This document shows, piece after piece, positions 1 through 64,000 of a stretch of DNA of 64,000 bases (position 1 is its first letter; every line of letters starts with the position of its first letter). The stretch covers positions 1 to 64,000 of the forward strand of contig NZ_JAIBES010000045.1 in assembly GCF_019459305.1 (NCBI RefSeq), read 5' to 3'. Below the pieces are notes generated by a model. The model was not told the origin of the DNA. It saw only the letters and a program-made list of their open reading frames with translations, and made no database searches. The position numbers and the translations under genes are program-made. The DNA comes from Sphingopyxis sp. Its GTDB lineage: Bacteria; Pseudomonadota; Alphaproteobacteria; Sphingomonadales; Sphingomonadaceae.

Positions 1-2
1 CG

Positions 3-15
3 CCCCCCCCCCCCC
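3..15. repeat. Run of 13 cytosines upstream of sufC
   Basis: Thirteen consecutive C residues lie 34 bases before the sufC start, in what is probably the sufB-sufC gap. Nothing else in the first 48 bases could be assigned. The run may be a real slippage-prone tract or a sequencing or assembly artefact at the window edge. Confidence 0.6.
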
Positions 16-48
16 GCCGCGTTGCTCCATTCTGCCTGAAAGTCTGAC

Positions 49-792
49 ATGCTGACGATTGAAAACCTGCACGCCACCGTCGCCGACAAACCGATCCTGA
101 AAGGTCTGTCACTGAGCATCAATGCGGGCGAAATCCATGCGATCATGGGACCTAACGGCGCGGGCAAATCGACCTTGTCCTATGTGCTGGGCGGGCGTCC
201 GGGTTATGAAGTGACCGACGGGTCGGCAATCTTCGACGGCGCCGACCTGCTCGAGATGGAACCGCATGAGCGCGCCGCCGCGGGGCTATTCCTGGGCTTC
301 CAATATCCGGTCGAAATCCCCGGCGTGTCGAATGTGCAGTTCCTGCGCGAAGCCCTGAATGCGCAGCGCCGGGCGCGCGGCGAAGAGCCGCTGTCGGGCG
401 GTGAGTTCCTGAAGGTCGCGCGCGAAAAAGCCGCGCTGCTCAAAATGGACATGGACATGCTCAAACGCCCGGTGAACGTCGGCTTTTCGGGCGGCGAAAA
501 GAAGCGCAACGAAATGGTGCAGATGGGGATCATCGACCCGAAACTCGCGATCCTTGACGAGACGGACTCGGGCCTCGACATCGACGCGCTGCGCACCGTT
601 GGCGACGGGATCAATAGCATCATGCGGCGCCCCGACAAGGCGGTGCTGCTGATCACCCATTATCAGCGCCTGCTCGATTATGTGCAGCCCGATTTTGTCC
701 ATGTGTTGGCCGCGGGACGGATTGTGAGATCAGGCGGGCCGGATCTGGCGCGCGAGCTGGAAGCGCATGGTTATGCGGAGATCGCAGCTTGA
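49..792 (+). CDS. sufC: SufC, Fe-S cluster assembly ATPase
   Basis: This is the ABC-type ATPase of the SufBCD scaffold complex, which builds Fe-S clusters in the cytosol. The 247-residue protein has a Walker A motif GPNGAGKST at 34-42, the family signature FSGGEKKRNE at about 146-154, and a Walker B motif LAILDETDSGLD at 166-177, where the ETDSGLD form is typical of SufC. Length matches the family. It heads the visible part of a sufC-D-S-T-A operon; sufB would be expected just upstream, outside the window. Its stop codon overlaps the sufD start. Confidence 0.97.
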   Translation: MLTIENLHATVADKPILKGLSLSINAGEIHAIMGPNGAGKSTLSYVLGGRPGYEVTDGSAIFDGADLLEMEPHERAAAGLFLGFQYPVEIPGVSNVQFLREALNAQRRARGEEPLSGGEFLKVAREKAALLKMDMDMLKRPVNVGFSGGEKKRNEMVQMGIIDPKLAILDETDSGLDIDALRTVGDGINSIMRRPDKAVLLITHYQRLLDYVQPDFVHVLAAGRIVRSGGPDLARELEAHGYAEIAA

Positions 793-1520
793 CCACTGCC
801 ACCCTCCCCACGCGCCGCGACGAAGCGTGGCGTTACAGCGACATCGACGGGGTCACCGCGGCTTGGCCGCTGCCCGCGCCCGAGAGCATCATCGTGCCTG
901 CTGGCGGCGATTTCCGCCGCGCGATTGTGCAGGATGAAGGCGGTATCCGCCAGATCGATCTGGTGCTCGGCAAGGGCGCATTGGCTTCGCTGCATGTGCT
1001 CAACATCGGCGGCGCTTATGGGCGCATCGAACTCGCGGTCACGCTGCATGAAGACGCCGACTTCACCCTCGGCGCGGCGCAGATCGGTGGCGGCGACCAG
1101 AATCTCGAGATCATCACCACGGTGACCCACGCCGAGCCGGGCGCGACGTCGCGGCAGGTCGTACGCTCGGTCCTGGGCGGCACCGCGATCGGCACCTATC
1201 TCGGCAAGGTCGCGGTCGCACGCGATGCGCAGCAAACCGACAGCGCGCAGGATGTGAAGGCGATGCTGCTCAATCGCAGCGCGACCGCCAATACCAAGCC
1301 CGAGCTGGAGATTTACGCCGACGATGTGAAATGCGCGCATGGCTGCGCGATCGGCGAACTGGACGCAATGGCGCTCTATTATCTGCAATCGCGCGGGATT
1401 CCGCCGGGCGAGGCGAAAAAGTTGATGTTGCAGGCATTTGTCGCGAGCGTGTTCGATGGCGCCGAGGATGAAGCGCGGTTGCAGGAACTGGCGCTGGCGA
1501 AGCTGGGAGAGCTGGTGTGA
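789..1520 (+). CDS. sufD: SufD, Fe-S cluster scaffold subunit
   Basis: SufD pairs with SufB and SufC as the scaffold on which Fe-S clusters form. The 243-residue protein begins with RRDEAWRYSD, the typical SufD/SufB N-terminal element, and ends in a SufBD beta-helix core containing CAHGCAIGELD, the usual C-terminal signature. It is shorter than the roughly 420-residue enterobacterial SufD, as is common in sphingomonads. The start is a TTG that overlaps the sufC stop (TTGA), so translational coupling is likely. Confidence 0.93.
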   Translation: MTTATLPTRRDEAWRYSDIDGVTAAWPLPAPESIIVPAGGDFRRAIVQDEGGIRQIDLVLGKGALASLHVLNIGGAYGRIELAVTLHEDADFTLGAAQIGGGDQNLEIITTVTHAEPGATSRQVVRSVLGGTAIGTYLGKVAVARDAQQTDSAQDVKAMLLNRSATANTKPELEIYADDVKCAHGCAIGELDAMALYYLQSRGIPPGEAKKLMLQAFVASVFDGAEDEARLQELALAKLGELV

Positions 1521-2698
1521 ACACCGTGACCGCCCTCCGTACTTTCCCCGACGTACGGGCTGACTTCCCCGGCCTCAAGCCGGGCTGGCACTATCTCGAC
1601 ACGGCCGCCACCGCGCAAAAGCCACAGGCAGTTATCGACGCCATCGTCAACGCGATGGGCCGCGACTATGCGACCGTCCACCGCGGCGTTTACGCCCGCT
1701 CGGCCGATATGACGCTTGCCTATGAAGCGGCCCGGCGGCGGATCGCGGGCTTTATCGGCGCGAGGGAAGATCAGGTCGTATTTGTGCGCGGCGCGACCGA
1801 GGCGATCAACCTGGTCGCCTATTCTCACCCCCGGAAGGGCCGCGTGCTGCTCTCGATGCTCGAACATCACAGCAATATCGTGCCGTGGCAGCTGGCCGGC
1901 TGGCAGGTCGATGTGTGCCCGCTGACCGCCGATGGCTGTATCGACCTCGATGCCGCCGAGAAGCTGCTGACCCCCGAACACAGGTTGGTCGCCTTCGCGC
2001 ATGTGTCGAACGTGCTCGGCAGCCCGCTCGACGTCGCACGCGCCGCCGAACTGGCGCACCGCGTTGGCGCCGAATTGCTGATCGACGGCTGTCAGGCGGT
2101 GCCGCGGCTGCCCGTCGATGTCGCCGCGCTCGGCTGCGACTATTTTGTTTTTTCGGGCCACAAGCTCTACGGCCCCACTGGCATCGGCGCGCTGTGGAGC
2201 GACAAGCTCGATACGATGCCGCCGTGGCAGGGCGGCGGGTCGATGATCGACCGGGTGACCTTCGAACGCACCACCTATGCACCCGCGCCGATGCGATTCG
2301 AGGCGGGCACGCCCGCGATTATCGAGGCAATCGGGCTCGCGGCGGCGGTCGATTATGTCGACGCCATCGGCGTCGATGCGATCCACGCGCATGAATGCAA
2401 GCTGGTCGGCACGTTGCGCGAAGCACTGGCACGGCGGAACAGCATCACCTTGTTCGGCCCGGAAAACAGCGCCGGTATCGTCAGCTTTTCGATGGCGGGG
2501 GTGCATCCGCACGACATCGGCACTATCTTGGATGAAAGCGGGGTCGCGATCCGCGCCGGGCACCATTGCGCCCAGCCGCTGATGGAGCACCTCGGGGTAG
2601 CCGCGACCGCGCGCGCGAGTTTTGGTGTGTACAGCAATGATGACGATGTGGCGGCGCTGATCGATGGCCTGTTGCGCGTCGAGAGGATTTTCGGATGA
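1517..2698 (+). CDS. sufS: SufS, group II cysteine desulfurase
   Basis: This PLP enzyme removes sulfur from cysteine and passes persulfide sulfur to the SUF scaffold. The 393-residue protein has the PLP lysine in SGHKLYGP (K216) and the catalytic cysteine in RAGHHCAQP (C351), which is the short-loop group II arrangement. The GTG start overlaps the sufD stop (GTGA), and its own stop overlaps the next start. No SufE gene is seen here, so the sulfur acceptor is not identified in this window. Confidence 0.96.
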   Translation: MNTVTALRTFPDVRADFPGLKPGWHYLDTAATAQKPQAVIDAIVNAMGRDYATVHRGVYARSADMTLAYEAARRRIAGFIGAREDQVVFVRGATEAINLVAYSHPRKGRVLLSMLEHHSNIVPWQLAGWQVDVCPLTADGCIDLDAAEKLLTPEHRLVAFAHVSNVLGSPLDVARAAELAHRVGAELLIDGCQAVPRLPVDVAALGCDYFVFSGHKLYGPTGIGALWSDKLDTMPPWQGGGSMIDRVTFERTTYAPAPMRFEAGTPAIIEAIGLAAAVDYVDAIGVDAIHAHECKLVGTLREALARRNSITLFGPENSAGIVSFSMAGVHPHDIGTILDESGVAIRAGHHCAQPLMEHLGVAATARASFGVYSNDDDVAALIDGLLRVERIFG

Positions 2699-3177
2699 GT
2701 GAGGACCGCATGAGTGAGACCGGGATTCGGGTCGAGGAAGTGACGAGCGTCGAGGCACCGCCGAAGGCGCGCGTTGCCGATGTCGAAACCGCGCCCGAAA
2801 AGCTGGAGCGCAAGCGGGACTATCTTGAGGGGTTCCTTGCGGCCAAGCCCGCGGCGGTCGATCCGCACGCTGTCGGCGGCGATCTGTATGAGGCCGTCGT
2901 CAATGCGCTCAAGGATATTTACGACCCTGAAATCCCGGTGAACATCTATGATCTTGGCCTGATCTACAATGTCGAGATCGACGAGGGCCATGCCGTTGTC
3001 ACGATGACGCTGACCACCCCGCACTGCCCGGTCGCCGAATCCATGCCCGCCGAGGTCGAGCTGCGTGTTGGTGCAGTGCCCGGCGTCGGCGATGCCGAAG
3101 TGAACCTCGTCTGGGATCCGCCATGGTCCCCCGCGAACATGACCGACGAAGCACGGTTAGAGCTGGGAATGTTGTGA
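2695..3177 (+). CDS. sufT: SufT-like DUF59/MIP18 Fe-S assembly protein
   Basis: The 160-residue protein has a variable, charged N-terminal tail of about 60 residues and a DUF59/MIP18 domain from about residue 62. The domain contains IYDPEIPVNIYDLGLIY and the conserved cysteine in TTPHCPVAESMP. Family members (SufT, CIAO2 relatives) help mature Fe-S proteins rather than acting as the scaffold itself. The ATGA overlap with sufS and the TGATG overlap with the next gene place it firmly inside the suf operon. Confidence 0.92.
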   Translation: MSEDRMSETGIRVEEVTSVEAPPKARVADVETAPEKLERKRDYLEGFLAAKPAAVDPHAVGGDLYEAVVNALKDIYDPEIPVNIYDLGLIYNVEIDEGHAVVTMTLTTPHCPVAESMPAEVELRVGAVPGVGDAEVNLVWDPPWSPANMTDEARLELGML

Positions 3178-3533
3178 TGACCGAAACCAAAACCCGCACC
3201 CGCCCCGCCGCGGTTACGCTGACCCCCAACGCCGAGGCGCGCGTCGCTGCACTAATGGCGGCAGCACCCGAAGGCGCGGTGGGGGTCAAGCTGTCGACCC
3301 CGCGCCGCGGCTGTTCGGGGCTCGCTTACTCGGTCGATTATGTCACCGAAGAGCAGAAGTTCGATGAAAAGATCGAAACGCCCGGCGGCGTCTTGTACAT
3401 CGATGGTGCCTCGGTCCTCTATTTGATCGGCAGCGTCATGGACTGGGTCGAGGATGACTTCGCCGCCGGCTTCGTGTTTGAAAATCCGAACGCCAAGGGC
3501 GCCTGCGGCTGCGGCGAGAGCTTCACTGTTTAA
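3177..3533 (+). CDS. sufA: SufA/HesB-type Fe-S carrier
   Basis: This A-type carrier takes Fe-S clusters from the SUF scaffold to apo-proteins. The 118-residue protein carries the three family cysteines at C46 (RRGCSGLAY) and C110/C112 (ACGCGESF). The open frame extends to 3123, but the ATG at 3177 overlaps the sufT stop and gives the usual family length, so I place the start there. The stop abuts the stop of the convergent extensin-like gene with no gap, leaving no room for a terminator between them. Confidence 0.95.
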   Translation: MTETKTRTRPAAVTLTPNAEARVAALMAAAPEGAVGVKLSTPRRGCSGLAYSVDYVTEEQKFDEKIETPGGVLYIDGASVLYLIGSVMDWVEDDFAAGFVFENPNAKGACGCGESFTV

Positions 3534-4250
3534 TCAGCGGCAGACGGTCCATCCCGCCGTCCGCTCCGCCATGTCGAAATGGAAATGGTCGGCATGGGCC
3601 GCGTTGTAGTCGGGTGACAGGACCGTGCTGAACAGGTCGCATGATCCGTCGCGGACTTCGTGCAAGAATTCGCGGCGCACGTCGGCGTCATCCCAGTCGT
3701 TAATCAGCGAAATACGCGTCCCATCGGCGAGGACGAACGCCGAAATATCGATCGCATTGGCGGTGGAATGCTGGCTCCGCGTCTGTCCACCGCGGATGCT
3801 CCGACAGTTGTAGCTGCCCAGATTTTCGAGCGTGACGACCTTCTGCCCGAAATGTTTCTGCGCCAGCGGTTGAATGACGTCCCGATTCCATAGCGCCATG
3901 GCAACGGTGACCGCGCAGCCGGGTGCGGCATTGGCTGGGCGCATCGTCGGCACGAAGCGGTTGCCGGTCAGCACCATACGCTGGCTCGCGCGGCAGGCGC
4001 CGGAGCCGACCACGGGACGCCGTTCATACCCGGCGTCCGCACGATCAAGCGCGGCGAAGCATGCGGTGTCGTCGCCGACGAACCCGACCAGCTTGCGCTG
4101 CGTCGCCCACCCTTGCGGATGCGCGAGTTCAAAGCGCGCATTCGGCATATGTTCGGGATGGTCACGCACCCATTGCACGCCACGGATAGCGCCGAGCGCG
4201 AGCAACACGGCGAGGATAAACCAGATCAGATAGGGACGAGCGCTTTTCAC
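3534..4250 (-). CDS. Extensin-like family protein (M15-like fold)
   Basis: The 238-residue protein has a short cytoplasmic start and a single N-terminal membrane segment at about 7-24, then a periplasmic extensin-like C-terminal domain. That domain contains QHSTANAIDIS and, near the end, HADHFHFD. The spacing resembles the H...D and HxH zinc ligands of LAS/M15 peptidoglycan peptidases, so a cell-wall role is plausible. The activity of this family is not established to my knowledge. It lies 37 bases downstream of the P450 gene on the same strand. Confidence 0.85.
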   Translation of the reverse strand: MKSARPYLIWFILAVLLALGAIRGVQWVRDHPEHMPNARFELAHPQGWATQRKLVGFVGDDTACFAALDRADAGYERRPVVGSGACRASQRMVLTGNRFVPTMRPANAAPGCAVTVAMALWNRDVIQPLAQKHFGQKVVTLENLGSYNCRSIRGGQTRSQHSTANAIDISAFVLADGTRISLINDWDDADVRREFLHEVRDGSCDLFSTVLSPDYNAAHADHFHFDMAERTAGWTVCR

Positions 4251-4287
4251 CCCATTCCAATGGGGTGCAGCGCCGCCCTGTGCAAGC

Positions 4288-5688
4288 TCAGAGCGGCGCG
4301 AATGTCACCATCAGGCCGTCCTTCGGACGCGGGATCGGCAGCACCTGCCATTTCGGTTCATAGCCCGGCGCGACCACGATCCGGTGCGTGGTGATGACGT
4401 GATGGAAAAAGATCTTCGCCTGCATGTAAGCGAAATGCAGCCCAAGACACATATGCGCGCCGCCGCCGAACGGCACCCACGCATATTTATGCCGCTCGCG
4501 CGCGACTTCGGGCGAAAAGCGCATCGGGTCGAACTTTTCGGGCTCGGGCCAATGCTCTTCCATCATGTGGGTGTAGGCGGGGCTGACGCCGACCGACGTC
4601 CCGGCGGGAATGCGATAACCGCCATATTCGAAATCCTTGAGCGCGCGGCGCGGGAAGCTCGGCACCGGGGGGACCAGCCGTAGCGCTTCCTTAAATGCCC
4701 ATTCGGTCATTTCCAGCTCGCCCAGGCTGTTGTGGCCGACGCCCTCGCCCGCCGGCGACACCGCGAGCATTTCTTCGCGCAGCTTGTCCTGCCATTCGGG
4801 ATGCTTGGCGAGCATCCACACCATCGAGGTGATCGAGCTGGTGATCGTGTCGTGCGCCGCCATCATCAGGAAGTTCATATGATCGACGATCGCCTCGGCG
4901 CTCATATAGTCGCCGTTATCGTCGCGAGCACGGCAGATCTGGCTGAAAATATCCTCGCCCGTCCCCTCGCGACGCTCGGGGACCATGCGCCCGAAATATT
5001 CGACCAGATAGGCGCGGCCTTTGGCGCCGCGACCCATTGCGGTGAAAGGCATCGGCACGCGGACGACGCCGATCGATGCTTGCACCATGTCGACAAAGGC
5101 CTTGTTCACCTTGTCCGCTTCGGGACCAAAGGGAATGCCGAGGAAGCTGGTCGCGGCCAGGTCGAGCGTCAGTTTCTTGATCGCTGCGTAAAATTGGAAG
5201 GTCTTGCCGCTCCACGACGCAACGCGATCCTTGACCCCTTCGTTCAGCGATTCGGCATAATGGCGCATCGGTTCGGGCTTGAACGCCACTGACAAAGTCT
5301 TGCGATCGGCACGATGCTTCTCAAAATCCATCAGCATCAGCCCGCGCGGGAACAGCAGGTTGAGCACCGGCCCCCAGCCCTGTTCGGACGAGAATATCTT
5401 CTCGCGGTCGAACATGACGAGCTCGTTCGCCTCGGGACCATGGAGCGCAACGCTGCGCCCGCCAAAGCTGTTGTTGCGATAGACCCGGCCATATTTGGCG
5501 ACCATACGCGTGGTGAAGCCGCGATAATCGCTCAGCTGTTCGAGCGTGTTGCCGATGACCGGATAGCCATCCTCGCCGGGAATATGGTCGAGCGCCTGGT
5601 CGGGGTTGCGCGGCAGCCAATGCTGCGTTTCGGGGCCAAAACGGGCTTCGGGCCATTTGATCTTGGTCGGCGCGTTCATCGGATCCAT
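4288..5688 (-). CDS. Cytochrome P450
   Basis: A soluble 466-residue P450. The I-helix motif is AAHDTITSS, the ExxR motif lies in KEALRLVPP, and the heme-binding loop is FGGGAHMCLG with the axial cysteine at C414. There is no membrane anchor, as usual for bacterial forms, which need separate ferredoxin and reductase partners. No ferredoxin gene is adjacent. The sequence looks like the CYP51/CYP120-like branch acting on lipids or terpenoids, but the substrate cannot be told from sequence. An internal ATG three codons later is an equally possible start. Confidence 0.93.
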   Translation of the reverse strand: MDPMNAPTKIKWPEARFGPETQHWLPRNPDQALDHIPGEDGYPVIGNTLEQLSDYRGFTTRMVAKYGRVYRNNSFGGRSVALHGPEANELVMFDREKIFSSEQGWGPVLNLLFPRGLMLMDFEKHRADRKTLSVAFKPEPMRHYAESLNEGVKDRVASWSGKTFQFYAAIKKLTLDLAATSFLGIPFGPEADKVNKAFVDMVQASIGVVRVPMPFTAMGRGAKGRAYLVEYFGRMVPERREGTGEDIFSQICRARDDNGDYMSAEAIVDHMNFLMMAAHDTITSSITSMVWMLAKHPEWQDKLREEMLAVSPAGEGVGHNSLGELEMTEWAFKEALRLVPPVPSFPRRALKDFEYGGYRIPAGTSVGVSPAYTHMMEEHWPEPEKFDPMRFSPEVARERHKYAWVPFGGGAHMCLGLHFAYMQAKIFFHHVITTHRIVVAPGYEPKWQVLPIPRPKDGLMVTFAPL

Positions 5689-5850
5689 CCTCTGCGGTGC
5701 TGCTTAGTCGCTATGCGTAACGGACTACTGACACTGATGCAAGTAACGCCTGAGGCCTGCTGGAGCACTATTCACCGCAAATTCAACTCGACTCGCGCAG
5801 TTTGGCCGCCAAGATGACTGGTCCGCCCGGACCCGACGAAGGAATGGCTC

Positions 5851-6780
5851 ATGCCGATCAACTACACGCGCCCCCTCTCGCTCGCGCTGGGGGCGATCGC
5901 GACAACGACGCTCGGCGGCTGTTACAGCGGCGGCGTCTATGGCGCGAGCTATGCGTCGGGCGGCGACTGCGCCGCACGCTATGGCAACGCTTACTACGAT
6001 TATGACGGCTACGCCTATGACGATGGCTACGGCTATGATTGTTACGACGCGTCGGATTATGGCGGCGGTTTCGTCAACATCGGGTTCGGCGGAGGCTGGT
6101 ACGACGATTATTATTATCCCGGCTATGGCACGTGGATGTTCGACCGCTATCGCAACCGCTACCCGCTGCGCGACCAGTATCTGAATTATTGGGGCGGCCG
6201 CCGCGCCTGGTGGAAATACCATGGCAGCCGCGGCCATGGTCAGCCGGGGCGGCCCGGTGGCTGGAACCGCGCCGATGGCGACGAGCGTCCGGGCGATGGG
6301 CGTCCCGGCAGGCCCGGCGGGTGGAGCCGCGGGGATCGCGACAACGACGGCCCGCGCGGCACGCGGCCGGGTCGCGGGCGCGGCGACGGCGCGACCGGCA
6401 AACCGCCCGTCACGACCAATCCCGCACGCCCCGGTCGTCCCGATTGGGGGACCGCTCGCCCTCGCCCGGTTCCGCAAGCCGACGGAAGCGCAGGACGTCC
6501 GCGTCCGATCCGCAACATGCCAGCGACCGAACCCGGCGAGGTGTTTTCAACGCCGCGCACCGGCGCCGAAATTAGGCGCACGCCAAGAAGTGAACGGCCC
6601 GCCAGGTCGGCCATGCCGGGCCGCGTCCCGCGCGCCGAGCGCCCGGCACCGACCGTCCGTCAGGCACCCACAGTGCAATCAGCGCCTGCTGTGCGTAGCG
6701 CGCCAGCACCTGCGCTTCGCCAGGAAAGGGCGGAACGACCGAGCCGCGGCAATCGTGAGAGAAACATTCGCCCGGATTAA
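5851..6780 (+). CDS. Gly/Tyr- then Arg/Pro-rich putative lipoprotein
   Basis: Not recognised as a known family. The 309-residue protein starts with a signal peptide ending in LGGC (C24), a lipobox-like site. Residues about 25-110 are rich in Gly, Tyr and Asp (repeated YDYDGYAYDDGYGYD-like stretches). The rest is low-complexity Arg, Pro and Gly with repeats of the type GRPGRPGGW. The strongly biased composition suggests a disordered, basic cell-surface or periplasmic protein. The upstream 162 bases are free of genes and presumably hold the promoters for this gene and the divergent P450. Confidence 0.7.
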   Translation: MPINYTRPLSLALGAIATTTLGGCYSGGVYGASYASGGDCAARYGNAYYDYDGYAYDDGYGYDCYDASDYGGGFVNIGFGGGWYDDYYYPGYGTWMFDRYRNRYPLRDQYLNYWGGRRAWWKYHGSRGHGQPGRPGGWNRADGDERPGDGRPGRPGGWSRGDRDNDGPRGTRPGRGRGDGATGKPPVTTNPARPGRPDWGTARPRPVPQADGSAGRPRPIRNMPATEPGEVFSTPRTGAEIRRTPRSERPARSAMPGRVPRAERPAPTVRQAPTVQSAPAVRSAPAPALRQERAERPSRGNRERNIRPD

Positions 6781-6818
6781 TAATCGATCGGGAACGAACC
6801 TGGTCAGGCGGCGGGACC

Positions 6819-8135
6819 CTAATCCGCTCCCGCCGGTTCGTCCTTCACGCCTGCCGACACGACCGTCGCGGCGACCAGATCGCCGATGACATTGAGCGTC
6901 GTGCGGCACATGTCGAGGAAGCGGTCGACGCCAAGCACCAGCCCGATCCCGGCCGGCGGCACGCCCACCATCGCCAGGATCAACGCGATCACGGGCAGCG
7001 ATCCCGCTGGGACGCCCGCAGTGCCGATCCCGCCCAGAATACACACCGCCATCACCATGATCTGTTGCTGCAGCGTCAGGTCGATCCCGAAGAATTGCGC
7101 GAGGAAGATTACCGTTACGCCCTCGAACATCGCGGTGCCATTCTGGTTCGCCGTTGCGCCGATGGTCAGCACGAAGCGCGCGACGCGGTCTGGCAGGTGC
7201 AACCTGTCGCGCGCTACGCGCAGCGCGGTGGGAAGCGTCGCGTTCGACGATGCGGTCGAGAAGGCCATGACAAAGGCCTCCTGCGTTTGCTTGAAAAATT
7301 CGATGGGCGACTTCTTGGCCAGCGTCTTGAGCAATATCGGGAACACGACGAACATCTGAATGCCAAGCGCGAGCAGCACGACACCGACGAACGCCGATAG
7401 GCGGACGAGCAGATCGACCCCGAATTGCGCCCCCAGGTTGAACATGAAACAGAAGATCGCGATCGGCGCGAGCCGGATGACGAGACCGATCAGCTTCATC
7501 GCCACTTCGAACACGCCTTCGATCGCGGCTTTCAGAGCCTGCGTCTGCGGCGTCTGCACCATCATCAGGCCGATGCCGAAGAACAGCGCGAAGAACATGA
7601 CGGCGATCACGTCATTCTCGGTCATCGCCAGGAAGAAATTATTGGGGACGATCGCCACGATAGCATCTGCGCCTGCCTTGGCCTCGCGGCTAGACTGGAT
7701 GATACTGCCGGCGCGTTCTGCGCCATCGGCGATCAGCGATTGCGCCAGCGCAGGATCGACGCCCGCGCCCGGTTGCAACAGATTGACAACCAACAGGCTG
7801 ATCGCAACCGAGATGGATGAGACAATGATGGTGTAAACCAGCGTGCGCAAGCCCACCGTCTTGAGCGCACGCATCTCGCCCATTTCCGCCACCCCGACAA
7901 TCAGTGCGGAGACCAGGAGCGGGATGACGAGCATGAACAGCAAGCGCAGGAAAATATCCCCGACCTTGCCCAGATAGAAGATGACCTCTACCACCCAAGG
8001 CTGCCCGGCAGCGCCATAATGCGCCGCAAGCCCGGCGAGCAGGCCCCCGACAAAGCCGAAGAGCATCCGCCATTGCAGGCGCTTGGCGCGCGCATCCTCG
8101 CGCTCCGCAAGGGTGATCGCCGCCGTTTCGGTCAT
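6819..8135 (-). CDS. Dicarboxylate/amino acid:cation symporter (DAACS) 1
   Basis: Inner-membrane carrier of the GltP/DctA type, moving C4-dicarboxylates or acidic amino acids with Na+ or H+. The 438-residue protein has the family serine-rich hairpin STASSNATLP and the helix motif NQNGTAMF, where most members have NMNGTA. About eight hydrophobic helices are visible. It lies 52 bases downstream of a second DAACS gene on the same strand, and the two may be co-transcribed. Confidence 0.93.
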   Translation of the reverse strand: MTETAAITLAEREDARAKRLQWRMLFGFVGGLLAGLAAHYGAAGQPWVVEVIFYLGKVGDIFLRLLFMLVIPLLVSALIVGVAEMGEMRALKTVGLRTLVYTIIVSSISVAISLLVVNLLQPGAGVDPALAQSLIADGAERAGSIIQSSREAKAGADAIVAIVPNNFFLAMTENDVIAVMFFALFFGIGLMMVQTPQTQALKAAIEGVFEVAMKLIGLVIRLAPIAIFCFMFNLGAQFGVDLLVRLSAFVGVVLLALGIQMFVVFPILLKTLAKKSPIEFFKQTQEAFVMAFSTASSNATLPTALRVARDRLHLPDRVARFVLTIGATANQNGTAMFEGVTVIFLAQFFGIDLTLQQQIMVMAVCILGGIGTAGVPAGSLPVIALILAMVGVPPAGIGLVLGVDRFLDMCRTTLNVIGDLVAATVVSAGVKDEPAGAD

Positions 8136-8187
8136 CGCCGGTTTTCGCCTGCTGTCAGTGCATCGATCATTTGGCCGCTAACGCCGG

Positions 8188-9423
8188 TCACACATCGTCC
8201 GCCGAAACCAGTTCCTCGACGTTAAGCTCGCCCGTCATCGACGCCACCGTAACCGCCACCGCCGCATCGCCGGTGACGTTGGTGGTTGTGCGCATCATGT
8301 CCATGATCCGGTCGACGCCCGCGACGAAAGCGATCGTTTCGAGCGGAACGCCGACGCTGCCGAACACCAGCGCCATCATGATCAGTCCCGCGCCGGGGAT
8401 CCCAGCGGCGCCAATCGCGCCCAGCGTCGCGGTAACTGAAATCATGATATAGTCGGCCCAGCTGAGATCGACCCCGAATATCTGCGCGCCGAACAGAGTG
8501 GCAAGCCCAAGGTACATGGCGGTGCCGTTCATATTGATTGTCGCGCCCAGCGACACGACAAAGCTCGACACGCTGGGCGACACGCCCAGGTTGCGCTGGG
8601 TACAGCGCAGCGTCACCGGCAAGGTCGCGTTCGACGATGCGGTCGAATAGCTGACCGCCATCGCGTCGATCATCCCGCGGTAGAAGCCGACCACCGGCAC
8701 TTTGGCCAGAAACCGGATCATCGCCGAATACATGACGAGAATGATCAGCAGGCAACCGACGTAATTGAGCGCGACCAGCTTCGCGAGCGATTGCAGCGCG
8801 TCGAGCCCGAGCACCCCAGCGACCCACGCCATCAGGGCAAAAACGCCAAATGGCGTCAGCTCCATGACGATCATCGTCACCTTCTGCATGATCACCGCGC
8901 CGCTATCGAATATCTTGGCGACCGGCGTTCCCTCTTCCTTGGCCATCAGGATACCGATGCCGATCAGCAAGGCAAACACGATGAGCGGCAGCACCTGCAC
9001 ATCGGCCATCACCTGAACCGGACTTTCGGGAACGATCGACAGGACCATGTCGGTCCAGCTGGTTGCACTGGGTTCGGGAATTGCGCCGCGCTGAATCGCG
9101 CTGGTGTCGACCCCGATGCCGGGCTGGACGAAGCTTCCGAGCATCAGCCCCAGCCACACCGCGATCTGTCCGGTAACGACGAACAACAGCATCGCGCGTC
9201 CGCCGACCTTACCGAGTTTGCGCAGGTCGCCGATCGCAGCGACCCCCGAAACGAGCGAGAAAAAGATCAGCGGAACCACCAGCATCTTCACCGCCCGGAT
9301 GAAGAAATCGCCGATCCATTTGATGCTGGCAGCTTCCGGCCCCCACGCAAATCCCGTTATGATTCCAAGGATCAAAGCAGCGATCACGCGCTGCCACAAA
9401 GGAATCCGGAACCACCAACCCAT
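8188..9423 (-). CDS. Dicarboxylate/amino acid:cation symporter (DAACS) 2
   Basis: A second GltP/DctA-type carrier, 411 residues, with STASSNATLP and the canonical NMNGTAMY motif. The open frame reaches 9564, but the first 47 residues of that longer reading are arginine-rich and non-membrane. The ATG at 9423 gives MGWWFRIPLWQRV, a normal start just before the first helix. It differs clearly from the neighbouring DAACS 1, so the pair is an old duplication or two independent genes with different substrates. Confidence 0.92.
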   Translation of the reverse strand: MGWWFRIPLWQRVIAALILGIITGFAWGPEAASIKWIGDFFIRAVKMLVVPLIFFSLVSGVAAIGDLRKLGKVGGRAMLLFVVTGQIAVWLGLMLGSFVQPGIGVDTSAIQRGAIPEPSATSWTDMVLSIVPESPVQVMADVQVLPLIVFALLIGIGILMAKEEGTPVAKIFDSGAVIMQKVTMIVMELTPFGVFALMAWVAGVLGLDALQSLAKLVALNYVGCLLIILVMYSAMIRFLAKVPVVGFYRGMIDAMAVSYSTASSNATLPVTLRCTQRNLGVSPSVSSFVVSLGATINMNGTAMYLGLATLFGAQIFGVDLSWADYIMISVTATLGAIGAAGIPGAGLIMMALVFGSVGVPLETIAFVAGVDRIMDMMRTTTNVTGDAAVAVTVASMTGELNVEELVSADDV

Positions 9424-9518
9424 AGTCTGCCCTTTCGCGCCCCGCGGTGATCCCGCCGCCGTTGTCTGCGCGCACCCTTCACGATATCGGCGCCGACGTC
9501 CAGCCCGCCAACGATGCA

Positions 9519-11309
9519 TTACATCAGGAAGGAAATCGCAACCACTGTCGCGGCGCCGACGCACAAGGTCATCGGAATGCCCGCCTTGAAAAAATCGACG
9601 AAACGGTAATTGCCCGCGGCATAGACGAGGGTGTTCGTCTGATATCCGATCGGGGTCGCGAAGCTGGCCGACGCCGCGAACATCACCGCGACCACAAGGG
9701 GGTAGGGATCAACACCCAGGTCGCGAGCGACCGCGATCGCCAGCGGCGTGACGAGGATCGCGACCGCGTTGTTGGTGACAATCTCGGTCAGCAGGACCGA
9801 CACGATATAGGTCGCAAGCACCAGACCCCATGGCGGCACATCGCGCAGGAAGGGGGTCATTTCCGCGACCACCAGCGCGACGCTGCCTGAATTTTCAAGC
9901 GCCAGCCCAACTGCCAACATGGCAAAGATCAGCACCAATACATTGCCGTCGATCGAATCCCATGCCTCATCGGCATCGATGCACCGCGTCACAAGGATCA
10001 GCCCAACGCCGATGATCGCGGCGACGCCGATATCCATGATGTTAAAGGTCGCCAGCATCACCACACCGATCAGCGCGCCAATCGCGATCGGCGCCTTGCT
10101 GCGCCGAAACTCGCGTTCGGTGGTCGAACCCACGCCGTACAGGTGGGGATTGCCATACATCTGCTCGATCTGGTCGGCGGGGCCGGTGACCAGCACGCGG
10201 TCGATGGCCTGAACCCGCGCATTGGGCAGATCGGGGCCGGGCGTCTTGCGAAAGCGCGCGATGCCAAGGATGCGGACGCGCAGCGCCGACAGGAAGGGTA
10301 TCTCGATCAGCCGCCGCCCGATCGCCGGATGGCTGGGAGCAATCATCGCTTCGACGATCGTCTCGTCTTCCTGATCGACATTGTCATGCCCCGCGGTCAA
10401 ACCGATCGAGACATTTCTATTAGCACGCAGCGACAGCAGCTCGGCGAGTTCGAGCCGCAGCACCAGCCGGTCATCCGCCTCCAGCACTTCGTCGACCAGC
10501 CCCGTGCGTCGCAGCGCGGCGCCGCGCTTGAGGCCGACGAGCTTGACGTTGGCTCGTTTGGCGAGCGGAATGTCGCCGACCCGCCGCCCGACCAGATTGC
10601 CGTCCTTCAATACCCGAACTTCCGACAGGAAAGCGCGATGATCCTGGCTGAGCGCGATCTGGCTTGGCGATTCATCGGGCAGGAAACGGCGCGCGATAAA
10701 CAGCATCGCAAACGCCCCCACCACACCCGCCACAAGACCGATGGGGGTGATCGTGAAAATGCCGAAGCGATTGAGCCCGGCGTCCTCGGCAACCGATGCC
10801 ACCAGCAAGTTGGTCGACGTGCCGATCAGCGTGGTCGTACCGCCAAGGATCGCGACATAGGACAGCGGGATCAGCAGCCGTTTTGCACTCAGTCCGAGCG
10901 CCTGCGCCAGTTTGAGCATGATCGGAATCATCACGACGACGACGGGCGTGTTGTTCAGGAACGCCGAGGCGACATAAACGCCCAGAAACATCTCGGCGAG
11001 TGCCAGTTTCGGATGCAACTGGGCCCGCGCGATGATGCGGCTGGCGATGGCGTCGAGCGTGCCTGTGCGCAGCAGCGCGCCCGACAGGATGAACATCGCC
11101 CCGATTGTCACGGGCGCCGAATTGGAAAAGACCGAGAAGAGATCCTTGCCCGACAAAATGCCGAGGAATAGGAAAGTACAGGTGCCAAGGATCGCGACGA
11201 CGGTCGCAGGAAACCGCTCCATGACGAAGCCGACGAACATCACGCTCAACACGGCGAGACCGATGACATCCTGATATTCGGCAATGAAGGCCTGAGCGGC
11301 CGCAATCAT
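9519..11309 (-). CDS. SLC13/DASS-type permease with TrkA-C domains
   Basis: The 596-residue membrane protein has SLC13-type transmembrane blocks at both ends (TVVAILGTCTFLFLG near the N-terminus; TNNAVAILVTPLAIA near the C-terminus). A soluble middle section of about 210-390 looks like two TrkA-C/RCK-C domains. This layout is common in bacterial sulfate or dicarboxylate permeases whose soluble part is thought to regulate transport. It lies upstream of the two DAACS genes on the same strand, making three anion carriers in 4.5 kb. The substrate is not clear from sequence. Confidence 0.9.
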   Translation of the reverse strand: MIAAAQAFIAEYQDVIGLAVLSVMFVGFVMERFPATVVAILGTCTFLFLGILSGKDLFSVFSNSAPVTIGAMFILSGALLRTGTLDAIASRIIARAQLHPKLALAEMFLGVYVASAFLNNTPVVVVMIPIMLKLAQALGLSAKRLLIPLSYVAILGGTTTLIGTSTNLLVASVAEDAGLNRFGIFTITPIGLVAGVVGAFAMLFIARRFLPDESPSQIALSQDHRAFLSEVRVLKDGNLVGRRVGDIPLAKRANVKLVGLKRGAALRRTGLVDEVLEADDRLVLRLELAELLSLRANRNVSIGLTAGHDNVDQEDETIVEAMIAPSHPAIGRRLIEIPFLSALRVRILGIARFRKTPGPDLPNARVQAIDRVLVTGPADQIEQMYGNPHLYGVGSTTEREFRRSKAPIAIGALIGVVMLATFNIMDIGVAAIIGVGLILVTRCIDADEAWDSIDGNVLVLIFAMLAVGLALENSGSVALVVAEMTPFLRDVPPWGLVLATYIVSVLLTEIVTNNAVAILVTPLAIAVARDLGVDPYPLVVAVMFAASASFATPIGYQTNTLVYAAGNYRFVDFFKAGIPMTLCVGAATVVAISFLM

Positions 11310-11316
11310 GTGTCAG

Positions 11317-12393
11317 TCACCCGCATTGCGCGCGGTGAAGCAATTTGTGATCGGCCAGCACAAGCGCCATCATCGCCTCGACGACCGGGGCGCCGCGGAT
11401 GCCGACGCACGGATCGTGGCGGCCCTTGGTGACGATGTCGGCGGCCTCGCCTGCCTTGTTGATTGTCGGCACCGGCGTCAGGATCGAGCTGGTCGGCTTG
11501 AACGCGACGCGGACGACGACCGGCTGGCCGGTCGAAATGCCGCCTGCGATGCCGCCGGCGTTGTTCGACAGGAAATCGGGGCGGTTGCTGCCGTCGGTCG
11601 CAGGGCGCATCGGGTCGGCATTTTCCTCGCCGCGCAGCCGCGCCGCTTGAAAACCCGCACCAATTTCGACGCCCTTGACCGCGTTGATGCCCATCATAGC
11701 GGCAGCAAGGTCGCTGTCGAGCTTGGCATAGATCGGCGCGCCCCAACCGGCGGGAACGCCGCTGGCGGCGCATTCGATCACCGCGCCGAGCGAGCTGCCC
11801 GATTTGCGCGCGGTGTCCATCAGCCCTTCCCAGCGCTGTGCCGCCGCGGGATCGGGACAGAAAAAGGGATTGCGATCAATTTCTTCGAGGTCGAAATTGG
11901 CAGGGTCGATAGCATCGCCGCCGATTTCGGCGACCCATGCGTGGATCTGCACCTCGGGGATCACCAGCCGCGCGACGCCGCCCGCGGCCACCCGCGCCGC
12001 GGTCTCGCGCGCGCTCGACCGGCCGCCGCCACGATAATCGCGGATGCCATATTTGGCATCATAGCTGTAATCGGCGTGACCAGGGCGATAGGCCTGCGCG
12101 ATGTCGCCATAATCTTTCGATCGCTGGTCGACATTGTCGATCATCAGGCTGATCGGCGTGCCCGTCGTCTTGCCTTCGAACACCCCCGACAGGACACGGA
12201 CCTGGTCGGGTTCCTGCCGCTGCGTCGTGTGGCGCGACTGGCCGGGGCGGCGCTTGTCGAGGAAAGGCTGGATATCGGCTTCGGACAGCGACAGCCGCGG
12301 CGGGCAGCCATCGACCACGGCGCCGAGCGCGGGGCCATGACTTTCCCCCCAGGTGGTAAAGCGAAGAACGCGTCCGAAGCTGTTGAAACTCAT
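11317..12393 (-). CDS. aroC: Chorismate synthase
   Basis: This enzyme converts 5-enolpyruvylshikimate-3-phosphate to chorismate with reduced FMN, the last shikimate-pathway step. The 358-residue protein shows the family signatures [17 protein letters not shown] near the start, [29 protein letters not shown] in the middle (given here in pieces: [26 protein letters not shown]) and [15 protein letters not shown] towards the end. It ends 7 bases before the SLC13 gene start. It is the third gene down from fabI on this strand. Confidence 0.97.
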
Positions 12394-12396
12394 CGC

Positions 12397-12927
12397 CTAT
12401 CCCATCCGGCCGAATGCAGGTGCATAGTCTGCCCGCCCGCCTAGCGGCCAAGCCGCGTTCGAGTCCAGCATCATCGCCATGAAATGCGGGTCGGCGAAAG
12501 GAGAGGTAAAACGCGCGGCAAGTTCGGGCGAGTAGCCGAAGCGCGGGTAGTAGTTTTCGTGGCCAAGGACAAAACTCATCGCACATCCCTGTTCGCGCAG
12601 CGCCGCGAGTCCAGCGCAGATTAGCGCGTAGCCAATACCATAGCCATGCAACGCCGGTGTGACGGCGACGGGCGCGAGCCCTGCCGCCGACAAAGTCTGG
12701 CCGTCGGCTTCGACCGCCATCCGACTGAACATCGCATGCCCCGCAACGGAGCCGCCCTGTTCCGCGACTAGCGAAACCAATGTGTCGCCGTCCGCGTCCA
12801 ACGCCCGCACCAAATCAGCCTCGCCCTGATGACCGAGCTCGGTCGTCGCAAACGCGGCGCGGTGAAGTGCGTCGATAGTGCCGCCATCCGCCGCCGCCGC
12901 GGCGCGGATGACGAGCCCCTCAGACAA
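12397..12927 (-). CDS. GNAT-family N-acetyltransferase
   Basis: The 176-residue protein has a GNAT fold of the YhbS type: VTPALHGYGIGYALICAGLAAL (about residues 88-109) matches the acetyl-CoA pyrophosphate-binding region, followed by VLGHENYYPRFGYSPE, typical of this subgroup. The acceptor substrate is unknown. The start is TTG within TTGTCTGA, overlapping the fabI stop by 8 bases, so it is probably translated together with fabI. It ends just before aroC. Confidence 0.88.
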   Translation of the reverse strand: MSEGLVIRAAAAADGGTIDALHRAAFATTELGHQGEADLVRALDADGDTLVSLVAEQGGSVAGHAMFSRMAVEADGQTLSAAGLAPVAVTPALHGYGIGYALICAGLAALREQGCAMSFVLGHENYYPRFGYSPELAARFTSPFADPHFMAMMLDSNAAWPLGGRADYAPAFGRMG

Positions 12928-13747
12928 GCGCGATGTCCGGGGCGTCTTCCTGTTTCATGCCGACGGTGTGGTAGCCTGCATCGACATGGTGCGTCTCGCC
13001 GGTCACGCCGCTCGCCAGATCGCTGAGCAGATACAGCGCCGAACCACCAACATCGTCGATGGTGACGTTGCGGCGCAGCGGGGCATTATGCTCGTTCCAT
13101 TTGAGGATCAGGCGGAAGTCGCCGATGCCCGATGCGGCGAGCGTCTTGATCGGCCCCGCCGAGATCGCGTTCACGCGCACCCCCTGCGGACCGTAATCAT
13201 TGGCGAGATATTTCACGCTGGTTTCCAGCGCCGACTTGGCGACGCCCATGACGTTATAGTGCGGGATCACCTTTTCGGCACCATAATAGCTCAAGGTAAG
13301 CATCGCGCCGCCGCCCTTGCCGGTTTCGGGATCGAGCGGCGGCATCATCGCGACCGCGCGTTTGGCGACCGCGGTAAAGCTGTAGACGCTGATGTTCATC
13401 GTCATCAGGAAGTCGTCGAGCGTCACATCGGCGTAATGGCCGCGCAGCGCCTCCTTGTTGGTATAACCGATGGCGTGGACGACAAAGTCGATCGTCGGCC
13501 AGCGCGCCGCGAGCGTCGCGAAGGTCGCATCGAGATTGTCCATGTCCGACACGTCGCAATCGATCAGCAGATCGCAGCCGAGTTCGTCGGCCAGCGGCTT
13601 CACCCGCTTGAGCATCACATCGCCCTGATAAGAAATCGCCAGTTCGGCGCCATGCGCGCTGAGCGCCTTGGCAATGCCCCAGGCGAGCGACTTGTCGTTG
13701 GCGAGCCCCATGATCAGCCCGCGCTTGCCCTGCATCAAACCCGTCAT
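12920..13747 (-). CDS. fabI: Enoyl-[acyl-carrier-protein] reductase (NADH)
   Basis: FabI reduces trans-2-enoyl-ACP in the last step of each fatty acid elongation round. The 275-residue protein has GLANDKSLAWGIAKAL at the nucleotide-binding end, the SYYGAEKVIPHYNVMGVAK region carrying the Tyr-x6-Lys catalytic pair, and SAGPIKTLAASGI in the substrate loop. All are typical of FabI and not of FabL or FabV. Its ATG overlaps the stop of the yihY-like gene (ATGA). It is the middle member of a coupled trio. Confidence 0.97.
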   Translation of the reverse strand: MTGLMQGKRGLIMGLANDKSLAWGIAKALSAHGAELAISYQGDVMLKRVKPLADELGCDLLIDCDVSDMDNLDATFATLAARWPTIDFVVHAIGYTNKEALRGHYADVTLDDFLMTMNISVYSFTAVAKRAVAMMPPLDPETGKGGGAMLTLSYYGAEKVIPHYNVMGVAKSALETSVKYLANDYGPQGVRVNAISAGPIKTLAASGIGDFRLILKWNEHNAPLRRNVTIDDVGGSALYLLSDLASGVTGETHHVDAGYHTVGMKQEDAPDIALV

Positions 13748-14841
13748 TCTGCGTCTCCGGCCTTTTCCATTATGATATCGTCGACGGGTCCAATAGCGTC
13801 GCGGCCCAAATCCTCAACCTCGACGAGCGCGGCGTTGAGTTCGGCGCCCATCACCATACCCAATCCGACGAGATAGAAAAAGAACAGCGCGACCATCACA
13901 CCCGCGAGGCTGCCGTAGGTTGCGTCATAGCTGAGCAGGCTGGCGAGCAGCGGCGGCAGCGCGAGGGTGACGCCAATCCACCACAGCGTCGTGAACAGCG
14001 CGCCCGGCCATTTGGGGAACTTCCGCGTCCGGTACTTGGACGGGGTGAGCGAGTAAAACAGCATGTAGATCGCGACGAACAGGCCCAGGCCCGAGACCCC
14101 GCGCGAGATTGCGACGACCCCCCATGACTGATATTGTTCGGGCAGGACGCGCGTCACAAATTGTTCGATGCCGACGATCAGCACCTGCATGCTGAATGAC
14201 AGCAGCATCAACACGACCGCGCCGGTGATGATGCCGATCGACAGCAGCCGGTAATGAAAGAAACCCTTGCTGAAATGCGTGCCATAGGCGCGGCGCAAAA
14301 TGTCGCGCACCGTCTCGATCAAACTGCCCACCGTCCACAGCGCAACGAGCGCGCCAAGCCATAGGAAAATGCCTGTTCGCGCGCTCATCACTTCGCGGAT
14401 CGGCCCCGACAATGCGTTGGCGACGGTCGGCGGCATGGTCGAAAACACCGCCTCGATCGCCGCTTCGCCGCCGACGCTGCCGCCGAGCAGCGAGAAGGCG
14501 GCTGCGAGCAGGATGAAGAAGGGGAAAAGCGCGATCAGCGCCAGGTAGGCAAGATTACCGGCGTGGATGAAGCCGTCGGTATAGGTGCCGACGACGACGC
14601 GGCGGACAATTTTGAAAGCACGCGTCCCCGGACCCAGCGTTTCGCGCCCGCGATGGATCAGCCCTTGGGCGCGGGCGCGCAGATGGAACCGCTTGGCGCG
14701 CTCGGCACGCGCTTCGGGCGAATGCGGCGAATGGCCGCCCGCCAGAAATTCCTGATCGACCTCATTGGCAACCCGCCGTGCCAGTTCGTCGATGGCGGCG
14801 GCCTCGGCGGCCGTGCGGCCTTTGGGGGTGGCATCAGCCAC
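13744..14841 (-). CDS. YihY/BrkB-family inner-membrane protein
   Basis: The 365-residue protein has about 100 soluble N-terminal residues, then six hydrophobic helices in the YihY/BrkB arrangement, including LAYLALIALFPFFILLAAAF and WPGALFTTLWWIGVTLALPP. The family was once called ribonuclease BN, but that name came from a misassignment and the function is unknown. The start is GTG. It lies just after the dnaJ-like gene and its stop overlaps the fabI start. Confidence 0.9.
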   Translation of the reverse strand: MADATPKGRTAAEAAAIDELARRVANEVDQEFLAGGHSPHSPEARAERAKRFHLRARAQGLIHRGRETLGPGTRAFKIVRRVVVGTYTDGFIHAGNLAYLALIALFPFFILLAAAFSLLGGSVGGEAAIEAVFSTMPPTVANALSGPIREVMSARTGIFLWLGALVALWTVGSLIETVRDILRRAYGTHFSKGFFHYRLLSIGIITGAVVLMLLSFSMQVLIVGIEQFVTRVLPEQYQSWGVVAISRGVSGLGLFVAIYMLFYSLTPSKYRTRKFPKWPGALFTTLWWIGVTLALPPLLASLLSYDATYGSLAGVMVALFFFYLVGLGMVMGAELNAALVEVEDLGRDAIGPVDDIIMEKAGDAE

Positions 14842-14844
14842 GCA

Positions 14845-15780
14845 TCAGACGCCGAGGTCCGCCCGCACCGCGCGCGGATCTGTCCAATCGCCGAGCAAGG
14901 CCGACAGCGCAGTATTGTCGGCGGGCAGATCGACCATCAAGCGGACGAGTTGGTCACCGCGATCACCGCTCTTCTGGCTGAAACCCTTTCCTTTCAGCCG
15001 CATGACTTTGCCCGACGTCGATCCGGCGGGGATCGACAGCATCACCGGACCATCGACGGTCGGCACCTTGACCTTGGCGCCCTTGACCGCCTCGTCGAGC
15101 GTCACCGGCAGGTCGAGCCGGATGTTGGCGCCGTCTCTCTCGAAAAACGGATGGTCCTTCACGGTGATCGTAACGATCCCGTCGCCAGTCCCGCCCGGTC
15201 CCGGCTGACCCTTGCCGGCGAGGCGCATCTGGGTGCCGCTTTCAACCCCGGCGGGCAGTTTCAGGTCGATCGTGCCGCCATTGGCGAGCGTGATCCGCTG
15301 CGGCGCCCGCGTCGCGGCATCGACGAACGACACCGCCAAGCGATAGGCGACGTTGGCGCCCTTTGGCGGCGGCGCGCTGCGGCCGCCAAAACCGCCAAAT
15401 CCGCCGCCCGCCGCGGCGCCACCGCCGCGCCCGAACAGGCCTTCGAAAATATCGCCGAAATCGGCGCCTTCGTTGCCGAAGCCGCTGAAGCCGCCCGGCC
15501 CGCTACGCTGATCGCCGCGAAATCCGCCCCCGCCGCCATAGCCGAACGGCATCGCCGGATTGCCGTCGCCATCGATCTCGCCGCGGTCGAACTGCGCGCG
15601 CTTCGTTTTATCCGAAAGAATGTCGTACGCCCGCGTGACCTCGGAGAATTTCTCCGACGCCTTCGGGTTGTCCTTGTTCTTGTCGGGGTGCAATTCCTTG
15701 GCGAGCTTGCGATAGGCGGATTTGATCTCCGCTTCGCTCGCGCCTTTTGCGACGCCAAGGATGGAATAGGGATCTGCCAT
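14845..15780 (-). CDS. DnaJ C-terminal-domain protein (CbpA-like co-chaperone)
   Basis: A 311-residue J-domain co-chaperone. The J domain is at 4-66 with HPD in ELHPDKNKD, followed by a Gly/Phe-rich linker (about 75-130, many GGFGGFGG-like runs) and the beta-sandwich C-terminal domains from about 140. The cysteine zinc-finger repeats of full DnaJ are absent, so this is a type II/CbpA-like protein that works with DnaK. It is followed directly by the yihY-fabI chain and is divergent from pdxH. Confidence 0.92.
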
Positions 15781-15905
15781 ATTGTTCCTGTAGCCCGATA
15801 AGTGATTGGCCGGGAAGGCCCGATTGCGCGTCGATGTGGGAATGTGCCTCTAAGCGGTCAAGTTCCGCCTTTCGTGTGGCCTCGCACCGCAGTATGACCG
15901 CGCGC

Positions 15906-16484
15906 ATGACAGATGATCCCTTTACCCTGTTCGACGACTGGTTTGTCGAGGCGCGGGCCAGCGAGCCCAACGATGCCAATGCGATGGCCCTCGCCACAAC
16001 AACGCCGGACGGGCATCCGTCGCTGCGCATGGTGCTGCTCAAGGGGCATGGTCCTGACGGGTTTGTGTTTTACACCAATCTCGACAGCCGCAAGGGCGGC
16101 GAACTGGCGGCCAATCCGTACGTCGCTTTGCTCTTTCACTGGAAATCACTGCGGCGGCAGATCCGCATCGAAGGATCAGTGGCGCCGGTCGACGACGCAA
16201 CCGCCGACGCCTATTTCGCCACGCGCAGCCGCGACAGCCAGCTCGGTGCATGGGCGAGCGACCAGTCGCGTCCACTCGCCGACCGTGCGACCTTTGAGGC
16301 TCGCTTCGCCGACATGCAGGCGCGGTTCGATGGACTGGTTGTCCCGCGGCCGCCGCGCTGGTCGGGTTGGCGGGTGACGCCATCGGCGATCGAATTCTGG
16401 CAGGATCGCGCCCACCGGCTGCACGAGCGCACGGTTTATACACGCACTGGCGATGCCTGGTCGAGCGGGATGCTGTACCCATGA
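15906..16484 (+). CDS. pdxH: Pyridoxamine 5'-phosphate oxidase
   Basis: PdxH uses FMN to oxidise pyridoxine or pyridoxamine 5'-phosphate to PLP. The 192-residue protein contains [24 protein letters not shown] in its FMN-binding half (quoted only as a region, about 40-63) and ends in the family C-terminus with [16 protein letters not shown]. The open frame extends to 15747, but that part is not PdxH-like. The ATG at 15906, or 15894 four codons earlier, gives the right length. The stop overlaps the next gene's start. Confidence 0.95.
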
Positions 16485-17314
16485 GCGCGGCGCGGCGGCT
16501 GCCGATCAGCCAGGTCGATGCCTTTGCCGACCGCCCGTTTACCGGCAACCCAGCGGCGGTGATGCCGCTCGAGGAATGGCTGGGCGATGGCGTGCTGCAG
16601 GCAATCGCCGCGGAAAACAACCTGGCCGAAACCGCCTTCCTGATCCCCGACGAGAGCGGTGAGGCCGATTATGAGCTGCGCTGGTTCACCCCGACCGTCG
16701 AGGTCGCGCTGTGCGGCCATGCTACGCTAGCTTGCGGCCATGTGCTGTTGTCGGCGGCACCATGGCGTCAGGAAATGCGCTTTCGCACGCGCAAGGCGGG
16801 CATTTTGCAGGTGGCGCGCATCCATGGAGATGAAGGCGACGAAGAAGGCTATCGCATGGCGTTGCCGTCCTATCCGCCCGCACCCAAAGCGATGCCCGAT
16901 ATCGTCCGCGCGCTTGGCGGCGATCCGGTCGAGACGCAGTGGCACCCCGGCGGTTATGCGATCATCGCCTATCGCGATGCGGCGAGCGTCCGTGCGCTGG
17001 CGCCCGATTTCCGCGCACTCAAGGAAGGCGGCGACGTGCTCTATATTGCGACTGCGCCCGGCGACGGCGACCCGTCGGGGGCCGATGTGATCAGCCGCGC
17101 CTTTGCTCCCGGCGCCGGGATAGACGAAGATCCGGTCACCGGTTCGGCACACAGCGTGCTGACCCCCTATTGGGCGGCGCGGCTTGGGCGCGATCGGTTT
17201 GCGGCCTATCAGGCGAGCGCGCGCGGTGGCCATGTCGGCTGCCGCCTTGACGGCGACATGGTCGAACTGACCGGCCGCTGCGTTACGACGCTGGTTGGGG
17301 ATTTCCTGCTATAA
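16481..17314 (+). CDS. PhzF-family isomerase-like protein
   Basis: The 277-residue protein has the PhzF/diaminopimelate-epimerase-like fold: [17 protein letters not shown] at the start, NLAETAFL with the conserved glutamate, [10 protein letters not shown], and [11 protein letters not shown] near the C-terminus. Bacterial members outside phenazine clusters have unknown substrates, and there are no other phenazine genes here. The start at 16481 (ATGA) overlaps the pdxH stop, although the frame is open further upstream. The 3' end overlaps the convergent hydrolase gene by 6 bases. Confidence 0.9.
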
Positions 17315-18466
17315 CGCCGCGGTCAGATCGGCGAGATGGCGGCGCAGCGCCGGAAACTGGTCGCCCTTGGTGACCCCCAACCGGACTATCGTCACCCGCT
17401 GCGACGGTGACACGATGATATATTGCCCCTGATGGCCGATGCAGGCGAACAGGTCGTTGGGACCGCGGTCGGGCCATAGGGCAGGCTGCGCCCCTGCGGG
17501 ACGCTTGCGGTTGAGCCAGATATGCCCGCCATAGCCGCCGTCCTTCGCCGACGGGCTGAGCATGAAGTCCATCCAGCTTTCGGGCAGCAGCCGCTGGCCA
17601 TTCACCACGCCATGGTTGCGCAAAAACTCGCCAAAGCGGGCATAGTCGCGCGCGGTCGCGTGCATGATCGAGCCGCCGATCATCGTGCCGCTGGCGTCGA
17701 ACTCGGGAGTCAGGCTGCTCATGCCCAGCGGCTCGACGAGTCGGCCCGCGATGAACTCGCGCATCGCGTCGCGCCGCGCGGCCGGGTTTTGCGAAGGGGT
17801 CAGCGTGTCGGCGATGATGTCGGACAGGATAACGCTGGTCGCCGAGCTGTAGTTGAAAATTTCGCCGGGCTGCGCTGCCGCGGGCTTGGTCTCGGCAAAC
17901 CCGGCCATGTCCGCGGCGCCGGGGCCGAATAGCATATCAACGGTATCGCCCCGCCACACAGGATCGCCATTCTCGACATGCTCAAGCCCCGCCGACATAT
18001 GCAGCAAATTTTTGAGCGTGATCGCGCCGCGCGGATCGCCGCTGCGCTGCCAGGCAGCGACCGGTGCCGGTCCATCGAGCGCCAATTGCCCGTCGGCGAC
18101 GAGGAAGCCGGTGAGCACCGCGGTGATGCTTTTCGCCATCGACCAGCTGATTAGCTTGGTTTCGGGACCGAAGCCGGCGGCATAGCGTTCATAGATCGGA
18201 TCACCATCACGCAGGATAAACAGCGCCCGGGTCTGTCCGACATCCTGGGCATTGACGAACAAGGCATCGGCGCGCGCCTTGATAGCGGCGGGCAGCGCGG
18301 GCAGCGGTTGCGGGGTGTCGGTCGCGGCCACGCCATCGAGCGACGCGCCGAATTTGGGCGCGGGCGACGCGGGCGCCATATTGCCCTGCCCCGCCGCCTG
18401 TACCAGCGACAAGGCGCCGAGCATCGCGAGAGCGGCACTTGCCAGCAGCCGTTTTTTGGTGATCAT
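17309..18466 (-). CDS. Serine hydrolase, beta-lactamase class C fold
   Basis: The 385-residue protein starts with a signal peptide (about 1-24, ending near VQAAG) and has the catalytic SxxK at S109-K112 (SMAK) and a YSS-type second motif in NYSSATS. This is the penicillin-binding/esterase fold; true beta-lactamase activity is not implied. The frame is open to 18664, but the ATG at 18466 begins right at the signal peptide. It is divergent from the next gene with only 7 bases between the starts. Confidence 0.88.
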   Translation of the reverse strand: MITKKRLLASAALAMLGALSLVQAAGQGNMAPASPAPKFGASLDGVAATDTPQPLPALPAAIKARADALFVNAQDVGQTRALFILRDGDPIYERYAAGFGPETKLISWSMAKSITAVLTGFLVADGQLALDGPAPVAAWQRSGDPRGAITLKNLLHMSAGLEHVENGDPVWRGDTVDMLFGPGAADMAGFAETKPAAAQPGEIFNYSSATSVILSDIIADTLTPSQNPAARRDAMREFIAGRLVEPLGMSSLTPEFDASGTMIGGSIMHATARDYARFGEFLRNHGVVNGQRLLPESWMDFMLSPSAKDGGYGGHIWLNRKRPAGAQPALWPDRGPNDLFACIGHQGQYIIVSPSQRVTIVRLGVTKGDQFPALRRHLADLTAAL

Positions 18467-18473
18467 GGATTGA

Positions 18474-18896
18474 GTGACTAGCACCAACCCGACCGGTCCT
18501 TCAACGGGCGAGACGCCGACCTCGGCAGCTCTGCCCGAAACCCACGCCCCGCCCCAACCGCGCCCGCGCAAAACGCCGAGCAGCTGGGGCGGCTGCCTGC
18601 CGTGGCTGGTCGTGCTCGCGGTGCTGCTGACCGGCTTCGCGATCTGGAAATTCCCGTCGTTCAAGGCCCAGGCCGAACTCGGATCGGCCTATGCGGCGCG
18701 CGTCGGCTGTTCGTGCCGCTATGTCCAGGCACGCAGCCTGGAGAGCTGCCAAAGCGATTTCGAGCCGGGGATGGAGATGGTGTCGCTGAGCGAAGACCCG
18801 GCGACCAAAACCGTGACCGGCAGCGTCCCGCTGCTCGCCTCGCGCAGCGCGCGCTATGCGGGCGCCAGCGGCTGCTTGCTGCGGCCCGAAGACTAA
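18474..18896 (+). CDS. Hypothetical single-pass membrane protein
   Basis: Not recognised. The 140-residue protein has a Pro-rich cytoplasmic N-terminus (about 1-40), one membrane segment LPWLVVLAVLLTGFAIW (about 43-59), and an outer domain with four cysteines (GCSCRYV, LESCQSD, GCLLRPED) that could form disulfides. The start is GTG, 7 bases from the divergent hydrolase start, so both genes must have promoters inside each other. The sequence is well formed and is preferred over the antisense frames. Confidence 0.65.
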   Translation: MTSTNPTGPSTGETPTSAALPETHAPPQPRPRKTPSSWGGCLPWLVVLAVLLTGFAIWKFPSFKAQAELGSAYAARVGCSCRYVQARSLESCQSDFEPGMEMVSLSEDPATKTVTGSVPLLASRSARYAGASGCLLRPED

Positions 18897-19064
18897 GGCG
18901 CGATCCGCCGCGCCGCGAGCGCGACCGCCGCCGGGGCGCCGAACCCCAGCAACTCCCGCTTCCTCGGCCCGGCCGTAGCCGGCGACACGCGCATGACCAG
19001 CCCCCCAGGCGGGCGGCGAATACACCGCCCGTCACTTTTTTGGTCAAAGGGAAATTGCAATAAT

Positions 19065-19994
19065 TCAGTCGGTCTCGAGGAAATCGTCCATCGCGGCATT
19101 AACCGCGTCCGGCGCCTCCCACGGCACGAAATGGCCGCAATCGGGAACATGCTTGATCCGCACATTGGGGACAAGGTCGGCGATCCCGTCAAGGTTGCAC
19201 GGCGGCAGCGCGACATCGTCGAGCGCCCAGATGACAAGCGTCGGAATGGTGAGCTTGGGAAACGGCATCGCGGGCGGTTCGGCATAGGGCGCATCCATCG
19301 CCGGGACCACCGCGGGCGATCCGCGATACCAGTTGATCATCGCGTGGCACGCATCACGGTCCTCCCAATCTTTCAGCAACCGCGCGATTTCGTCGGGCGG
19401 CTGGATGCCTCCGCTGGGAACGCGTCCCGCGAAGGCATGCGCAAGGATGCCGGCGATGCCATGTTCATCGATGATCGCGTCGCTCGCGGGATCGCGAAAG
19501 ATGCTGATGTACTGGCTCGCTGCGCGCTGCTGTTCATTGGTGAGAAGCAGGCGCTGAAAGATCGCTGGGTGCGGCGCATTGGCGATGACCGCACGTGACA
19601 CGCGCCCCGACCACGCCGGATGCAGCCCGTTCGGCTGGCCGCCCAACGCCACCCCCCAGGCAATCGCCCCGCCCCAGTCGTGGCCGATAATGGTGAACTC
19701 CTCGATACCCAGCGCATCGGCGAGCGCGAAAATATCGGCGATCAACTTGTCGGGGGTGTAGGACGCCGCGTCCTGCGGCTTCGACGACCCGCGATACCCG
19801 CGCTGGTCGGGCGCGATGCAGCGAAAGCGTTTCGAAAAATGCGGTAGCTGATAGCGCCAGGTACGATGCGATTCGGGGAAGCCGTGAAGGAAAATCAGCG
19901 CGGGCGCATCGCGCGGACCCATGTCGACGACGTCGAGTTCGACGCCGGTCGAAAGCTTCACGCGCTGTTGTTCGAAATCGCCGATCATCGACAT
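19065..19994 (-). CDS. Alpha/beta hydrolase, epoxide hydrolase-like
   Basis: The 309-residue protein has the oxyanion motif HGFP at 37-40, a nucleophile elbow GHDWGG with aspartate D106 as the expected nucleophile, and the catalytic histidine H288 in DCGHFVPWE. An Asp nucleophile points to epoxide hydrolases, haloalkane or fluoroacetate dehalogenases rather than esterases. The start is preceded by a strong ribosome site (GGGGGAG). It stands alone, with 168 bases to the left in which I see no feature. Confidence 0.88.
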   Translation of the reverse strand: MSMIGDFEQQRVKLSTGVELDVVDMGPRDAPALIFLHGFPESHRTWRYQLPHFSKRFRCIAPDQRGYRGSSKPQDAASYTPDKLIADIFALADALGIEEFTIIGHDWGGAIAWGVALGGQPNGLHPAWSGRVSRAVIANAPHPAIFQRLLLTNEQQRAASQYISIFRDPASDAIIDEHGIAGILAHAFAGRVPSGGIQPPDEIARLLKDWEDRDACHAMINWYRGSPAVVPAMDAPYAEPPAMPFPKLTIPTLVIWALDDVALPPCNLDGIADLVPNVRIKHVPDCGHFVPWEAPDAVNAAMDDFLETD

Positions 19995-20137
19995 CGCTCC
20001 CCCGGACCTCTTTGGTTTCTTTTCAAAACCAATCTGGCGGGGATCGGTACGGCTGGCAAGTGGCCTGCATCCCGAGGATGGCTTTCGCTGACCTCAAGAA
20101 GGCGCGCATCGCCCGCTTTTGGTTGGCTTTGAGACAT

Positions 20138-20246
20138 TCCCTCCCTCTTAGGGAGGGGTTAGGGGTGGGTGCGAGCGCTAGCGAGGCGAGCAAGAGCGCC
20201 GCCTTTAGCGGCTTCTCACCCCGCCCCCTCCCTAAAAGGGAGGGGA
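20138..20246. repeat. Imperfect inverted-repeat element
   Basis: Two arms face each other across about 60 bases: TTAGGGAGGGG (20148-20158) is the exact reverse complement of CCCTCCCTAA with its extra C at 20225-20235. Each arm is itself a small hairpin. The element lies in the 286-base gap between the alpha/beta hydrolase and pirin genes. It resembles the elements at 33593 and 35788 in layout but not in its central sequence. Confidence 0.65.
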
Positions 20247-20280
20247 GAAGAAATGTCGACTTCCGGTCGTTGGCCGACCT

Positions 20281-21162
20281 TCACGGATAGCTCACCGTCT
20301 TCGGCACCTCGGGAATCGGAATAAACTCCTCGCTATCCCCCGGAACGAGCGAAAATTTGCCATCCTTCCAGTCGTGCTTCGCCTGATTGATGCGATCACG
20401 CGACGAGCTCACGAAATTCCACCACACGTGGCGCGGCGTCGCGAAGGCTTCGCCGCCGAGAAGCATTACGCGTGCATCGCTGTCGGCGCGGAGCGTCATC
20501 GCCTGCCCGGGTTTCAAAACATAGAGGCTGTAGCGGTCGAGCTTTTCGCCATCGAGGCTCGCGTCACCCAGCGCGACGAGCACTGCGCGCTCGTCGGCCT
20601 CGGCCTCGACCGGAATGCTCGACCCGGCGTTCATCAAAATATCAGCGTAGATCGTCGCGGCATGCTGGGTGATCGGCGAGGTCGCGCCCCACAGACTGCC
20701 CATGATGATCCGAGCCGACACGCCGCCGTCCTCAATCAGCGGCAAATTGTCCTTCCCGACATGCTCGAATGCCGGATCGATCTCTTCCTTGCCATCGGGC
20801 AGCGCAAGCCAGGTTTGCATTCCCGAAATGCCAGAGCCTGTAGCGCGCTCGGCGGCCGGGGTGCGTTCCGAATGGACGATGCCGCTACCCGCGGTCATCA
20901 GGTTGCAAGCGCCGGGTCGGATAGTTGCCAGCGTACCCAGGCTATCGCGATGATCGATCGCGCCCTCGAACAAATAGGTGACGGTCGCCAAGTTGATGTG
21001 CGGATGCGGGCGCACGTCCATGCCGGTACCGAGGTCGAAATGCGCCGGACCAAACTGGTCGACGAAAATGAAGGGGCCGACCATCGTGCGCGCCTTGTTG
21101 GGCAGCGTCCGCCGCACTTCCAAGGCGCCCAGATCGTGGGTCGAGGGGGTGATGATATCCAT
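20281..21162 (-). CDS. Pirin-family protein
   Basis: The 293-residue bicupin shows the pirin signatures PFIFVDQFGPAHFD, DVRPHPHINLATVTYLFEG (metal-binding His pair) and GIVHSERTP. Bacterial pirins bind iron; some are quercetin dioxygenases, others modulate partner enzymes. The frame continues to 21297, but the ATG at 21162 begins the normal pirin N-terminus and lies 3 bases after the upstream cupin gene. It is the last gene of a bolA-cupin-pirin string. Confidence 0.93.
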   Translation of the reverse strand: MDIITPSTHDLGALEVRRTLPNKARTMVGPFIFVDQFGPAHFDLGTGMDVRPHPHINLATVTYLFEGAIDHRDSLGTLATIRPGACNLMTAGSGIVHSERTPAAERATGSGISGMQTWLALPDGKEEIDPAFEHVGKDNLPLIEDGGVSARIIMGSLWGATSPITQHAATIYADILMNAGSSIPVEAEADERAVLVALGDASLDGEKLDRYSLYVLKPGQAMTLRADSDARVMLLGGEAFATPRHVWWNFVSSSRDRINQAKHDWKDGKFSLVPGDSEEFIPIPEVPKTVSYP

Positions 21163-21164
21163 CG

Positions 21165-21539
21165 TCAGTCCAGCCTTTCCAGCGTTCGCCGCGTCTTCTC
21201 GGTCTCGACATTGCCGGTGTTCAGGGTTGATCCGGGTTCGAGCAACACGACATGGCAATCGCCGCCCAGCGCCTCGGGACAATGTTCGACACCGCACGGC
21301 ACGATGATGAACTCGCCCGGCTCCACGATCACGTCGCCGGTTCGCAGCCCCATTTTCATCCTTCCGGCGACGACGAGAAATAATTCGTCCTCGATATCAT
21401 GATGATGCCAGTCAAACTTACCGTCGAGCTTGACTAGCTTTACCTGAAAATTGTTGATGTCGCCCGCGACATGCGGGCTCCAGGCTTCGGGGATTTTTGC
21501 AAAGGCTTCGGCGAGATTGACCTTGGCGACCATCATCAT
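21165..21539 (-). CDS. Single-domain cupin protein
   Basis: The 124-residue protein is a small cupin with the metal-binding motif WHHHDIEDELFLV and the second motif PCGVEHCPEA. The substrate is unknown; such proteins are often mannose-6-phosphate isomerase-like or stress-related. Three ATG codons stand in tandem at 21539, 21536 and 21533; the first overlaps the bolA stop (ATGA) and is chosen. A longer reading up to 21659 would run through the whole bolA gene and is unlikely. Confidence 0.85.
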   Translation of the reverse strand: MMMVAKVNLAEAFAKIPEAWSPHVAGDINNFQVKLVKLDGKFDWHHHDIEDELFLVVAGRMKMGLRTGDVIVEPGEFIIVPCGVEHCPEALGGDCHVVLLEPGSTLNTGNVETEKTRRTLERLD

Positions 21540-21826
21540 TCTCCCGGCGCTGTTGCCTTGATCGCGAGCGCGTGAACGCGCTGCCCCGGTAAATCGCCGA
21601 GCGCCTTGTTCACCGTGCGTTGGCGGGCGACGCGATCCATCCCGGAAAAGCCCGCCCATTCGATGGTCAGGCTGAAATGCGATTCGCCCGATCCATCGTC
21701 GCCCGCGTGGCCGTGATGGCTGGCACTATCGTTGCTCAGGTTGAAAGTGGCGTCGGGAAAAGCTGCACGAAGCATGCTTTCCATCTCTTGCTGCACGGGG
21801 CCATTGCTGCTCATGGGGTTGACCAT
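21536..21826 (-). CDS. BolA-family protein
   Basis: The 96-residue protein has a BolA/IbaG fold with the family C-terminal element QRTVNKALGDL and VHALAIKA. BolA proteins work with monothiol glutaredoxins in Fe-S cluster handling. A His-rich loop SASHHGHAGDDG sits where the cluster-coordinating loop is expected. It is divergent from the J-domain gene and followed by the overlapping cupin gene. Confidence 0.9.
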   Translation of the reverse strand: MVNPMSSNGPVQQEMESMLRAAFPDATFNLSNDSASHHGHAGDDGSGESHFSLTIEWAGFSGMDRVARQRTVNKALGDLPGQRVHALAIKATAPGE

Positions 21827-21878
21827 AACCGCTCCGTCGCCAATTTATAAGACCTCCCCCATCTCTCGAAAGCGGATT

Positions 21879-22472
21879 TTGCCGACGCCCCCCCGCCCTA
21901 ACCGTTTCCATGGTCGCGTCCCGCGCGACGAACCCTGCGCCGCGCCCGGATGCCGTGAAGCGGGCGAGTTTCGCGCCCCGATGTCTTGGACACGCTCTCC
22001 GGACGGGCCGCCGCAATATCGCTGGCTGTGCCTCGACCATGTCCGCGAATTCAACGCGGGATATAATTTCTTCGAGGGCATGAACCCCGACCAGATCATG
22101 GCGGCGCAGTCGCCGACCGCGGGATGGGAGACCGAAAGTCGCAGCTTTCGCCCCGCGGGCAGCGCCGACCTGCCGCCGCGCTGGGCCGATTTCAAGGATC
22201 CGATCGATGCGCTGGGCGCGCGTTTTCGCCAGCGGATGGACGAGGCGCGGCGCGGGGCGGCCAATCCGGGGCTGACGCGCGAGGAGCATAGCGCAATGCA
22301 ATTGCTCGGCCTCGCCGCCGACGCCGACCGCGCCGCGCTGCGGCGACGTTACAGCGAACTCGTCCGCCGCTATCATCCCGACCGTAACGGCGGCGACCGC
22401 AGTTTCGAGTCGCGGCTGGGTGAGGTCGTCGCGGCGTATCAATTGCTCCGCAAGACCAAGGCCTTTGCTTGA
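21879..22472 (+). CDS. J-domain protein with N-terminal Cys motif
   Basis: The protein is about 197 residues. It begins with a short Cys-containing region (ACAAPGC-like: EPCAAPGCREAGEF) that may bind metal, followed by a linker and a C-terminal J domain with RRYHPDRNGGD. The frame is open from 21732, but that part would lie over bolA; the TTG at 21879 starts the normal-looking N-terminus, so the exact start is uncertain. Linkage of bolA, a J-domain gene and cobS is familiar in alphaproteobacteria. Confidence 0.8.
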   Translation: MPTPPRPNRFHGRVPRDEPCAAPGCREAGEFRAPMSWTRSPDGPPQYRWLCLDHVREFNAGYNFFEGMNPDQIMAAQSPTAGWETESRSFRPAGSADLPPRWADFKDPIDALGARFRQRMDEARRGAANPGLTREEHSAMQLLGLAADADRAALRRRYSELVRRYHPDRNGGDRSFESRLGEVVAAYQLLRKTKAFA

Positions 22473-22484
22473 GGGATAGGTGCG

Positions 22485-22922
22485 ATGAGCAAATTGGATG
22501 AGTCCCGCATCGAGGTGGTTCGCCGCCATATGGCACTTGAGATCACCCATGATTGGGACGGCGTGATCGCGACGTTCGATCATCCGCGCTACGAATTGCT
22601 CGGCCCCGGTACGGTGTTTGACGGCGAAGCCGCGGTGCGATCCTATTTCGCGGCGTCGCGCGAGCCGTTTCCCGATCAGGCTAACGAGGTGATCGCGATC
22701 GCCACCGATCCTGCGACCGACACGGTGCTCGTCGAATTCTGGCTGACCGGTACGCATCTTGGCCAGCTGAAGCTGGGGCTGCGCACGATCGAACCGACCG
22801 GCAAGGCGTTTCGCATCCGCATGGCCGCGAGTTTCGAATTTGCTCCCGGAGGCGACAAGATCGTCTGTGAACGCCCCTATTACGACCAGTCGGCGGTGAT
22901 GAAGGCGCTCGGGCTGCTCTGA
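22485..22922 (+). CDS. SnoaL/NTF2-like protein
   Basis: The 145-residue protein looks like a nuclear transport factor 2/SnoaL fold: a helix-rich start, then a conserved beta-sheet half including VLVEFWLTGTHLG. It has no signal peptide. The ribosome site GAGGGATAGG precedes the ATG and partly overlaps the J-domain stop, so the two may be one transcript. The ligand or reaction is unknown. Confidence 0.75.
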   Translation: MSKLDESRIEVVRRHMALEITHDWDGVIATFDHPRYELLGPGTVFDGEAAVRSYFAASREPFPDQANEVIAIATDPATDTVLVEFWLTGTHLGQLKLGLRTIEPTGKAFRIRMAASFEFAPGGDKIVCERPYYDQSAVMKALGLL

Positions 22923-23018
22923 AAAGGCGTTGCAAGCTGAAACCGACGCCTATACCGCGCTAGCCGAAGCGCCGGGCACCGGCGACTCTCTCCCGACCGC
23001 CTTCGCTGGACCTTTGAC

Positions 23019-24008
23019 ATGACCGATATTCCAAACAGCCTTCCCGACCATCACGGTTCGACGCTCCTCGCGGCGCCCGATATCGAGGTCGATGCGCGCG
23101 AGCTGTTCGGCATCGACATCGACATGAAGGTTCCGGCGTTCAGCGAGGCCGACGAACGCGTTCCCGACCTTGACCCCGCCTATGTGTTCGACGGCGACAC
23201 GACGCTCGCGATCCTCGCCGGCTTCAAGTTCAACCGCCGCGTGATGGTCCAGGGCTATCATGGCACCGGCAAGTCGACGCATATCGAACAGGTCGCGGCG
23301 CGGCTGAAATGGCCTTGTATCCGTGTCAACCTCGACGCGCATATCAGCCGTATCGACCTCGTCGGCCGCGATGCAATCGTGCTGCGCGACGGTCAGCAGG
23401 TTACCGAATTTCGCGAAGGCCTGCTCCCTTGGGCGCTCCAGACGCCGACCGCGCTCGTCTTTGACGAATATGATGCGGGTCGTCCCGACGTGATGTTCGT
23501 GATCCAGCGCGTGCTGGAAGCCGAGGGCAAGTTGACCCTGCTCGACCAGAATCGCGTGATCCGCCCAAACCCCTATTTCCGTCTGTTCTCGACCGCCAAC
23601 ACCGTCGGGCTCGGCGATACGAGCGGGCTGTATCATGGCACGCAGCAGATCAATCAGGGCCAGATGGACCGCTGGAACATCGTCGTCACCTTGAACTATC
23701 TGCCCGCCGCGACCGAAAGCGCGATCATTCTGGCCAAAGTGCCGAACACCGACAACGCCACGGTTGCCAATATGGTCAAGGTTGCCGATTTGACCCGCCA
23801 AGGCTTCATCAACGGCGACATCTCGACGGTCATGAGCCCGCGCACCGTGATCAGCTGGGCGCAGAACGCCGCGATCTTCAACAACCTCGGCTTCGCCTTC
23901 CGCCTCAGCTTCCTCAACAAATGCGACGAGGCCGAGCGGATGATTGTCGCCGAATATTATCAGCGCGTGTTCGGCGAGGATTTGCCCGAAGGCGTCATCG
24001 GCAAGTGA
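23019..24008 (+). CDS. cobS: Cobaltochelatase subunit CobS
   Basis: CobS is the AAA+ ATPase of the aerobic cobalt chelatase CobNST. The 329-residue protein has a Walker A motif GYHGTGKST at 79-87 and a Walker B-like [11 protein letters not shown]. Length matches the family. CobT lies 2.7 kb downstream, but no cobN is in the window. In alphaproteobacteria that lack the rest of the B12 pathway, CobS/CobT homologues may serve other MoxR-like roles. Confidence 0.95.
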
Positions 24009-24010
24009 CG

Positions 24011-25198
24011 ATGATGCGCCGCCTGATGGTGGCCGCAACCGCGTTGGCGCTGTCGGGTTGCAGCATCGCTGCCGTCGATTATGGCCCGGTTCGCCACGCC
24101 GAATATGTCGCCGATCCGCGCTGTACGGCGCAGCCGGGTGCGGTGGTCGATGGCGACGCCTTGGCGTTGTTCTTTGCCACCACCCGCCTGCCCGACTGCC
24201 GCACTGGCGATATCAGCATGCTCCGCCACCGCGGTGACAAGATCCGCTATGGCCGTTTTGCCGTGCCGCGCGAGGTTGAGGTAGGAGGCAAGAAAGAGCT
24301 CCGCACGCCGATGGCGTTTCAGGCGTCGGCCGATTGGTGGACGGCATTGCAGGCCGAGACCGATCGGCGGCAGGGCCGCGTCCTGCTTTATGTCCATGGC
24401 TATCGCGAGACGTTCGAGACGACATCGAAGGATGCCGCACAGATCGCGCGGATGACCGGCTTTGACGGGCCGGTGATCGAATATAGCTGGCCGTCGCAGG
24501 GCGAAGTGCTGAGCTACGCGGTCGATGAGACCAATATGTATCATGACGTCCGCAATTTCCGTGATTTCCTGAAGACGCTCGCCGAGCGGCCGTGGGTCAA
24601 GGAAATCGTCGTCGTTTCGCACTCGCTGGGAGCGCGGCTGGTCATTCCGGCCATCGCCTATGTTGATCGCACGTCGAGCAATGCCGACAGCAGCAATATT
24701 TCGAACGTCATCCTCGCGTCACCCGACATCGACCGCGAGACATTCGAACGCGACATCGAGGAAGAGGTGCTGTCGGCGCGGCGCGTCGCCAACAACCGGC
24801 GGATCACCGTCTATGTCTCGCACGCCGACAAGGCGCTCGCCGCGTCGCGCGCCCTGCACGGCTATCCGCGGCTCGGTTCGCCTTATTGTTTCGATCCGTT
24901 CGAGGCGGCCGACCTGAAAGCCAAGGGGCTGCCGGTGCGCTGTTATCCGGTGTCAGTTGCCGGATTGACCGTTGTCGACACCACCGATGTGTCGCGCAGC
25001 GCGACCGGGCACAGCAATTTCCTGCGCAGCGCGGTCGCGTGCCGCGATTTCGTCGATGTCGTCGCGGACAAACGGGCGCGACCCGACCGGATCGCGACGC
25101 ATCTGGCGCATGTGTTCCGGCTGCTCCCCGATCCGGCTGAACCCAAGCCCGACGACGAAGCGATATGCAACCGCGTGCCGGTGGTTGCTGCGCCCTAA
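24011..25198 (+). CDS. DUF900-type alpha/beta hydrolase lipoprotein
   Basis: The 395-residue protein starts with a lipoprotein signal ending in LALSGC (C16). A DUF900 alpha/beta hydrolase domain follows, with LLYVHGYRETFE in the oxyanion region and the nucleophile elbow VVSHSLGAR. It begins 2 bases after the cobS stop, although the frame is open earlier (23921), and the two are probably co-transcribed. The substrate is unknown; an envelope esterase or lipase-like role is possible. Confidence 0.85.
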   Translation: MMRRLMVAATALALSGCSIAAVDYGPVRHAEYVADPRCTAQPGAVVDGDALALFFATTRLPDCRTGDISMLRHRGDKIRYGRFAVPREVEVGGKKELRTPMAFQASADWWTALQAETDRRQGRVLLYVHGYRETFETTSKDAAQIARMTGFDGPVIEYSWPSQGEVLSYAVDETNMYHDVRNFRDFLKTLAERPWVKEIVVVSHSLGARLVIPAIAYVDRTSSNADSSNISNVILASPDIDRETFERDIEEEVLSARRVANNRRITVYVSHADKALAASRALHGYPRLGSPYCFDPFEAADLKAKGLPVRCYPVSVAGLTVVDTTDVSRSATGHSNFLRSAVACRDFVDVVADKRARPDRIATHLAHVFRLLPDPAEPKPDDEAICNRVPVVAAP

Positions 25199-25326
25199 AA
25201 GCCGCACATGACGGCGAAGTCGGCCAGCCAGATCGCTGGCCCCTCGCCCGTCCACAGCCATAGTCCGCCCGCTGCGACAACCGCGAACAGCCCAAGTGCC
25301 ACCGCGTCCTGCCGCCGCACCCTCAC
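25195..25326 (-). CDS. Small single-pass membrane protein
   Basis: A possible 43-residue protein: a basic start MRVRRQD and one hydrophobic helix ALGLFAVVAAGGLWLW. The GTG start overlaps the MFS stop (GTGA), which suggests translational coupling. The stop overlaps that of the convergent lipoprotein hydrolase by 4 bases. No family recognised; the tight packing at both ends is the main reason to believe in it. Confidence 0.5.
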   Translation of the reverse strand: MRVRRQDAVALGLFAVVAAGGLWLWTGEGPAIWLADFAVMCGF

Positions 25327-26543
25327 GCCGGTTGCAGCCGCCTGACCGGCGCGTCGGCGATCGGCAGGTGGACGAGGCCCGCAAACAGCCCAAGCGCGAT
25401 CGAAATGCCCCACGCAATATTATAGCTGCCGGTGGCGTCAAAGATCAGTCCCGCCATCCACGCGCCGAAAAAGCTGCCGACCTGGTGGCTCAAAAACACG
25501 ATGCCATAGAGCATCGAGAGGTGGCGGATGCCAAAGATGCGCCCGACGATGCCGCTGGTCAGCGGCACGGTGCCGAGCCACAGAAAGCCCATCGCGCCCG
25601 CGAACACCAGCGCGCTGGCATGGGTAAGCGGCAGGAACAGGAACAGCGCGATGACCGCAGCGCGCGCGACATAGAGCCCCGACAGGACATATTTCTGGCG
25701 CAGCACATCGCCCGCGCGGCCAAAGATATAGGAGCCAAGGATATTGAAAAGCCCGACCAGCGCCAGCACCTGCGCGCCGATCCCGATCCCCAGCCCCTTG
25801 TCGTCGAGATAGGCGGGCAGATGCGTCGCGATGAAAGCGATGTGGAAACCGCACACAAAGAAACCGGCGTTGAGAAGCCAGAAACCATGGTGGGCCCCGG
25901 CTTCGCGGAGCGCCTCGCGCGCCGTCTGTTCGGCTTCGGCAGCGACGCCCGGCCCGCCATCGGTGCGACCGGCGACCCCGATCGCCAGCAATCCACATAG
26001 CGCGACCAGTCCCGCCATGATCCATAGCGTCTGGTGATAGCCGACTTCGCCGAGCAGCATCGATGCGAGCGGCACGACAAGGAACTGCCCGAGCGACCCG
26101 CCCGCGGTAACGATGCCGAACGCGCTGCTGCGCTTTTCGGGGCTGACGACGCGCCCGACCGCGCCGAGCACAACGACAAAAGTCGTCGCCGACTGCGCCA
26201 TACCGATAAAAATGCCGAAGCTGATATGCAGCCCGATCGCATCGGTCGCAAACGCCGCGCCGATCAAGCCGAGCGCGTAAAGGAGCGCGCCCCCTAGCAC
26301 GACGCGGCCCGCGCCATGCTTGTCGGCCAGCGCGCCGACGAACGGCTGAACCAGTCCGAAGAGCAGGTTCTGGAGCGCCATCGCGAGGCCGAAGTCGGAT
26401 CGGCTGATCCCGATATCGACGCTCATCTGCGGCAGGAACAGCCCGAACGACTGGCGGACGCCCATCGCCAGCGTGACGATGAACGCCGCGCAGGCGATGA
26501 CGATCCAAGGCTTTTTCATTAGGGACAGGGCGGGAGAGCTCAT
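25323..26543 (-). CDS. MFS transporter, OxlT/NarK-like group
   Basis: The 406-residue inner-membrane carrier has twelve predicted helices and the family A-type loop GALADKHGAGRV between helices 2 and 3. The start at 26543 is taken as the first ATG; a second ATG at 26519 (MKKPWIVI) is directly before helix 1 and may be used instead. Substrate unknown; this branch of MFS often moves monocarboxylates or dicarboxylates. The small membrane protein at 25195 is coupled to its stop. Confidence 0.88.
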   Translation of the reverse strand: MSSPALSLMKKPWIVIACAAFIVTLAMGVRQSFGLFLPQMSVDIGISRSDFGLAMALQNLLFGLVQPFVGALADKHGAGRVVLGGALLYALGLIGAAFATDAIGLHISFGIFIGMAQSATTFVVVLGAVGRVVSPEKRSSAFGIVTAGGSLGQFLVVPLASMLLGEVGYHQTLWIMAGLVALCGLLAIGVAGRTDGGPGVAAEAEQTAREALREAGAHHGFWLLNAGFFVCGFHIAFIATHLPAYLDDKGLGIGIGAQVLALVGLFNILGSYIFGRAGDVLRQKYVLSGLYVARAAVIALFLFLPLTHASALVFAGAMGFLWLGTVPLTSGIVGRIFGIRHLSMLYGIVFLSHQVGSFFGAWMAGLIFDATGSYNIAWGISIALGLFAGLVHLPIADAPVRRLQPA

Positions 26544-26613
26544 CCCAGCCGGATGCGCCCGCGCCTGAACGGCGTCAAGCGAGCTTAGCTATCTGGTTAT
26601 CTACTCCCTATTC

Positions 26614-26640
26614 GTCACCCCGGATCATGTCCGGGGTGAC
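26614..26640. repeat. Perfect 11-bp inverted repeat (hairpin)
   Basis: GTCACCCCGGA is followed after TCATG by its exact reverse complement TCCGGGGTGAC. It lies between the divergent MFS and cobT genes, so it cannot be a terminator for either. Palindromes of this sequence type are frequent between genes in sphingomonads; this is likely a REP-like unit. Confidence 0.75.
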
Positions 26641-26705
26641 GATCGCAACGAGAAATTTCTGGCTCTCTTCCTTCCTTCGTAAAAGCTAGTTAGAGCCGAC
26701 TCGAA

Positions 26706-28529
26706 ATGACCACCTCCTCGCCCCTCGACGATTTCAAGGCTGCGCTCTCCAGCGTCGCCCGCGCCGTCACCCGCGATGCCGAGGTTGAGGTAGGCTTTAC
26801 CGCCGACGCCCCGGCGCAGATCGGCAAGGCGATCAAGGTGCCGACCCCTTCGCGCACCCTGCCCGCCGATCAGGTCGCCGAAGCGCGCGGTTTTGCCGAT
26901 TCCTATGCGCTGCGCATGAAGCACCACAGCGAGAAGCTGCACGCTGCGGCGCGTCCAGCCGAACCGCTCGCCGCCGCCGCCTTCGACGCGATGGAACGCG
27001 CCCGGATCGAGGCTTTGGGCGCGCGCCATATGGACGGCATGCGCGCCAACTTATCGGCTAGTCTGGCGATGCGGATGCGCAGCGATCCGATTTCGCGCGC
27101 GCAGGGCCGCGATGACGTCCCGATGTCGAGCGCGCTCGAGCTTATGCTGCGCGAGGCACTGACCGGCGAGGCCGCGCCGCAGGGGACTGAAACCGGCCTG
27201 TCATTGGTCCGCGAATGGATCGCCAAGGAAGCCGGCGGCGACCTGACCGCGCTGTCGATGCTGCTCGACGATCAGGCGGCCTTTGCCGAAACCGCCAAGC
27301 TCGCACTGCGCCATCTCGACCTGATCCAGAGCGACGAACCACTGGAACAGGGCGGCGAGGATGGCGGCGAGGAGGATGAGAGCGAAGCCGACGAAAGCCA
27401 GGAAGAGCAGGACAGCGAAGACGGTGGCGCCGGTGAAAGCCAGGTCGATGCGCGCGCCGAAATGGCCGGCGATCAGGCAGACGACGGCGAAAGCGACCCC
27501 GACGCGCAGGAAATGGAAGCCGACGGTGAACCCGAAATGGGCGGCGAAGGCGATGAGGGCATGTTGCCCGTGCGCCCCAACCGCCTGCCCGGCGACATCC
27601 CCGATTTCAATTACCTGCGCTTCACCGAAAAGCATGATGAAATCATTCTCGCGACCGAGCTGTGCGATGCCGACGAACTGACCCGGCTGCGCGCCTATCT
27701 CGACCAGCAGATGCAGCATCTGCAGGGCGCGGTGACGAAGCTCGCTAACCGTTTGCAGCGCCGGTTGATGGCGCAGCAGAACCGCGCGTGGGATTTCGAT
27801 CAGGAGGAAGGCCAGCTCGACGCGGCACGGCTCGCGCGCGTGATCGTCTCGCCCGGCCAGTCACTGAGCTACAAGATCGAACGCGATACCGATTTTCGCG
27901 ACACCGTCGTCACCCTGTTGATCGACAATTCGGGATCGATGCGCGGGCGGCCGATCAGCATCGCCGCAATCAGCGCCGACATCCTCGCGCGCACGCTGGA
28001 ACGATGCGGCGTGAAGACCGAAATTTTGGGGTTCACCACCCGGACCTGGAAGGGCGGCCAGAGCCGCGAGGACTGGCTCGCCGCCGGACGTCCCGCGCAC
28101 CCCGGGCGCCTCAACGACCTGCGCCACATCATCTACAAGCCCGCCGACGAACCCTATCGCCGTGCGCGCAAGTCGCTGGGACTGATGATGCGCGAAGGGC
28201 TGCTCAAGGAAAATATCGACGGCGAAGCGCTCACATGGGCGCACAGCCGCATCATCGGCCGCCCCGAAGAACGCAAGATTTTGATGGTGATCAGCGACGG
28301 TGCGCCGGTCGACGACAGCACCTTGTCGGTGAACCATGGCGCCTATCTCGACCAACATCTGCGCCAGGTGATCGACTGGATCGAGAATCGCTCGCCGGTC
28401 GAGCTGTGTGCGATCGGCATCGGCCACGACGTCACGCGCTATTACAGCCGCGCGGTGACGATCATGGATGCCGAACAGCTTGGCGGTACAATGGTCGAAC
28501 AGCTCGCGGGATTGTTCGATATCGATTGA
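26706..28529 (+). CDS. cobT: Cobaltochelatase subunit CobT
   Basis: CobT partners CobS as the Mg-chelatase D-like subunit of cobalt chelatase. The 607-residue protein has an N-terminal helical domain, a very acidic middle section (about 215-290, Glu/Asp/Gly/Gln-rich), and a C-terminal von Willebrand A domain with the metal-site motif DNSGS beginning at D407. This order of domains is that of CobT. It is followed by a rho-independent terminator at 28543-28581. Confidence 0.95.
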
Positions 28530-28542
28530 TCTGAAAGCAAAA

Positions 28543-28581
28543 GGGGGAGCAGCAACGCCGCTCCCCTTGTTTGTTTCTTTA
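28543..28581 (+). terminator. Rho-independent terminator after cobT
   Basis: GGGGAGC (28545-28551) pairs with GCTCCCC (28561-28567) across a 9-base loop and is followed by the T-rich tail TTGTTTGTTTCTTT. It starts 14 bases after the cobT stop. Read on the other strand it has only a short A-to-T tail, so it serves cobT best. Confidence 0.8.
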
Positions 28582-28605
28582 ACACCCGGCCTCCACCGGA
28601 GGCGT

Positions 28606-29049
28606 CTATTTCGTCTTCCCGGACCAAGCTGCGGGGTCGAAACCCTCCAGCGTGTCACCCTTGGCACCCGCAGCGATTTCCTCAGCGGTCAGGAACTTGA
28701 TCGCGACGCCGCCGGCCTTCGTATTGCCCCAGCTGAGTGCGGTGATGTGGCTGTCGCCATATTTGGCGCCGATCACGGCGTCGGCGCCAAGCTTTTCTCC
28801 GCGTTCCCATATCTCGTCATAGATCTTCTGCTGCGACGGCTCTTTGCTGAAAATCGTCGCCTTGCGGACGCCCGCGGTCACGACGCCGACGATCTTATAG
28901 GGTTGGTCGGTGATGTCGTGCGGAAAGACCGGCACGCCCATCTCTTCGTTGACCACGACGTAGGTCACATCCTTTTTCTTCGCGACCGCCGGTGTCGCCA
29001 CGGCCATTGCCGTCACGGCGACCGCCGCAAGAAGGTTGATTCGCTTCAT
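28606..29049 (-). CDS. Hypothetical secreted protein
   Basis: Family not certain. The 147-residue protein has a clear Sec signal peptide (about 1-23, ATPAVA-K). The mature part has an alternating beta/alpha pattern, and the segment YKIVGVVTAGVRKATIFSKE with LGADAVIGAKYGD resembles YbjQ-like or heavy-metal-binding small domains. It is therefore probably a periplasmic protein. A ribosome site GGGGGAGCAC precedes the ATG. It faces the cobT terminator. Confidence 0.7.
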   Translation of the reverse strand: MKRINLLAAVAVTAMAVATPAVAKKKDVTYVVVNEEMGVPVFPHDITDQPYKIVGVVTAGVRKATIFSKEPSQQKIYDEIWERGEKLGADAVIGAKYGDSHITALSWGNTKAGGVAIKFLTAEEIAAGAKGDTLEGFDPAAWSGKTK

Positions 29050-29172
29050 GATAGTGCTCCCCCAATGGAGCGGCTTTCATCCGACGCACGGCGGGCCAAG
29101 GTCAACCAGATTTTGTCTTGGCAAAGCGCCCCGATCATGGCCTAAAAGTCGCCGGGGTTTCAGGGGGATATC

Positions 29173-29760
29173 ATGACTGCACTTCAGGCGGCGCTTGCCG
29201 CGGCTTGGTCCATGGCGGCGTTGCAGGGCGCGCCGGCCGCCCCCCCCGTTCCGGTCGCCGCCGCGGCCGAACCGATGACGGTCGAGCCCGCCGCAGTACG
29301 GACCGCGCCGGTCGTTCTGCCGCTGCTTTTGCGGCGCGACACGCCGATCCATTTCATGGTGATCAACGAAGTGACGACCAAGACGCATCGGGCAGGCCAT
29401 CGTTTCAAATTGCGCGTCGACAAGCCCGTGATCGTCGATGGTGACGTCGTCATCGCGGTGGGTGCCACAGGGTGGGGCGAAGTCACCGCCGCGACGGGCA
29501 GCGGCAATATTGGGAAATCGGGCAAGTTGCAGGCGAAGCTTCTCTATGTCGAAAGCCGCGGCCTTCAGATTCCGATTAATGGCACCAACGCCGCCAAGGG
29601 GGCCGGCGGTGGCGGCGAGACCGCGCTCGGGATCCTCGCGCTCGGTCCGCTCGGTCTGTTTGCCAAGGGCAACAACGCCAAGATCAAGGCGGGCGAACTG
29701 ATGACCGGCTTCGTTGAGCAGGACATCGAAATCCCGCGCGCGGTGCCGCCCGGGCTATGA
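29173..29760 (+). CDS. Hypothetical secreted protein, tandem copy 1
   Basis: Not recognised as a named family. The 195-residue protein has an Ala-rich signal-like start, then a beta-rich domain with RFKLRVDKPVIVDGDVVI, GATGWGEVT and a Gly-rich segment GGGGETALGILALGPLGLF (about 150-168) that may touch or enter the membrane. The next gene is a shorter relative with the same order of elements. Ribosome site GGGGGATATC lies just before the ATG. The two genes overlap by 4 bases (ATGA). Confidence 0.7.
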   Translation: MTALQAALAAAWSMAALQGAPAAPPVPVAAAAEPMTVEPAAVRTAPVVLPLLLRRDTPIHFMVINEVTTKTHRAGHRFKLRVDKPVIVDGDVVIAVGATGWGEVTAATGSGNIGKSGKLQAKLLYVESRGLQIPINGTNAAKGAGGGGETALGILALGPLGLFAKGNNAKIKAGELMTGFVEQDIEIPRAVPPGL

Positions 29761-30284
29761 CATGGCGTCTCGCCGTCACTATCGGCCTTGCGCTCGCCAA
29801 CCCGGCGTCGAGCCGGGATGCAAACAACGGCTTGCCGATTTCCGGCGCTTCCGAGTCAAGCATTCTGATCCCGGCGGGCACCATCATCGACCTCGTCACC
29901 ACCAACACCGTTTCCAGCAAGAAAAGCGTCAAAGGCGATCTTCTCTATTTGAAAGTTGCGTCACCGCTGATCGTCGACGGCATCGTGGCGATACCCGCCG
30001 ATACCATTGTCGTTGGCCAGTTGAGCCAGGCCGACCAGCGCGGCGCATTCGGTAAGAAGGGCAGGTTAGAAGTCCAGTTTCTCTACGCCGAGCTTCCCGG
30101 CGGTACTGTGCGGATCAGCGGCGCACTCGAAGCCAGAGGCAAAGGGGGCGCCGACGATGCAGCAGCCACTGCGGCGGCCTTTCTTCTGCTACCATTTGTT
30201 GCCACCGGGCGCAGCGCGGAAATTCCCGCCGGATCGCAAGTATCGGGCCGCCTCGATCGCGACCTTTTCATCGACCGCCACTGA
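29757..30284 (+). CDS. Hypothetical secreted protein, tandem copy 2
   Basis: The 175-residue protein has an N-terminal signal (about 1-19) and the same fold pattern as its neighbour: LLYLKVASPLIVDGIVAIPA matches KLRVDKPVIVDGDVVIAV in copy 1, and GKKGRLEVQFLYAELPGG matches GKSGKLQAKLLYVESRG. The hydrophobic stretch AAFLLLPFVATG lies where copy 1 has its Gly-rich stretch. I infer a tandem duplication that has diverged. Function unknown. Confidence 0.7.
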   Translation: MTWRLAVTIGLALANPASSRDANNGLPISGASESSILIPAGTIIDLVTTNTVSSKKSVKGDLLYLKVASPLIVDGIVAIPADTIVVGQLSQADQRGAFGKKGRLEVQFLYAELPGGTVRISGALEARGKGGADDAAATAAAFLLLPFVATGRSAEIPAGSQVSGRLDRDLFIDRH

Positions 30285-30466
30285 CCGTCCGACTCTTCGC
30301 CACCCCGCAGGGTGACAACCCCCTCCCCCCTCGTTACAAACCCCATCGGAGCAGCAGGGACTCGCGGCCTGACGACGGGAGCCGCTGCGCCGAAATTCAT
30401 GCTGTGGGTCGCCAGCATGGCTTGGGGCCGCACCGGGGTGGTGCGTGGCTGAGGGGGCGACTGTAC

Positions 30467-32113
30467 ATGAAAAAAGCATCCGATTTGTTCATCGAATGTC
30501 TGGAAGAAGAAGGCGTCGAGTATATTTTCGGCGTCCCGGGCGAAGAAAATCTGGACTTTCTCGACAGCTTGTCGCGATCGACGCAGATCAAGCTGATCCT
30601 GACACGGCACGAGCAGGGCGCGGGGTTCATGGCCGCGACCTATGGCCGCCATACCGGCAAGACCGGGGTTTGCCTCGCGACGCTCGGCCCCGGCGCTACC
30701 AACTTCGTCACCGCGGCCGCCTATGCCCAGCTCGGCGGCATGCCAATGATGATGATCACCGGGCAAAAGCCGATCAAGAAATCGAAACAAGGCCGCTTCC
30801 AGATTCTCGACGTCGTCGCGATGATGGGACCGATCACCAAATATACCCACCAGATGGCGGCATCGGACAATATCCCGAGCCGGGTCCGCGAAGCGTTCCG
30901 CCTCGCCGAAGAGGAAAAGCCCGGCGCGGTGCATATCGAGCTGCCCGAGGATATCGCCGACGAACATACCGACGCGACGCCGCTGAAACGCAGCCACTCG
31001 CGTCGTCCGACCGCGGACGTCAAATCGATCCGCGAGGCGGTGAAGGCGCTCGAAGCCGCGAAGTCACCCGTGCTTGTGATCGGCGCCGGTGCCAACCGCA
31101 CGATGACCAGCCGCATGCTGCTGCAATTCATCGAAAAGACCGGCATCCCGTTCCTGACGACCCAATTGGGCAAGGGTGTGATCGACGAGCGGCATCCGAA
31201 ATTTCTGGGCTGCGCCGCGCTCAGTTCGGGCGATTTCGTCCACCGCGCGGTCGAGGCGTCCGACTGCATCGTCAACCTGGGTCATGACGTTATCGAAAAA
31301 CCGCCCTTTTTCATGCAGCGCGGCGGGCCGACCGTCATCCACGTGTCGTCGAAGACCGCCGAAGTCGATCCGGTCTATTTCCCGAATATCGAGGTCATCG
31401 GCGATATCGCGAATGCAGTGTGGCAGATGAAGGAAGACATCGTCCCCAGCGGCAGCTGGAAATTCGACCACATGCTGAAGTTCCGCCAGGGCGAGATCGA
31501 ACATACCAAGCCGCTGGCCGAAGACGCGCGTTTCCCGATCTTTCCGCCGCATCTGGTCCAGTCGATCCGCGACGCGATGCCCGACGATGGCATCATCTGC
31601 CTCGACAATGGCGTGTACAAAATCTGGTTCGCGCGCGGATACACCGCTTATCGCCCGAACACTGTTCTGCTCGACAATGCGCTGGCGACGATGGGCGCCG
31701 GCCTGCCCAGCGCGATGATGTCGGCGATGATCTATCCCGATCGGAAGGTCATGGCAGTGTGCGGCGACGGCGGGTTCATGATGAACAGCCAGGAGATGGA
31801 AACCGCTGTGCGGTTAGGGCTCAACATGACGGTGCTGATCCTCAACGACAACAGCTATGGCATGATCCGCTGGAAACAGGCGAATATGGGCTTCAAGGAT
31901 TGGGGCCTGACCTATGGTAACCCCGATTTCGTCAAATATGCCGAAGCCTATGGCGCCCACGGCCACCGCGTGACCAGCGCCGCGCATCTACAGGAACTGC
32001 TGGCGCATACTCGCGATACACCAGGGGTGCATCTGATTGACTGTCCGGTCGATTACAGCGAGAACGATCAGATTTTGAACACCGATATCAAGAAGATATC
32101 GAAAGAGATGTAA
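30467..32113 (+). CDS. Acetolactate synthase-like ThDP enzyme
   Basis: A 548-residue ThDP-dependent enzyme of the acetolactate synthase large-subunit family. The ThDP-activating glutamate is E49 in TRHEQGAGF; the cofactor motif runs from GDGGFMMN to LNDNSYG. No regulatory small subunit is adjacent, so it is not an obvious biosynthetic IlvB. It may instead be a catabolic synthase or 2-keto acid decarboxylase. The frame is open from 30404, but the ATG at 30467 begins the conserved domain. An aldehyde dehydrogenase follows 40 bases later. Confidence 0.88.
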   Translation: MKKASDLFIECLEEEGVEYIFGVPGEENLDFLDSLSRSTQIKLILTRHEQGAGFMAATYGRHTGKTGVCLATLGPGATNFVTAAAYAQLGGMPMMMITGQKPIKKSKQGRFQILDVVAMMGPITKYTHQMAASDNIPSRVREAFRLAEEEKPGAVHIELPEDIADEHTDATPLKRSHSRRPTADVKSIREAVKALEAAKSPVLVIGAGANRTMTSRMLLQFIEKTGIPFLTTQLGKGVIDERHPKFLGCAALSSGDFVHRAVEASDCIVNLGHDVIEKPPFFMQRGGPTVIHVSSKTAEVDPVYFPNIEVIGDIANAVWQMKEDIVPSGSWKFDHMLKFRQGEIEHTKPLAEDARFPIFPPHLVQSIRDAMPDDGIICLDNGVYKIWFARGYTAYRPNTVLLDNALATMGAGLPSAMMSAMIYPDRKVMAVCGDGGFMMNSQEMETAVRLGLNMTVLILNDNSYGMIRWKQANMGFKDWGLTYGNPDFVKYAEAYGAHGHRVTSAAHLQELLAHTRDTPGVHLIDCPVDYSENDQILNTDIKKISKEM

Positions 32114-32123
32114 TAAAAGGGTC

Positions 32124-32141
32124 CCTCCCCCCAAGGGGAGG
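32124..32141. repeat. Short hairpin before aldehyde dehydrogenase gene
   Basis: CCTCCCC (32124-32130) and GGGGAGG (32135-32141) form a 7-bp stem with a CCAA loop in the 40-base gap between the two genes. There is no T-run, so it is unlikely to be a terminator; it may stabilise or separate the two parts of the mRNA. The following GGGGGAG also provides the ribosome site. Confidence 0.6.
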
Positions 32142-32153
32142 GGGAGAATCCGC

Positions 32154-33587
32154 ATGAAACTCAAAGACGTCTATCCGCTCTATCTCAACAACAAGGCGGT
32201 GCAGCCGAACGCCGACCTGGAGGTGACCGACAAATACACTGGCAAGGTCGCGTTCCGCACTGCGTTGGCGACCCCCGATGTGATCGACGAAGCGATCGCG
32301 GGTGCGGTGCGCGCCGCCGAGCCGATGGCGCGGCTCGCAAGTTTCGAGAAGCGCGACGTGCTGCTGCACTGCGTGACGCGGTTTCAGGAGCGGTTCGACG
32401 AACTCGCCTACGCACTGTGCGTCGAGGCTGGCAAACCGATCGCCGACAGCGAGGGCGAAGTCACCCGCCTGATCGACACCTTCCGCATCGCCGCTGAGGA
32501 AGCGACGCGCAATTATGGCGAAGTCCAGCCGCTTGACATTTCGGCGCGCGCGAAGGGCTATATGGGGATGTGGAAGCGCGTGCCGATCGGGCCGTGCAGC
32601 TTCATCTCGCCGTTCAACTTCCCGCTGAACCTCGCCGCGCACAAGATCGCCCCCGCGATCGCGATCGGCTGTCCGTTCGTGATGAAGCCCGCCAGCATGA
32701 CGCCGCTGGGCGCGATCATCATGGGCGAAGTGCTCGCCGAATGCGACATCCTGCCCGAAGGCGCGTTCAGTATCCTGCCCGCGAGTCGCGCGGGAGCCGA
32801 CCTGTTTACCACCGACGAGCGGTTGAAGTTGCTGTCGTTCACCGGCTCCCCCGGCGTCGGTTGGGATCTCAAGGCGAAGGCAGGAAAGAAAAAGGTCGTG
32901 CTTGAGCTGGGCGGCAACGCAGCGGTGGTCGTCGACAAGGATGCCGATCTCGACCATGCGCTCGCGCGGATCATCTTCGGCGGCTATTACCAGTCGGGGC
33001 AAAGCTGCATCCATGTACAGCGCGTGATCATCCATGCGGACATATACGACAAGTTCCGCGACATGCTCACCGTGAAGGTCAAAGCCTTGAAATCGGGTGA
33101 TCCCAAGCACCGCAGCACCTTCATCGGGCCGATGATTTCGGTCAAGGAAGCGCAGCGCCTGAAAGGCTGGATCGACGATGCAGTTGCCGCGGGCGCGACC
33201 TTGCTGGCGGGTGGCGGCTGCGACGGCAACATGCTTGAGGCAGCCTTGCTGGAGAATGTCCCGGCGGGTAGCGATGTCGTCGTCGAGGAAGCGTTCGGCC
33301 CCGTCGTTGTCCTGTCGAAGTTCGCCAAATGGGAGGACGCGCTGGCCGAGGTCAACGACAGTAAGTTCGGGTTGCAGGCGGGGCTGTTCACCAGCGACCT
33401 GCAAAAGGTGCTCGACGCATGGGACCATCTCGATGTCGGCGGCATAGTCGTCAACGACGTGTCGAGCTACCGCGTCGACAATATGCCTTATGGCGGGGTG
33501 AAGGACAGCGGACTCGGCCGCGAAGGCGTGCGTTTCGCCATGGAAGATATGAGCGAAATCCGCAATTTGGTGATTCGGCGGACCTGA
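32154..33587 (+). CDS. NAD(P)-dependent aldehyde dehydrogenase
   Basis: A 477-residue aldehyde dehydrogenase. Visible motifs are the cofactor loop FTGSPGVGWDLK, the general base region LELGGNAAVVV and the catalytic cysteine in SGQSCIHVQRV. It oxidises an aldehyde to the acid in the cytosol; the sequence looks like the lactaldehyde/glyceraldehyde or succinate-semialdehyde group. Its position directly after the ThDP enzyme suggests that it uses an aldehyde made or released by that enzyme, which is inference. Confidence 0.93.
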   Translation: MKLKDVYPLYLNNKAVQPNADLEVTDKYTGKVAFRTALATPDVIDEAIAGAVRAAEPMARLASFEKRDVLLHCVTRFQERFDELAYALCVEAGKPIADSEGEVTRLIDTFRIAAEEATRNYGEVQPLDISARAKGYMGMWKRVPIGPCSFISPFNFPLNLAAHKIAPAIAIGCPFVMKPASMTPLGAIIMGEVLAECDILPEGAFSILPASRAGADLFTTDERLKLLSFTGSPGVGWDLKAKAGKKKVVLELGGNAAVVVDKDADLDHALARIIFGGYYQSGQSCIHVQRVIIHADIYDKFRDMLTVKVKALKSGDPKHRSTFIGPMISVKEAQRLKGWIDDAVAAGATLLAGGGCDGNMLEAALLENVPAGSDVVVEEAFGPVVVLSKFAKWEDALAEVNDSKFGLQAGLFTSDLQKVLDAWDHLDVGGIVVNDVSSYRVDNMPYGGVKDSGLGREGVRFAMEDMSEIRNLVIRRT

Positions 33588-33592
33588 AAAGC

Positions 33593-33731
33593 CCTCCCCC
33601 TTGATGGGCGAAGTTGAATGGGGGTGGCTGCGCATCCTCGCGCTGTCGCTTCAGAGCGATAGCACACTCCCACCGCTGCGACTAAGCCAGCAAGCTGGCA
33701 AGTCTCGCGGCCTCCCCCATCAAGGGGGAGG
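33593..33731. repeat. MITE/REP-like element, copy 1
   Basis: A 139-bp element with perfect 16-bp terminal inverted repeats: CCTCCCCCTTGATGGG at 33593-33608 and its exact reverse complement at 33716-33731. The right half, from about 33669, is almost identical over 63 bases (two differences) to 35899-35961. No coding frame is evident. It starts 6 bases after the aldehyde dehydrogenase stop. Confidence 0.85.
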
Positions 33732-33854
33732 AAAGGCGGGCTGTCACAAAACCGCCCCCAAATCGTCGCCGAACCGACGCCGCTTTGAATCGCACAGTGT
33801 CACAAAACTCCTGTCTAGGCCGTGGGCAGCCAAAAGCTGTTTACGGAGTGTGAC

Positions 33855-34736
33855 ATGGCATCGATTTCGACCCTGCCCATCCCCGCGCGTTTTCCCGACC
33901 CCTTCGCCACCGACCCGCACGTCCCCGAACGCCTGATCGGCGAGCGGCGGAGCTATCGTGCGGTGTGGGTCAGCGACATCCACCTCGGCACCCGCGGTTG
34001 CAACGCCGCGATGCTGATCGACTTTTTCGACCATGTCGATTGCGAGACGCTCTACCTGGTCGGCGACATCATCGACGGCTGGCGCCTCAAGAAACGCCAT
34101 TTCTGGCCGCCCGAACATAATGACGTCGTCTGGCGGGTGCTCAAGCGCGCCAAGCGCGGCACGCGCGTTGTCTATGTCCCCGGCAACCATGACGAGATGG
34201 TCAAGCCGTTCGATGGCTTCGATTTTGGCGAGGTTGAGATCCGGCGCGAGGCGATCCATGAAACCGCTGACGGCCGCAAATTGCTGGTCGTCCACGGCGA
34301 CGAGTTCGACGCCGTGATGCTTGCGCACCGCTGGCTCGCCTTCGTCGGCGACGCCGCCTACACCGCGCTGATGAAGTGCAATGTGGTCGTGAACCGCATC
34401 CGCAGCGCCTTTGGCCTGCCCTATTGGTCGCTGTCGATGGTCGCCAAGCACAAGGTCAAGAACGCGGTCCAGTTTATCGGGCGCTACGAGGAAGTCGTCG
34501 CCCACGCCGCGCGCTCGCGCGGGGTGGATGGCGTGGTGTGCGGCCATATCCACAGCGCCGAGATGCGCGAGATCGAGGGCACCGAATATTATAACGACGG
34601 CGACTGGGTAGAGGGTTGCACCGCGCTGGTCGAGCATCATGACGGCACGATGGAGATATTGCACTGGGCCGAGGAAGTCGCGGCACGCGCCGTGCCGACG
34701 GTCCTCGAACTCCCCGCCCCAGCGCGCGCCGCATGA
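33855..34736 (+). CDS. UDP-2,3-diacylglucosamine diphosphatase-like phosphoesterase
   Basis: A 293-residue calcineurin-type metallophosphoesterase. All five metal-binding motifs are visible: VSDIHLG, LVGDIIDGW, PGNHDE, VHGDEFD and GHIHSAEM. Related proteins are annotated as LpxH-like UDP-2,3-diacylglucosamine hydrolases, but sphingomonads lack classical lipid A, so the true substrate is open. The ATG at 33855 follows a GGAG ribosome site. The stop overlaps the glycosyltransferase start (ATGA), which implies a joint envelope-lipid role. Confidence 0.88.
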   Translation: MASISTLPIPARFPDPFATDPHVPERLIGERRSYRAVWVSDIHLGTRGCNAAMLIDFFDHVDCETLYLVGDIIDGWRLKKRHFWPPEHNDVVWRVLKRAKRGTRVVYVPGNHDEMVKPFDGFDFGEVEIRREAIHETADGRKLLVVHGDEFDAVMLAHRWLAFVGDAAYTALMKCNVVVNRIRSAFGLPYWSLSMVAKHKVKNAVQFIGRYEEVVAHAARSRGVDGVVCGHIHSAEMREIEGTEYYNDGDWVEGCTALVEHHDGTMEILHWAEEVAARAVPTVLELPAPARAA

Positions 34737-35785
34737 GGATATTGATCGTCAGCGACGCGTGGGAGCCGCAGGTCAACGGCGTCGTCCGTACCTTGCAGGC
34801 AACAATCGCCGAGTTGCGCGCCGCGGGGCATGAGGTCAGCGTCGTCTCGCCCGACCTGTTTCGCTCAATCCCCTGCCCGTCCTACCCCGAAATCCGCCTC
34901 GCGTTTGCGGGTTGGCGCAAGGTCGGGCGGCATATCCGCGCCTTTGCGCCGCAGGCAATTCATATCTCAACCGAAGGGCCGCTCGGGCTGGCGGCGCGAC
35001 GCTGGTGCCTGAAACACGGCTTTCCGTTCACCACCGCCTATCACACTCGCTTTCCCGAATATGTCGCGGCGCGGTTGCCGCTGTCACCCGCGTTCATATG
35101 GCGCTTCATCCGCTGGTTCCACCGCCCGGCGCGGCACATCATGGTCGCGACGCGCAGCCTGGCGCGCGAACTCGCCGGTCAGGGGCTCGGCCAGACGATG
35201 ATGTGGGAGCGCGGGGTCGATCATCAGCAGTTCCACGCCGACCGCGCACCGCATCCCGCCTATTCCGACTTGCCACGCCCGATCCAGCTCTATGTCGGGC
35301 GCGTAGCGGTCGAAAAGAATATCGGTGCGTTTCTGGATGTCGACCGCTCCGGCACCAAAGTCGTTGTCGGCGATGGCCCCGCGCTTGCAGCACTCAAGGC
35401 GCAGCACCCCGGCGCGCTGTTTCTCGGCAAGCTTGGCGGCGAAACGCTCGCGGCAGCCTATGCGGGCGCCGATGTGTTCGTCTTCCCCAGCCGCACCGAC
35501 ACCTTCGGTCTTGTCGTCATCGAGGCGTTAAGCTGCGGCACCCCGGTCGCCGCCTTTCCCGTTCCCGGTCCCGGCGACATCATCCGCGATGGAGCAGGCG
35601 CGCTCGACGAAGATCTGGGCCGCGCGATCGACACCGCACTGGCGTGCGACCGCGGCGATGCCGCGTCGCTGGGCGCGCGCTACAGCTGGGCGAGCTGTAC
35701 AGCGCAGTTTGTGAGCGCGCTCACCTTCGTTCCCGCTGATCGGACGCCCGCGGGCAAGGTCAAAAATGTCGGTCTTGCGGCCTGA
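34733..35785 (+). CDS. GT4-type glycosyltransferase
   Basis: A 350-residue GT-B retaining glycosyltransferase: N-terminal MRILIVSDAWEPQVNGVV, the sugar-nucleotide-binding half with LYVGRVAVEKN, and the E-x7-E-like segment DTFGLVVIEALSCGTPV. The sequence resembles the mannosyl/sulfoquinovosyl lipid transferases. Together with the coupled phosphoesterase upstream it probably makes a membrane glycolipid, perhaps one of the glycosphingolipids or uronosyl lipids of this group; this is inference. Confidence 0.9.
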   Translation: MRILIVSDAWEPQVNGVVRTLQATIAELRAAGHEVSVVSPDLFRSIPCPSYPEIRLAFAGWRKVGRHIRAFAPQAIHISTEGPLGLAARRWCLKHGFPFTTAYHTRFPEYVAARLPLSPAFIWRFIRWFHRPARHIMVATRSLARELAGQGLGQTMMWERGVDHQQFHADRAPHPAYSDLPRPIQLYVGRVAVEKNIGAFLDVDRSGTKVVVGDGPALAALKAQHPGALFLGKLGGETLAAAYAGADVFVFPSRTDTFGLVVIEALSCGTPVAAFPVPGPGDIIRDGAGALDEDLGRAIDTALACDRGDAASLGARYSWASCTAQFVSALTFVPADRTPAGKVKNVGLAA

Positions 35786-35787
35786 TC

Positions 35788-35961
35788 CCTTCCCCTTGAT
35801 GGGGGAAGGATATGAAGCCTTGCGCCACAGGCGCTAGGCTGAGTTGGATGCGGGTGACGGTGCGACCTTGCACCGTAGGTTCTGGCCGAGACTGCACCTC
35901 CACCGCTGCGACTAAGCCAGCAAGCTGGCAAGTCTCGCTGCCTCCCCCATCGAGGGGGAGG
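35788..35961. repeat. MITE/REP-like element, copy 2
   Basis: A 174-bp relative of the element at 33593. Terminal repeats at 35788-35803 and 35946-35961 match in 14 of 16 positions. The right 63 bases match copy 1 with two differences, including the internal CAGCAAGCTGGC. The central part differs and is longer. It fills the gap between the glycosyltransferase and the TonB receptor gene. Confidence 0.85.
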
Positions 35962-35972
35962 TAGATTTTTCG

Positions 35973-38360
35973 TCAGAACGTCTTGCGCCACTCCAGTTCG
36001 ATATAGCGGCCCAGCGGGTCGATGTAGCCGGGCTGATAGTTCAGCGGTACCACACCGTTCGCATCGGTGATCTTGCGTTGCGCGTCGAACAGATTGTCGA
36101 TCGACAGACGCAGACGCGACCCCTTCAGGAACGGCAAGGTCTCGATCAGTTTCGGCTTCTGGTTCAGATCGACAAAGAAGCGCAGATCAAAAGTTGCCAG
36201 ATCGCCGAAGTTCAGGTCGCCCGCGGTGCCGCCAGTGACGGTGCTGCCGCTGTCATATTTGGCGCTGAGCCGCACGCCCATGCCCTTGTAGAACACACCA
36301 CCGTCGAGCTCGAGCAGGTGGCGGTTGCTACCGCCGCCGCTGCCGGTCGCCGAACCGTCGAGCAAATCGAGTTCGGCTACGCCCGGACGGATCAGGATTG
36401 TGTCGGTCAGCTTGTAGGTGTGGTACAGCGACACCGACCAGCGCCCGCCCTGCGGACCGCGGCCAAACATCGCGCCGGGGCCGCCGCCGCCGCGACCGCC
36501 AGCTCGCGGACCACCGCCGCCGCGCGACCGGTCGGCGCCAGCACCTGGTCCACTACCGGGGCGCGCCGCCTGCTCGGGCTGGCCAAAGCTCTTGCCGAAG
36601 TTCAGACCCCAACGGATTTGCGAATTCTCCGTCTCGTCAAAATTAACCGGCCGCTGATCGAGCGCGATCAGGGCGCCATTGGCGTCACGCGTGACGCGAT
36701 CAGGGAACGCCGCTTCAATCTCGGGCGTCAGCAGCGGCAAGCTGTTCGACGTGTCACTGCTTTTGTTGCGGTTGTAATTGACCGATAGGCGCAGGCCTTC
36801 GAGCATCGGCACTTCCCAATTCAGTCCGAGCTTGAGGTCACGGCGCTGTTCGGCAAGCAGGAAAGGATTGCCTCCAGTTGTCGTCGTGATCTCGACCGTT
36901 TGACCGGTCGCAAAATCATAATAGGTGACCGCGGGCGTGACCAACGGCGCCGCACCCAGCTGCTGGATACCCGGGGCGGCTTCATCATTGTTGAAGCTCG
37001 CGATCAGCGACAGATTGTCGGTGACGCCCCAGTTGAGGTTTGCGCCCCAGTTCTTGAGCGCCTCGAAATCGCTAGGATTGGCGACCTGCCCGCTCAGCGT
37101 CAGGGAAACGCGGCCGATGTTGCCGATTTCATATTCGGGATCGAGCAGCGGCACCGTCAGCGACCCGAACACGCTCGGCGTGTCGCGACTCAGCTCGGTG
37201 GTGGTGATTGCGCCCGAGCGTTCGGACTGGCTTTCGAAACGCAGCCCCGAATAGCTGCCCGTCATCGACAGGCGGATCGGCCCGGCCCAGCCTTCGGTCA
37301 TGGTGCCGGACAGGTTCGCGCTGCCGCCAAAGCTTTGTTGGCTGCTGTCGAACCGGTCGCGCGCACCGGTCACCCGATCGGTGAAGGTGCGCTGATCAGC
37401 ATCACCATAATTGCCCGATAGCGACCAGCGCCAGTCGCCGAGCATACCGTTGACGCTGGCGGTCGTCGCCAGGTTACGGCTGCGGCTGTCGCGTTCGAGT
37501 GGGACGTCGCCGCCGGCTACGACGGGGCCGAGGAACGACGAGCTGTCGGTCTGGTCCAGCCGCAGGTTGATGGACGCGTCGGTCACCTTGTTCAGGCTGC
37601 GCTGGATCGTCGCATCGATCAGATAGGTGTCGCTTTCGGGCAGCAGGCTGCGCGTCGCGGGGCCGAGGCCGCGCTCACTCTCAGTCAGCATCGTCGACTG
37701 TTCCCAGCCCGCATTCACGTTGACCCGGCCATTTTCGCCGATCGCCAGAAAGCTGCCCTCGACCTCGCTCTGGAAGCGCCCGCCCTGGGTCGGAATGCCG
37801 CCTTCGGCCTCAACCGCGATCTGGCGGAAATTGGGCTTGAGTACCATGTTGACGACGCGTTCGTCGGCCGAATAACCATATTGCAGCGCGACCTCTTCAG
37901 GGAAAATCTCGACCTTGGCGATTGCTTCGGGGGGCAGGTTGCGCACCTCGCCAAAGCCGCCGATACGGCGTCCGTTGATCAGGATGATCGGCCGCCCGCC
38001 GCCGCGCCCGCGGCCCGACCGCGTCTGCGGCGCGAGCGCCTCGAGCAGCTCGGACACATTCGAGACGCCGTAGCTAGCGACCGCAGCCTCATCGAGTTCA
38101 GCTTCGGCCTTGATGTCGGTTTCGAGCTGCCCGGCGAGGCGCGGCGCGGTGACGACAATTTCGTCGCCGTCGATATCGTCATACTCGTCCTCGGGATCGC
38201 TCGACGCACTGGCAGCTGGCGCGGACGGCTGGTCGGCAACCGCGGTCACGGCGGCGCTGACGCGCATCGCGTCGGTTTCGGCCATTGCAGGCCAGGCGAG
38301 CGCGGCGCTGGCGGTGAGCAACAGGGCGCGCGCGGAAAGGGAGCGGTCGGCATAGGTCAT
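35973..38360 (-). CDS. TonB-dependent receptor with Gly-rich insert
   Basis: A 795-residue outer-membrane receptor: signal peptide (about 1-27), an acidic linker EDEYDDIDGDEIVVTAPR, the plug domain (about 75-185, ILINGRRIGGFGEV) and a C-terminal beta-barrel ending in aromatic residues (ELEWRKTF). Residues about 595-637 are almost pure Gly, Pro, Arg and Ala, probably a flexible surface loop. The barrel has no neighbouring TonB or periplasmic binding gene; ligand unknown. It is divergent from guaA. Confidence 0.9.
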   Translation of the reverse strand: MTYADRSLSARALLLTASAALAWPAMAETDAMRVSAAVTAVADQPSAPAASASSDPEDEYDDIDGDEIVVTAPRLAGQLETDIKAEAELDEAAVASYGVSNVSELLEALAPQTRSGRGRGGGRPIILINGRRIGGFGEVRNLPPEAIAKVEIFPEEVALQYGYSADERVVNMVLKPNFRQIAVEAEGGIPTQGGRFQSEVEGSFLAIGENGRVNVNAGWEQSTMLTESERGLGPATRSLLPESDTYLIDATIQRSLNKVTDASINLRLDQTDSSSFLGPVVAGGDVPLERDSRSRNLATTASVNGMLGDWRWSLSGNYGDADQRTFTDRVTGARDRFDSSQQSFGGSANLSGTMTEGWAGPIRLSMTGSYSGLRFESQSERSGAITTTELSRDTPSVFGSLTVPLLDPEYEIGNIGRVSLTLSGQVANPSDFEALKNWGANLNWGVTDNLSLIASFNNDEAAPGIQQLGAAPLVTPAVTYYDFATGQTVEITTTTGGNPFLLAEQRRDLKLGLNWEVPMLEGLRLSVNYNRNKSSDTSNSLPLLTPEIEAAFPDRVTRDANGALIALDQRPVNFDETENSQIRWGLNFGKSFGQPEQAARPGSGPGAGADRSRGGGGPRAGGRGGGGPGAMFGRGPQGGRWSVSLYHTYKLTDTILIRPGVAELDLLDGSATGSGGGSNRHLLELDGGVFYKGMGVRLSAKYDSGSTVTGGTAGDLNFGDLATFDLRFFVDLNQKPKLIETLPFLKGSRLRLSIDNLFDAQRKITDANGVVPLNYQPGYIDPLGRYIELEWRKTF

Positions 38361-38548
38361 TGGGGGAGAGCCTTTTGTTTTTCTTGCTTCTTATTGGCGC
38401 TGCAGGACTGAACCTTTGCTGACGCGCGTCTTTGTCGGCGGTTCATTTATGTCGCAATTGTCGCAACAATGTGTCGAGGCCATCCGAGTTCCACCATGGG
38501 TCATATCCACCGCTGGACAGCATGGCGCGCTGCCCTTATCGGCCAGCC

Positions 38549-40150
38549 ATGCCGACTCCAGACACATCCGCCGCGCCAAAGCTCGATATTGGGGAATCGA
38601 TCCTCATCATCGATTTCGGCAGCCAGGTAACCCAGCTCATCGCCCGCCGCGTCCGTGAAGCGGGTGTCTATAGCGAGATTGTCCCCTTCACGCAGGCCGC
38701 AGCCGCGCTCGAGCGCATGCAGCCCATGGGGATCATCCTTTCCGGTTCGCCCGCCTCGGTCCCCGCCGACGGCAGTCCGCGCGCGCCGCAATCGGTGTTC
38801 GACAGCGGACTGCCGGTCCTGGGCATCTGTTATGGGCAGCAGGTGATGAGCCAGCAGCTTGGCGGCCGCGTCGAACCCGGCGGCGCCGATGGCGAGCGCG
38901 ACGGCGAATTCGGCCGCGCCTTCCTGACCGTCACCGAACCCTGCGTGTTGTTCGACGGGTTGTGGGACGTGGGCGAGCGCCATCAGGTTTGGATGAGCCA
39001 CGGCGACAAGGTCACCGAATTTGCCCCCGGTTTCCGCATCGTCGCGGTCAGCGACGGCGCACCCTTTGCACTGATCGCCGACGACGAACGCCGCTATTAC
39101 GGCACGCAATTCCACCCTGAAGTAGTGCATACCCCCGACGGCGCCAAGCTGATCGCCAACTTTGTTCGCCATGTCTGCGGGTGCAGTGGCGACTGGACGA
39201 TGGCCGAATTTCGCGCAACCAAGATCGCCGAGATCCGCGCGCAGGTCGGCGACAAGCGCGTGCTGTGCGGGCTATCGGGCGGGGTCGACAGCGCGGTCGC
39301 CGCGGTGCTGATCCACGAGGCGATCGGCGAACAGCTGACCTGCGTCTTCGTCGATCACGGCCTGCTCCGCATGAACGAGCGCGAACAGGTCGAACGTCTG
39401 TTCCGCGACCATTACAACATTCCGCTGGTGGTCGTGGATGCGGAGGAACGCTTTATGGCGGGCCTCGCGGGGGTCACCGACCCCGAGGCGAAGCGCAAGT
39501 TCATCGGCGGCGAATTCATCAACGTGTTCGACGAGGAAGCCCAGAAGCTGGGCGGCGCCGACTTCCTCGCCCAAGGCACGCTCTATCCCGATGTCATCGA
39601 ATCGGTGTCGTTCACCGGTGGGCCGAGCGTCACGATCAAAAGCCACCACAATGTCGGCGGCCTGCCCGCGCGCATGAAAATGGCGCTGGTCGAACCCTTG
39701 CGCGAATTGTTCAAGGACGAGGTCCGCCTGCTCGGCAAGGAACTCGGCCTCCCCGACATCTTCGTCGGCCGCCACCCCTTCCCCGGCCCCGGCCTCGCGA
39801 TCCGTATCCCCGGCGAAGTGTCGAAAGACCGCTGCGATATCCTGCGCAAGGCCGACGCGGTGTATCTCGACGAGATCCGCAACGCGGGACTGTACGACGC
39901 GATCTGGCAGGCGTTCGCGGTGCTGCTCCCCGTCAAGACCGTCGGCGTGATGGGCGATGGCCGCACCTATGATTTCGTCTGTGCGCTGCGCGCCGTCACC
40001 TCGACCGACGGCATGACCGCCGACATTTATCCCTTCGACGCCGCTTTCCTCAGCCGCTGCGCGACGCGCATCATCAACGAGGTGCAGGGCATCAACCGTG
40101 TGGTGTATGACTATACCTCGAAACCGCCTGGGACGATCGAGTGGGAATGA
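38549..40150 (+). CDS. guaA: GMP synthase (glutamine-hydrolysing)
   Basis: GuaA aminates XMP to GMP. The 533-residue protein has a class I glutamine amidotransferase domain (nucleophile cysteine in GICYGQQV, His/Glu in FHPEV), the ATP pyrophosphatase P-loop [10 protein letters not shown], and the dimerisation domain ending in PPGTIEWE. The frame is open to 38432; the ATG at 38549 is chosen, though 38522 is possible. The last 12 bases match exactly a sequence at 62990-63001, which marks this gene as an island insertion site. Confidence 0.96.
40139..40150 (+). repeat. Left att-like direct repeat (guaA 3' end)
   Basis: GAGTGGGAATGA is the last three codons and the stop of guaA (E-W-E-stop). The same 12 bases recur at 62990-63001. 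The 3' end of guaA is an established target for integrating elements, which rebuild the gene end on insertion. Confidence 0.75.
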
Positions 40151-40547
40151 AAAAGACGTGGGCATTTAATGAATTATCTTTGATTTACAGATATTTATTT
40201 ACCCTAGCGTGTACCATATATTCTCCGTTGTCAACGAACCGTATTTCGCTGAATTCAGACGCCTTCGCAGCAAATGGTTGGTGCATAGCGATACAATTTG
40301 GCGGTATTTCTGACGGTATTTTTGGGGCCGATTTTTCATCAAAATGTCGGATCGGGCAGAGCGGTCTCCCCCCGTTTGTCGGTCTCCCCCCGGTTTTATT
40401 GACCCCAAGCGTCTGATAAAATGATTTCTTTCGGCAATCGCTGCCGGGAAGTTCCGGTTTCGTGGCATGTTGAATATTGACGGCCATTAGTCGACTTCAG
40501 TCAAGCCGCCTTCCGACCCGGATAGGCAGTAGCTGTCGTTCTATTCA
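40151..40547. other. AT-rich gene-free junction of the island
   Basis: This 397-base stretch is clearly richer in A and T than the genes around it. It holds several short frames on both strands without coding character, and two sets of direct repeats (CGGTATTT at 40302 and 40314; CGGTCTCCCCCCG at 40362 and 40380). It is where an integrase and its arm sites would be expected, but I find no convincing integrase fragment. Confidence 0.6.
40362..40392. repeat. Direct repeat CGGTCTCCCCCCG x2
   Basis: Two exact 13-bp copies at 40362-40374 and 40380-40392, spaced 18 bases start to start. They lie about 220 bases inside the left att-like repeat, a plausible position for recombinase or excisionase binding sites. 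That role is inference. Confidence 0.6.
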
Positions 40548-41099
40548 TTAGAACGATCTGGGCTCAGCCGATCTGGCTTGTCGCACCCAGCATCTGCCAT
40601 TTAGTAAAATGTTCGACACAAGCACCCGCTCAAGGTCGAACTCGGCGCGGTCATTGACATTTTTCGAGATCGGATAGGTCGTATAGTCGAGTTCCATTGC
40701 AAGAAAGGGTTCCATGATCTCGTGGTAGTGCCGCACGTTCCGCGCCAATATCCGCATCACATAATCGACCGCTCCGGACACTGCGTCACACGCGACAATG
40801 TTCATGCTCCTGCTCACAATAGCTTCAAACTGCCCGGACTTATGCGGCGTAATATCCTTGATGCTGACCATGACGACGAACTGGCTGAGATTGCCTAGCC
40901 GCTCCAGGTCCAGATCGGCGTGATAACCGCGGATGAACCCGGCGGCCTCCAGTCTCTCGATTCGCATGGCGCATGGGGTCGGCGACAATCCGACCGCATC
41001 TGCAAGATTGATCTTGCTGGTCCGCCCGTCCGCTCTCAGCGTGGCGAGAATTTCGAGGTCGATCCGGTCGAGCGATGGCGGGCCGCTGTTTCCCATCAT
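40548..41099 (-). CDS. Lrp/AsnC-family regulator 1
   Basis: A 183-residue Lrp/AsnC regulator: N-terminal winged helix-turn-helix (about 10-60, AVGLSPTPCAMRIERLEAAG) and a C-terminal ligand-binding RAM domain (about 70-150). A C-terminal tail of about 25 residues is longer than usual. Its ATG overlaps the deacylase stop (ATGA), so it is the last gene of the dgcN-dgcA-deacylase operon, the usual place for a substrate-sensing regulator. It is clearly paralogous to the Lrp at 45073. Confidence 0.92.
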   Translation of the reverse strand: MMGNSGPPSLDRIDLEILATLRADGRTSKINLADAVGLSPTPCAMRIERLEAAGFIRGYHADLDLERLGNLSQFVVMVSIKDITPHKSGQFEAIVSRSMNIVACDAVSGAVDYVMRILARNVRHYHEIMEPFLAMELDYTTYPISKNVNDRAEFDLERVLVSNILLNGRCWVRQARSAEPRSF

Positions 41100-42784
41100 C
41101 CTTCGCACCCATGGCGCAGCACCATTCCCGAGCGCGCGCCGGTGTGCCGCCCCTTTTCCAGTGTCAGCACGCCGTTCACGATCACCTCGTCGACGCCTGA
41201 CGCGGGCCGTGTCGGCACCGTCCAGTTCGCATGATCCTGAACCTCCTTTGCGTCGAAGACGATCACGTCGGCGCGCAGCCCCTCGCGTAAGACACCCCGA
41301 TCCGTAAGCCCCAAGCGCTGTGCGGGCCAGGACGTCATCTTGCGGACAGCATCCTCCAACGACAATATTTTGCGGCTGCGGACATATTCGGCGAGCACGC
41401 GCGCGAAGGTACCGTAGGACCGGGGATGCGGCAGCCCCATGCCATCGAGCTCACCCAATGCCTCGGTCGCCGCCGCGTCGCTGCCGATGCTGACCCAAGG
41501 CTGCCGGATAACGGCTTCAATATCGCGTTCATCCATAACGAAATAGAGGGCGAAGGCGCGGTTGGGGAACGCGTCGAGCATGATATCCCACGCCGCATCC
41601 GCCGGATGCTTGTGCAGCGCGGCGCCGATCTCGACGAAATTCTGGCCATGAAACCGCACGTTGTCGTCATGGTATGAATTAGCCAGGACGATGTTCTGCC
41701 AGCCGCCCGCGGCCTCGACCATGCTCGACCATCCCGGTACCGATCCGGCAGCGGCGTCGAGCTTTAGCTGCACCCGCAGCGCGGGGTCGCGAAGCTTCGC
41801 GACGCCGGCATCGAACCCTTGGGCAAAGACGTGCCCCGGCACGGTGCCCTCTAACCCCGTGCCCGCGGCGGTGTAGGGGTAGAGATCGGCCGCAATATCA
41901 ATCCCACGTTCGCGCGCTGCCGCGATGCGCGCGATCGCCTCAGGCATCAACTTGCCCCAGCCGGGGGCATAGGCGGCCTTGAGGTGAAAAATCTCGACCT
42001 TTACGCCGCTTTCCTCGCCGATGCGGATGGCCTCGTCGATGCCGTCCAACAGACGCGCGCTTTCGTCGCGCATATGCGTTGCATAAAAGCCGCCGCAACG
42101 CGCCGCGACCTTCGCCAGCGCAATCAGGTCTTCGGTTGATTGAAAGGAATCGGGCGGGTACATCAACGCGGTGCTGACCCCGAACACCCCCGCCTTCATT
42201 GCCGTATCGACCAGCAGGCGCATCTGCTCGAGTTGGGCGGGCGTTGGCGCGCCCGCAGCGTCGCCGATCACCTGAACGCGCGCCTGCGTCGCGCTGTAAT
42301 AAGTGCCAAAATTGACTGCGATGCCGCGCGCCGCGAGGTCGTCGAAATATTGCGGTATCTCGCGCGCCGAAACGGGCGTCCCGCCTTCGCCGCCGATGAT
42401 TGTCGTCACGCCCATGCGCAGCTTATTTTCGGCCGCGCCCTGTTTCAAAAGCACGCTGCCTGACTGATCCATCATGTCGATGAAGCCAGGGGATACATAT
42501 TTTCCGGTTGCGTCGATGTCCTTTGCGCCCGTCGCAGCAATAGGTCCGATCTTGGCGATCCGGCCATCCTTGATTCCGATATCTGCGTAAACCCACGGGT
42601 TGCCGGCACCATCGAGAACGCGGCCACCCTTAATGACTATGTCGAAATCGGGCGCCGGCGCGGCGGCGAACAGCAGGGGGGCGCTGAGCGCGCCGAATAG
42701 CGCCTTTGCCCTGCGCGTGCATCGGGCAGTCGAAGGAAGCGCCCTGGACGTCAAGCGGGCCAACCCCAAAGGTCGGGCGGACAT
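41096..42784 (-). CDS. N-acyl-D-amino-acid deacylase-like amidohydrolase
   Basis: A 562-residue amidohydrolase-superfamily protein with a signal-like N-terminus (about 26-44). Blocks typical of D-aminoacylases are present: KGGRVLDGAGNPW, THMRDES (H237), EIFHLKA (H267) and SIGSDA (D436). The usual N-terminal HxH metal motif is missing: after PGFID the sequence is MMDQS, with M105 and Q107 at the His positions. E133 takes the place of the bridging cysteine. A one-metal site is likely. The start overlaps the upstream dgcA gene by 34 bases. Substrate: inferred N-acyl-D-amino acids. Confidence 0.85.
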   Translation of the reverse strand: MSARPLGLARLTSRALPSTARCTRRAKALFGALSAPLLFAAAPAPDFDIVIKGGRVLDGAGNPWVYADIGIKDGRIAKIGPIAATGAKDIDATGKYVSPGFIDMMDQSGSVLLKQGAAENKLRMGVTTIIGGEGGTPVSAREIPQYFDDLAARGIAVNFGTYYSATQARVQVIGDAAGAPTPAQLEQMRLLVDTAMKAGVFGVSTALMYPPDSFQSTEDLIALAKVAARCGGFYATHMRDESARLLDGIDEAIRIGEESGVKVEIFHLKAAYAPGWGKLMPEAIARIAAARERGIDIAADLYPYTAAGTGLEGTVPGHVFAQGFDAGVAKLRDPALRVQLKLDAAAGSVPGWSSMVEAAGGWQNIVLANSYHDDNVRFHGQNFVEIGAALHKHPADAAWDIMLDAFPNRAFALYFVMDERDIEAVIRQPWVSIGSDAAATEALGELDGMGLPHPRSYGTFARVLAEYVRSRKILSLEDAVRKMTSWPAQRLGLTDRGVLREGLRADVIVFDAKEVQDHANWTVPTRPASGVDEVIVNGVLTLEKGRHTGARSGMVLRHGCEG

Positions 42785-43749
42785 GTCGCCTGGCCGCGCG
42801 AATAAACGACTGACGGTGTGCGATCACGCGCTAGGAAAATCGGTCCGTCGAGATCGACGATATCGCAAAGCTGCCCGAGCACGAACGCCGGCGCCATGGC
42901 CAGGCTCGATCCGACCATATTGCCGACCATCACGCCAAGACCATGCAAACGCGCCGCCTTGGCCATCAAGAGCGCTTCGGTCAGACCTCCGCATTTGTCG
43001 AGCTTTATATTGACGACACCAAACCGTCCAACCAAACTGGGGATCTCGTCGAGGGTCAGCACGCTCTCGTCGGCCGCGATTGGCATCGAGCATTTGAGCC
43101 CGTCAAGATCGGCCTCGCGGCCCCGGCGCGAGGGTTGTTCGAGCAGCGACACCCTTTCCTCGACCAGCACCTTGATCAACGGAATGAGGTCTCTTCTGGC
43201 GAATCCCTGATTGCCGTCGACGCCCAGCCATGCGTCAGGCCGAGCCGCGCGGATCGCGCGAACCCGCTTAACGTCGAGCGGCAGTTCTCCAGTCAGTTTG
43301 ATCTTTATGTGCGGAACGTCGGCAAAGTCGGTCGCTCTGCGCGCCATGGCTGCCGGATCGTCGGCGCTCAGGGTAAAGGTGGTCGCGAGCGGTTTCGGCG
43401 GGGCGAGACCCGCAAGTTGCCAGACCGCCTGCCCCGTCCGCTTGGCCTCCAGATCCCACATCGCGGCATCGACCGCGTTGCGCGCGCCACCCGCTGGCAT
43501 CGCGCCGCGCAGCATCTCGCGGCTCACCCCACTCCCGATCAGCGCGCGCTGCGCTTCGATCTGTGCCATCATGCGGGCCGGATCTTCGCCCAGATAATAG
43601 ACGCCCGAAGCTTCGCCGCGGCCGATGTACTCGCCGTCAGTCAAGGTCACCACGACGACGTCCTGATGGTCGAAAACATAGCCCGAAATACGAAAGGGAG
43701 CCGCGAAGGGAAAAGTCTCGACGGCAATGTCGAGGGAAATGCCGGACAT
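42751..43749 (-). CDS. dgcA: DgcA-type enolase-superfamily racemase/dipeptide epimerase
   Basis: A 332-residue muconate-lactonizing-type enolase-superfamily enzyme. The catalytic set is complete: KxK at K149/K151 (HIKIKL), metal ligands D178, E204 and D227, and the opposite lysine K249 (NIKLDKCGG). This is the layout of L-Ala-D/L-Glu epimerases and of DgcA, reported to racemise N-acetyl-D-glutamate. The DUF1611 (DgcN) gene directly upstream supports the DgcA reading. A second ATG at 43752 gives one more residue. Confidence 0.88.
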   Translation of the reverse strand: MSGISLDIAVETFPFAAPFRISGYVFDHQDVVVVTLTDGEYIGRGEASGVYYLGEDPARMMAQIEAQRALIGSGVSREMLRGAMPAGGARNAVDAAMWDLEAKRTGQAVWQLAGLAPPKPLATTFTLSADDPAAMARRATDFADVPHIKIKLTGELPLDVKRVRAIRAARPDAWLGVDGNQGFARRDLIPLIKVLVEERVSLLEQPSRRGREADLDGLKCSMPIAADESVLTLDEIPSLVGRFGVVNIKLDKCGGLTEALLMAKAARLHGLGVMVGNMVGSSLAMAPAFVLGQLCDIVDLDGPIFLARDRTPSVVYSRGQATCPPDLWGWPA

Positions 43750-43851
43750 CAATATGGTCCTTCAAAATTGGTCAGGTTGAATGGGCCAGTTGCCTGCGAG
43801 CGGCGTGCGGGCAAACGCATCGGTACGGAGCCCCCCGTACGGAAAAAGTGG

Positions 43852-44868
43852 TCATCCACGGGGAGAACCCAATATCGACGCGACCGCACTCTCCATCGAC
43901 GTCCGCATCGGGTCGAAGGCGGGTACGCCAAGCGCTTCGCTGGCGCGGTCGAGCGCCTGCGCACATGCCGCGTCGTCCAGCCGCAACGTATTCAGGCTTA
44001 CTGCACCCAGCCGCGCCGAGGGATTGGTCACGCGCGCGGCGTCGAGACACGCACCGGCGACTTCGCCGATCGAACGCGTAGGAAAATCGGGGAAGGAGTG
44101 GAAATGGTCGCGGCCGGGCTCGTGGCACAGGACCAGGACATCTGGTTGCGAGCCGTGGATCAGGCCGAGAGTGACCCCGGCAAAGGCGGGATGATAGATC
44201 GCCCCCTGCCCCTCGATCACGTCCCAATGATTTTCCGGCGCATCGGGCGAAAGCATTTCAGCAGCGCCCGCGATGAAGTCGGAAACGACTGCATCCATCG
44301 GAATGCCCGAACCCGCGATGATAATGCCCGTTTGCCCCGTTGGCCGGAAATCGACGTCAGCACCGGCGCTTCGCAGCGCCGCCGTCAGCGCGAGCGCCGT
44401 GTATTTTTTGCCGAGCGCGCAATCGGTACCAACGGTGAGCAAGCGCCTGCCCGTCCGCTTTCGGCCCGTGGCGACGGGAATATCCCGCAGCGGCACGCGA
44501 ACATCGACAAGGCGCGCGCCCGATGTTCGCGCGGTTTCGGCAAGGTGCGGAACCTCGGCGAGCAATGTGTGCATGCCGCTCACAATGTCGAGCCCTGCCT
44601 GCGCGGCGGCAAGCAACGCCGAATGCCAAGTTGCAGGAATCTGGCCGCCGATCGGTGCGACGCCGATCACGAGCGACCCAGCCCCCTGCATCGCAGCCGC
44701 TTCGGGCGCAAGATCGGGCAGACCCAGATCAACTGCATTCTCGCTGAGGCGAAACTGACCGATACAGGCGTCGCGCGACCAGTCGCGAATACCGAAGGCG
44801 GTTTTGGCTTGGAGATTTTTGGTAATGTCCCCGACGAACAGGAGATAGGGTTTGCGCAGCTCGATCAT
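43852..44868 (-). CDS. dgcN: DgcN-type DUF1611 protein, probable D-Glu N-acetyltransferase
   Basis: A 338-residue DUF1611 protein. The P-loop-like motif GTDCALGKK (147-155) and the pieces RPTGQTGIII and DVIEGQGAIYHP mark the family. DgcN has been described as D-glutamate N-acetyltransferase acting before DgcA in D-glutamate use; no other function is firmly shown for the family. The frame is open to 44925, but the ATG at 44868 follows a GAGGG ribosome site. It heads the dgcN-dgcA-deacylase-lrp operon, with a 204-base promoter region upstream. Confidence 0.85.
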   Translation of the reverse strand: MIELRKPYLLFVGDITKNLQAKTAFGIRDWSRDACIGQFRLSENAVDLGLPDLAPEAAAMQGAGSLVIGVAPIGGQIPATWHSALLAAAQAGLDIVSGMHTLLAEVPHLAETARTSGARLVDVRVPLRDIPVATGRKRTGRRLLTVGTDCALGKKYTALALTAALRSAGADVDFRPTGQTGIIIAGSGIPMDAVVSDFIAGAAEMLSPDAPENHWDVIEGQGAIYHPAFAGVTLGLIHGSQPDVLVLCHEPGRDHFHSFPDFPTRSIGEVAGACLDAARVTNPSARLGAVSLNTLRLDDAACAQALDRASEALGVPAFDPMRTSMESAVASILGSPRG

Positions 44869-45072
44869 ATCGCCCTCAACAAGAAAGTTTGGAATTGAGC
44901 GTCCACGAAGCCCGGCTTGGCACACGCTCTTGCCGCACCGCAGCTAGAATAAACCGCACAGGAATTGCGGCTGAATTGGACGGTCACAACAGCAGCTTCC
45001 TCTTGTCGCCCGCCTTTCGTGCGATACTGAAAGGTCCACCGAGGCAGGCTGGCGGTGGAGCGCGACGACGCG

Positions 45073-45582
45073 TCATATTTTTTTGGCGACGAGCGCTGTT
45101 ATCGAAACATCGTAGAGCGCCCGTACCGTCCGCGAGACCGGAAATACGATGGTGTCGAGCCCGATCGAGAGCAGCGGCTCCATAACTTCGCGGCAATGAT
45201 CGGCATCGGTCGCATAGACGCGCATCACAAAATCGACCGAGCCGAATACGGCGTCGCACTCGATTATCTGGGCAATCCCCGCGACAAGCTCCTCGAACTG
45301 CCGTGCGCGTTCGGGCGTCCATTGCTGGATGCTCACGACGACGGTGAATTGGGAGAGATTGCCGATCCGCTCGAGGTCGATATCCGCGTGATAGCCTTTG
45401 ATGAACCCAGCCGCCTCCAGCTTCGCGATGCGCGTGGAGCAGGGCGTCACCGACAGGCCGACGACGTCCGATAACTCAGCCTTTGTCATCCGCCCGTTGC
45501 GTTCGAGCGCTGCCATGATCTTGAGGTCGAGCCTGTCGACCGCGCGCGTCCGTGACATGATCGTGTCAGGTGAACCGGTCAT
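45073..45582 (-). CDS. Lrp/AsnC-family regulator 2
   Basis: A 169-residue Lrp/AsnC protein, paralogous to the one at 40548: both share GLSxTPC, KLEAAGFIKGYHAD and DLERIGNLSQF. The N-terminal HTH and C-terminal RAM domain are intact. A second ATG at 45558 (MSRTRAV) is possible. It follows the M19 dipeptidase gene by 17 bases and closes the TonB receptor-S9-M19 gene string. Its own DNA target may be the dgcN promoter region immediately downstream, which is inference. Confidence 0.92.
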   Translation of the reverse strand: MTGSPDTIMSRTRAVDRLDLKIMAALERNGRMTKAELSDVVGLSVTPCSTRIAKLEAAGFIKGYHADIDLERIGNLSQFTVVVSIQQWTPERARQFEELVAGIAQIIECDAVFGSVDFVMRVYATDADHCREVMEPLLSIGLDTIVFPVSRTVRALYDVSITALVAKKI

Positions 45583-45599
45583 GCGCGGGCCGCACGGCG

Positions 45600-46733
45600 C
45601 TAGCCGCCAAAGCTTGCCGCATAAACGCGCATCCAATTCTCGCCCATCACCTTGTCGATCTCGTCCTTGCGCCAGCCACGGCGTACCATCTCGGCGCGAA
45701 CGGCAGGAAGCTTCGAAATATCTTCAAAGCCGTTCGCATATTGGATCGGATCCTGAACATAGGTCATTTCGGCCGGAAAGGCGAAGGACTCGTCGGGGTA
45801 GATCGATGAGGTCGAACCGACCGTAAAGTCGCCGCCGATGCCGATATGATCGACGCCGACAAGCCTTTTCAGATAGTCGAGTTCGTCGACATAGCGCTGG
45901 ACATTGGCGCGCTTCAGCGGTTGCTGGCGCTTCCCGACATCCTTGCCGCTCCAGCTCATGAACGGGTCGATCGCGCTGACGCCGAACAGGCCGCCAGTCT
46001 TGGCGATCCCCTCGATGACCCGGTCGGAGGTGTTGCGCGGATTGGGGTTGAGCGCCGCGACGTTTGAATGGGTACAGACAATCGGGCGCTCAGCCATCGC
46101 GATCACGTCGAGGCTCGATTGTTCGCCCATATGCCCGCCAACATCGACCAAAATGCCAAGGTTCTGCATCTCGCCAACGACCGCGCGGCCAGCCTTCGTC
46201 AAACCAACCTTCGGGTCAAGGCAGCCGCCGGCAAAGGCATTGGTGAGGTTATAGACAAGGCCGACCACCCGCAGTCCGGTTTCGTAGAACAGCCGCATCG
46301 TGGTCCTGGGCGGTTTCGACCACCAATCGCTTTCGCCCTTCATCGCGAACAGGTCGGCTTCCTGCCAGCCGATGGTGAGCGAAATCTTGCCTTCCTGCTT
46401 CAGGCGCCGAATATCGGCGGCGCTTTTCGCAATGCCCACATCGTTCGAATGATCATCGACGAACTCGAGCAGCGCCGACATCTGAAGCAGTGTCGGCAAC
46501 ATGCTGACGCTCCAGCTGTCGACCCCGCCCTTGCGCAGCAGCGCCAGATATTCGGCGGTCGGTGCCGACGGGCTGCACCCGTCCACAACGACCGGCGTGG
46601 TGACGGGAGGTGTCGTAGCGGGCGGCGCGCCCGTTGCGGCAGACGATGTCGCCCCCGGGCCCGCTGCAGCCGCAAATACGCTGCCGCCAGCAAGTTTCAT
46701 CAGGCCGCGACGGTTCATGTCAGTCGTCATCAA
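45600..46733 (-). CDS. M19 membrane dipeptidase homologue, HxD motif lost
   Basis: A 377-residue protein of the renal dipeptidase (M19) family with a twin-arginine-like signal (NRRGLMKLAGG) and a Thr/Pro-rich linker. Conserved parts include VCTHSNVAAL and DHIGIGGDF. The first metal motif, normally HxD, reads DGCSP, so C53 and P55 stand where His and Asp should be; W-Q-E-A replaces the usual bridging Glu context. It could be a one-metal peptidase or a binding protein. It follows the S9 peptidase gene by 22 bases. Confidence 0.85.
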   Translation of the reverse strand: MMTTDMNRRGLMKLAGGSVFAAAAGPGATSSAATGAPPATTPPVTTPVVVDGCSPSAPTAEYLALLRKGGVDSWSVSMLPTLLQMSALLEFVDDHSNDVGIAKSAADIRRLKQEGKISLTIGWQEADLFAMKGESDWWSKPPRTTMRLFYETGLRVVGLVYNLTNAFAGGCLDPKVGLTKAGRAVVGEMQNLGILVDVGGHMGEQSSLDVIAMAERPIVCTHSNVAALNPNPRNTSDRVIEGIAKTGGLFGVSAIDPFMSWSGKDVGKRQQPLKRANVQRYVDELDYLKRLVGVDHIGIGGDFTVGSTSSIYPDESFAFPAEMTYVQDPIQYANGFEDISKLPAVRAEMVRRGWRKDEIDKVMGENWMRVYAASFGG

Positions 46734-46755
46734 TCAATCTCCACCAAGCCCAAGA

Positions 46756-49182
46756 CTATTTCAGCGTCTGCGCGAACGGTACAGGCGGCTCCTGCCCTTT
46801 CAAATGACGCAGAAAATATCCCGCCAGCCGCTGCGCGACATAAGGATGATAGCCGACATCGTGCGCGGCGTTGGGAACCAGCACCAGATCGAATTCCTTG
46901 CCCGCCTTGATCAGCGCGTCCGAAAGCGCGACGGTCTGGTTGAACGGCACATTCTGATCGATGTCGCCCGCTACGAGCATCAGCTTGCCCTTCAGACGGT
47001 CCGCGAGATGCAGATTGTCGACCCGCGCATAAGCGTCGCCATCGGCGCCCTTCTCTCCCGGCACACCGAAGAAGCGTTCCACCGAAATCGATGAAATCAT
47101 CGTGCGATAATCGTGCGGCCCGGCAATCGAGACCGCGGCCTTGTAGAATTCCGGGAAGAGAAACATCGCCCGCGCCGACGCATAACCGCCAAACGAAATG
47201 CCGGTAATCCCCACCCGATCAAGATCCATATAGGGACGGCTGCTTGCGGCGGCGCGGATCCCTGCGACATGATCGCCAAGCGCGATCGAGTCCTCGTCCT
47301 GCATCGGTGCCATGTGGAAATCGCGCGACCGCCGGGGCGTCCCGCGCCCGTCCTGAACGACGATGACAAAACCCAGTTCGGCCAGCGCCTGCATATAGGC
47401 CGCCCGCGCGCCCAGCGCGTCGGTAAACCCTTGCGGCGCGAACGACACCTGCGGCCCGGCATAGATTTGCTCGATCACCGGATAGCGCTTGGCCGCGACG
47501 AAATTCGTCGGTTTTATGAGGACGCCGTAGATGTCGTGCTTGCCGTCCGCGCTTTTCGCCACGATCCGTTCGGGCGGTGTCCAGCCGGTCGCCAGCAATG
47601 CGCTCACATCGGCATCAACGATCTTGGCGATCAACGTCCCGTCGGCTCCACGAACAACCGTTGTTGGCGGTCTCGCAATCGTCGAATGCGTATCGACGAA
47701 ATAGCGGCCGCTGGGCGAGAACCGTTCGACCGGTGTATCCCAATGCCCGTTAAGACCGCGCGCCGGGAAGTTCGTATAGGAATGATCGGCGTCTTCGGGC
47801 GTCAGTAGCGTCGGATTGCCGCCGTCGAGGGCGACGCGGTAGAGATGCCGGTAATAGGGATTGCGCCCCGCCTCTTTCCCGCCTGCCGTGAAATAGACGA
47901 ATCCCGCCGCTTCATCGACGCGGACGATGTCGAACACCGCCCACTCGCCTGTCGTCACGGCATTCTTCAACGCCCCTGTTGGGGCGTCGTAACGATATAG
48001 ATGGCCCCAGCCGCTGCGCTGCGACCACCACAGGATTTCGTCGCGCGCCGCCAGCAGGCGCACGTTGGGGACGTGATAGTCGAAGGGGTTGAGATTGAGA
48101 AACTGATCGGCGCGCTCTTCGAGCACCGTGCGGCTGGTCCCGTTGTCCAAATCGATCGCGACAAGCCCGAGCGCGCGCGAATCGCGGGTCGAGGTCGCAA
48201 GGTACAGCTCGCTATCCGCAATGTCCCAGCCGGGTTCGCCGACGATCGCCCAATAGGGCGCATAATCGTTGAAACCGAGCGCACCGCCATCAACCGGCAC
48301 AACACCGCCGTCCTCCAGGTCGATCAGCACCAGAGCATAAGGGATTTCCGGCGCGTCGGCGGGGGTCGGCATCGCGATCTGGTGCGCGATCGGGCGCGGT
48401 GAGTCGGGTGCGAGATATTCGACCACATATGGCGCAGTCTTCACGCCGCGACGGTCGGTACGGATGGCCAGCACATACCGCCCGTCAGGCGACCAGGTCG
48501 CACCGGCATAGGTCGGCTTGGCCTGACCGCGCCGTTCCTCGACATAGGTCGTCTTGAATGCGGTATATTGATAGGGGAATTGTGCGGTGCCATCGGTGGT
48601 TAGCGGACGCTCGGCCCCTGTCGCCATATCGCGAAGCCACAAATTGCTGTCGCGCGTGAGCAGGGCGCTCTTTCCGTCCGGCGAAACGACAATGGCGGGA
48701 TCGGAGGCAGGATCGGATCGCCCCTTACAGCTCGTGCCTGCACGGTTGCATTCGAACAATCTGCCCCCGCTGGTGAAGGAAACGCCCCGCATGTCCTGCG
48801 AATAGGTGATCGACGCGAACGGCAGCTGCTTGGGTGAGACCTCTTGGTCCAATTCCCGCGAAAGCGTCGCCGCCATCGCCTGATGATCGAACGACGGCTC
48901 GGCATCGCCCGTCGCCGCGTCCACGGTCACAAAGCGGAAACCGCCATCGAATTCGTGCCTATACCAGAAACGATCGCCGCCCGCGATCCAGTTGGGAACC
49001 GGGGCGGCGTTGCGCACGAGTTTGCGCACGTTGGCCGGATAGAAGAGTGAGGCTCGTTCGACGTCGGCGCGCGTCAGCGCTGCATCCTGTTCGGTTGCGC
49101 CGACCGGCACCACGGTCGCCCATGTTGTACCCAGAACCAACAATATTGTGACCAATGCTCGCCGAATATAGGTCTCGATCAT
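46756..49182 (-). CDS. S9 family peptidase, dipeptidyl peptidase IV-like
   Basis: An 808-residue serine peptidase with an N-terminal membrane or signal segment (about 8-25), a beta-propeller region and a C-terminal alpha/beta hydrolase domain. The triad is visible: S663 in GISFGGYAS, D742 in GDIDQNVPF and H774 in AAHDVGYH. DPP-IV relatives cut dipeptides with proline or alanine at the second position, usually in the periplasm. The frame is open to 49428, but the ATG at 49182 follows AGGAATTTCG and begins the signal. It lies 71 bases after the TonB receptor. Confidence 0.9.
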   Translation of the reverse strand: MIETYIRRALVTILLVLGTTWATVVPVGATEQDAALTRADVERASLFYPANVRKLVRNAAPVPNWIAGGDRFWYRHEFDGGFRFVTVDAATGDAEPSFDHQAMAATLSRELDQEVSPKQLPFASITYSQDMRGVSFTSGGRLFECNRAGTSCKGRSDPASDPAIVVSPDGKSALLTRDSNLWLRDMATGAERPLTTDGTAQFPYQYTAFKTTYVEERRGQAKPTYAGATWSPDGRYVLAIRTDRRGVKTAPYVVEYLAPDSPRPIAHQIAMPTPADAPEIPYALVLIDLEDGGVVPVDGGALGFNDYAPYWAIVGEPGWDIADSELYLATSTRDSRALGLVAIDLDNGTSRTVLEERADQFLNLNPFDYHVPNVRLLAARDEILWWSQRSGWGHLYRYDAPTGALKNAVTTGEWAVFDIVRVDEAAGFVYFTAGGKEAGRNPYYRHLYRVALDGGNPTLLTPEDADHSYTNFPARGLNGHWDTPVERFSPSGRYFVDTHSTIARPPTTVVRGADGTLIAKIVDADVSALLATGWTPPERIVAKSADGKHDIYGVLIKPTNFVAAKRYPVIEQIYAGPQVSFAPQGFTDALGARAAYMQALAELGFVIVVQDGRGTPRRSRDFHMAPMQDEDSIALGDHVAGIRAAASSRPYMDLDRVGITGISFGGYASARAMFLFPEFYKAAVSIAGPHDYRTMISSISVERFFGVPGEKGADGDAYARVDNLHLADRLKGKLMLVAGDIDQNVPFNQTVALSDALIKAGKEFDLVLVPNAAHDVGYHPYVAQRLAGYFLRHLKGQEPPVPFAQTLK

Positions 49183-49253
49183 CGAAATTCCTGGGCTTGG
49201 AGGTGGTGGCGGCGATCCGTTTGAAGAACGAACCGCCGCCACTTGGGACATCA

Positions 49254-51656
49254 TTAATAACGAACCGTCAATGTGAGGCCGGTTGTCCGCGGGCGGTTGA
49301 TGAACGCCGAGGAGAGCGGTCCGTCGAGCACACCGTTGACCAACCGTGCCGAACTGGTCGGAATGGTCGTTGCCTGCAATTCCAGATCGTTCAGGACATT
49401 GGTCATGTAGGCGGTAAGCGACCACCACTCCCGTTCCAACCCAACGCGCAGATTGAGCATTTCCATGCTGCCCAATTTGCCGGTCGCGAAGTTCTGCGGA
49501 AAGGTTTCGCGCTCACCGATATACTGAAACGCAATCTGCCCGGTGAGTTCGAGGTCGTCGCTGTCCAGCGGGTAGCGAAGGTCCGCACCGGTGGAGAAGG
49601 ACAGGCTCGGGACGTTGGGCGGACGGTTGCCCTTGGCGAGATCCTGATAGTCGGCAGGCGCGCCAGCAACGGCAAACACCGACATCCCCTTGGTATATTC
49701 GGCCTCGGTCAGATTCCCGCTGAAGAACAGCGACACATTGCTGCTGGCCTTGTAAACGCTTTCGACTTCCAACCCATAGATGCGCAGCTGCGGCCCATTG
49801 GCGGTCAGTGCGCCGGGATTGCTGATCCCGATCTGCGGATTGTCGAAATCCGAATAGAAGCCCGCAATATTGAATGTCAGGTCGCCGTCCATCCAGCGCG
49901 ACTTGACCCCGATTTCACCCGTGACGATGTCATCCGACCCATAGGTTAGCGCGTCCTCAAACTCGGGCGAGCCGACAGGGCCGAAGCCGAGCGCCGAGAA
50001 CGGGCTGTTCAGCCCGCCGTTGCGCACGCCGCGCGCCAGCGTGCCGTACAGCATCACGTCGCGAGTGATGTCATATTCGAACGCCACGCGCGGCAGAAAA
50101 GTGTTGAGCTTGAAATCGAAACTCGTCCCCGGACCGCCCGGGGCGGTCAGCGCCTCGACGTCGTTCGGCACCGGGAAATAGATCGGCGCAAAAATGTCGC
50201 TGGGGTCGGTGAAGATCGGTGAGAAGATGCCGATGACAAAGGATTCGACCAGCGTCGATTTCACCTTTTCGTTGACGTAGCGGGCGCCGGCAAAAAGCCG
50301 CAGCCGGTCCGAAACATCGTAGCTCAGCTCCACGAAACCAGAGAACTGGCGCGTATCGACGCGCGTCGTGCTGCGCTCGATCTCGGTCGATCCCGTATCG
50401 GTGATATTGGCATAGCCATCACCGGTGACCAGCGCGGTCGAGGTCGCCTTCGTGTCCTGGAAAAACGCCCCCGCGACAACATTCAGCGGCGAATCATAGT
50501 CCGATACAAAGCGGAACTCCTGCGACACGCTTCGCTCGTTACCACGGGTTTGCGCGATTGCGGTCAGGTCCGACGACAAAAGGTTGCTTGCGGTGTTGAA
50601 CGGCGGGAATGCGTTAAAGAAGCCCTCGAACCCGTAGGTGTAGGCCGAGCTGAACGTCTCCGCTTCGCGCCGACGCTTATAAAGGCCGGTGATTGACTCG
50701 ATCGTGATCGGCCCCGAATTGTACGAAATCTTGCCGCTGTAGAGTTCGAAGTCATCCTGGTTCAGACCGTCGATCAGGCTCAACGAAGGCGCGATGAGGT
50801 CTTCGGTGCCGACGCTGGCGCCGATTGTTGTCGGTTCGATAAAATTTAGCTCGCCGATATCGTCGCGTCCCACATGCGCCGCGAGACGCAGGGTCAGATT
50901 TTCCGTCGGGCGCGCCACGATGATCGCGCGGCCACCGAACGATTCAAAATCGTTCATATTGTTTTTGTTGAGGCCGAGGTTGTCGATGTAGCCATCGTCC
51001 TTGCGATAGAACCCAACGATCCGAATGCCCAGTTTTTCAGGTACAAGGATCAGGCTCGTGGCATTTTCAACGCGATAATTGACGCCGCCGTTGTTGGTCG
51101 AGCTGACGCCGCCACTCGACGTTCCGTCAAAGGTTTTGCCGCTGTCGAGATCGGGGTCGGCGGAGAAATAGCGGATCACGCCGCCCATCGCGCCTTCGCC
51201 GAAATAGGTGGGCTGCGGGCCGCGCAGGACTTCCACTCGGTCGAAGTCGAAAAAGTTGAAGTCGCGCTGCGACGCCGATGACGACGCCACCGAAATATCA
51301 TCGACAAGGATCGAGACGAGCGGCTGCAGCGCGTTTCCCGAAACCTGCGTGCTATTGGTCACGCCACGAATGTTAATTTCATTCGTGTTGGGGCCGCGAT
51401 CGAGCAATTCGACGCCCGCCACGCGGTTCGCCAGATCTTCGAAATCGACAATGCCCGAGCGCTGAAGCTCGGCGCCATCGAGCGCGGCAATGCTGCCGCC
51501 GATATCCTGGATCGACTCCTCGCGAAAGCGCGCCGTGACGACGATTTCATCCGCATTGCTCGCCTCGACGCCCGGTTCTTGTGCCGAAGCGCCTGCGCTG
51601 AACATGAGCGTCGACGCGCTCGCAACCAATGTTGCCGTTATCCCCCTCAGTGACAC
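49254..51656 (-). CDS. TonB-dependent receptor of the island
   Basis: An 800-residue outer-membrane receptor: signal peptide (about 1-25, AGASAQ), TonB-box-like ADEIVVTARFREE, plug domain to about 180, and a barrel ending in TTGLTLTVRY. I use the GTG at 51656, which follows the strong ribosome site GGAGGG; the longer frame to 51719 lacks one. It probably imports the peptide-like substrate used by the following S9 and M19 genes. Its promoter carries the palindrome at 51925-51940, giving a long leader of about 250 bases. Confidence 0.9.
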   Translation of the reverse strand: MSLRGITATLVASASTLMFSAGASAQEPGVEASNADEIVVTARFREESIQDIGGSIAALDGAELQRSGIVDFEDLANRVAGVELLDRGPNTNEINIRGVTNSTQVSGNALQPLVSILVDDISVASSSASQRDFNFFDFDRVEVLRGPQPTYFGEGAMGGVIRYFSADPDLDSGKTFDGTSSGGVSSTNNGGVNYRVENATSLILVPEKLGIRIVGFYRKDDGYIDNLGLNKNNMNDFESFGGRAIIVARPTENLTLRLAAHVGRDDIGELNFIEPTTIGASVGTEDLIAPSLSLIDGLNQDDFELYSGKISYNSGPITIESITGLYKRRREAETFSSAYTYGFEGFFNAFPPFNTASNLLSSDLTAIAQTRGNERSVSQEFRFVSDYDSPLNVVAGAFFQDTKATSTALVTGDGYANITDTGSTEIERSTTRVDTRQFSGFVELSYDVSDRLRLFAGARYVNEKVKSTLVESFVIGIFSPIFTDPSDIFAPIYFPVPNDVEALTAPGGPGTSFDFKLNTFLPRVAFEYDITRDVMLYGTLARGVRNGGLNSPFSALGFGPVGSPEFEDALTYGSDDIVTGEIGVKSRWMDGDLTFNIAGFYSDFDNPQIGISNPGALTANGPQLRIYGLEVESVYKASSNVSLFFSGNLTEAEYTKGMSVFAVAGAPADYQDLAKGNRPPNVPSLSFSTGADLRYPLDSDDLELTGQIAFQYIGERETFPQNFATGKLGSMEMLNLRVGLEREWWSLTAYMTNVLNDLELQATTIPTSSARLVNGVLDGPLSSAFINRPRTTGLTLTVRY

Positions 51657-52081
51657 ATAACCCTCCTCTAACTGGACTGGATCAAATATTATTCTTTTGT
51701 AACAATGCGATGGTTCCAAATGCAGCGGCTAGCGCTGTGCGGAACAAGGCGATGCGAATGACGACGACCGGGGCGCGAATACCTGCAAGACAATCGGCAA
51801 AGCATGCCCCGAAAACTTCCTCCTGAACCCGTGCGTATCCGAGCGAATTGTCGAGGAGATCAAAGTGCGGGCGGACAGCCCGCCTCTTTCGAATCCCCTC
51901 AAACCCGAACCCATACCGTTGTACAATACATCGATGTATTGTCAATAAACTGTCACGGTCTTTTTCGCATTTTTGGTGGTTTTTCGCGCGCGTTTCCATC
52001 GGACGCTGCCCGCATCCGCGGCCAAAGACCGCGCCGGATTGCGCGCAGCGAATCCGGACGGCGAAAGGGCAGACAAGAAAA
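51657..52081. other. Promoter and leader region of the TonB receptor
   Basis: 425 bases between the POT gene end and the receptor start. It holds one strong promoter with an operator (51918-51945) and, in the transcribed leader, a perfect 6-bp stem GCGGGC/GCCCGC at 51867-51883. Short frames on both strands have no recognisable coding character. The long leader might carry post-transcriptional control, but no known riboswitch was recognised. Confidence 0.55.
51918..51945 (-). promoter_or_regulatory. Promoter with TetR-type operator, TonB receptor
   Basis: On the minus strand TTGACA (51945-51940) and TACAAC (51923-51918) are separated by 16 bases. That spacer is filled by the palindrome AATACA-TCGA-TGTATT (51925-51940), which extends to a perfect 20-bp palindrome at 51923-51942. 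Repressor binding here would block RNA polymerase. Confidence 0.8.
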
Positions 52082-54464
<2,383 letters not shown>

Positions 54465-54531
54465 TCAACACGAAACTCGGAACCAATATGCGAGCAGGCC
54501 ACGGTCGGCGCCTCCCCGCTGTCCTATCTGA

Positions 54532-54560
54532 ATCTTACAATACAGATGTGTATTTTGTAT
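54532..54560 (-). promoter_or_regulatory. Operator upstream of pip-POT
   Basis: AATACA-GATG-TGTATT at 54539-54554 fits the shared 16-bp pattern. On the minus strand a -10-like TAAGAT (54537-54532) stands 17 bases from a weak -35 (ATACAA), with the palindrome again in the spacer. It lies 81 bases upstream of the pip start. Confidence 0.7.
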
Positions 54561-54707
54561 CGATGTTATGTTTGGGACTGTCAAGGCCAAGATGTTGATG
54601 CGCAGCGCCGATCGGCCCCCACGCACGCATCGCCGGTGATTGGGAACGATAGATCGCCTCGGACGAAGAAATCCAGCGAATGGAAAGGGCCGGTGCCGAA
54701 CTTCGAC

Positions 54708-55340
54708 TCAATCGCGCCCGGTCAGAACCCTTACATAGCTGCGGACGAGCGCCTGCCGCTGCTCGTGCGATTCCTGGAGCCCGGTCGCATAATATCCGAC
54801 TTGGTGGAAATAGACGATGCGGGCCCGGATCATCGAATCATCTTCGTCATACCCACCTTCGACAAACACCTTACGAATGGCCTCGATGCGGATCGCGTCG
54901 ACCTCCTGCACTACGGCTTCGACGTCCGCGGCCAAATTGGCCCATGCGCGCACCGCCCGGTCATAGGCCGGACTGAAGCCCTGCTCTGAAATATAAAGAT
55001 TGGCCAGTCGCGACAGCCGTTCGTTCACGGTCCCCGGCGTAGCGAGCACGTCGAGCATGGGCTGCGTGTTGGACGAGCGCCAGTCTTCGAGCAGCTTGTC
55101 GAGAAGTTCGGTGTGGTTCTTGAACCGCCAGTAGAATCCACCCCGCGTGACCCCGGCGATTTTGGCGAGCCGGTCGATCTTGACACCGACGATACCCTCA
55201 TCGATGAGCGTCTGCCGCGCCGTATCGACCCATTCCTGCGTCGAGGGCGTATGCTCGGGCGGCGGCGTTCGACGCCAGGTGCGCCCTGTCTTCCCCGTCC
55301 CCGCGCCGGTTTTTGCCGGTGTCGATTTTTTCTCGGTCAT
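54708..55340 (-). CDS. TetR-family regulator
   Basis: A 210-residue TetR-type repressor. The helix-turn-helix is at about 50-80 (IDRLAKIAGVTRGGFYWRFKNHTEL), preceded by a basic, Pro/Thr-rich tail of about 30 residues; the C-terminal ligand domain is variable, as usual. It is divergent from the MFS gene, with a palindrome between them. I infer that it controls itself and the other three sites with the same palindrome. Confidence 0.92.
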   Translation of the reverse strand: MTEKKSTPAKTGAGTGKTGRTWRRTPPPEHTPSTQEWVDTARQTLIDEGIVGVKIDRLAKIAGVTRGGFYWRFKNHTELLDKLLEDWRSSNTQPMLDVLATPGTVNERLSRLANLYISEQGFSPAYDRAVRAWANLAADVEAVVQEVDAIRIEAIRKVFVEGGYDEDDSMIRARIVYFHQVGYYATGLQESHEQRQALVRSYVRVLTGRD

Positions 55341-55425
55341 AGTGCCTCATTGCCGGATAAATATGGGTGCGGTCAATCATTTGCCCGCCTACCGAAATTG
55401 CCGTCGATGGCTTGTTGCGAGGGGC

Positions 55426-55453
55426 TGGACATGTCAATACATAGATGTATTCC
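55426..55453. promoter_or_regulatory. Operator between tetR and MFS gene
   Basis: AATACA-TAGA-TGTATT at 55436-55451 is a perfect palindrome. On the plus strand a weak TGGACA-N16-TATTCC promoter brackets it for the MFS gene; on the minus strand TTGACA (55437-55432) overlaps it and could drive tetR. A TetR protein bound here would control both directions. Confidence 0.75.
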
Positions 55454-55507
55454 TAGCGCAGCCAGCGCAAGGCACGGCTACGCCAGCGCGCGGTCTGAAG
55501 GGAAAAG

Positions 55508-56659
55508 ATGATGGCACGCAGGTCGGATAGCCTTGCATTGATCGCAGCAGTCGTGATCGGCAATGGCATCGCGCACATCGGCACTTCGACGATGCCGTTC
55601 CAGGTCGGCGCGCTTATGGACATGGGCCTGAATGGGCGTGAAGCCGGGCTTTTCGGATTCTTCCAGATCGGCGCCCTCGCCCTGTCGATGATCCTGCTCG
55701 CCCCGTTCATTCATCGCGCCCGGTCAGTGACCGTTGCGATGGCAGGCGCGGTTTTGACGATCGGCGCGCATGTGCTGATGTACATGGTACCGGGATCCTT
55801 CACGCTGCTGCTGCTGTTCGCTGCGCTGGCCGGAACCGGCTATGGCCTGGTCTTCGCAGCGACGATTACCGGCGGTTCGACCGCGGCCAATCCCGACCGC
55901 GTCTATGCCATCGGCAATGGCGGCGCGGTCGCCTATGTCGTTGCCCTGATGTTCATCATGCCGATGGCAAGCATTTATCTCGGTACAATGGGCGCCTTTC
56001 TTGCCGTTGCGATCGCGATCCTTGTCACCATGCCGGTGATGCTCGCATTCAAGGCGCGCGCCAGCCTGCCCACGATGGATGCTGGAAGCCTGCTTCGTCA
56101 GCCGGCGGTCCTGGCGCTCATGCTGATGTGGGCAGGATATTCGCTGGGGACAGGCGCGCTGTGGAGTTTTGCCGAACGGATCGCCAAGGGGTTGGCGATT
56201 GCGCCCGAAACGACCGCGACGATCCTGTCGCTGAGCGCGCTTTGCGGCATATTGGGAACTGGCGTTGCAGCATGGTTTGGCGGCCGGTCGCCGCGCATCC
56301 TGTCGATGGTGATCGGGCTGGTTGGCACCGGCATATCCTGCCTGATGCTCGGCTTTGCGACGGGGACGGTGATGTTCGCGCTCGGCGTCCTTACCTACTG
56401 GATCTTTTACATGTACCAATATTCGGTGTTTCTGGGAGTCGCCGCGTCGATCGATCCCTCGGGCCGCACCGGGACATTGGGCGGGGGCTGCGAGCGTTTT
56501 GCGTTCGCGATCGGTGCCCCGATCGGCGGCATCGTCACGGACCTTGGTTCCTATTCGATGCTTGGTATTCTCGGCTTTCTCAGCTGCGTTCTCACCATTC
56601 CTTTATGCATGCCGCTTGTCGCGCGGCGCCTGGCCGTCACGCCCCCTGCCCCCGCCTGA
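55508..56659 (+). CDS. MFS transporter of the island
   Basis: A 383-residue inner-membrane carrier with about twelve helices. It has no drug-efflux signature that I can recognise; the loop WFGGRSPRIL sits near the middle. It starts with ATGATG after AGGGAAAAG. It is divergent from tetR, the standard layout for a regulator and the carrier of its inducer, so it may move the inducing compound, inward or outward. Substrate unknown. Confidence 0.88.
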   Translation: MMARRSDSLALIAAVVIGNGIAHIGTSTMPFQVGALMDMGLNGREAGLFGFFQIGALALSMILLAPFIHRARSVTVAMAGAVLTIGAHVLMYMVPGSFTLLLLFAALAGTGYGLVFAATITGGSTAANPDRVYAIGNGGAVAYVVALMFIMPMASIYLGTMGAFLAVAIAILVTMPVMLAFKARASLPTMDAGSLLRQPAVLALMLMWAGYSLGTGALWSFAERIAKGLAIAPETTATILSLSALCGILGTGVAAWFGGRSPRILSMVIGLVGTGISCLMLGFATGTVMFALGVLTYWIFYMYQYSVFLGVAASIDPSGRTGTLGGGCERFAFAIGAPIGGIVTDLGSYSMLGILGFLSCVLTIPLCMPLVARRLAVTPPAPA

Positions 56660-56682
56660 TCGCAAATTCTGCGATCAGGCCA

Positions 56683-56711
56683 TTGCATAAATACAGTAAT
56701 GTATTTATGCT
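56683..56711 (+). promoter_or_regulatory. Promoter with TetR-type operator, sox genes
   Basis: TTGCAT (56683-56688) and TATGCT (56706-56711) are 17 bases apart, and AATACA-GTAA-TGTATT (56690-56705) fills the spacer. The palindrome extends to 11-bp arms GCATAAATACA and their complement, 56685-56710. It lies 44 bases before the soxB GTG start. Confidence 0.8.
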
Positions 56712-56748
56712 CTCCGCAAAGGTTGTAACAAACGGGGGAGCAGCACCG

Positions 56749-57993
56749 GTGACACGATATTCAGCGTGGTCGCTCGTGCGCGCCGGTTTTGCAGGTCAGC
56801 GAACATGGGATCCCGCTTGGCGGGACGCAGCACCCCGCAAACGCTATCAAGCGATCATCATCGGCGGCGGCGGACACGGGCTGGCGACAGCCTATTATCT
56901 CGCCAGAACACATGGCATCCGCGACATTGCGGTGCTGGAGCGTGGGTGGATCGGCGGCGGCAATACGGGCCGGAACACGACCGTCATCCGCTCAAACTAT
57001 TTCTATCCCGAAAGCTCACGCTTCTATGATTTTTCGCTGACGCTCTACGAAGGGCTGTCGCGCGAGCTCAATTACAACATCATGTTTTCGCAGCGCGGGA
57101 TGTGGAGCTTTGCGCATGATCGGCATGGTGTCGAAATGCTGCGCCGTTCGGTAAACGCCATGCGTCTCAACGGCGTCGATGCCGAATATCATGAGGCCGA
57201 TGAGGTGCAGCGGCGCATTCCGGGCCTCAACCCATTACCGCGTTTTCCGATCTTTGCCGGCCTGCTCCAGCCGCGCGGCGGCACGGCGCGCCACGATGCC
57301 GTCGCCTGGGGTTATGCGCGCGCCGCGGACCGCCTGGGCGTCGACATTATCCAGAATTGCGATGTCACCGGGTTCGACATTCGCGACGGCCATATCGTCG
57401 GCGTGCAAACGACGCATGGCGACATGGCGTCCGAATGCGTCGGCATGGCGGTCGCCGGACACAGCAGCGTGATGGCCGAACGGGCGGGCTTTCGCCTGCC
57501 TATCATATCTTATGCACTACAGGCGTTTGTGTCCGAACCGCTCAAACCGGTGCTCGACACCGTCGTCCTTGCGCCGTCCACCGGCACCTACCTCAGCCAG
57601 TCGGACAAGGGCGAACTGGTGATCGGTAGCGGGCTCGACCTGTTCCCCTCCTACGCGCAACGCGGCAGCCTGCCTGTGCTTGAACATACCGCCGCGGGTC
57701 TGATCGACCTGTTCCCGCAATTCTCACGCGTTCGCCTGTTGCGGCAGTGGGCGGGCATCGTTGATGTAGTGGCGGATTCGACGCCGATCCTTGGCGAAAG
57801 CCCGGTGAAAGGCCTCTATCTCAATTGCGGCTGGGGAACCGGCGGCTTCAAGGCGATACCCGGCGGCGGCTTTTGCCTCGCCCACCACATGGCGACGGGC
57901 GAGGCGCATCCGCTTGCCGCCGCTTTCTCGCTCGATCGTTTCCGGACCGGCGCGCTGATCGACGAAGCCGCTGCATCCGGCATCGCCCATTGA
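56749..57993 (+). CDS. soxB: Sarcosine oxidase beta subunit
   Basis: A 414-residue flavoprotein subunit of heterotetrameric sarcosine oxidase; it carries the site where sarcosine (N-methylglycine) is oxidised. The FAD motif is IIIGGGGHGLATAYY (GGGGHG at about 39-44), RNTTVIRSNY is typical of SoxB, and H182 in ARHDAVAWGYARAA lies at the expected covalent FMN position. The frame is open far upstream, but the GTG at 56749 follows GGGGGAG and gives the normal SoxB start; an ATG at 56707 lies inside the operator. Confidence 0.94.
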   Translation: MTRYSAWSLVRAGFAGQRTWDPAWRDAAPRKRYQAIIIGGGGHGLATAYYLARTHGIRDIAVLERGWIGGGNTGRNTTVIRSNYFYPESSRFYDFSLTLYEGLSRELNYNIMFSQRGMWSFAHDRHGVEMLRRSVNAMRLNGVDAEYHEADEVQRRIPGLNPLPRFPIFAGLLQPRGGTARHDAVAWGYARAADRLGVDIIQNCDVTGFDIRDGHIVGVQTTHGDMASECVGMAVAGHSSVMAERAGFRLPIISYALQAFVSEPLKPVLDTVVLAPSTGTYLSQSDKGELVIGSGLDLFPSYAQRGSLPVLEHTAAGLIDLFPQFSRVRLLRQWAGIVDVVADSTPILGESPVKGLYLNCGWGTGGFKAIPGGGFCLAHHMATGEAHPLAAAFSLDRFRTGALIDEAAASGIAH

Positions 57994-58000
57994 GGTTTTC

Positions 58001-58288
58001 ATGCTGCTGATCGAATGTCCCTGGTGCGGCCCGCGCGCCGAAAGCGAATATCGCTGCGGCGGCGAGAGCCCGATCGTCCGCCCTGCTGATCCTGCCGCCA
58101 CTGACGACGCTGCGTGGGCGGACTATCTCTTCTACCGCGACAATGCGAAAGGGCTCAGCTTCGAGCGTTGGCATCATCGTTTCGGCTGCGGCCTGTGGTT
58201 CAACATCGCGCGCGACACGGCGTCGCATCGTATCCTCGCCATCTTCGGGATCACCGATCCGCGCCCCGTGCCGGAGCCGGGCGCATGA
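58001..58288 (+). CDS. soxD: Sarcosine oxidase delta subunit
   Basis: A 95-residue small subunit that binds zinc and is needed for assembly of the sarcosine oxidase complex. CPWCGPR and the later Cys and His residues (YRCGGE, WHHRFGCGLWF) fit SoxD. It lies 7 bases after soxB, and its stop overlaps the soxA start (ATGA). Confidence 0.94.
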   Translation: MLLIECPWCGPRAESEYRCGGESPIVRPADPAATDDAAWADYLFYRDNAKGLSFERWHHRFGCGLWFNIARDTASHRILAIFGITDPRPVPEPGA

Positions 58289-61218
58289 GCGGCTATCGGC
58301 TGAAACGCGGCGGCGATATTGACCGCAGCTGCCCGATCAATTTTCGGTGGGAGGGCCGCTGCTACACCGGCTTCGCCGGCGACACGCTCGCGTCTGCATT
58401 GCTGGCGTCCGGCGTCCGCATGATTGGGCGCAGCTTCAAATATCACCGCCCGCGCGGCCTGATCGCTGCCGGCCTCGACGAACCCAATTTTATCGTTCAA
58501 CTCGAACGCGGCGCAAGTACCACGCCAAATCTCAAGGCGCCTTATGTTGAGCTTTACGATGGTCTAGATGCAGCCCCCGTCAACGCATGGCCCAGCCTTC
58601 GCTTCGACCTGCTTGCGGTCAACAGCATCTTCAAACGCTTCATCCCGGCGGCATTTTATTACAAGACCTTCATGTGGCCGACCTGGCGGGTGTTCGAACC
58701 GCTGATTCGCAAGGCCGCCGGTCTGGGCGCGTCACCCAAGCTGACCGATCCCGATAGCTATGAACAGACCTCGGCGCATATCGATGTGCTGATCGTCGGC
58801 GGCGGCATCGCGGGGCTCGCGGCCGCTCAGCACGCAGCGATATCCGGGAAGTCGGTGATGCTGGTGACGGGTGGTCGGCATTGGGGCGGCCGCTTGGCCG
58901 GAACCAGCGATAGCGTAGAGGGCAAGCCCGCAGCCGTCTGGATCAAGGATATGCTGCGTACGCTATCCGCCATGCCCAATGTGGCGTTGATGACTCGCAC
59001 GCTGGCGACTGGCCATTTCGATCACGGCCTCGTCTCCTTGTGCGAGCGCCTGACTGACCATATACCGACCCATGAACGCTCAGGTCCGCGGCAGCGGTTC
59101 TGGCGGGTCCGCGCCGACGCGCTGATTCTGGCAACGGGGGCCATCGAACGACCGCTGGTGTTCCGGGGCAACGACCGTCCGGGCGTCATGCTTGCAGGGG
59201 CGGCGCGGGCCTATCTGCATCGCCATGCCGTGGTTGCGGGGCGTGAGATCGTTGTCGCAACCACCAACGACAGCGCCTGGTATGCCGCATTCGATCTGGC
59301 CGAGGCGGGAGCAACGATTATAGCGATCGTCGATACCCGGCCGTCCCCGTCCCCGGCGCTGGTCGAACGCGCCGAAGGGCTCGGCATTATGGTCCACTCC
59401 AACATGGCACCCGCCGCGGCGATAGGTCGGCGGGCAGTGCGCGCTGTGCGGATCGGGCGCGTGTCCCCTACGGGACGCATCGACAGCCCTGCACAGGCCG
59501 TGCGGTGCGACCTGCTGCTGATGTCGGGTGGATGGAACCCCGCGGTGCATCTTCATTCGCAGGGCGCCGGACGGTTGACCTTTGATCACGATCTGAACAG
59601 CTTTGTTCCCGAAGACGGGAGTCCCGGCCACCGAAGCATCGGCGGTGCGGGAGGCGACTTTGCGCGTTACAGCACCCTCGCCGCGGCACGCGAACAGGCC
59701 GTGACGCGACGTCCTGGGCCGCCCCATGCTGCGCTGTGGTCGATATCGGAATCCGATGTCCCCGACGCCGAGGCGTGGGTCGATTTCCAGAACGATGTGA
59801 CCGCAGGCGATATCGCGCTCGCCGCGCGTGAGAATTTCCGGTCGGTCGAACATCTGAAACGCTACACCACGCTTGGCATGGCTTCCGATCAAGGCAAAAC
59901 ATCGAATGTCAACGGCATCGGCATTCTCAGCACATTGCTGGCCAAACCGATGGAGGCGATCGGCACCACGAAGTTCCGTCCGCCCTACGACCCAATCCCG
60001 TTCGGGCTGTTGGCCGGTCACCGGATTGGCGACGGCCTTCGCCCCCGCCGTCAGCTCGCGCTCCATGATTGGCATGCCGGCAGAAATGCGTCGTATGAAG
60101 AATATGGCGGCTGGATGCGTCCCGCGGCCTATTTGCGGCCCGGCGAAAGTGAAGCCGATGCCGTCCGCCGCGAAGTGTTGGCCGTGCGAACCGCGGTCGG
60201 CATTTTCGAAGCCTCGCCGCTCGGCAAAATTGAAGTGAAAGGACCGGACGCCGCGGCCTTCCTCGATCTTATGTACGTGAACCGGATCAGCACGCTGAAA
60301 CCCGGTCGCTGCCGCTATGCAATTATGCTCAGCGAGAATGGTACGGTGTTCGACGATGGTGTCGTGACACGGTTGACCGACGACCATTTCCTTGTCGGAA
60401 CCACCAGCGGCCACGCCGCCACCATCACCGAGGCATTCCGAGAATGGCTGCAATGCGAATGGACGACGATGCGTGTGCTGGTGGAGGATGTCACGACCTC
60501 TTGGGCGGTCGCCAATGTCGTCGGTCCGAAGACGCGCAGCGTGCTCCACATGCTGGCGTCCGATATCGATTTTTCGGCCGACGCCTTTGCACATATGACC
60601 GCGCAGCGCGGCTATATCGGCGGCATCCCGGCCCGCGTCGCGCGCGTCAGTTTTACCGGCGAGCTTTCCTATGAGATCGCTGTACCGTGGCGGTGTGCCG
60701 GGGCGTTGTGGGAGGCGCTGATCGCGGCGGGGTCGTCGCACGGCATGGTCCCGTTCGGCGTCGAGGCGCTGATGACGATGCGGATCGAAAAGGGTTTCCT
60801 GCACATCGGGGCGGATACCGACGGCACCACGCTACCGCAGGACATCGGCTTTGGCGCGATCATGGCGAAGAAAACCCAGGATTTCGTCGGTCGCCGCTCG
60901 GCGCATCGTCCGGACGGCTTGCGCGGCGACCGGCGCAGCTTTGTCGGACTGGAGGCGACCGACAGCAATGCGGCTCCGCTCGCGATTGGAGCGCATATCC
61001 TCCCCGCCGGGACGACGCAGCCGCAGCCTAGCGAGGGCTGGGTCACGTCGAGCGCATGGTCGCCGACGCTGGGCGCGCCGCTGGCTCTCGCGATGATCGA
61101 GCGGGGTGAAAAGCGGATCGGGGAAAGTGTGCGTGTCTGGGATCTGGGCGCATGGCGCGAAGCGCGCATCACCCGCGCCTGCCGCTATGACCCGCAAGGA
61201 GCCCGGCTCGATGTCTGA
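58285..61218 (+). CDS. soxA: Sarcosine oxidase alpha subunit
   Basis: A 977-residue subunit with the SoxA order of domains: an N-terminal 2Fe-2S-like fold (GRSFKYHRPRG), an NAD-binding domain with VGGGIAGLAA (172-177 for GGGIAG), and a C-terminal GcvT-like folate-binding half (about 580-960). It passes the methyl group of sarcosine to tetrahydrofolate as 5,10-methylene-THF. The start at 58285 overlaps the soxD stop; the frame is open earlier. The long antisense frame over this gene is not coding. Confidence 0.95.
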   Translation: MSGYRLKRGGDIDRSCPINFRWEGRCYTGFAGDTLASALLASGVRMIGRSFKYHRPRGLIAAGLDEPNFIVQLERGASTTPNLKAPYVELYDGLDAAPVNAWPSLRFDLLAVNSIFKRFIPAAFYYKTFMWPTWRVFEPLIRKAAGLGASPKLTDPDSYEQTSAHIDVLIVGGGIAGLAAAQHAAISGKSVMLVTGGRHWGGRLAGTSDSVEGKPAAVWIKDMLRTLSAMPNVALMTRTLATGHFDHGLVSLCERLTDHIPTHERSGPRQRFWRVRADALILATGAIERPLVFRGNDRPGVMLAGAARAYLHRHAVVAGREIVVATTNDSAWYAAFDLAEAGATIIAIVDTRPSPSPALVERAEGLGIMVHSNMAPAAAIGRRAVRAVRIGRVSPTGRIDSPAQAVRCDLLLMSGGWNPAVHLHSQGAGRLTFDHDLNSFVPEDGSPGHRSIGGAGGDFARYSTLAAAREQAVTRRPGPPHAALWSISESDVPDAEAWVDFQNDVTAGDIALAARENFRSVEHLKRYTTLGMASDQGKTSNVNGIGILSTLLAKPMEAIGTTKFRPPYDPIPFGLLAGHRIGDGLRPRRQLALHDWHAGRNASYEEYGGWMRPAAYLRPGESEADAVRREVLAVRTAVGIFEASPLGKIEVKGPDAAAFLDLMYVNRISTLKPGRCRYAIMLSENGTVFDDGVVTRLTDDHFLVGTTSGHAATITEAFREWLQCEWTTMRVLVEDVTTSWAVANVVGPKTRSVLHMLASDIDFSADAFAHMTAQRGYIGGIPARVARVSFTGELSYEIAVPWRCAGALWEALIAAGSSHGMVPFGVEALMTMRIEKGFLHIGADTDGTTLPQDIGFGAIMAKKTQDFVGRRSAHRPDGLRGDRRSFVGLEATDSNAAPLAIGAHILPAGTTQPQPSEGWVTSSAWSPTLGAPLALAMIERGEKRIGESVRVWDLGAWREARITRACRYDPQGARLDV

Positions 61219-61735
61219 CGCCTCGCTGATGCCCGCATGGTGCCGCCACGACGCCGGTCTGGCCGTGGCGAAGGTCCAGGTCTATGGCCTCCCCGGCGCC
61301 GCGGCCCGTCTGGCCGAAGCAATCGGCGTCATCACCCCCAAGCCCAATCGCTATACCGAAGGCATCGGCATCGCACTGGCCGCGATCGCTCCCGACGAGT
61401 GGTTGCTGATCGGCCTCACGGACCAGGTCGCGGCGGCGCTCGAACGCACCGATGCGGCGCTTCGCGGGGAAACCATACTGACACTCGACATCACCCACGG
61501 ACTGGTTGCGCTCCAGCTTGAAGGCGCGGCGGGTACCGCCTGCCTTGCTGCATTCACCGCCCTCGACCTCCGCCCCGCCAGCACCCCCGTCGGAGCAGCA
61601 CTGCGCACGCGCTTTGGCGACATCGGGGTGCTCGTCGCCTGCACCGATCACGCGCCGACGTATCTGCTGCTCGCCGATCAAAGCTACACCCCCTACCTCC
61701 TGCACCTGATCAGCCAGAGCGCAAGCCTCGCCTGA
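61211..61735 (+). CDS. soxG: Sarcosine oxidase gamma subunit
   Basis: A 174-residue gamma subunit of sarcosine oxidase, a small GcvT-like fold that caps the complex. It contains PKPNRYTEG and DITHGLVALQLEG, typical of SoxG. The ATG at 61211 overlaps the soxA stop by 8 bases; the frame is open upstream but that part overlaps soxA. It completes the B-D-A-G gene order. Confidence 0.9.
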   Translation: MSDASLMPAWCRHDAGLAVAKVQVYGLPGAAARLAEAIGVITPKPNRYTEGIGIALAAIAPDEWLLIGLTDQVAAALERTDAALRGETILTLDITHGLVALQLEGAAGTACLAAFTALDLRPASTPVGAALRTRFGDIGVLVACTDHAPTYLLLADQSYTPYLLHLISQSASLA

Positions 61736-61759
61736 TCCCGAACCGACCGGACCCCCGCC

Positions 61760-62620
61760 ATGACCAAACCGAAACCTGCGCGCTGCGTGCTCCGCTTCCG
61801 CTGCCCAGATCAGCCCGGTATACTTGCCAGCGTTTCATCCTTGCTCGCTGCAAACGGCTGGGACATTCGCGAAGCCGCCATTTACGGCGACCCCGACAGC
61901 ACCATCTTTTTTGTGCGCACCGAATTGGCGAGTGAACACGCGGCGATTGCGGACCTGCCGCATCATCTTGCACCCGCCATCGAAACGCTGGGCCTCGATT
62001 GGGAGGTCCATGACATCACACAGCCGATGCCGGTCCTGATGGCGGTCTCGAAATTCAACCACTGCCTCGTTGACTTGCTCCACAAAGTCGAAATTGGCGC
62101 CCTGCCGATCCGCATCGTCGGGGTTGTTTCTAATCACGATCAGGAGCGCAAATATGTCGAATGGCACGGCATCCCGTATCATCACCTTCCCGTCGGTCGC
62201 ACCGACAAGGCGGCACAAGAGCGCCGTTTCCTAGAAATCATCCACGAAAGCGGCGCCGCGCTGACCGTGCTGGCCCGCTATATGCAGATTCTGTCAGACG
62301 AGTTCGCCGCGAGCCTCGCTGGCCGCTGCATCAACATCCACCACAGCTTCCTGCCGAGCTTCAAGGGCGCGAAACCTTATCATCAGGCGAAGGCCCGCGG
62401 CGTCAAGCTGATCGGCGCCACAGCGCACTATGTCACCGCCGATCTTGATGAAGGTCCGATCATCGAACAGGACGTGCGCCGTGTCAGCCACGCGACAACC
62501 GCGAACGAAATGGTCGCCATCGGCCGCGAGGTCGAGGCATCGGTCCTGTCCCGCGCCGTCCGCTGGCACGCCGAACATCGGATCATCGGCAATGGAAATC
62601 AGACCGTCGTTCTCGTTTGA
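61760..62620 (+). CDS. purU: Formyltetrahydrofolate deformylase
   Basis: PurU splits 10-formyl-THF to formate and THF. The 286-residue protein has an N-terminal ACT domain (about 12-85, RCPDQPGILASVSSLLA) and a formyltransferase-like domain with VSNHDQ, HHSFLPSFKGAKPYHQA and GATAHYVTADLDEGPI. Its place after soxBDAG fits disposal of one-carbon units from sarcosine and recycling of THF. A 24-base gap from soxG suggests one operon. Confidence 0.95.
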   Translation: MTKPKPARCVLRFRCPDQPGILASVSSLLAANGWDIREAAIYGDPDSTIFFVRTELASEHAAIADLPHHLAPAIETLGLDWEVHDITQPMPVLMAVSKFNHCLVDLLHKVEIGALPIRIVGVVSNHDQERKYVEWHGIPYHHLPVGRTDKAAQERRFLEIIHESGAALTVLARYMQILSDEFAASLAGRCINIHHSFLPSFKGAKPYHQAKARGVKLIGATAHYVTADLDEGPIIEQDVRRVSHATTANEMVAIGREVEASVLSRAVRWHAEHRIIGNGNQTVVLV

Positions 62621-63013
62621 CTTCTCGACAATAGGCGCACGGCAATCCGTGACGCATCTGGTACGCGCCGGATCGCGGGAGCGCCGCGCGTTGGAATGGC
62701 AGACCGCACGACTGAAATGAGCCGCAAAGCGGAAGCTGCATGGTAGAATGGTGGGGAGCGTTCAGGTCACTGACGGTGTTTATCGACGAACCTTAAACGG
62801 CTAAAGTCTCGATTGTGGGAATGCGACGCTCGAATGCAGCCGATTGTCTTCGAATTCGAGATTTTGTCAAAAATTTGGTATTTCTCTTTTAATTTCAAAT
62901 TTTTATCTTCTTGACGGTCTGTCGTTCGATCATATCGTACGTAATATTTATTCTTTGTTTTTCAATTCGTTAAGGCGAACTGGATTATTGAGTGGGAATG
63001 ATCGCCTGATTGG
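62621..63013. other. Gene-free right junction of the island
   Basis: The 393 bases hold no convincing gene. About 62840-62985 is markedly AT-rich, with long A and T runs, and ends at the right att-like repeat. No transposase or integrase fragment was recognised. A frame at 62844-63224 crosses the repeat and the next gene and is not believable. Confidence 0.6.
62990..63001 (+). repeat. Right att-like direct repeat
   Basis: GAGTGGGAATGA, identical to the last 12 bases of guaA (40139-40150). The three bases before it are ATT against ATC in guaA, both isoleucine codons, so this looks like the displaced end of an ancestral guaA or an element-borne copy. The two repeats have the same orientation. 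Confidence 0.75.
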
Positions 63014-63424
63014 TCAGGGGGCTGCGACCTCACCAGGCCGCCAGTTCCAGATCAGGAGCAGCAGGCCGACGATGATGAACAAGGCGAAGCCCGACAGCAT
63101 CCATGCGTTCACATACCATTGCTCGCCCCACTCAAACTCGCCGCCCATGATGCGCCCCCAGCCTCGGAAATGCTGGGTCGCAGCAACCGACAGGCCGAAC
63201 ACTGCGAACACTGCAGAAAGGTAACGCACCAGCCAGTGCGCCGGATTGGGTAGCATCAGCAACAGCCCGAGCAGACCGATGACGGTGCGCTGGCTGCGGC
63301 AATAGGGGCATTCATACACGAGGCCGGTCAGGTCGACGGCCCAGGTCAGAATGGCAATCGCGATGGCCACGATACCCACCATTCGGCGATGTCGCAGCAA
63401 TAGCTCCGGCAAATTATCCAGCAT
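63014..63424 (-). CDS. Four-helix membrane protein with CPYC motif
   Basis: Not firmly assigned. The 136-residue protein has about four hydrophobic helices and a CPYC motif (YECPYCRSQR, about residues 38-47) at a helix end, as in DsbB- or VKOR-like thiol-oxidising membrane proteins. It is shorter than most DsbB. Ribosome site AGGGAGAA precedes the ATG. It lies just outside the island and is likely the ancestral neighbour of guaA. Confidence 0.7.
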   Translation of the reverse strand: MLDNLPELLLRHRRMVGIVAIAIAILTWAVDLTGLVYECPYCRSQRTVIGLLGLLLMLPNPAHWLVRYLSAVFAVFGLSVAATQHFRGWGRIMGGEFEWGEQWYVNAWMLSGFALFIIVGLLLLIWNWRPGEVAAP

Positions 63425-63561
63425 CTTGAAATTCTCCCTCTTCCCTCCCGCTAGCTATAAGCCGCCACTGCCTGCGCGGCTAGGGGGCGGCAAAGTAGGG
63501 TGTTCCCGCACCATTGAATGACCGCATCGGTTGTGATGCCACGCCGTCCTTGATAGGCACA

Positions 63562-64000
63562 ATGTCCATGGACAGGATCGAAACTCAGGCCTCGGGCGGC
63601 TGCCAATGCGGCGCGGTGCGCTATCATGTGACCGCGGTGCTCGACACCTCGCACATCTGCCATTGCCGGATGTGCCAGAAGGCGGCGGGGAATTTTTTCG
63701 CGGCGCTGGTCGGGGTTCCACGCGATGCCTTTCGCTGGACGCGCGGTACGCCCGGTATCTTCAAAAGCTCCGATCCGGTCGAGCGCGGTTTCTGCCCGAC
63801 CTGCGGCACGCCGCTCACCTATGACTATCTGGCAAGCAAGCATCTGAATATCACCACGGGATCGCTCGATGATGCCGCCCAGTTCCCGCCAAAGATGCAG
63901 TTCGGGATCGAAGGGCAGATGCCGTGGTTCGATACATTGCCGTCGGTGCAACGCGAAGGGACGACCGAAGAAACTATGACCGGTCCCGCCGCGACGATTA
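63562..64000 (+). CDS. GFA-family (glutathione-dependent formaldehyde-activating-like) protein, partial
   Basis: A gene cut by the window end, with at least 146 residues. The three zinc-binding Cys groups of the GFA/CENP-V fold are present: GGCQCGAVRYH, ICHCRMCQKAAG and FCPTCGTPLTY. Substrates of most members are unknown; the name from formaldehyde chemistry does not hold for all. ATG codons at 63562 and 63568 are both possible starts. Its stop is beyond the window. Confidence 0.85.
   Translation, partial: MSMDRIETQASGGCQCGAVRYHVTAVLDTSHICHCRMCQKAAGNFFAALVGVPRDAFRWTRGTPGIFKSSDPVERGFCPTCGTPLTYDYLASKHLNITTGSLDDAAQFPPKMQFGIEGQMPWFDTLPSVQREGTTEETMTGPAATI

Follow-up and report, generated by a model that had tools for sequence, protein, structure and literature searches.

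A putative TetR regulon joins peptide uptake and cleavage genes to a heterotetrameric Sox operon in Sphingopyxis

Results

The analysed window is a 64,000-nt stretch of Sphingopyxis sp. (GCF_019459305.1, contig NZ_JAIBES010000045.1, positions 1-64,000 of the forward strand) that holds peptide uptake and cleavage genes, a TetR-family regulator, an MFS-like transporter, a soxBDAG-purU operon and a D-glutamate-type cassette (Table 1). Pfam and NCBIfam matches agree with the gene content described in a first-pass annotation of this DNA. The tetR and MFS genes at the centre of the system, and both Lrp genes, were absent from that annotation.

Table 1. Features of the locus in window coordinates
Feature	Position	Strand	Evidence or remark
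Second Lrp/AsnC regulator	40548..41108	-	PF13412
Amidohydrolase	41096..42784	-	PF07969 (Amidohydro_3)
DgcA-like enolase-superfamily racemase/epimerase	42751..43752	-	NF042940, 366.4 bits, under cut-off 400
DgcN-like (DUF1611)	43852..44925	-	NF041892, 439.4 bits, under cut-off 480
Lrp/AsnC regulator ahead of D-Glu genes	45073..45636	-	PF13412, PF01037
M19 dipeptidase-like protein	45600..46733	-	PF01244; Tat-like RRGLMK signal, by eye
DPP-IV-like S9 peptidase	46756..49428	-	PF00930, PF00326; start probably near 49190, by eye
TonB-dependent outer-membrane receptor (TBDR)	49254..51719	-	PF00593, PF07715; start probably near 51656, by eye
Operator AATACATCGATGTATT	51925..51940	.	~270 bp upstream of likely TonB receptor start
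POT proton-coupled di/tripeptide symporter	52082..53482	-	TIGR00924, 215 bits vs cut-off 130.2
Prolyl aminopeptidase (pip, S33)	53475..54458	-	TIGR01249 equivalog, 379 bits vs cut-off 259.75
Operator AATACAGATGTGTATT	54539..54554	.	Upstream of pip-POT
TetR-family regulator	54708..55340	-	PF00440; presumed repressor of the four sites
Operator AATACATAGATGTATT	55436..55451	.	Between divergent tetR and MFS
MFS-like transporter	55508..56659	+	Weak MFS_1 match, E 0.003, below cut-off
Operator AATACAGTAATGTATT	56690..56705	.	44-59 bp upstream of likely soxB start
SoxB, G-type beta subunit of heterotetrameric Sox	56749..57993	+	TIGR01373, 640 vs cut-off 529
SoxD	58001..58288	+	PF04267; TIGR01374 107.6, below cut-off 116.5
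SoxA with GCV_T folate domain	58285..61218	+	TIGR01372, 1207 vs cut-off 1164; PF01571
SoxG (weak match)	61211..61735	+	PF04268; TIGR01375 67.9, well below cut-off 144
PurU, formyltetrahydrofolate deformylase	61760..62620	+	TIGR00655, 312 vs cut-off 286

The genome contains exactly four copies of the palindrome AATACAnnnnTGTATT, all confined to 4.8 kb, one each ahead of the TonB receptor operon, pip-POT, tetR/MFS and soxBDAG-purU. Scanning the window with up to two mismatches returned only the sites at 51925, 54539, 55436 and 56690 (shuffled sequences gave a mean of 0.27 sites and a maximum of 3), and scanning the whole genome (3.97 Mb) with up to one mismatch returned the same four, the reversed control pattern giving 2 sites. 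The soxB-side operator is at a comparable position in relatives. The regulator combines a TetR_N domain with a palindromic site at its own promoter, which it is predicted to bind, and its relatives are found beside other sox loci. The layout supports a single palindromic operator that would be shared by the peptide uptake and cleavage genes and the sox genes, with the tetR gene at its middle.

No operator was found at the D-glutamate genes in the window (up to two mismatches), so the shared operator is limited to the receptor/peptidase, pip-POT, tetR/MFS and sox units; it would reach the D-glutamate genes only if transcription read through from the receptor operon. The first-pass proposal of one operator for peptide and sarcosine genes stands for those four units. 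Genes of the latter kind form a known type of module, and the cassette is a separate module of that kind, with paralogues elsewhere in the genome. Both the DgcN-like and DgcA-like proteins fall below NCBIfam equivalog cut-offs and are best described, from their profile scores, as close relatives of those families and not certified members; the neighbouring amidohydrolase, which we take to be D-aminoacylase-like, matches just Amidohydro_3 among profiles. The cassette lies behind the receptor operon in all four genomes with a window-type locus.

Among the peptide genes, the POT symporter and prolyl aminopeptidase both exceed their NCBIfam cut-offs. The DPP-IV-like protein has a signal-like N-terminus, a DPPIV_N propeller and an S9 domain with Ser-Asp-His (catalytic motifs GISFGGY 743, DIDQNV 822 and NAAHD 853), as expected of DPP IV (S9B). 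In DPP IV, a Glu-Glu motif binds the free N-terminus. The top PDB match of the window protein is 2ecf ('Dipeptidyl peptidase IV'), and its YVEER segment (Glu-Glu 297-298) falls near the 2ecf DEE stretch, in a gapped part of the alignment. In the divergent half of the locus, soxB, soxD, soxA and soxG lie together in a single operon, SoxD and SoxG scoring over Pfam and under NCBIfam cut-offs.

A search for the same gene set in other genomes, as the first-pass annotation had proposed, found three more carriers, one Sphingopyxis (L059, identical to G032) and two Sphingomonas (L060 and L061). All three retain the four sites with TBDR, pip, POT, tetR, MFS and sox, and DPP4, M19 and dgcN are likewise in place (DPP4 of L061 by tblastn). 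In other sphingomonads a relaxed operator core, ATACAnnnnTGTAT, precedes sox and also differently composed peptide genes, which are often proline-specific (DPP-IV-like, prolyl oligopeptidase or S15 X-Pro dipeptidyl-peptidase). At sox loci the core stands before TBDR, PhyH-DUF885, S33-M3 and SNF genes (G005, G001), DPP4-like and M19 genes (G034), an S9 gene (G018), TBDR and S15 X-Pro dipeptidyl-peptidase genes (G028) and, in Caulobacter (L083), an M19 gene; in G035 it precedes distal prolyl oligopeptidase and DPP-IV-like genes. It also precedes non-peptide genes in sox genomes (Solimonas L084 and L091, G085, and two cases in G001). In a set of 80 Sphingopyxis genomes, soxB is present in 19, and 10 of these contain 47 core sites in total, with 36 located no more than 20 kb from soxB; of the 61 lacking soxB, 6 contain 8 core sites. 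The reversed control gave 20 sites in the former group and 52 in the latter. Core sites L149, L150 and L152, in genomes without soxB, and L147, in G001, were set aside as another palindrome, associated with TetR, M20-like and TonB receptor-like genes (labels by eye).

Linkage to peptide genes is not obligatory, since tetR and sox occur without them in close relatives: SoxB of Sphingosinicella (L063-L065, L068) and of a Sphingomonadaceae MAG (L062) matches the window's at 87-89%, and no peptide genes lie near tetR and sox in these five, where flagellar or other unrelated genes are found instead. Rhizorhabdus L094 and Sphingomonas L103 likewise have tetR and sox without peptide genes. Genes of 629, 306, 287 and 309 aa beside Sphingosinicella sox were considered as a peptide ABC importer and rejected, Pfam assigning them as flagellar.

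The SoxB tree contains two clades, divided without error by a single edge (support 0.97): H-type (His), which includes the solved sarcosine oxidase, and G-type (Gly/Ala), which includes the window protein. Window SoxB thus lies across this edge from the structurally known enzyme, with Gly in place of the pocket-strand His270 of 2gag_B (position by our own count). The FMN His and the substrate-anchoring Arg and Lys are invariant in 160/160 aligned SoxB. SHMT or SDA genes lie within 12 kb of soxB at 1/99 G-type loci (those other than the window's) versus 23/59 H-type loci, and neither had a match within the window. A TetR gene is near soxB at 67/99 versus 4/59 loci, and a core site (up to one mismatch, within 350 bp before soxB) is present at 33/98 G-type loci (random windows 1.4%) versus 2/59 H-type loci (random windows 0.7%); H-type loci G050 and G044 also carry TetR and an exact core site. 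All 10 core-bearing soxB genomes of Sphingopyxis are among the 14 with G-type soxB, compared with 0/5 having H-type only. Peptidase genes show a modest excess near G-type soxB (22/99 versus 5/59, p 0.03, with a panel taken from G-type loci), and TBDR genes were counted at 23/99 versus 6/59 (p 0.055).

Four inspected G-type loci outside the sphingomonads carry DMGDH-like genes, two of them with MttB-like genes too. A GCV_T search of the window genome matched soxA and one gcvT-sized open frame (461 aa), indicating no DMGDH-type gene there. Among the four genomes that carry a complete window-type locus (G000, G032, G104, G105), MttB was found in none and creatininase in G105 alone.

Discussion

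We consider it probable that the TetR repressor and 16-bp palindrome co-regulate one peptide-to-demethylation catabolic route, from TonB receptor to Sox and PurU, with G-type Sox acting on an N-methyl (or imino) amino acid. An oligopeptide would enter through the TonB receptor and be cleaved by periplasmic DPP-IV-like and M19 peptidases; the short products would be taken up by the POT symporter, and residues released by prolyl aminopeptidase and general peptidases. An N-methylated residue would present a tertiary amide resembling an X-Pro bond; once released, it would be oxidatively demethylated by heterotetrameric Sox, the methyl group passing to folate and leaving as formate via PurU. The presumed repressor, through its putative ligand, would control the route jointly, and the MFS-like protein is possibly a transporter for the N-methyl amino acid. 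Because the core precedes sox and varied peptide genes, and the locus is kept in relatives, derivation of the Sox substrate from the imported peptide appears the best reading and much better supported than before.

The first-pass annotation had sarcosine arising from that peptide; its peptide origin gains from the recurrence of the linkage with other peptidases, and its sarcosine does not, nor does any natural peptide it named (actinomycin-like, or cyanobacterial with D-Glu) find support. Sarcosine appears doubtful as the Sox substrate, because window SoxB belongs to a sister clade, lacks the pocket-strand His and almost never has glycine/serine genes nearby; a different, or additional, N-methyl or imino amino acid is more likely. 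Ordinary sarcosine catabolism, in which a true sarcosine oxidase, a sarcosine-sensing repressor and sarcosine-containing peptides would be at work, is accordingly unlikely, even with SoxB and SoxA above curated family cut-offs, the anchoring residues retained and purU in the operon. Hydantoinase/caprolactamase-type genes near TetR and sox in G050 and G044 (H-type) and L103 (G-type) are compatible with an N-methylhydantoin-to-sarcosine route; known sarcosine operons are arranged as glyA-soxBDAG-purU (PMC3691474).

A regulon serving proline-rich peptides and nothing more is less probable still. Proline-specific peptidases are abundant in the regulon, and in monomeric Sox a Tyr254Gly change opened the site and raised proline activity (PMC12582975); against this, the retained SoxA folate domain and purU fit one-carbon release, and the inspected non-sphingomonad G-type loci carry the demethylation-type genes described above. 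Spread of one operator over two metabolically unlinked pathways is very improbable, since peptide gene sets of differing composition follow the same core in several lineages, common as S9 genes are (240 in 19 genomes) and despite Sphingosinicella having sox without peptide genes.

Returning to the joint peptide-to-demethylation route, we read G-type Sox as likely to demethylate N-methyl amino acids in general, peptides being one of its sources of substrate. A wider proposal, plausible rather than probable, is that G-type heterotetrameric Sox forms a separate, widespread class of N-methyl-amino-acid oxidases whose natural substrates are not sarcosine, and that proline-specific peptidases and TonB receptors were drawn repeatedly into its TetR regulon among sphingomonads and certain other proteobacteria, giving a dedicated N-methylated-peptide route in which X-Pro enzymes open the N-methyl peptide bonds. 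Many genes now called 'sarcosine oxidase' may then carry the wrong name. The operator offers a searchable signature of the regulon, and the SoxB clade poses a two-way biochemical question, sarcosine versus a larger N-methyl amino acid. To our knowledge, bacterial breakdown of N-methylated peptides is little explored, and a repressor that appears to switch on peptide import, cleavage and N-demethylation jointly points to such use. At the level of search results covering sox regulation by TetR, breakdown of N-methyl amino acids, N-methylproline demethylase, MttB together with sox, and degradation of N-methylated peptides, no description of the linkage was found, and the available part of PMC10531186 contains nothing on prolyl peptidases cleaving after sarcosine.

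Like the TSOX operons glyA-soxBDAG-purU of Corynebacterium and Colwellia (PDB 2gag, 1x31, 3ad7), the window's operon is ordered soxBDAG-purU and encodes four subunits with the folate domain, the FMN His and the anchoring Arg/Lys. Its SoxB, however, is of the sister clade with Gly for His, no glyA/sda match was found in the window, and a TetR gene with palindromic operator and a tie to peptide uptake set the locus apart. As in the DgcN-DgcA D-glutamate pathway, adjacent dgcN-dgcA-like genes accompany an Lrp-type regulator, whereas the window pair scores under equivalog cut-offs and, together with M19 and D-aminoacylase-like genes, is placed after a receptor/peptidase operon. Peptide-uptake loci with a TonB receptor and peptidases are a general type, represented here by TBDR, S9, M19 and POT and in relatives by DUF885 and M3; the window's differs in sharing its operator with a demethylating oxidase. 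In alphaproteobacterial betaine demethylation clusters (MttB-like, DMGDH-like), the substrate presumably derives from a quaternary or dimethyl amine and not from a peptide, and MttB is absent from the four window-type genomes, but SoxB is G-type as in the window and a related TetR gene usually lies nearby.

Operator sites and gene content of the locus

The palindrome AATACAnnnnTGTATT occurs four times in the window, each copy upstream of one transcription unit: the receptor operon, pip-POT (prolyl aminopeptidase and peptide symporter), the divergent tetR/MFS pair and soxB. With up to two mismatches allowed, the window has no further match (shuffled sequences average 0.27), and at one mismatch there is none elsewhere in the 3.97 Mb genome; the reversed pattern, used as the genome-wide control, gave 2 sites. 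From guaA to the purU end, the minus strand carries pip-POT, TonB-dependent receptor (TBDR)-DPP4-M19-lrp-dgcN-dgcA-amidohydrolase-lrp and tetR, and the plus strand carries MFS (a family label from a weak match) followed by soxB-soxD-soxA-soxG-purU. The tetR gene lies in the middle of this shared-operator system, and its product probably binds all four sites. The claim of the first-pass annotation that peptide and sarcosine genes share an operator is borne out by these four sites, each 5′ of a transcription unit, and its description of the locus was confirmed overall.

TBDR, POT, pip, tetR, MFS, sox and 4/4 operator sites are kept in L059 (from genome G032), L060 (Sphingomonas sp. R647) and L061 (Sphingomonas sp. 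LaA6.9), whose genomes also have DPP4, M19 and dgcN in the same order, inside the cluster in G032; once M19 had been searched for, the gene set was complete in the window's genome as well as in those of the three relatives. Rhizorhabdus histidinilytica (L094) and Sphingomonas Root720 (L103) have a TetR at 59% and the same palindrome only at tetR and soxB, with no peptide genes at either locus. The tetR and sox genes, with SoxB at 87-89% and a one-mismatch operator site, were found in Sphingosinicella (L063-L065, L068) and a Sphingomonadaceae MAG (L062), and no peptide genes were seen at these loci.

Core sites at other sox loci

With the relaxed core ATACAnnnnTGTAT, sites were found at other sox loci 5′ of sox and 5′ of quite different peptide genes, some of the gene labels being BLAST matches to the window's genes only. 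Among 80 Sphingopyxis genomes, soxB is present in 19; ten of these hold 47 core sites, 36 of them within 20 kb of soxB, compared with 8 sites in 6 of the 61 genomes lacking soxB (Fisher p 0.0002). The reversed control pattern gave no comparable contrast (20 sites in the 19 genomes, 52 in the 61). All ten core-site genomes fall among the 14 with a G-type soxB (Gly or Ala in the pocket strand, as in the window); no core site was found in the five H-type-only (His) genomes (G010, G022, G027, G074, G091) or in the G-type genomes G019, G061, G080 and G086.

The 19 soxB genomes (about 86 Mb) contain 240 S9 and 140 M19 matches, a density that predicts 1.9 S9 and 1.1 M19 at distances of up to about 15 kb from the 22 soxB genes. 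Counted there were at least 9 S9 (G000, G032, G034, two in G035, G018, G068, G019, G061) and at least 7 M19 (G000, G032, G034, two in G005, G061, G010), numbers taken from listed places and gene maps which, given the shared history of the genomes, serve as a description and not as a test.

A separate GATACATnnnTGTATC-like palindrome lies between a different TetR gene/M20-like hydrolase and a TonB receptor-like gene (labels by eye) in Sphingopyxis L147, L149, L150 and L152. It is unrelated to sox; three of the four genomes have no soxB, and L147 comes from G001.

Coordinates and core-site neighbourhoods (G, genome; L, locus; C, contig; G000, the window's own genome)
Genome or locus	Position	Feature
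Window	51925, 54539, 55436, 56690	AATACAnnnnTGTATT sites
Window	62640-63000	AT-rich, 3′ of purU, no evident gene (by eye)
L060 genome	C1:759684-760796	M19 (85%), directly adjoining locus
L060 genome	C1:758080-759090	dgcN (80%), directly adjoining locus
L061 genome	C76:17358-18473	M19 (84%), fits locus start at 18634
L061 genome	C76:15615-16619	dgcN (85%), fits locus start at 18634
G000	C22:81875-83916	dgcN paralogue close to M19 dipeptidase gene, one internal TGA
G000	C117:34170-42278	dgcN paralogue close to M19 dipeptidase gene
L031	16097-18826	909-aa protein between sox genes and purU; spermine synthase domain in G028
L033 (G005, 370 kb region)		same-length protein between sox genes and purU
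L103	1621-5431	hydantoinase/caprolactamase-type A and B genes near TetR and sox
L028 (G050), L029 (G044)		same A and B genes near TetR and sox
G005 and G001		core sites at TBDR, PhyH-DUF885, S33-M3, SNF symporter, soxB
G034 (Sphingopyxis flava, L069)		core sites at soxB/M19 intergenic region and DPP4-like gene
G018		core sites at soxB and S9 peptidase; TBDR with mismatches
G028 (and G005)		core sites at purU, TBDR, S15 X-Pro dipeptidyl-peptidase
L083 (Caulobacter)		core sites at tetR/soxB and M19
G035		distal core sites 5′ of prolyl oligopeptidase and DPP-IV-like gene
G068		core site between TetR gene and DAO-family oxidoreductase; prolyl oligopeptidase next
L084 (Solimonas)		non-peptide: 5′ of LuxR-type gene and molybdopterin gene
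L091		non-peptide: 5′ of amino acid permease
G085		non-peptide: two core sites at TetR gene
G001		two further core sites at unrelated places, not at peptide genes

Proposed peptide route

The Sox substrate would come from an imported peptide, as first proposed, a reading well supported by the comparison across genomes. In an order drawn from family knowledge, the receptor would be followed by periplasmic S9/M19 cleavage, import by POT, prolyl aminopeptidase, Sox and finally PurU. A peptide bond to an N-methyl residue is, like an X-Pro bond, a tertiary amide, and by this resemblance proline-specific peptidases could be its natural openers; excerpted text of one review (PMC10531186) says nothing on this.

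The DgcN- and DgcA-like proteins score just below the equivalog cut-offs, a DgcN-DgcA route is already described in excerpted text of PMC10845958, and three more dgcN relatives occur in G000; one of the three contains an internal stop, and two of the three lie close to M19 genes, the latter suggesting a common D-residue dipeptide module. For these reasons we regard M19-lrp-dgcN-dgcA-amidohydrolase as a cassette of known type that has been appended to the receptor operon, and the peptide may also contain a D-residue. The cassette singles out no natural product, and the actinomycin-like and cyanobacterial D-Glu peptides named in the first-pass annotation are unsupported.

SoxB clades and the Sox substrate

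In an alignment of 160 SoxB including that of the solved sarcosine oxidase, 2gag_B, one column of the strand LxPxTGxY (MSNHIHVY in 2gag_B; His270 by our count) is occupied by His in 60 sequences, by Gly in 99 and by Ala in one. A single tree edge (support 0.97) splits His from all other SoxB without exception, and there is no variation in the Arg and Lys that anchor the substrate or in the FMN His.

Glycine-to-serine genes (SHMT or SDA) lie within 12 kb of 23/59 H-type but 1/99 G-type soxB, and a TetR gene is near 4/59 and 67/99, respectively, in counts that omit the window and 2gag_B, include related loci that are not independent, and draw on a named set that is rich in G-type through collection by likeness to the window's SoxB. 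The sole G-type exception, L073, has an H-type copy adjoining. When the 60 loci of the phylum sample are taken by themselves, SHMT/SDA and TetR were found at 19/48 and 2/48 H-type loci and at 0/12 and 12/12 G-type loci; no SHMT or SDA match was found in the window. Sarcosine as the substrate is therefore doubtful, the G-type clade being without the His and almost without SHMT/SDA. Both soxB types occur on one 12-21 kb stretch in L073, L098 and L131, which suggests different substrates.

Outside the sphingomonads, a DMGDH-like DAO+GCV_T gene was present in all four G-type loci scanned (L097, L100, L155, L161) and an MttB-like gene in two of them; an S9 gene lies at a fifth locus, L087 of Aminobacter. 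The hydantoinase/caprolactamase-type genes perhaps point to an N-methyl lactam or hydantoin as a feeder. G005 has four soxB genes, with pocket strands of three kinds (TYGAGHFY, GSAVIGSY, MSPATGAY), which would fit a diversification of substrate within the family.

In monomeric sarcosine oxidase, according to excerpted text of PMC12582975, the substrate is held by Arg52, Tyr55 and Lys348, and Tyr254Gly enlarged the site, lowering activity on sarcosine and raising that on cyclic imino acids. In the glycine-oxidase alignment, the His/Gly column falls two residues before the conserved Tyr of the same SoxB strand, and this Tyr would be the counterpart of Tyr254.
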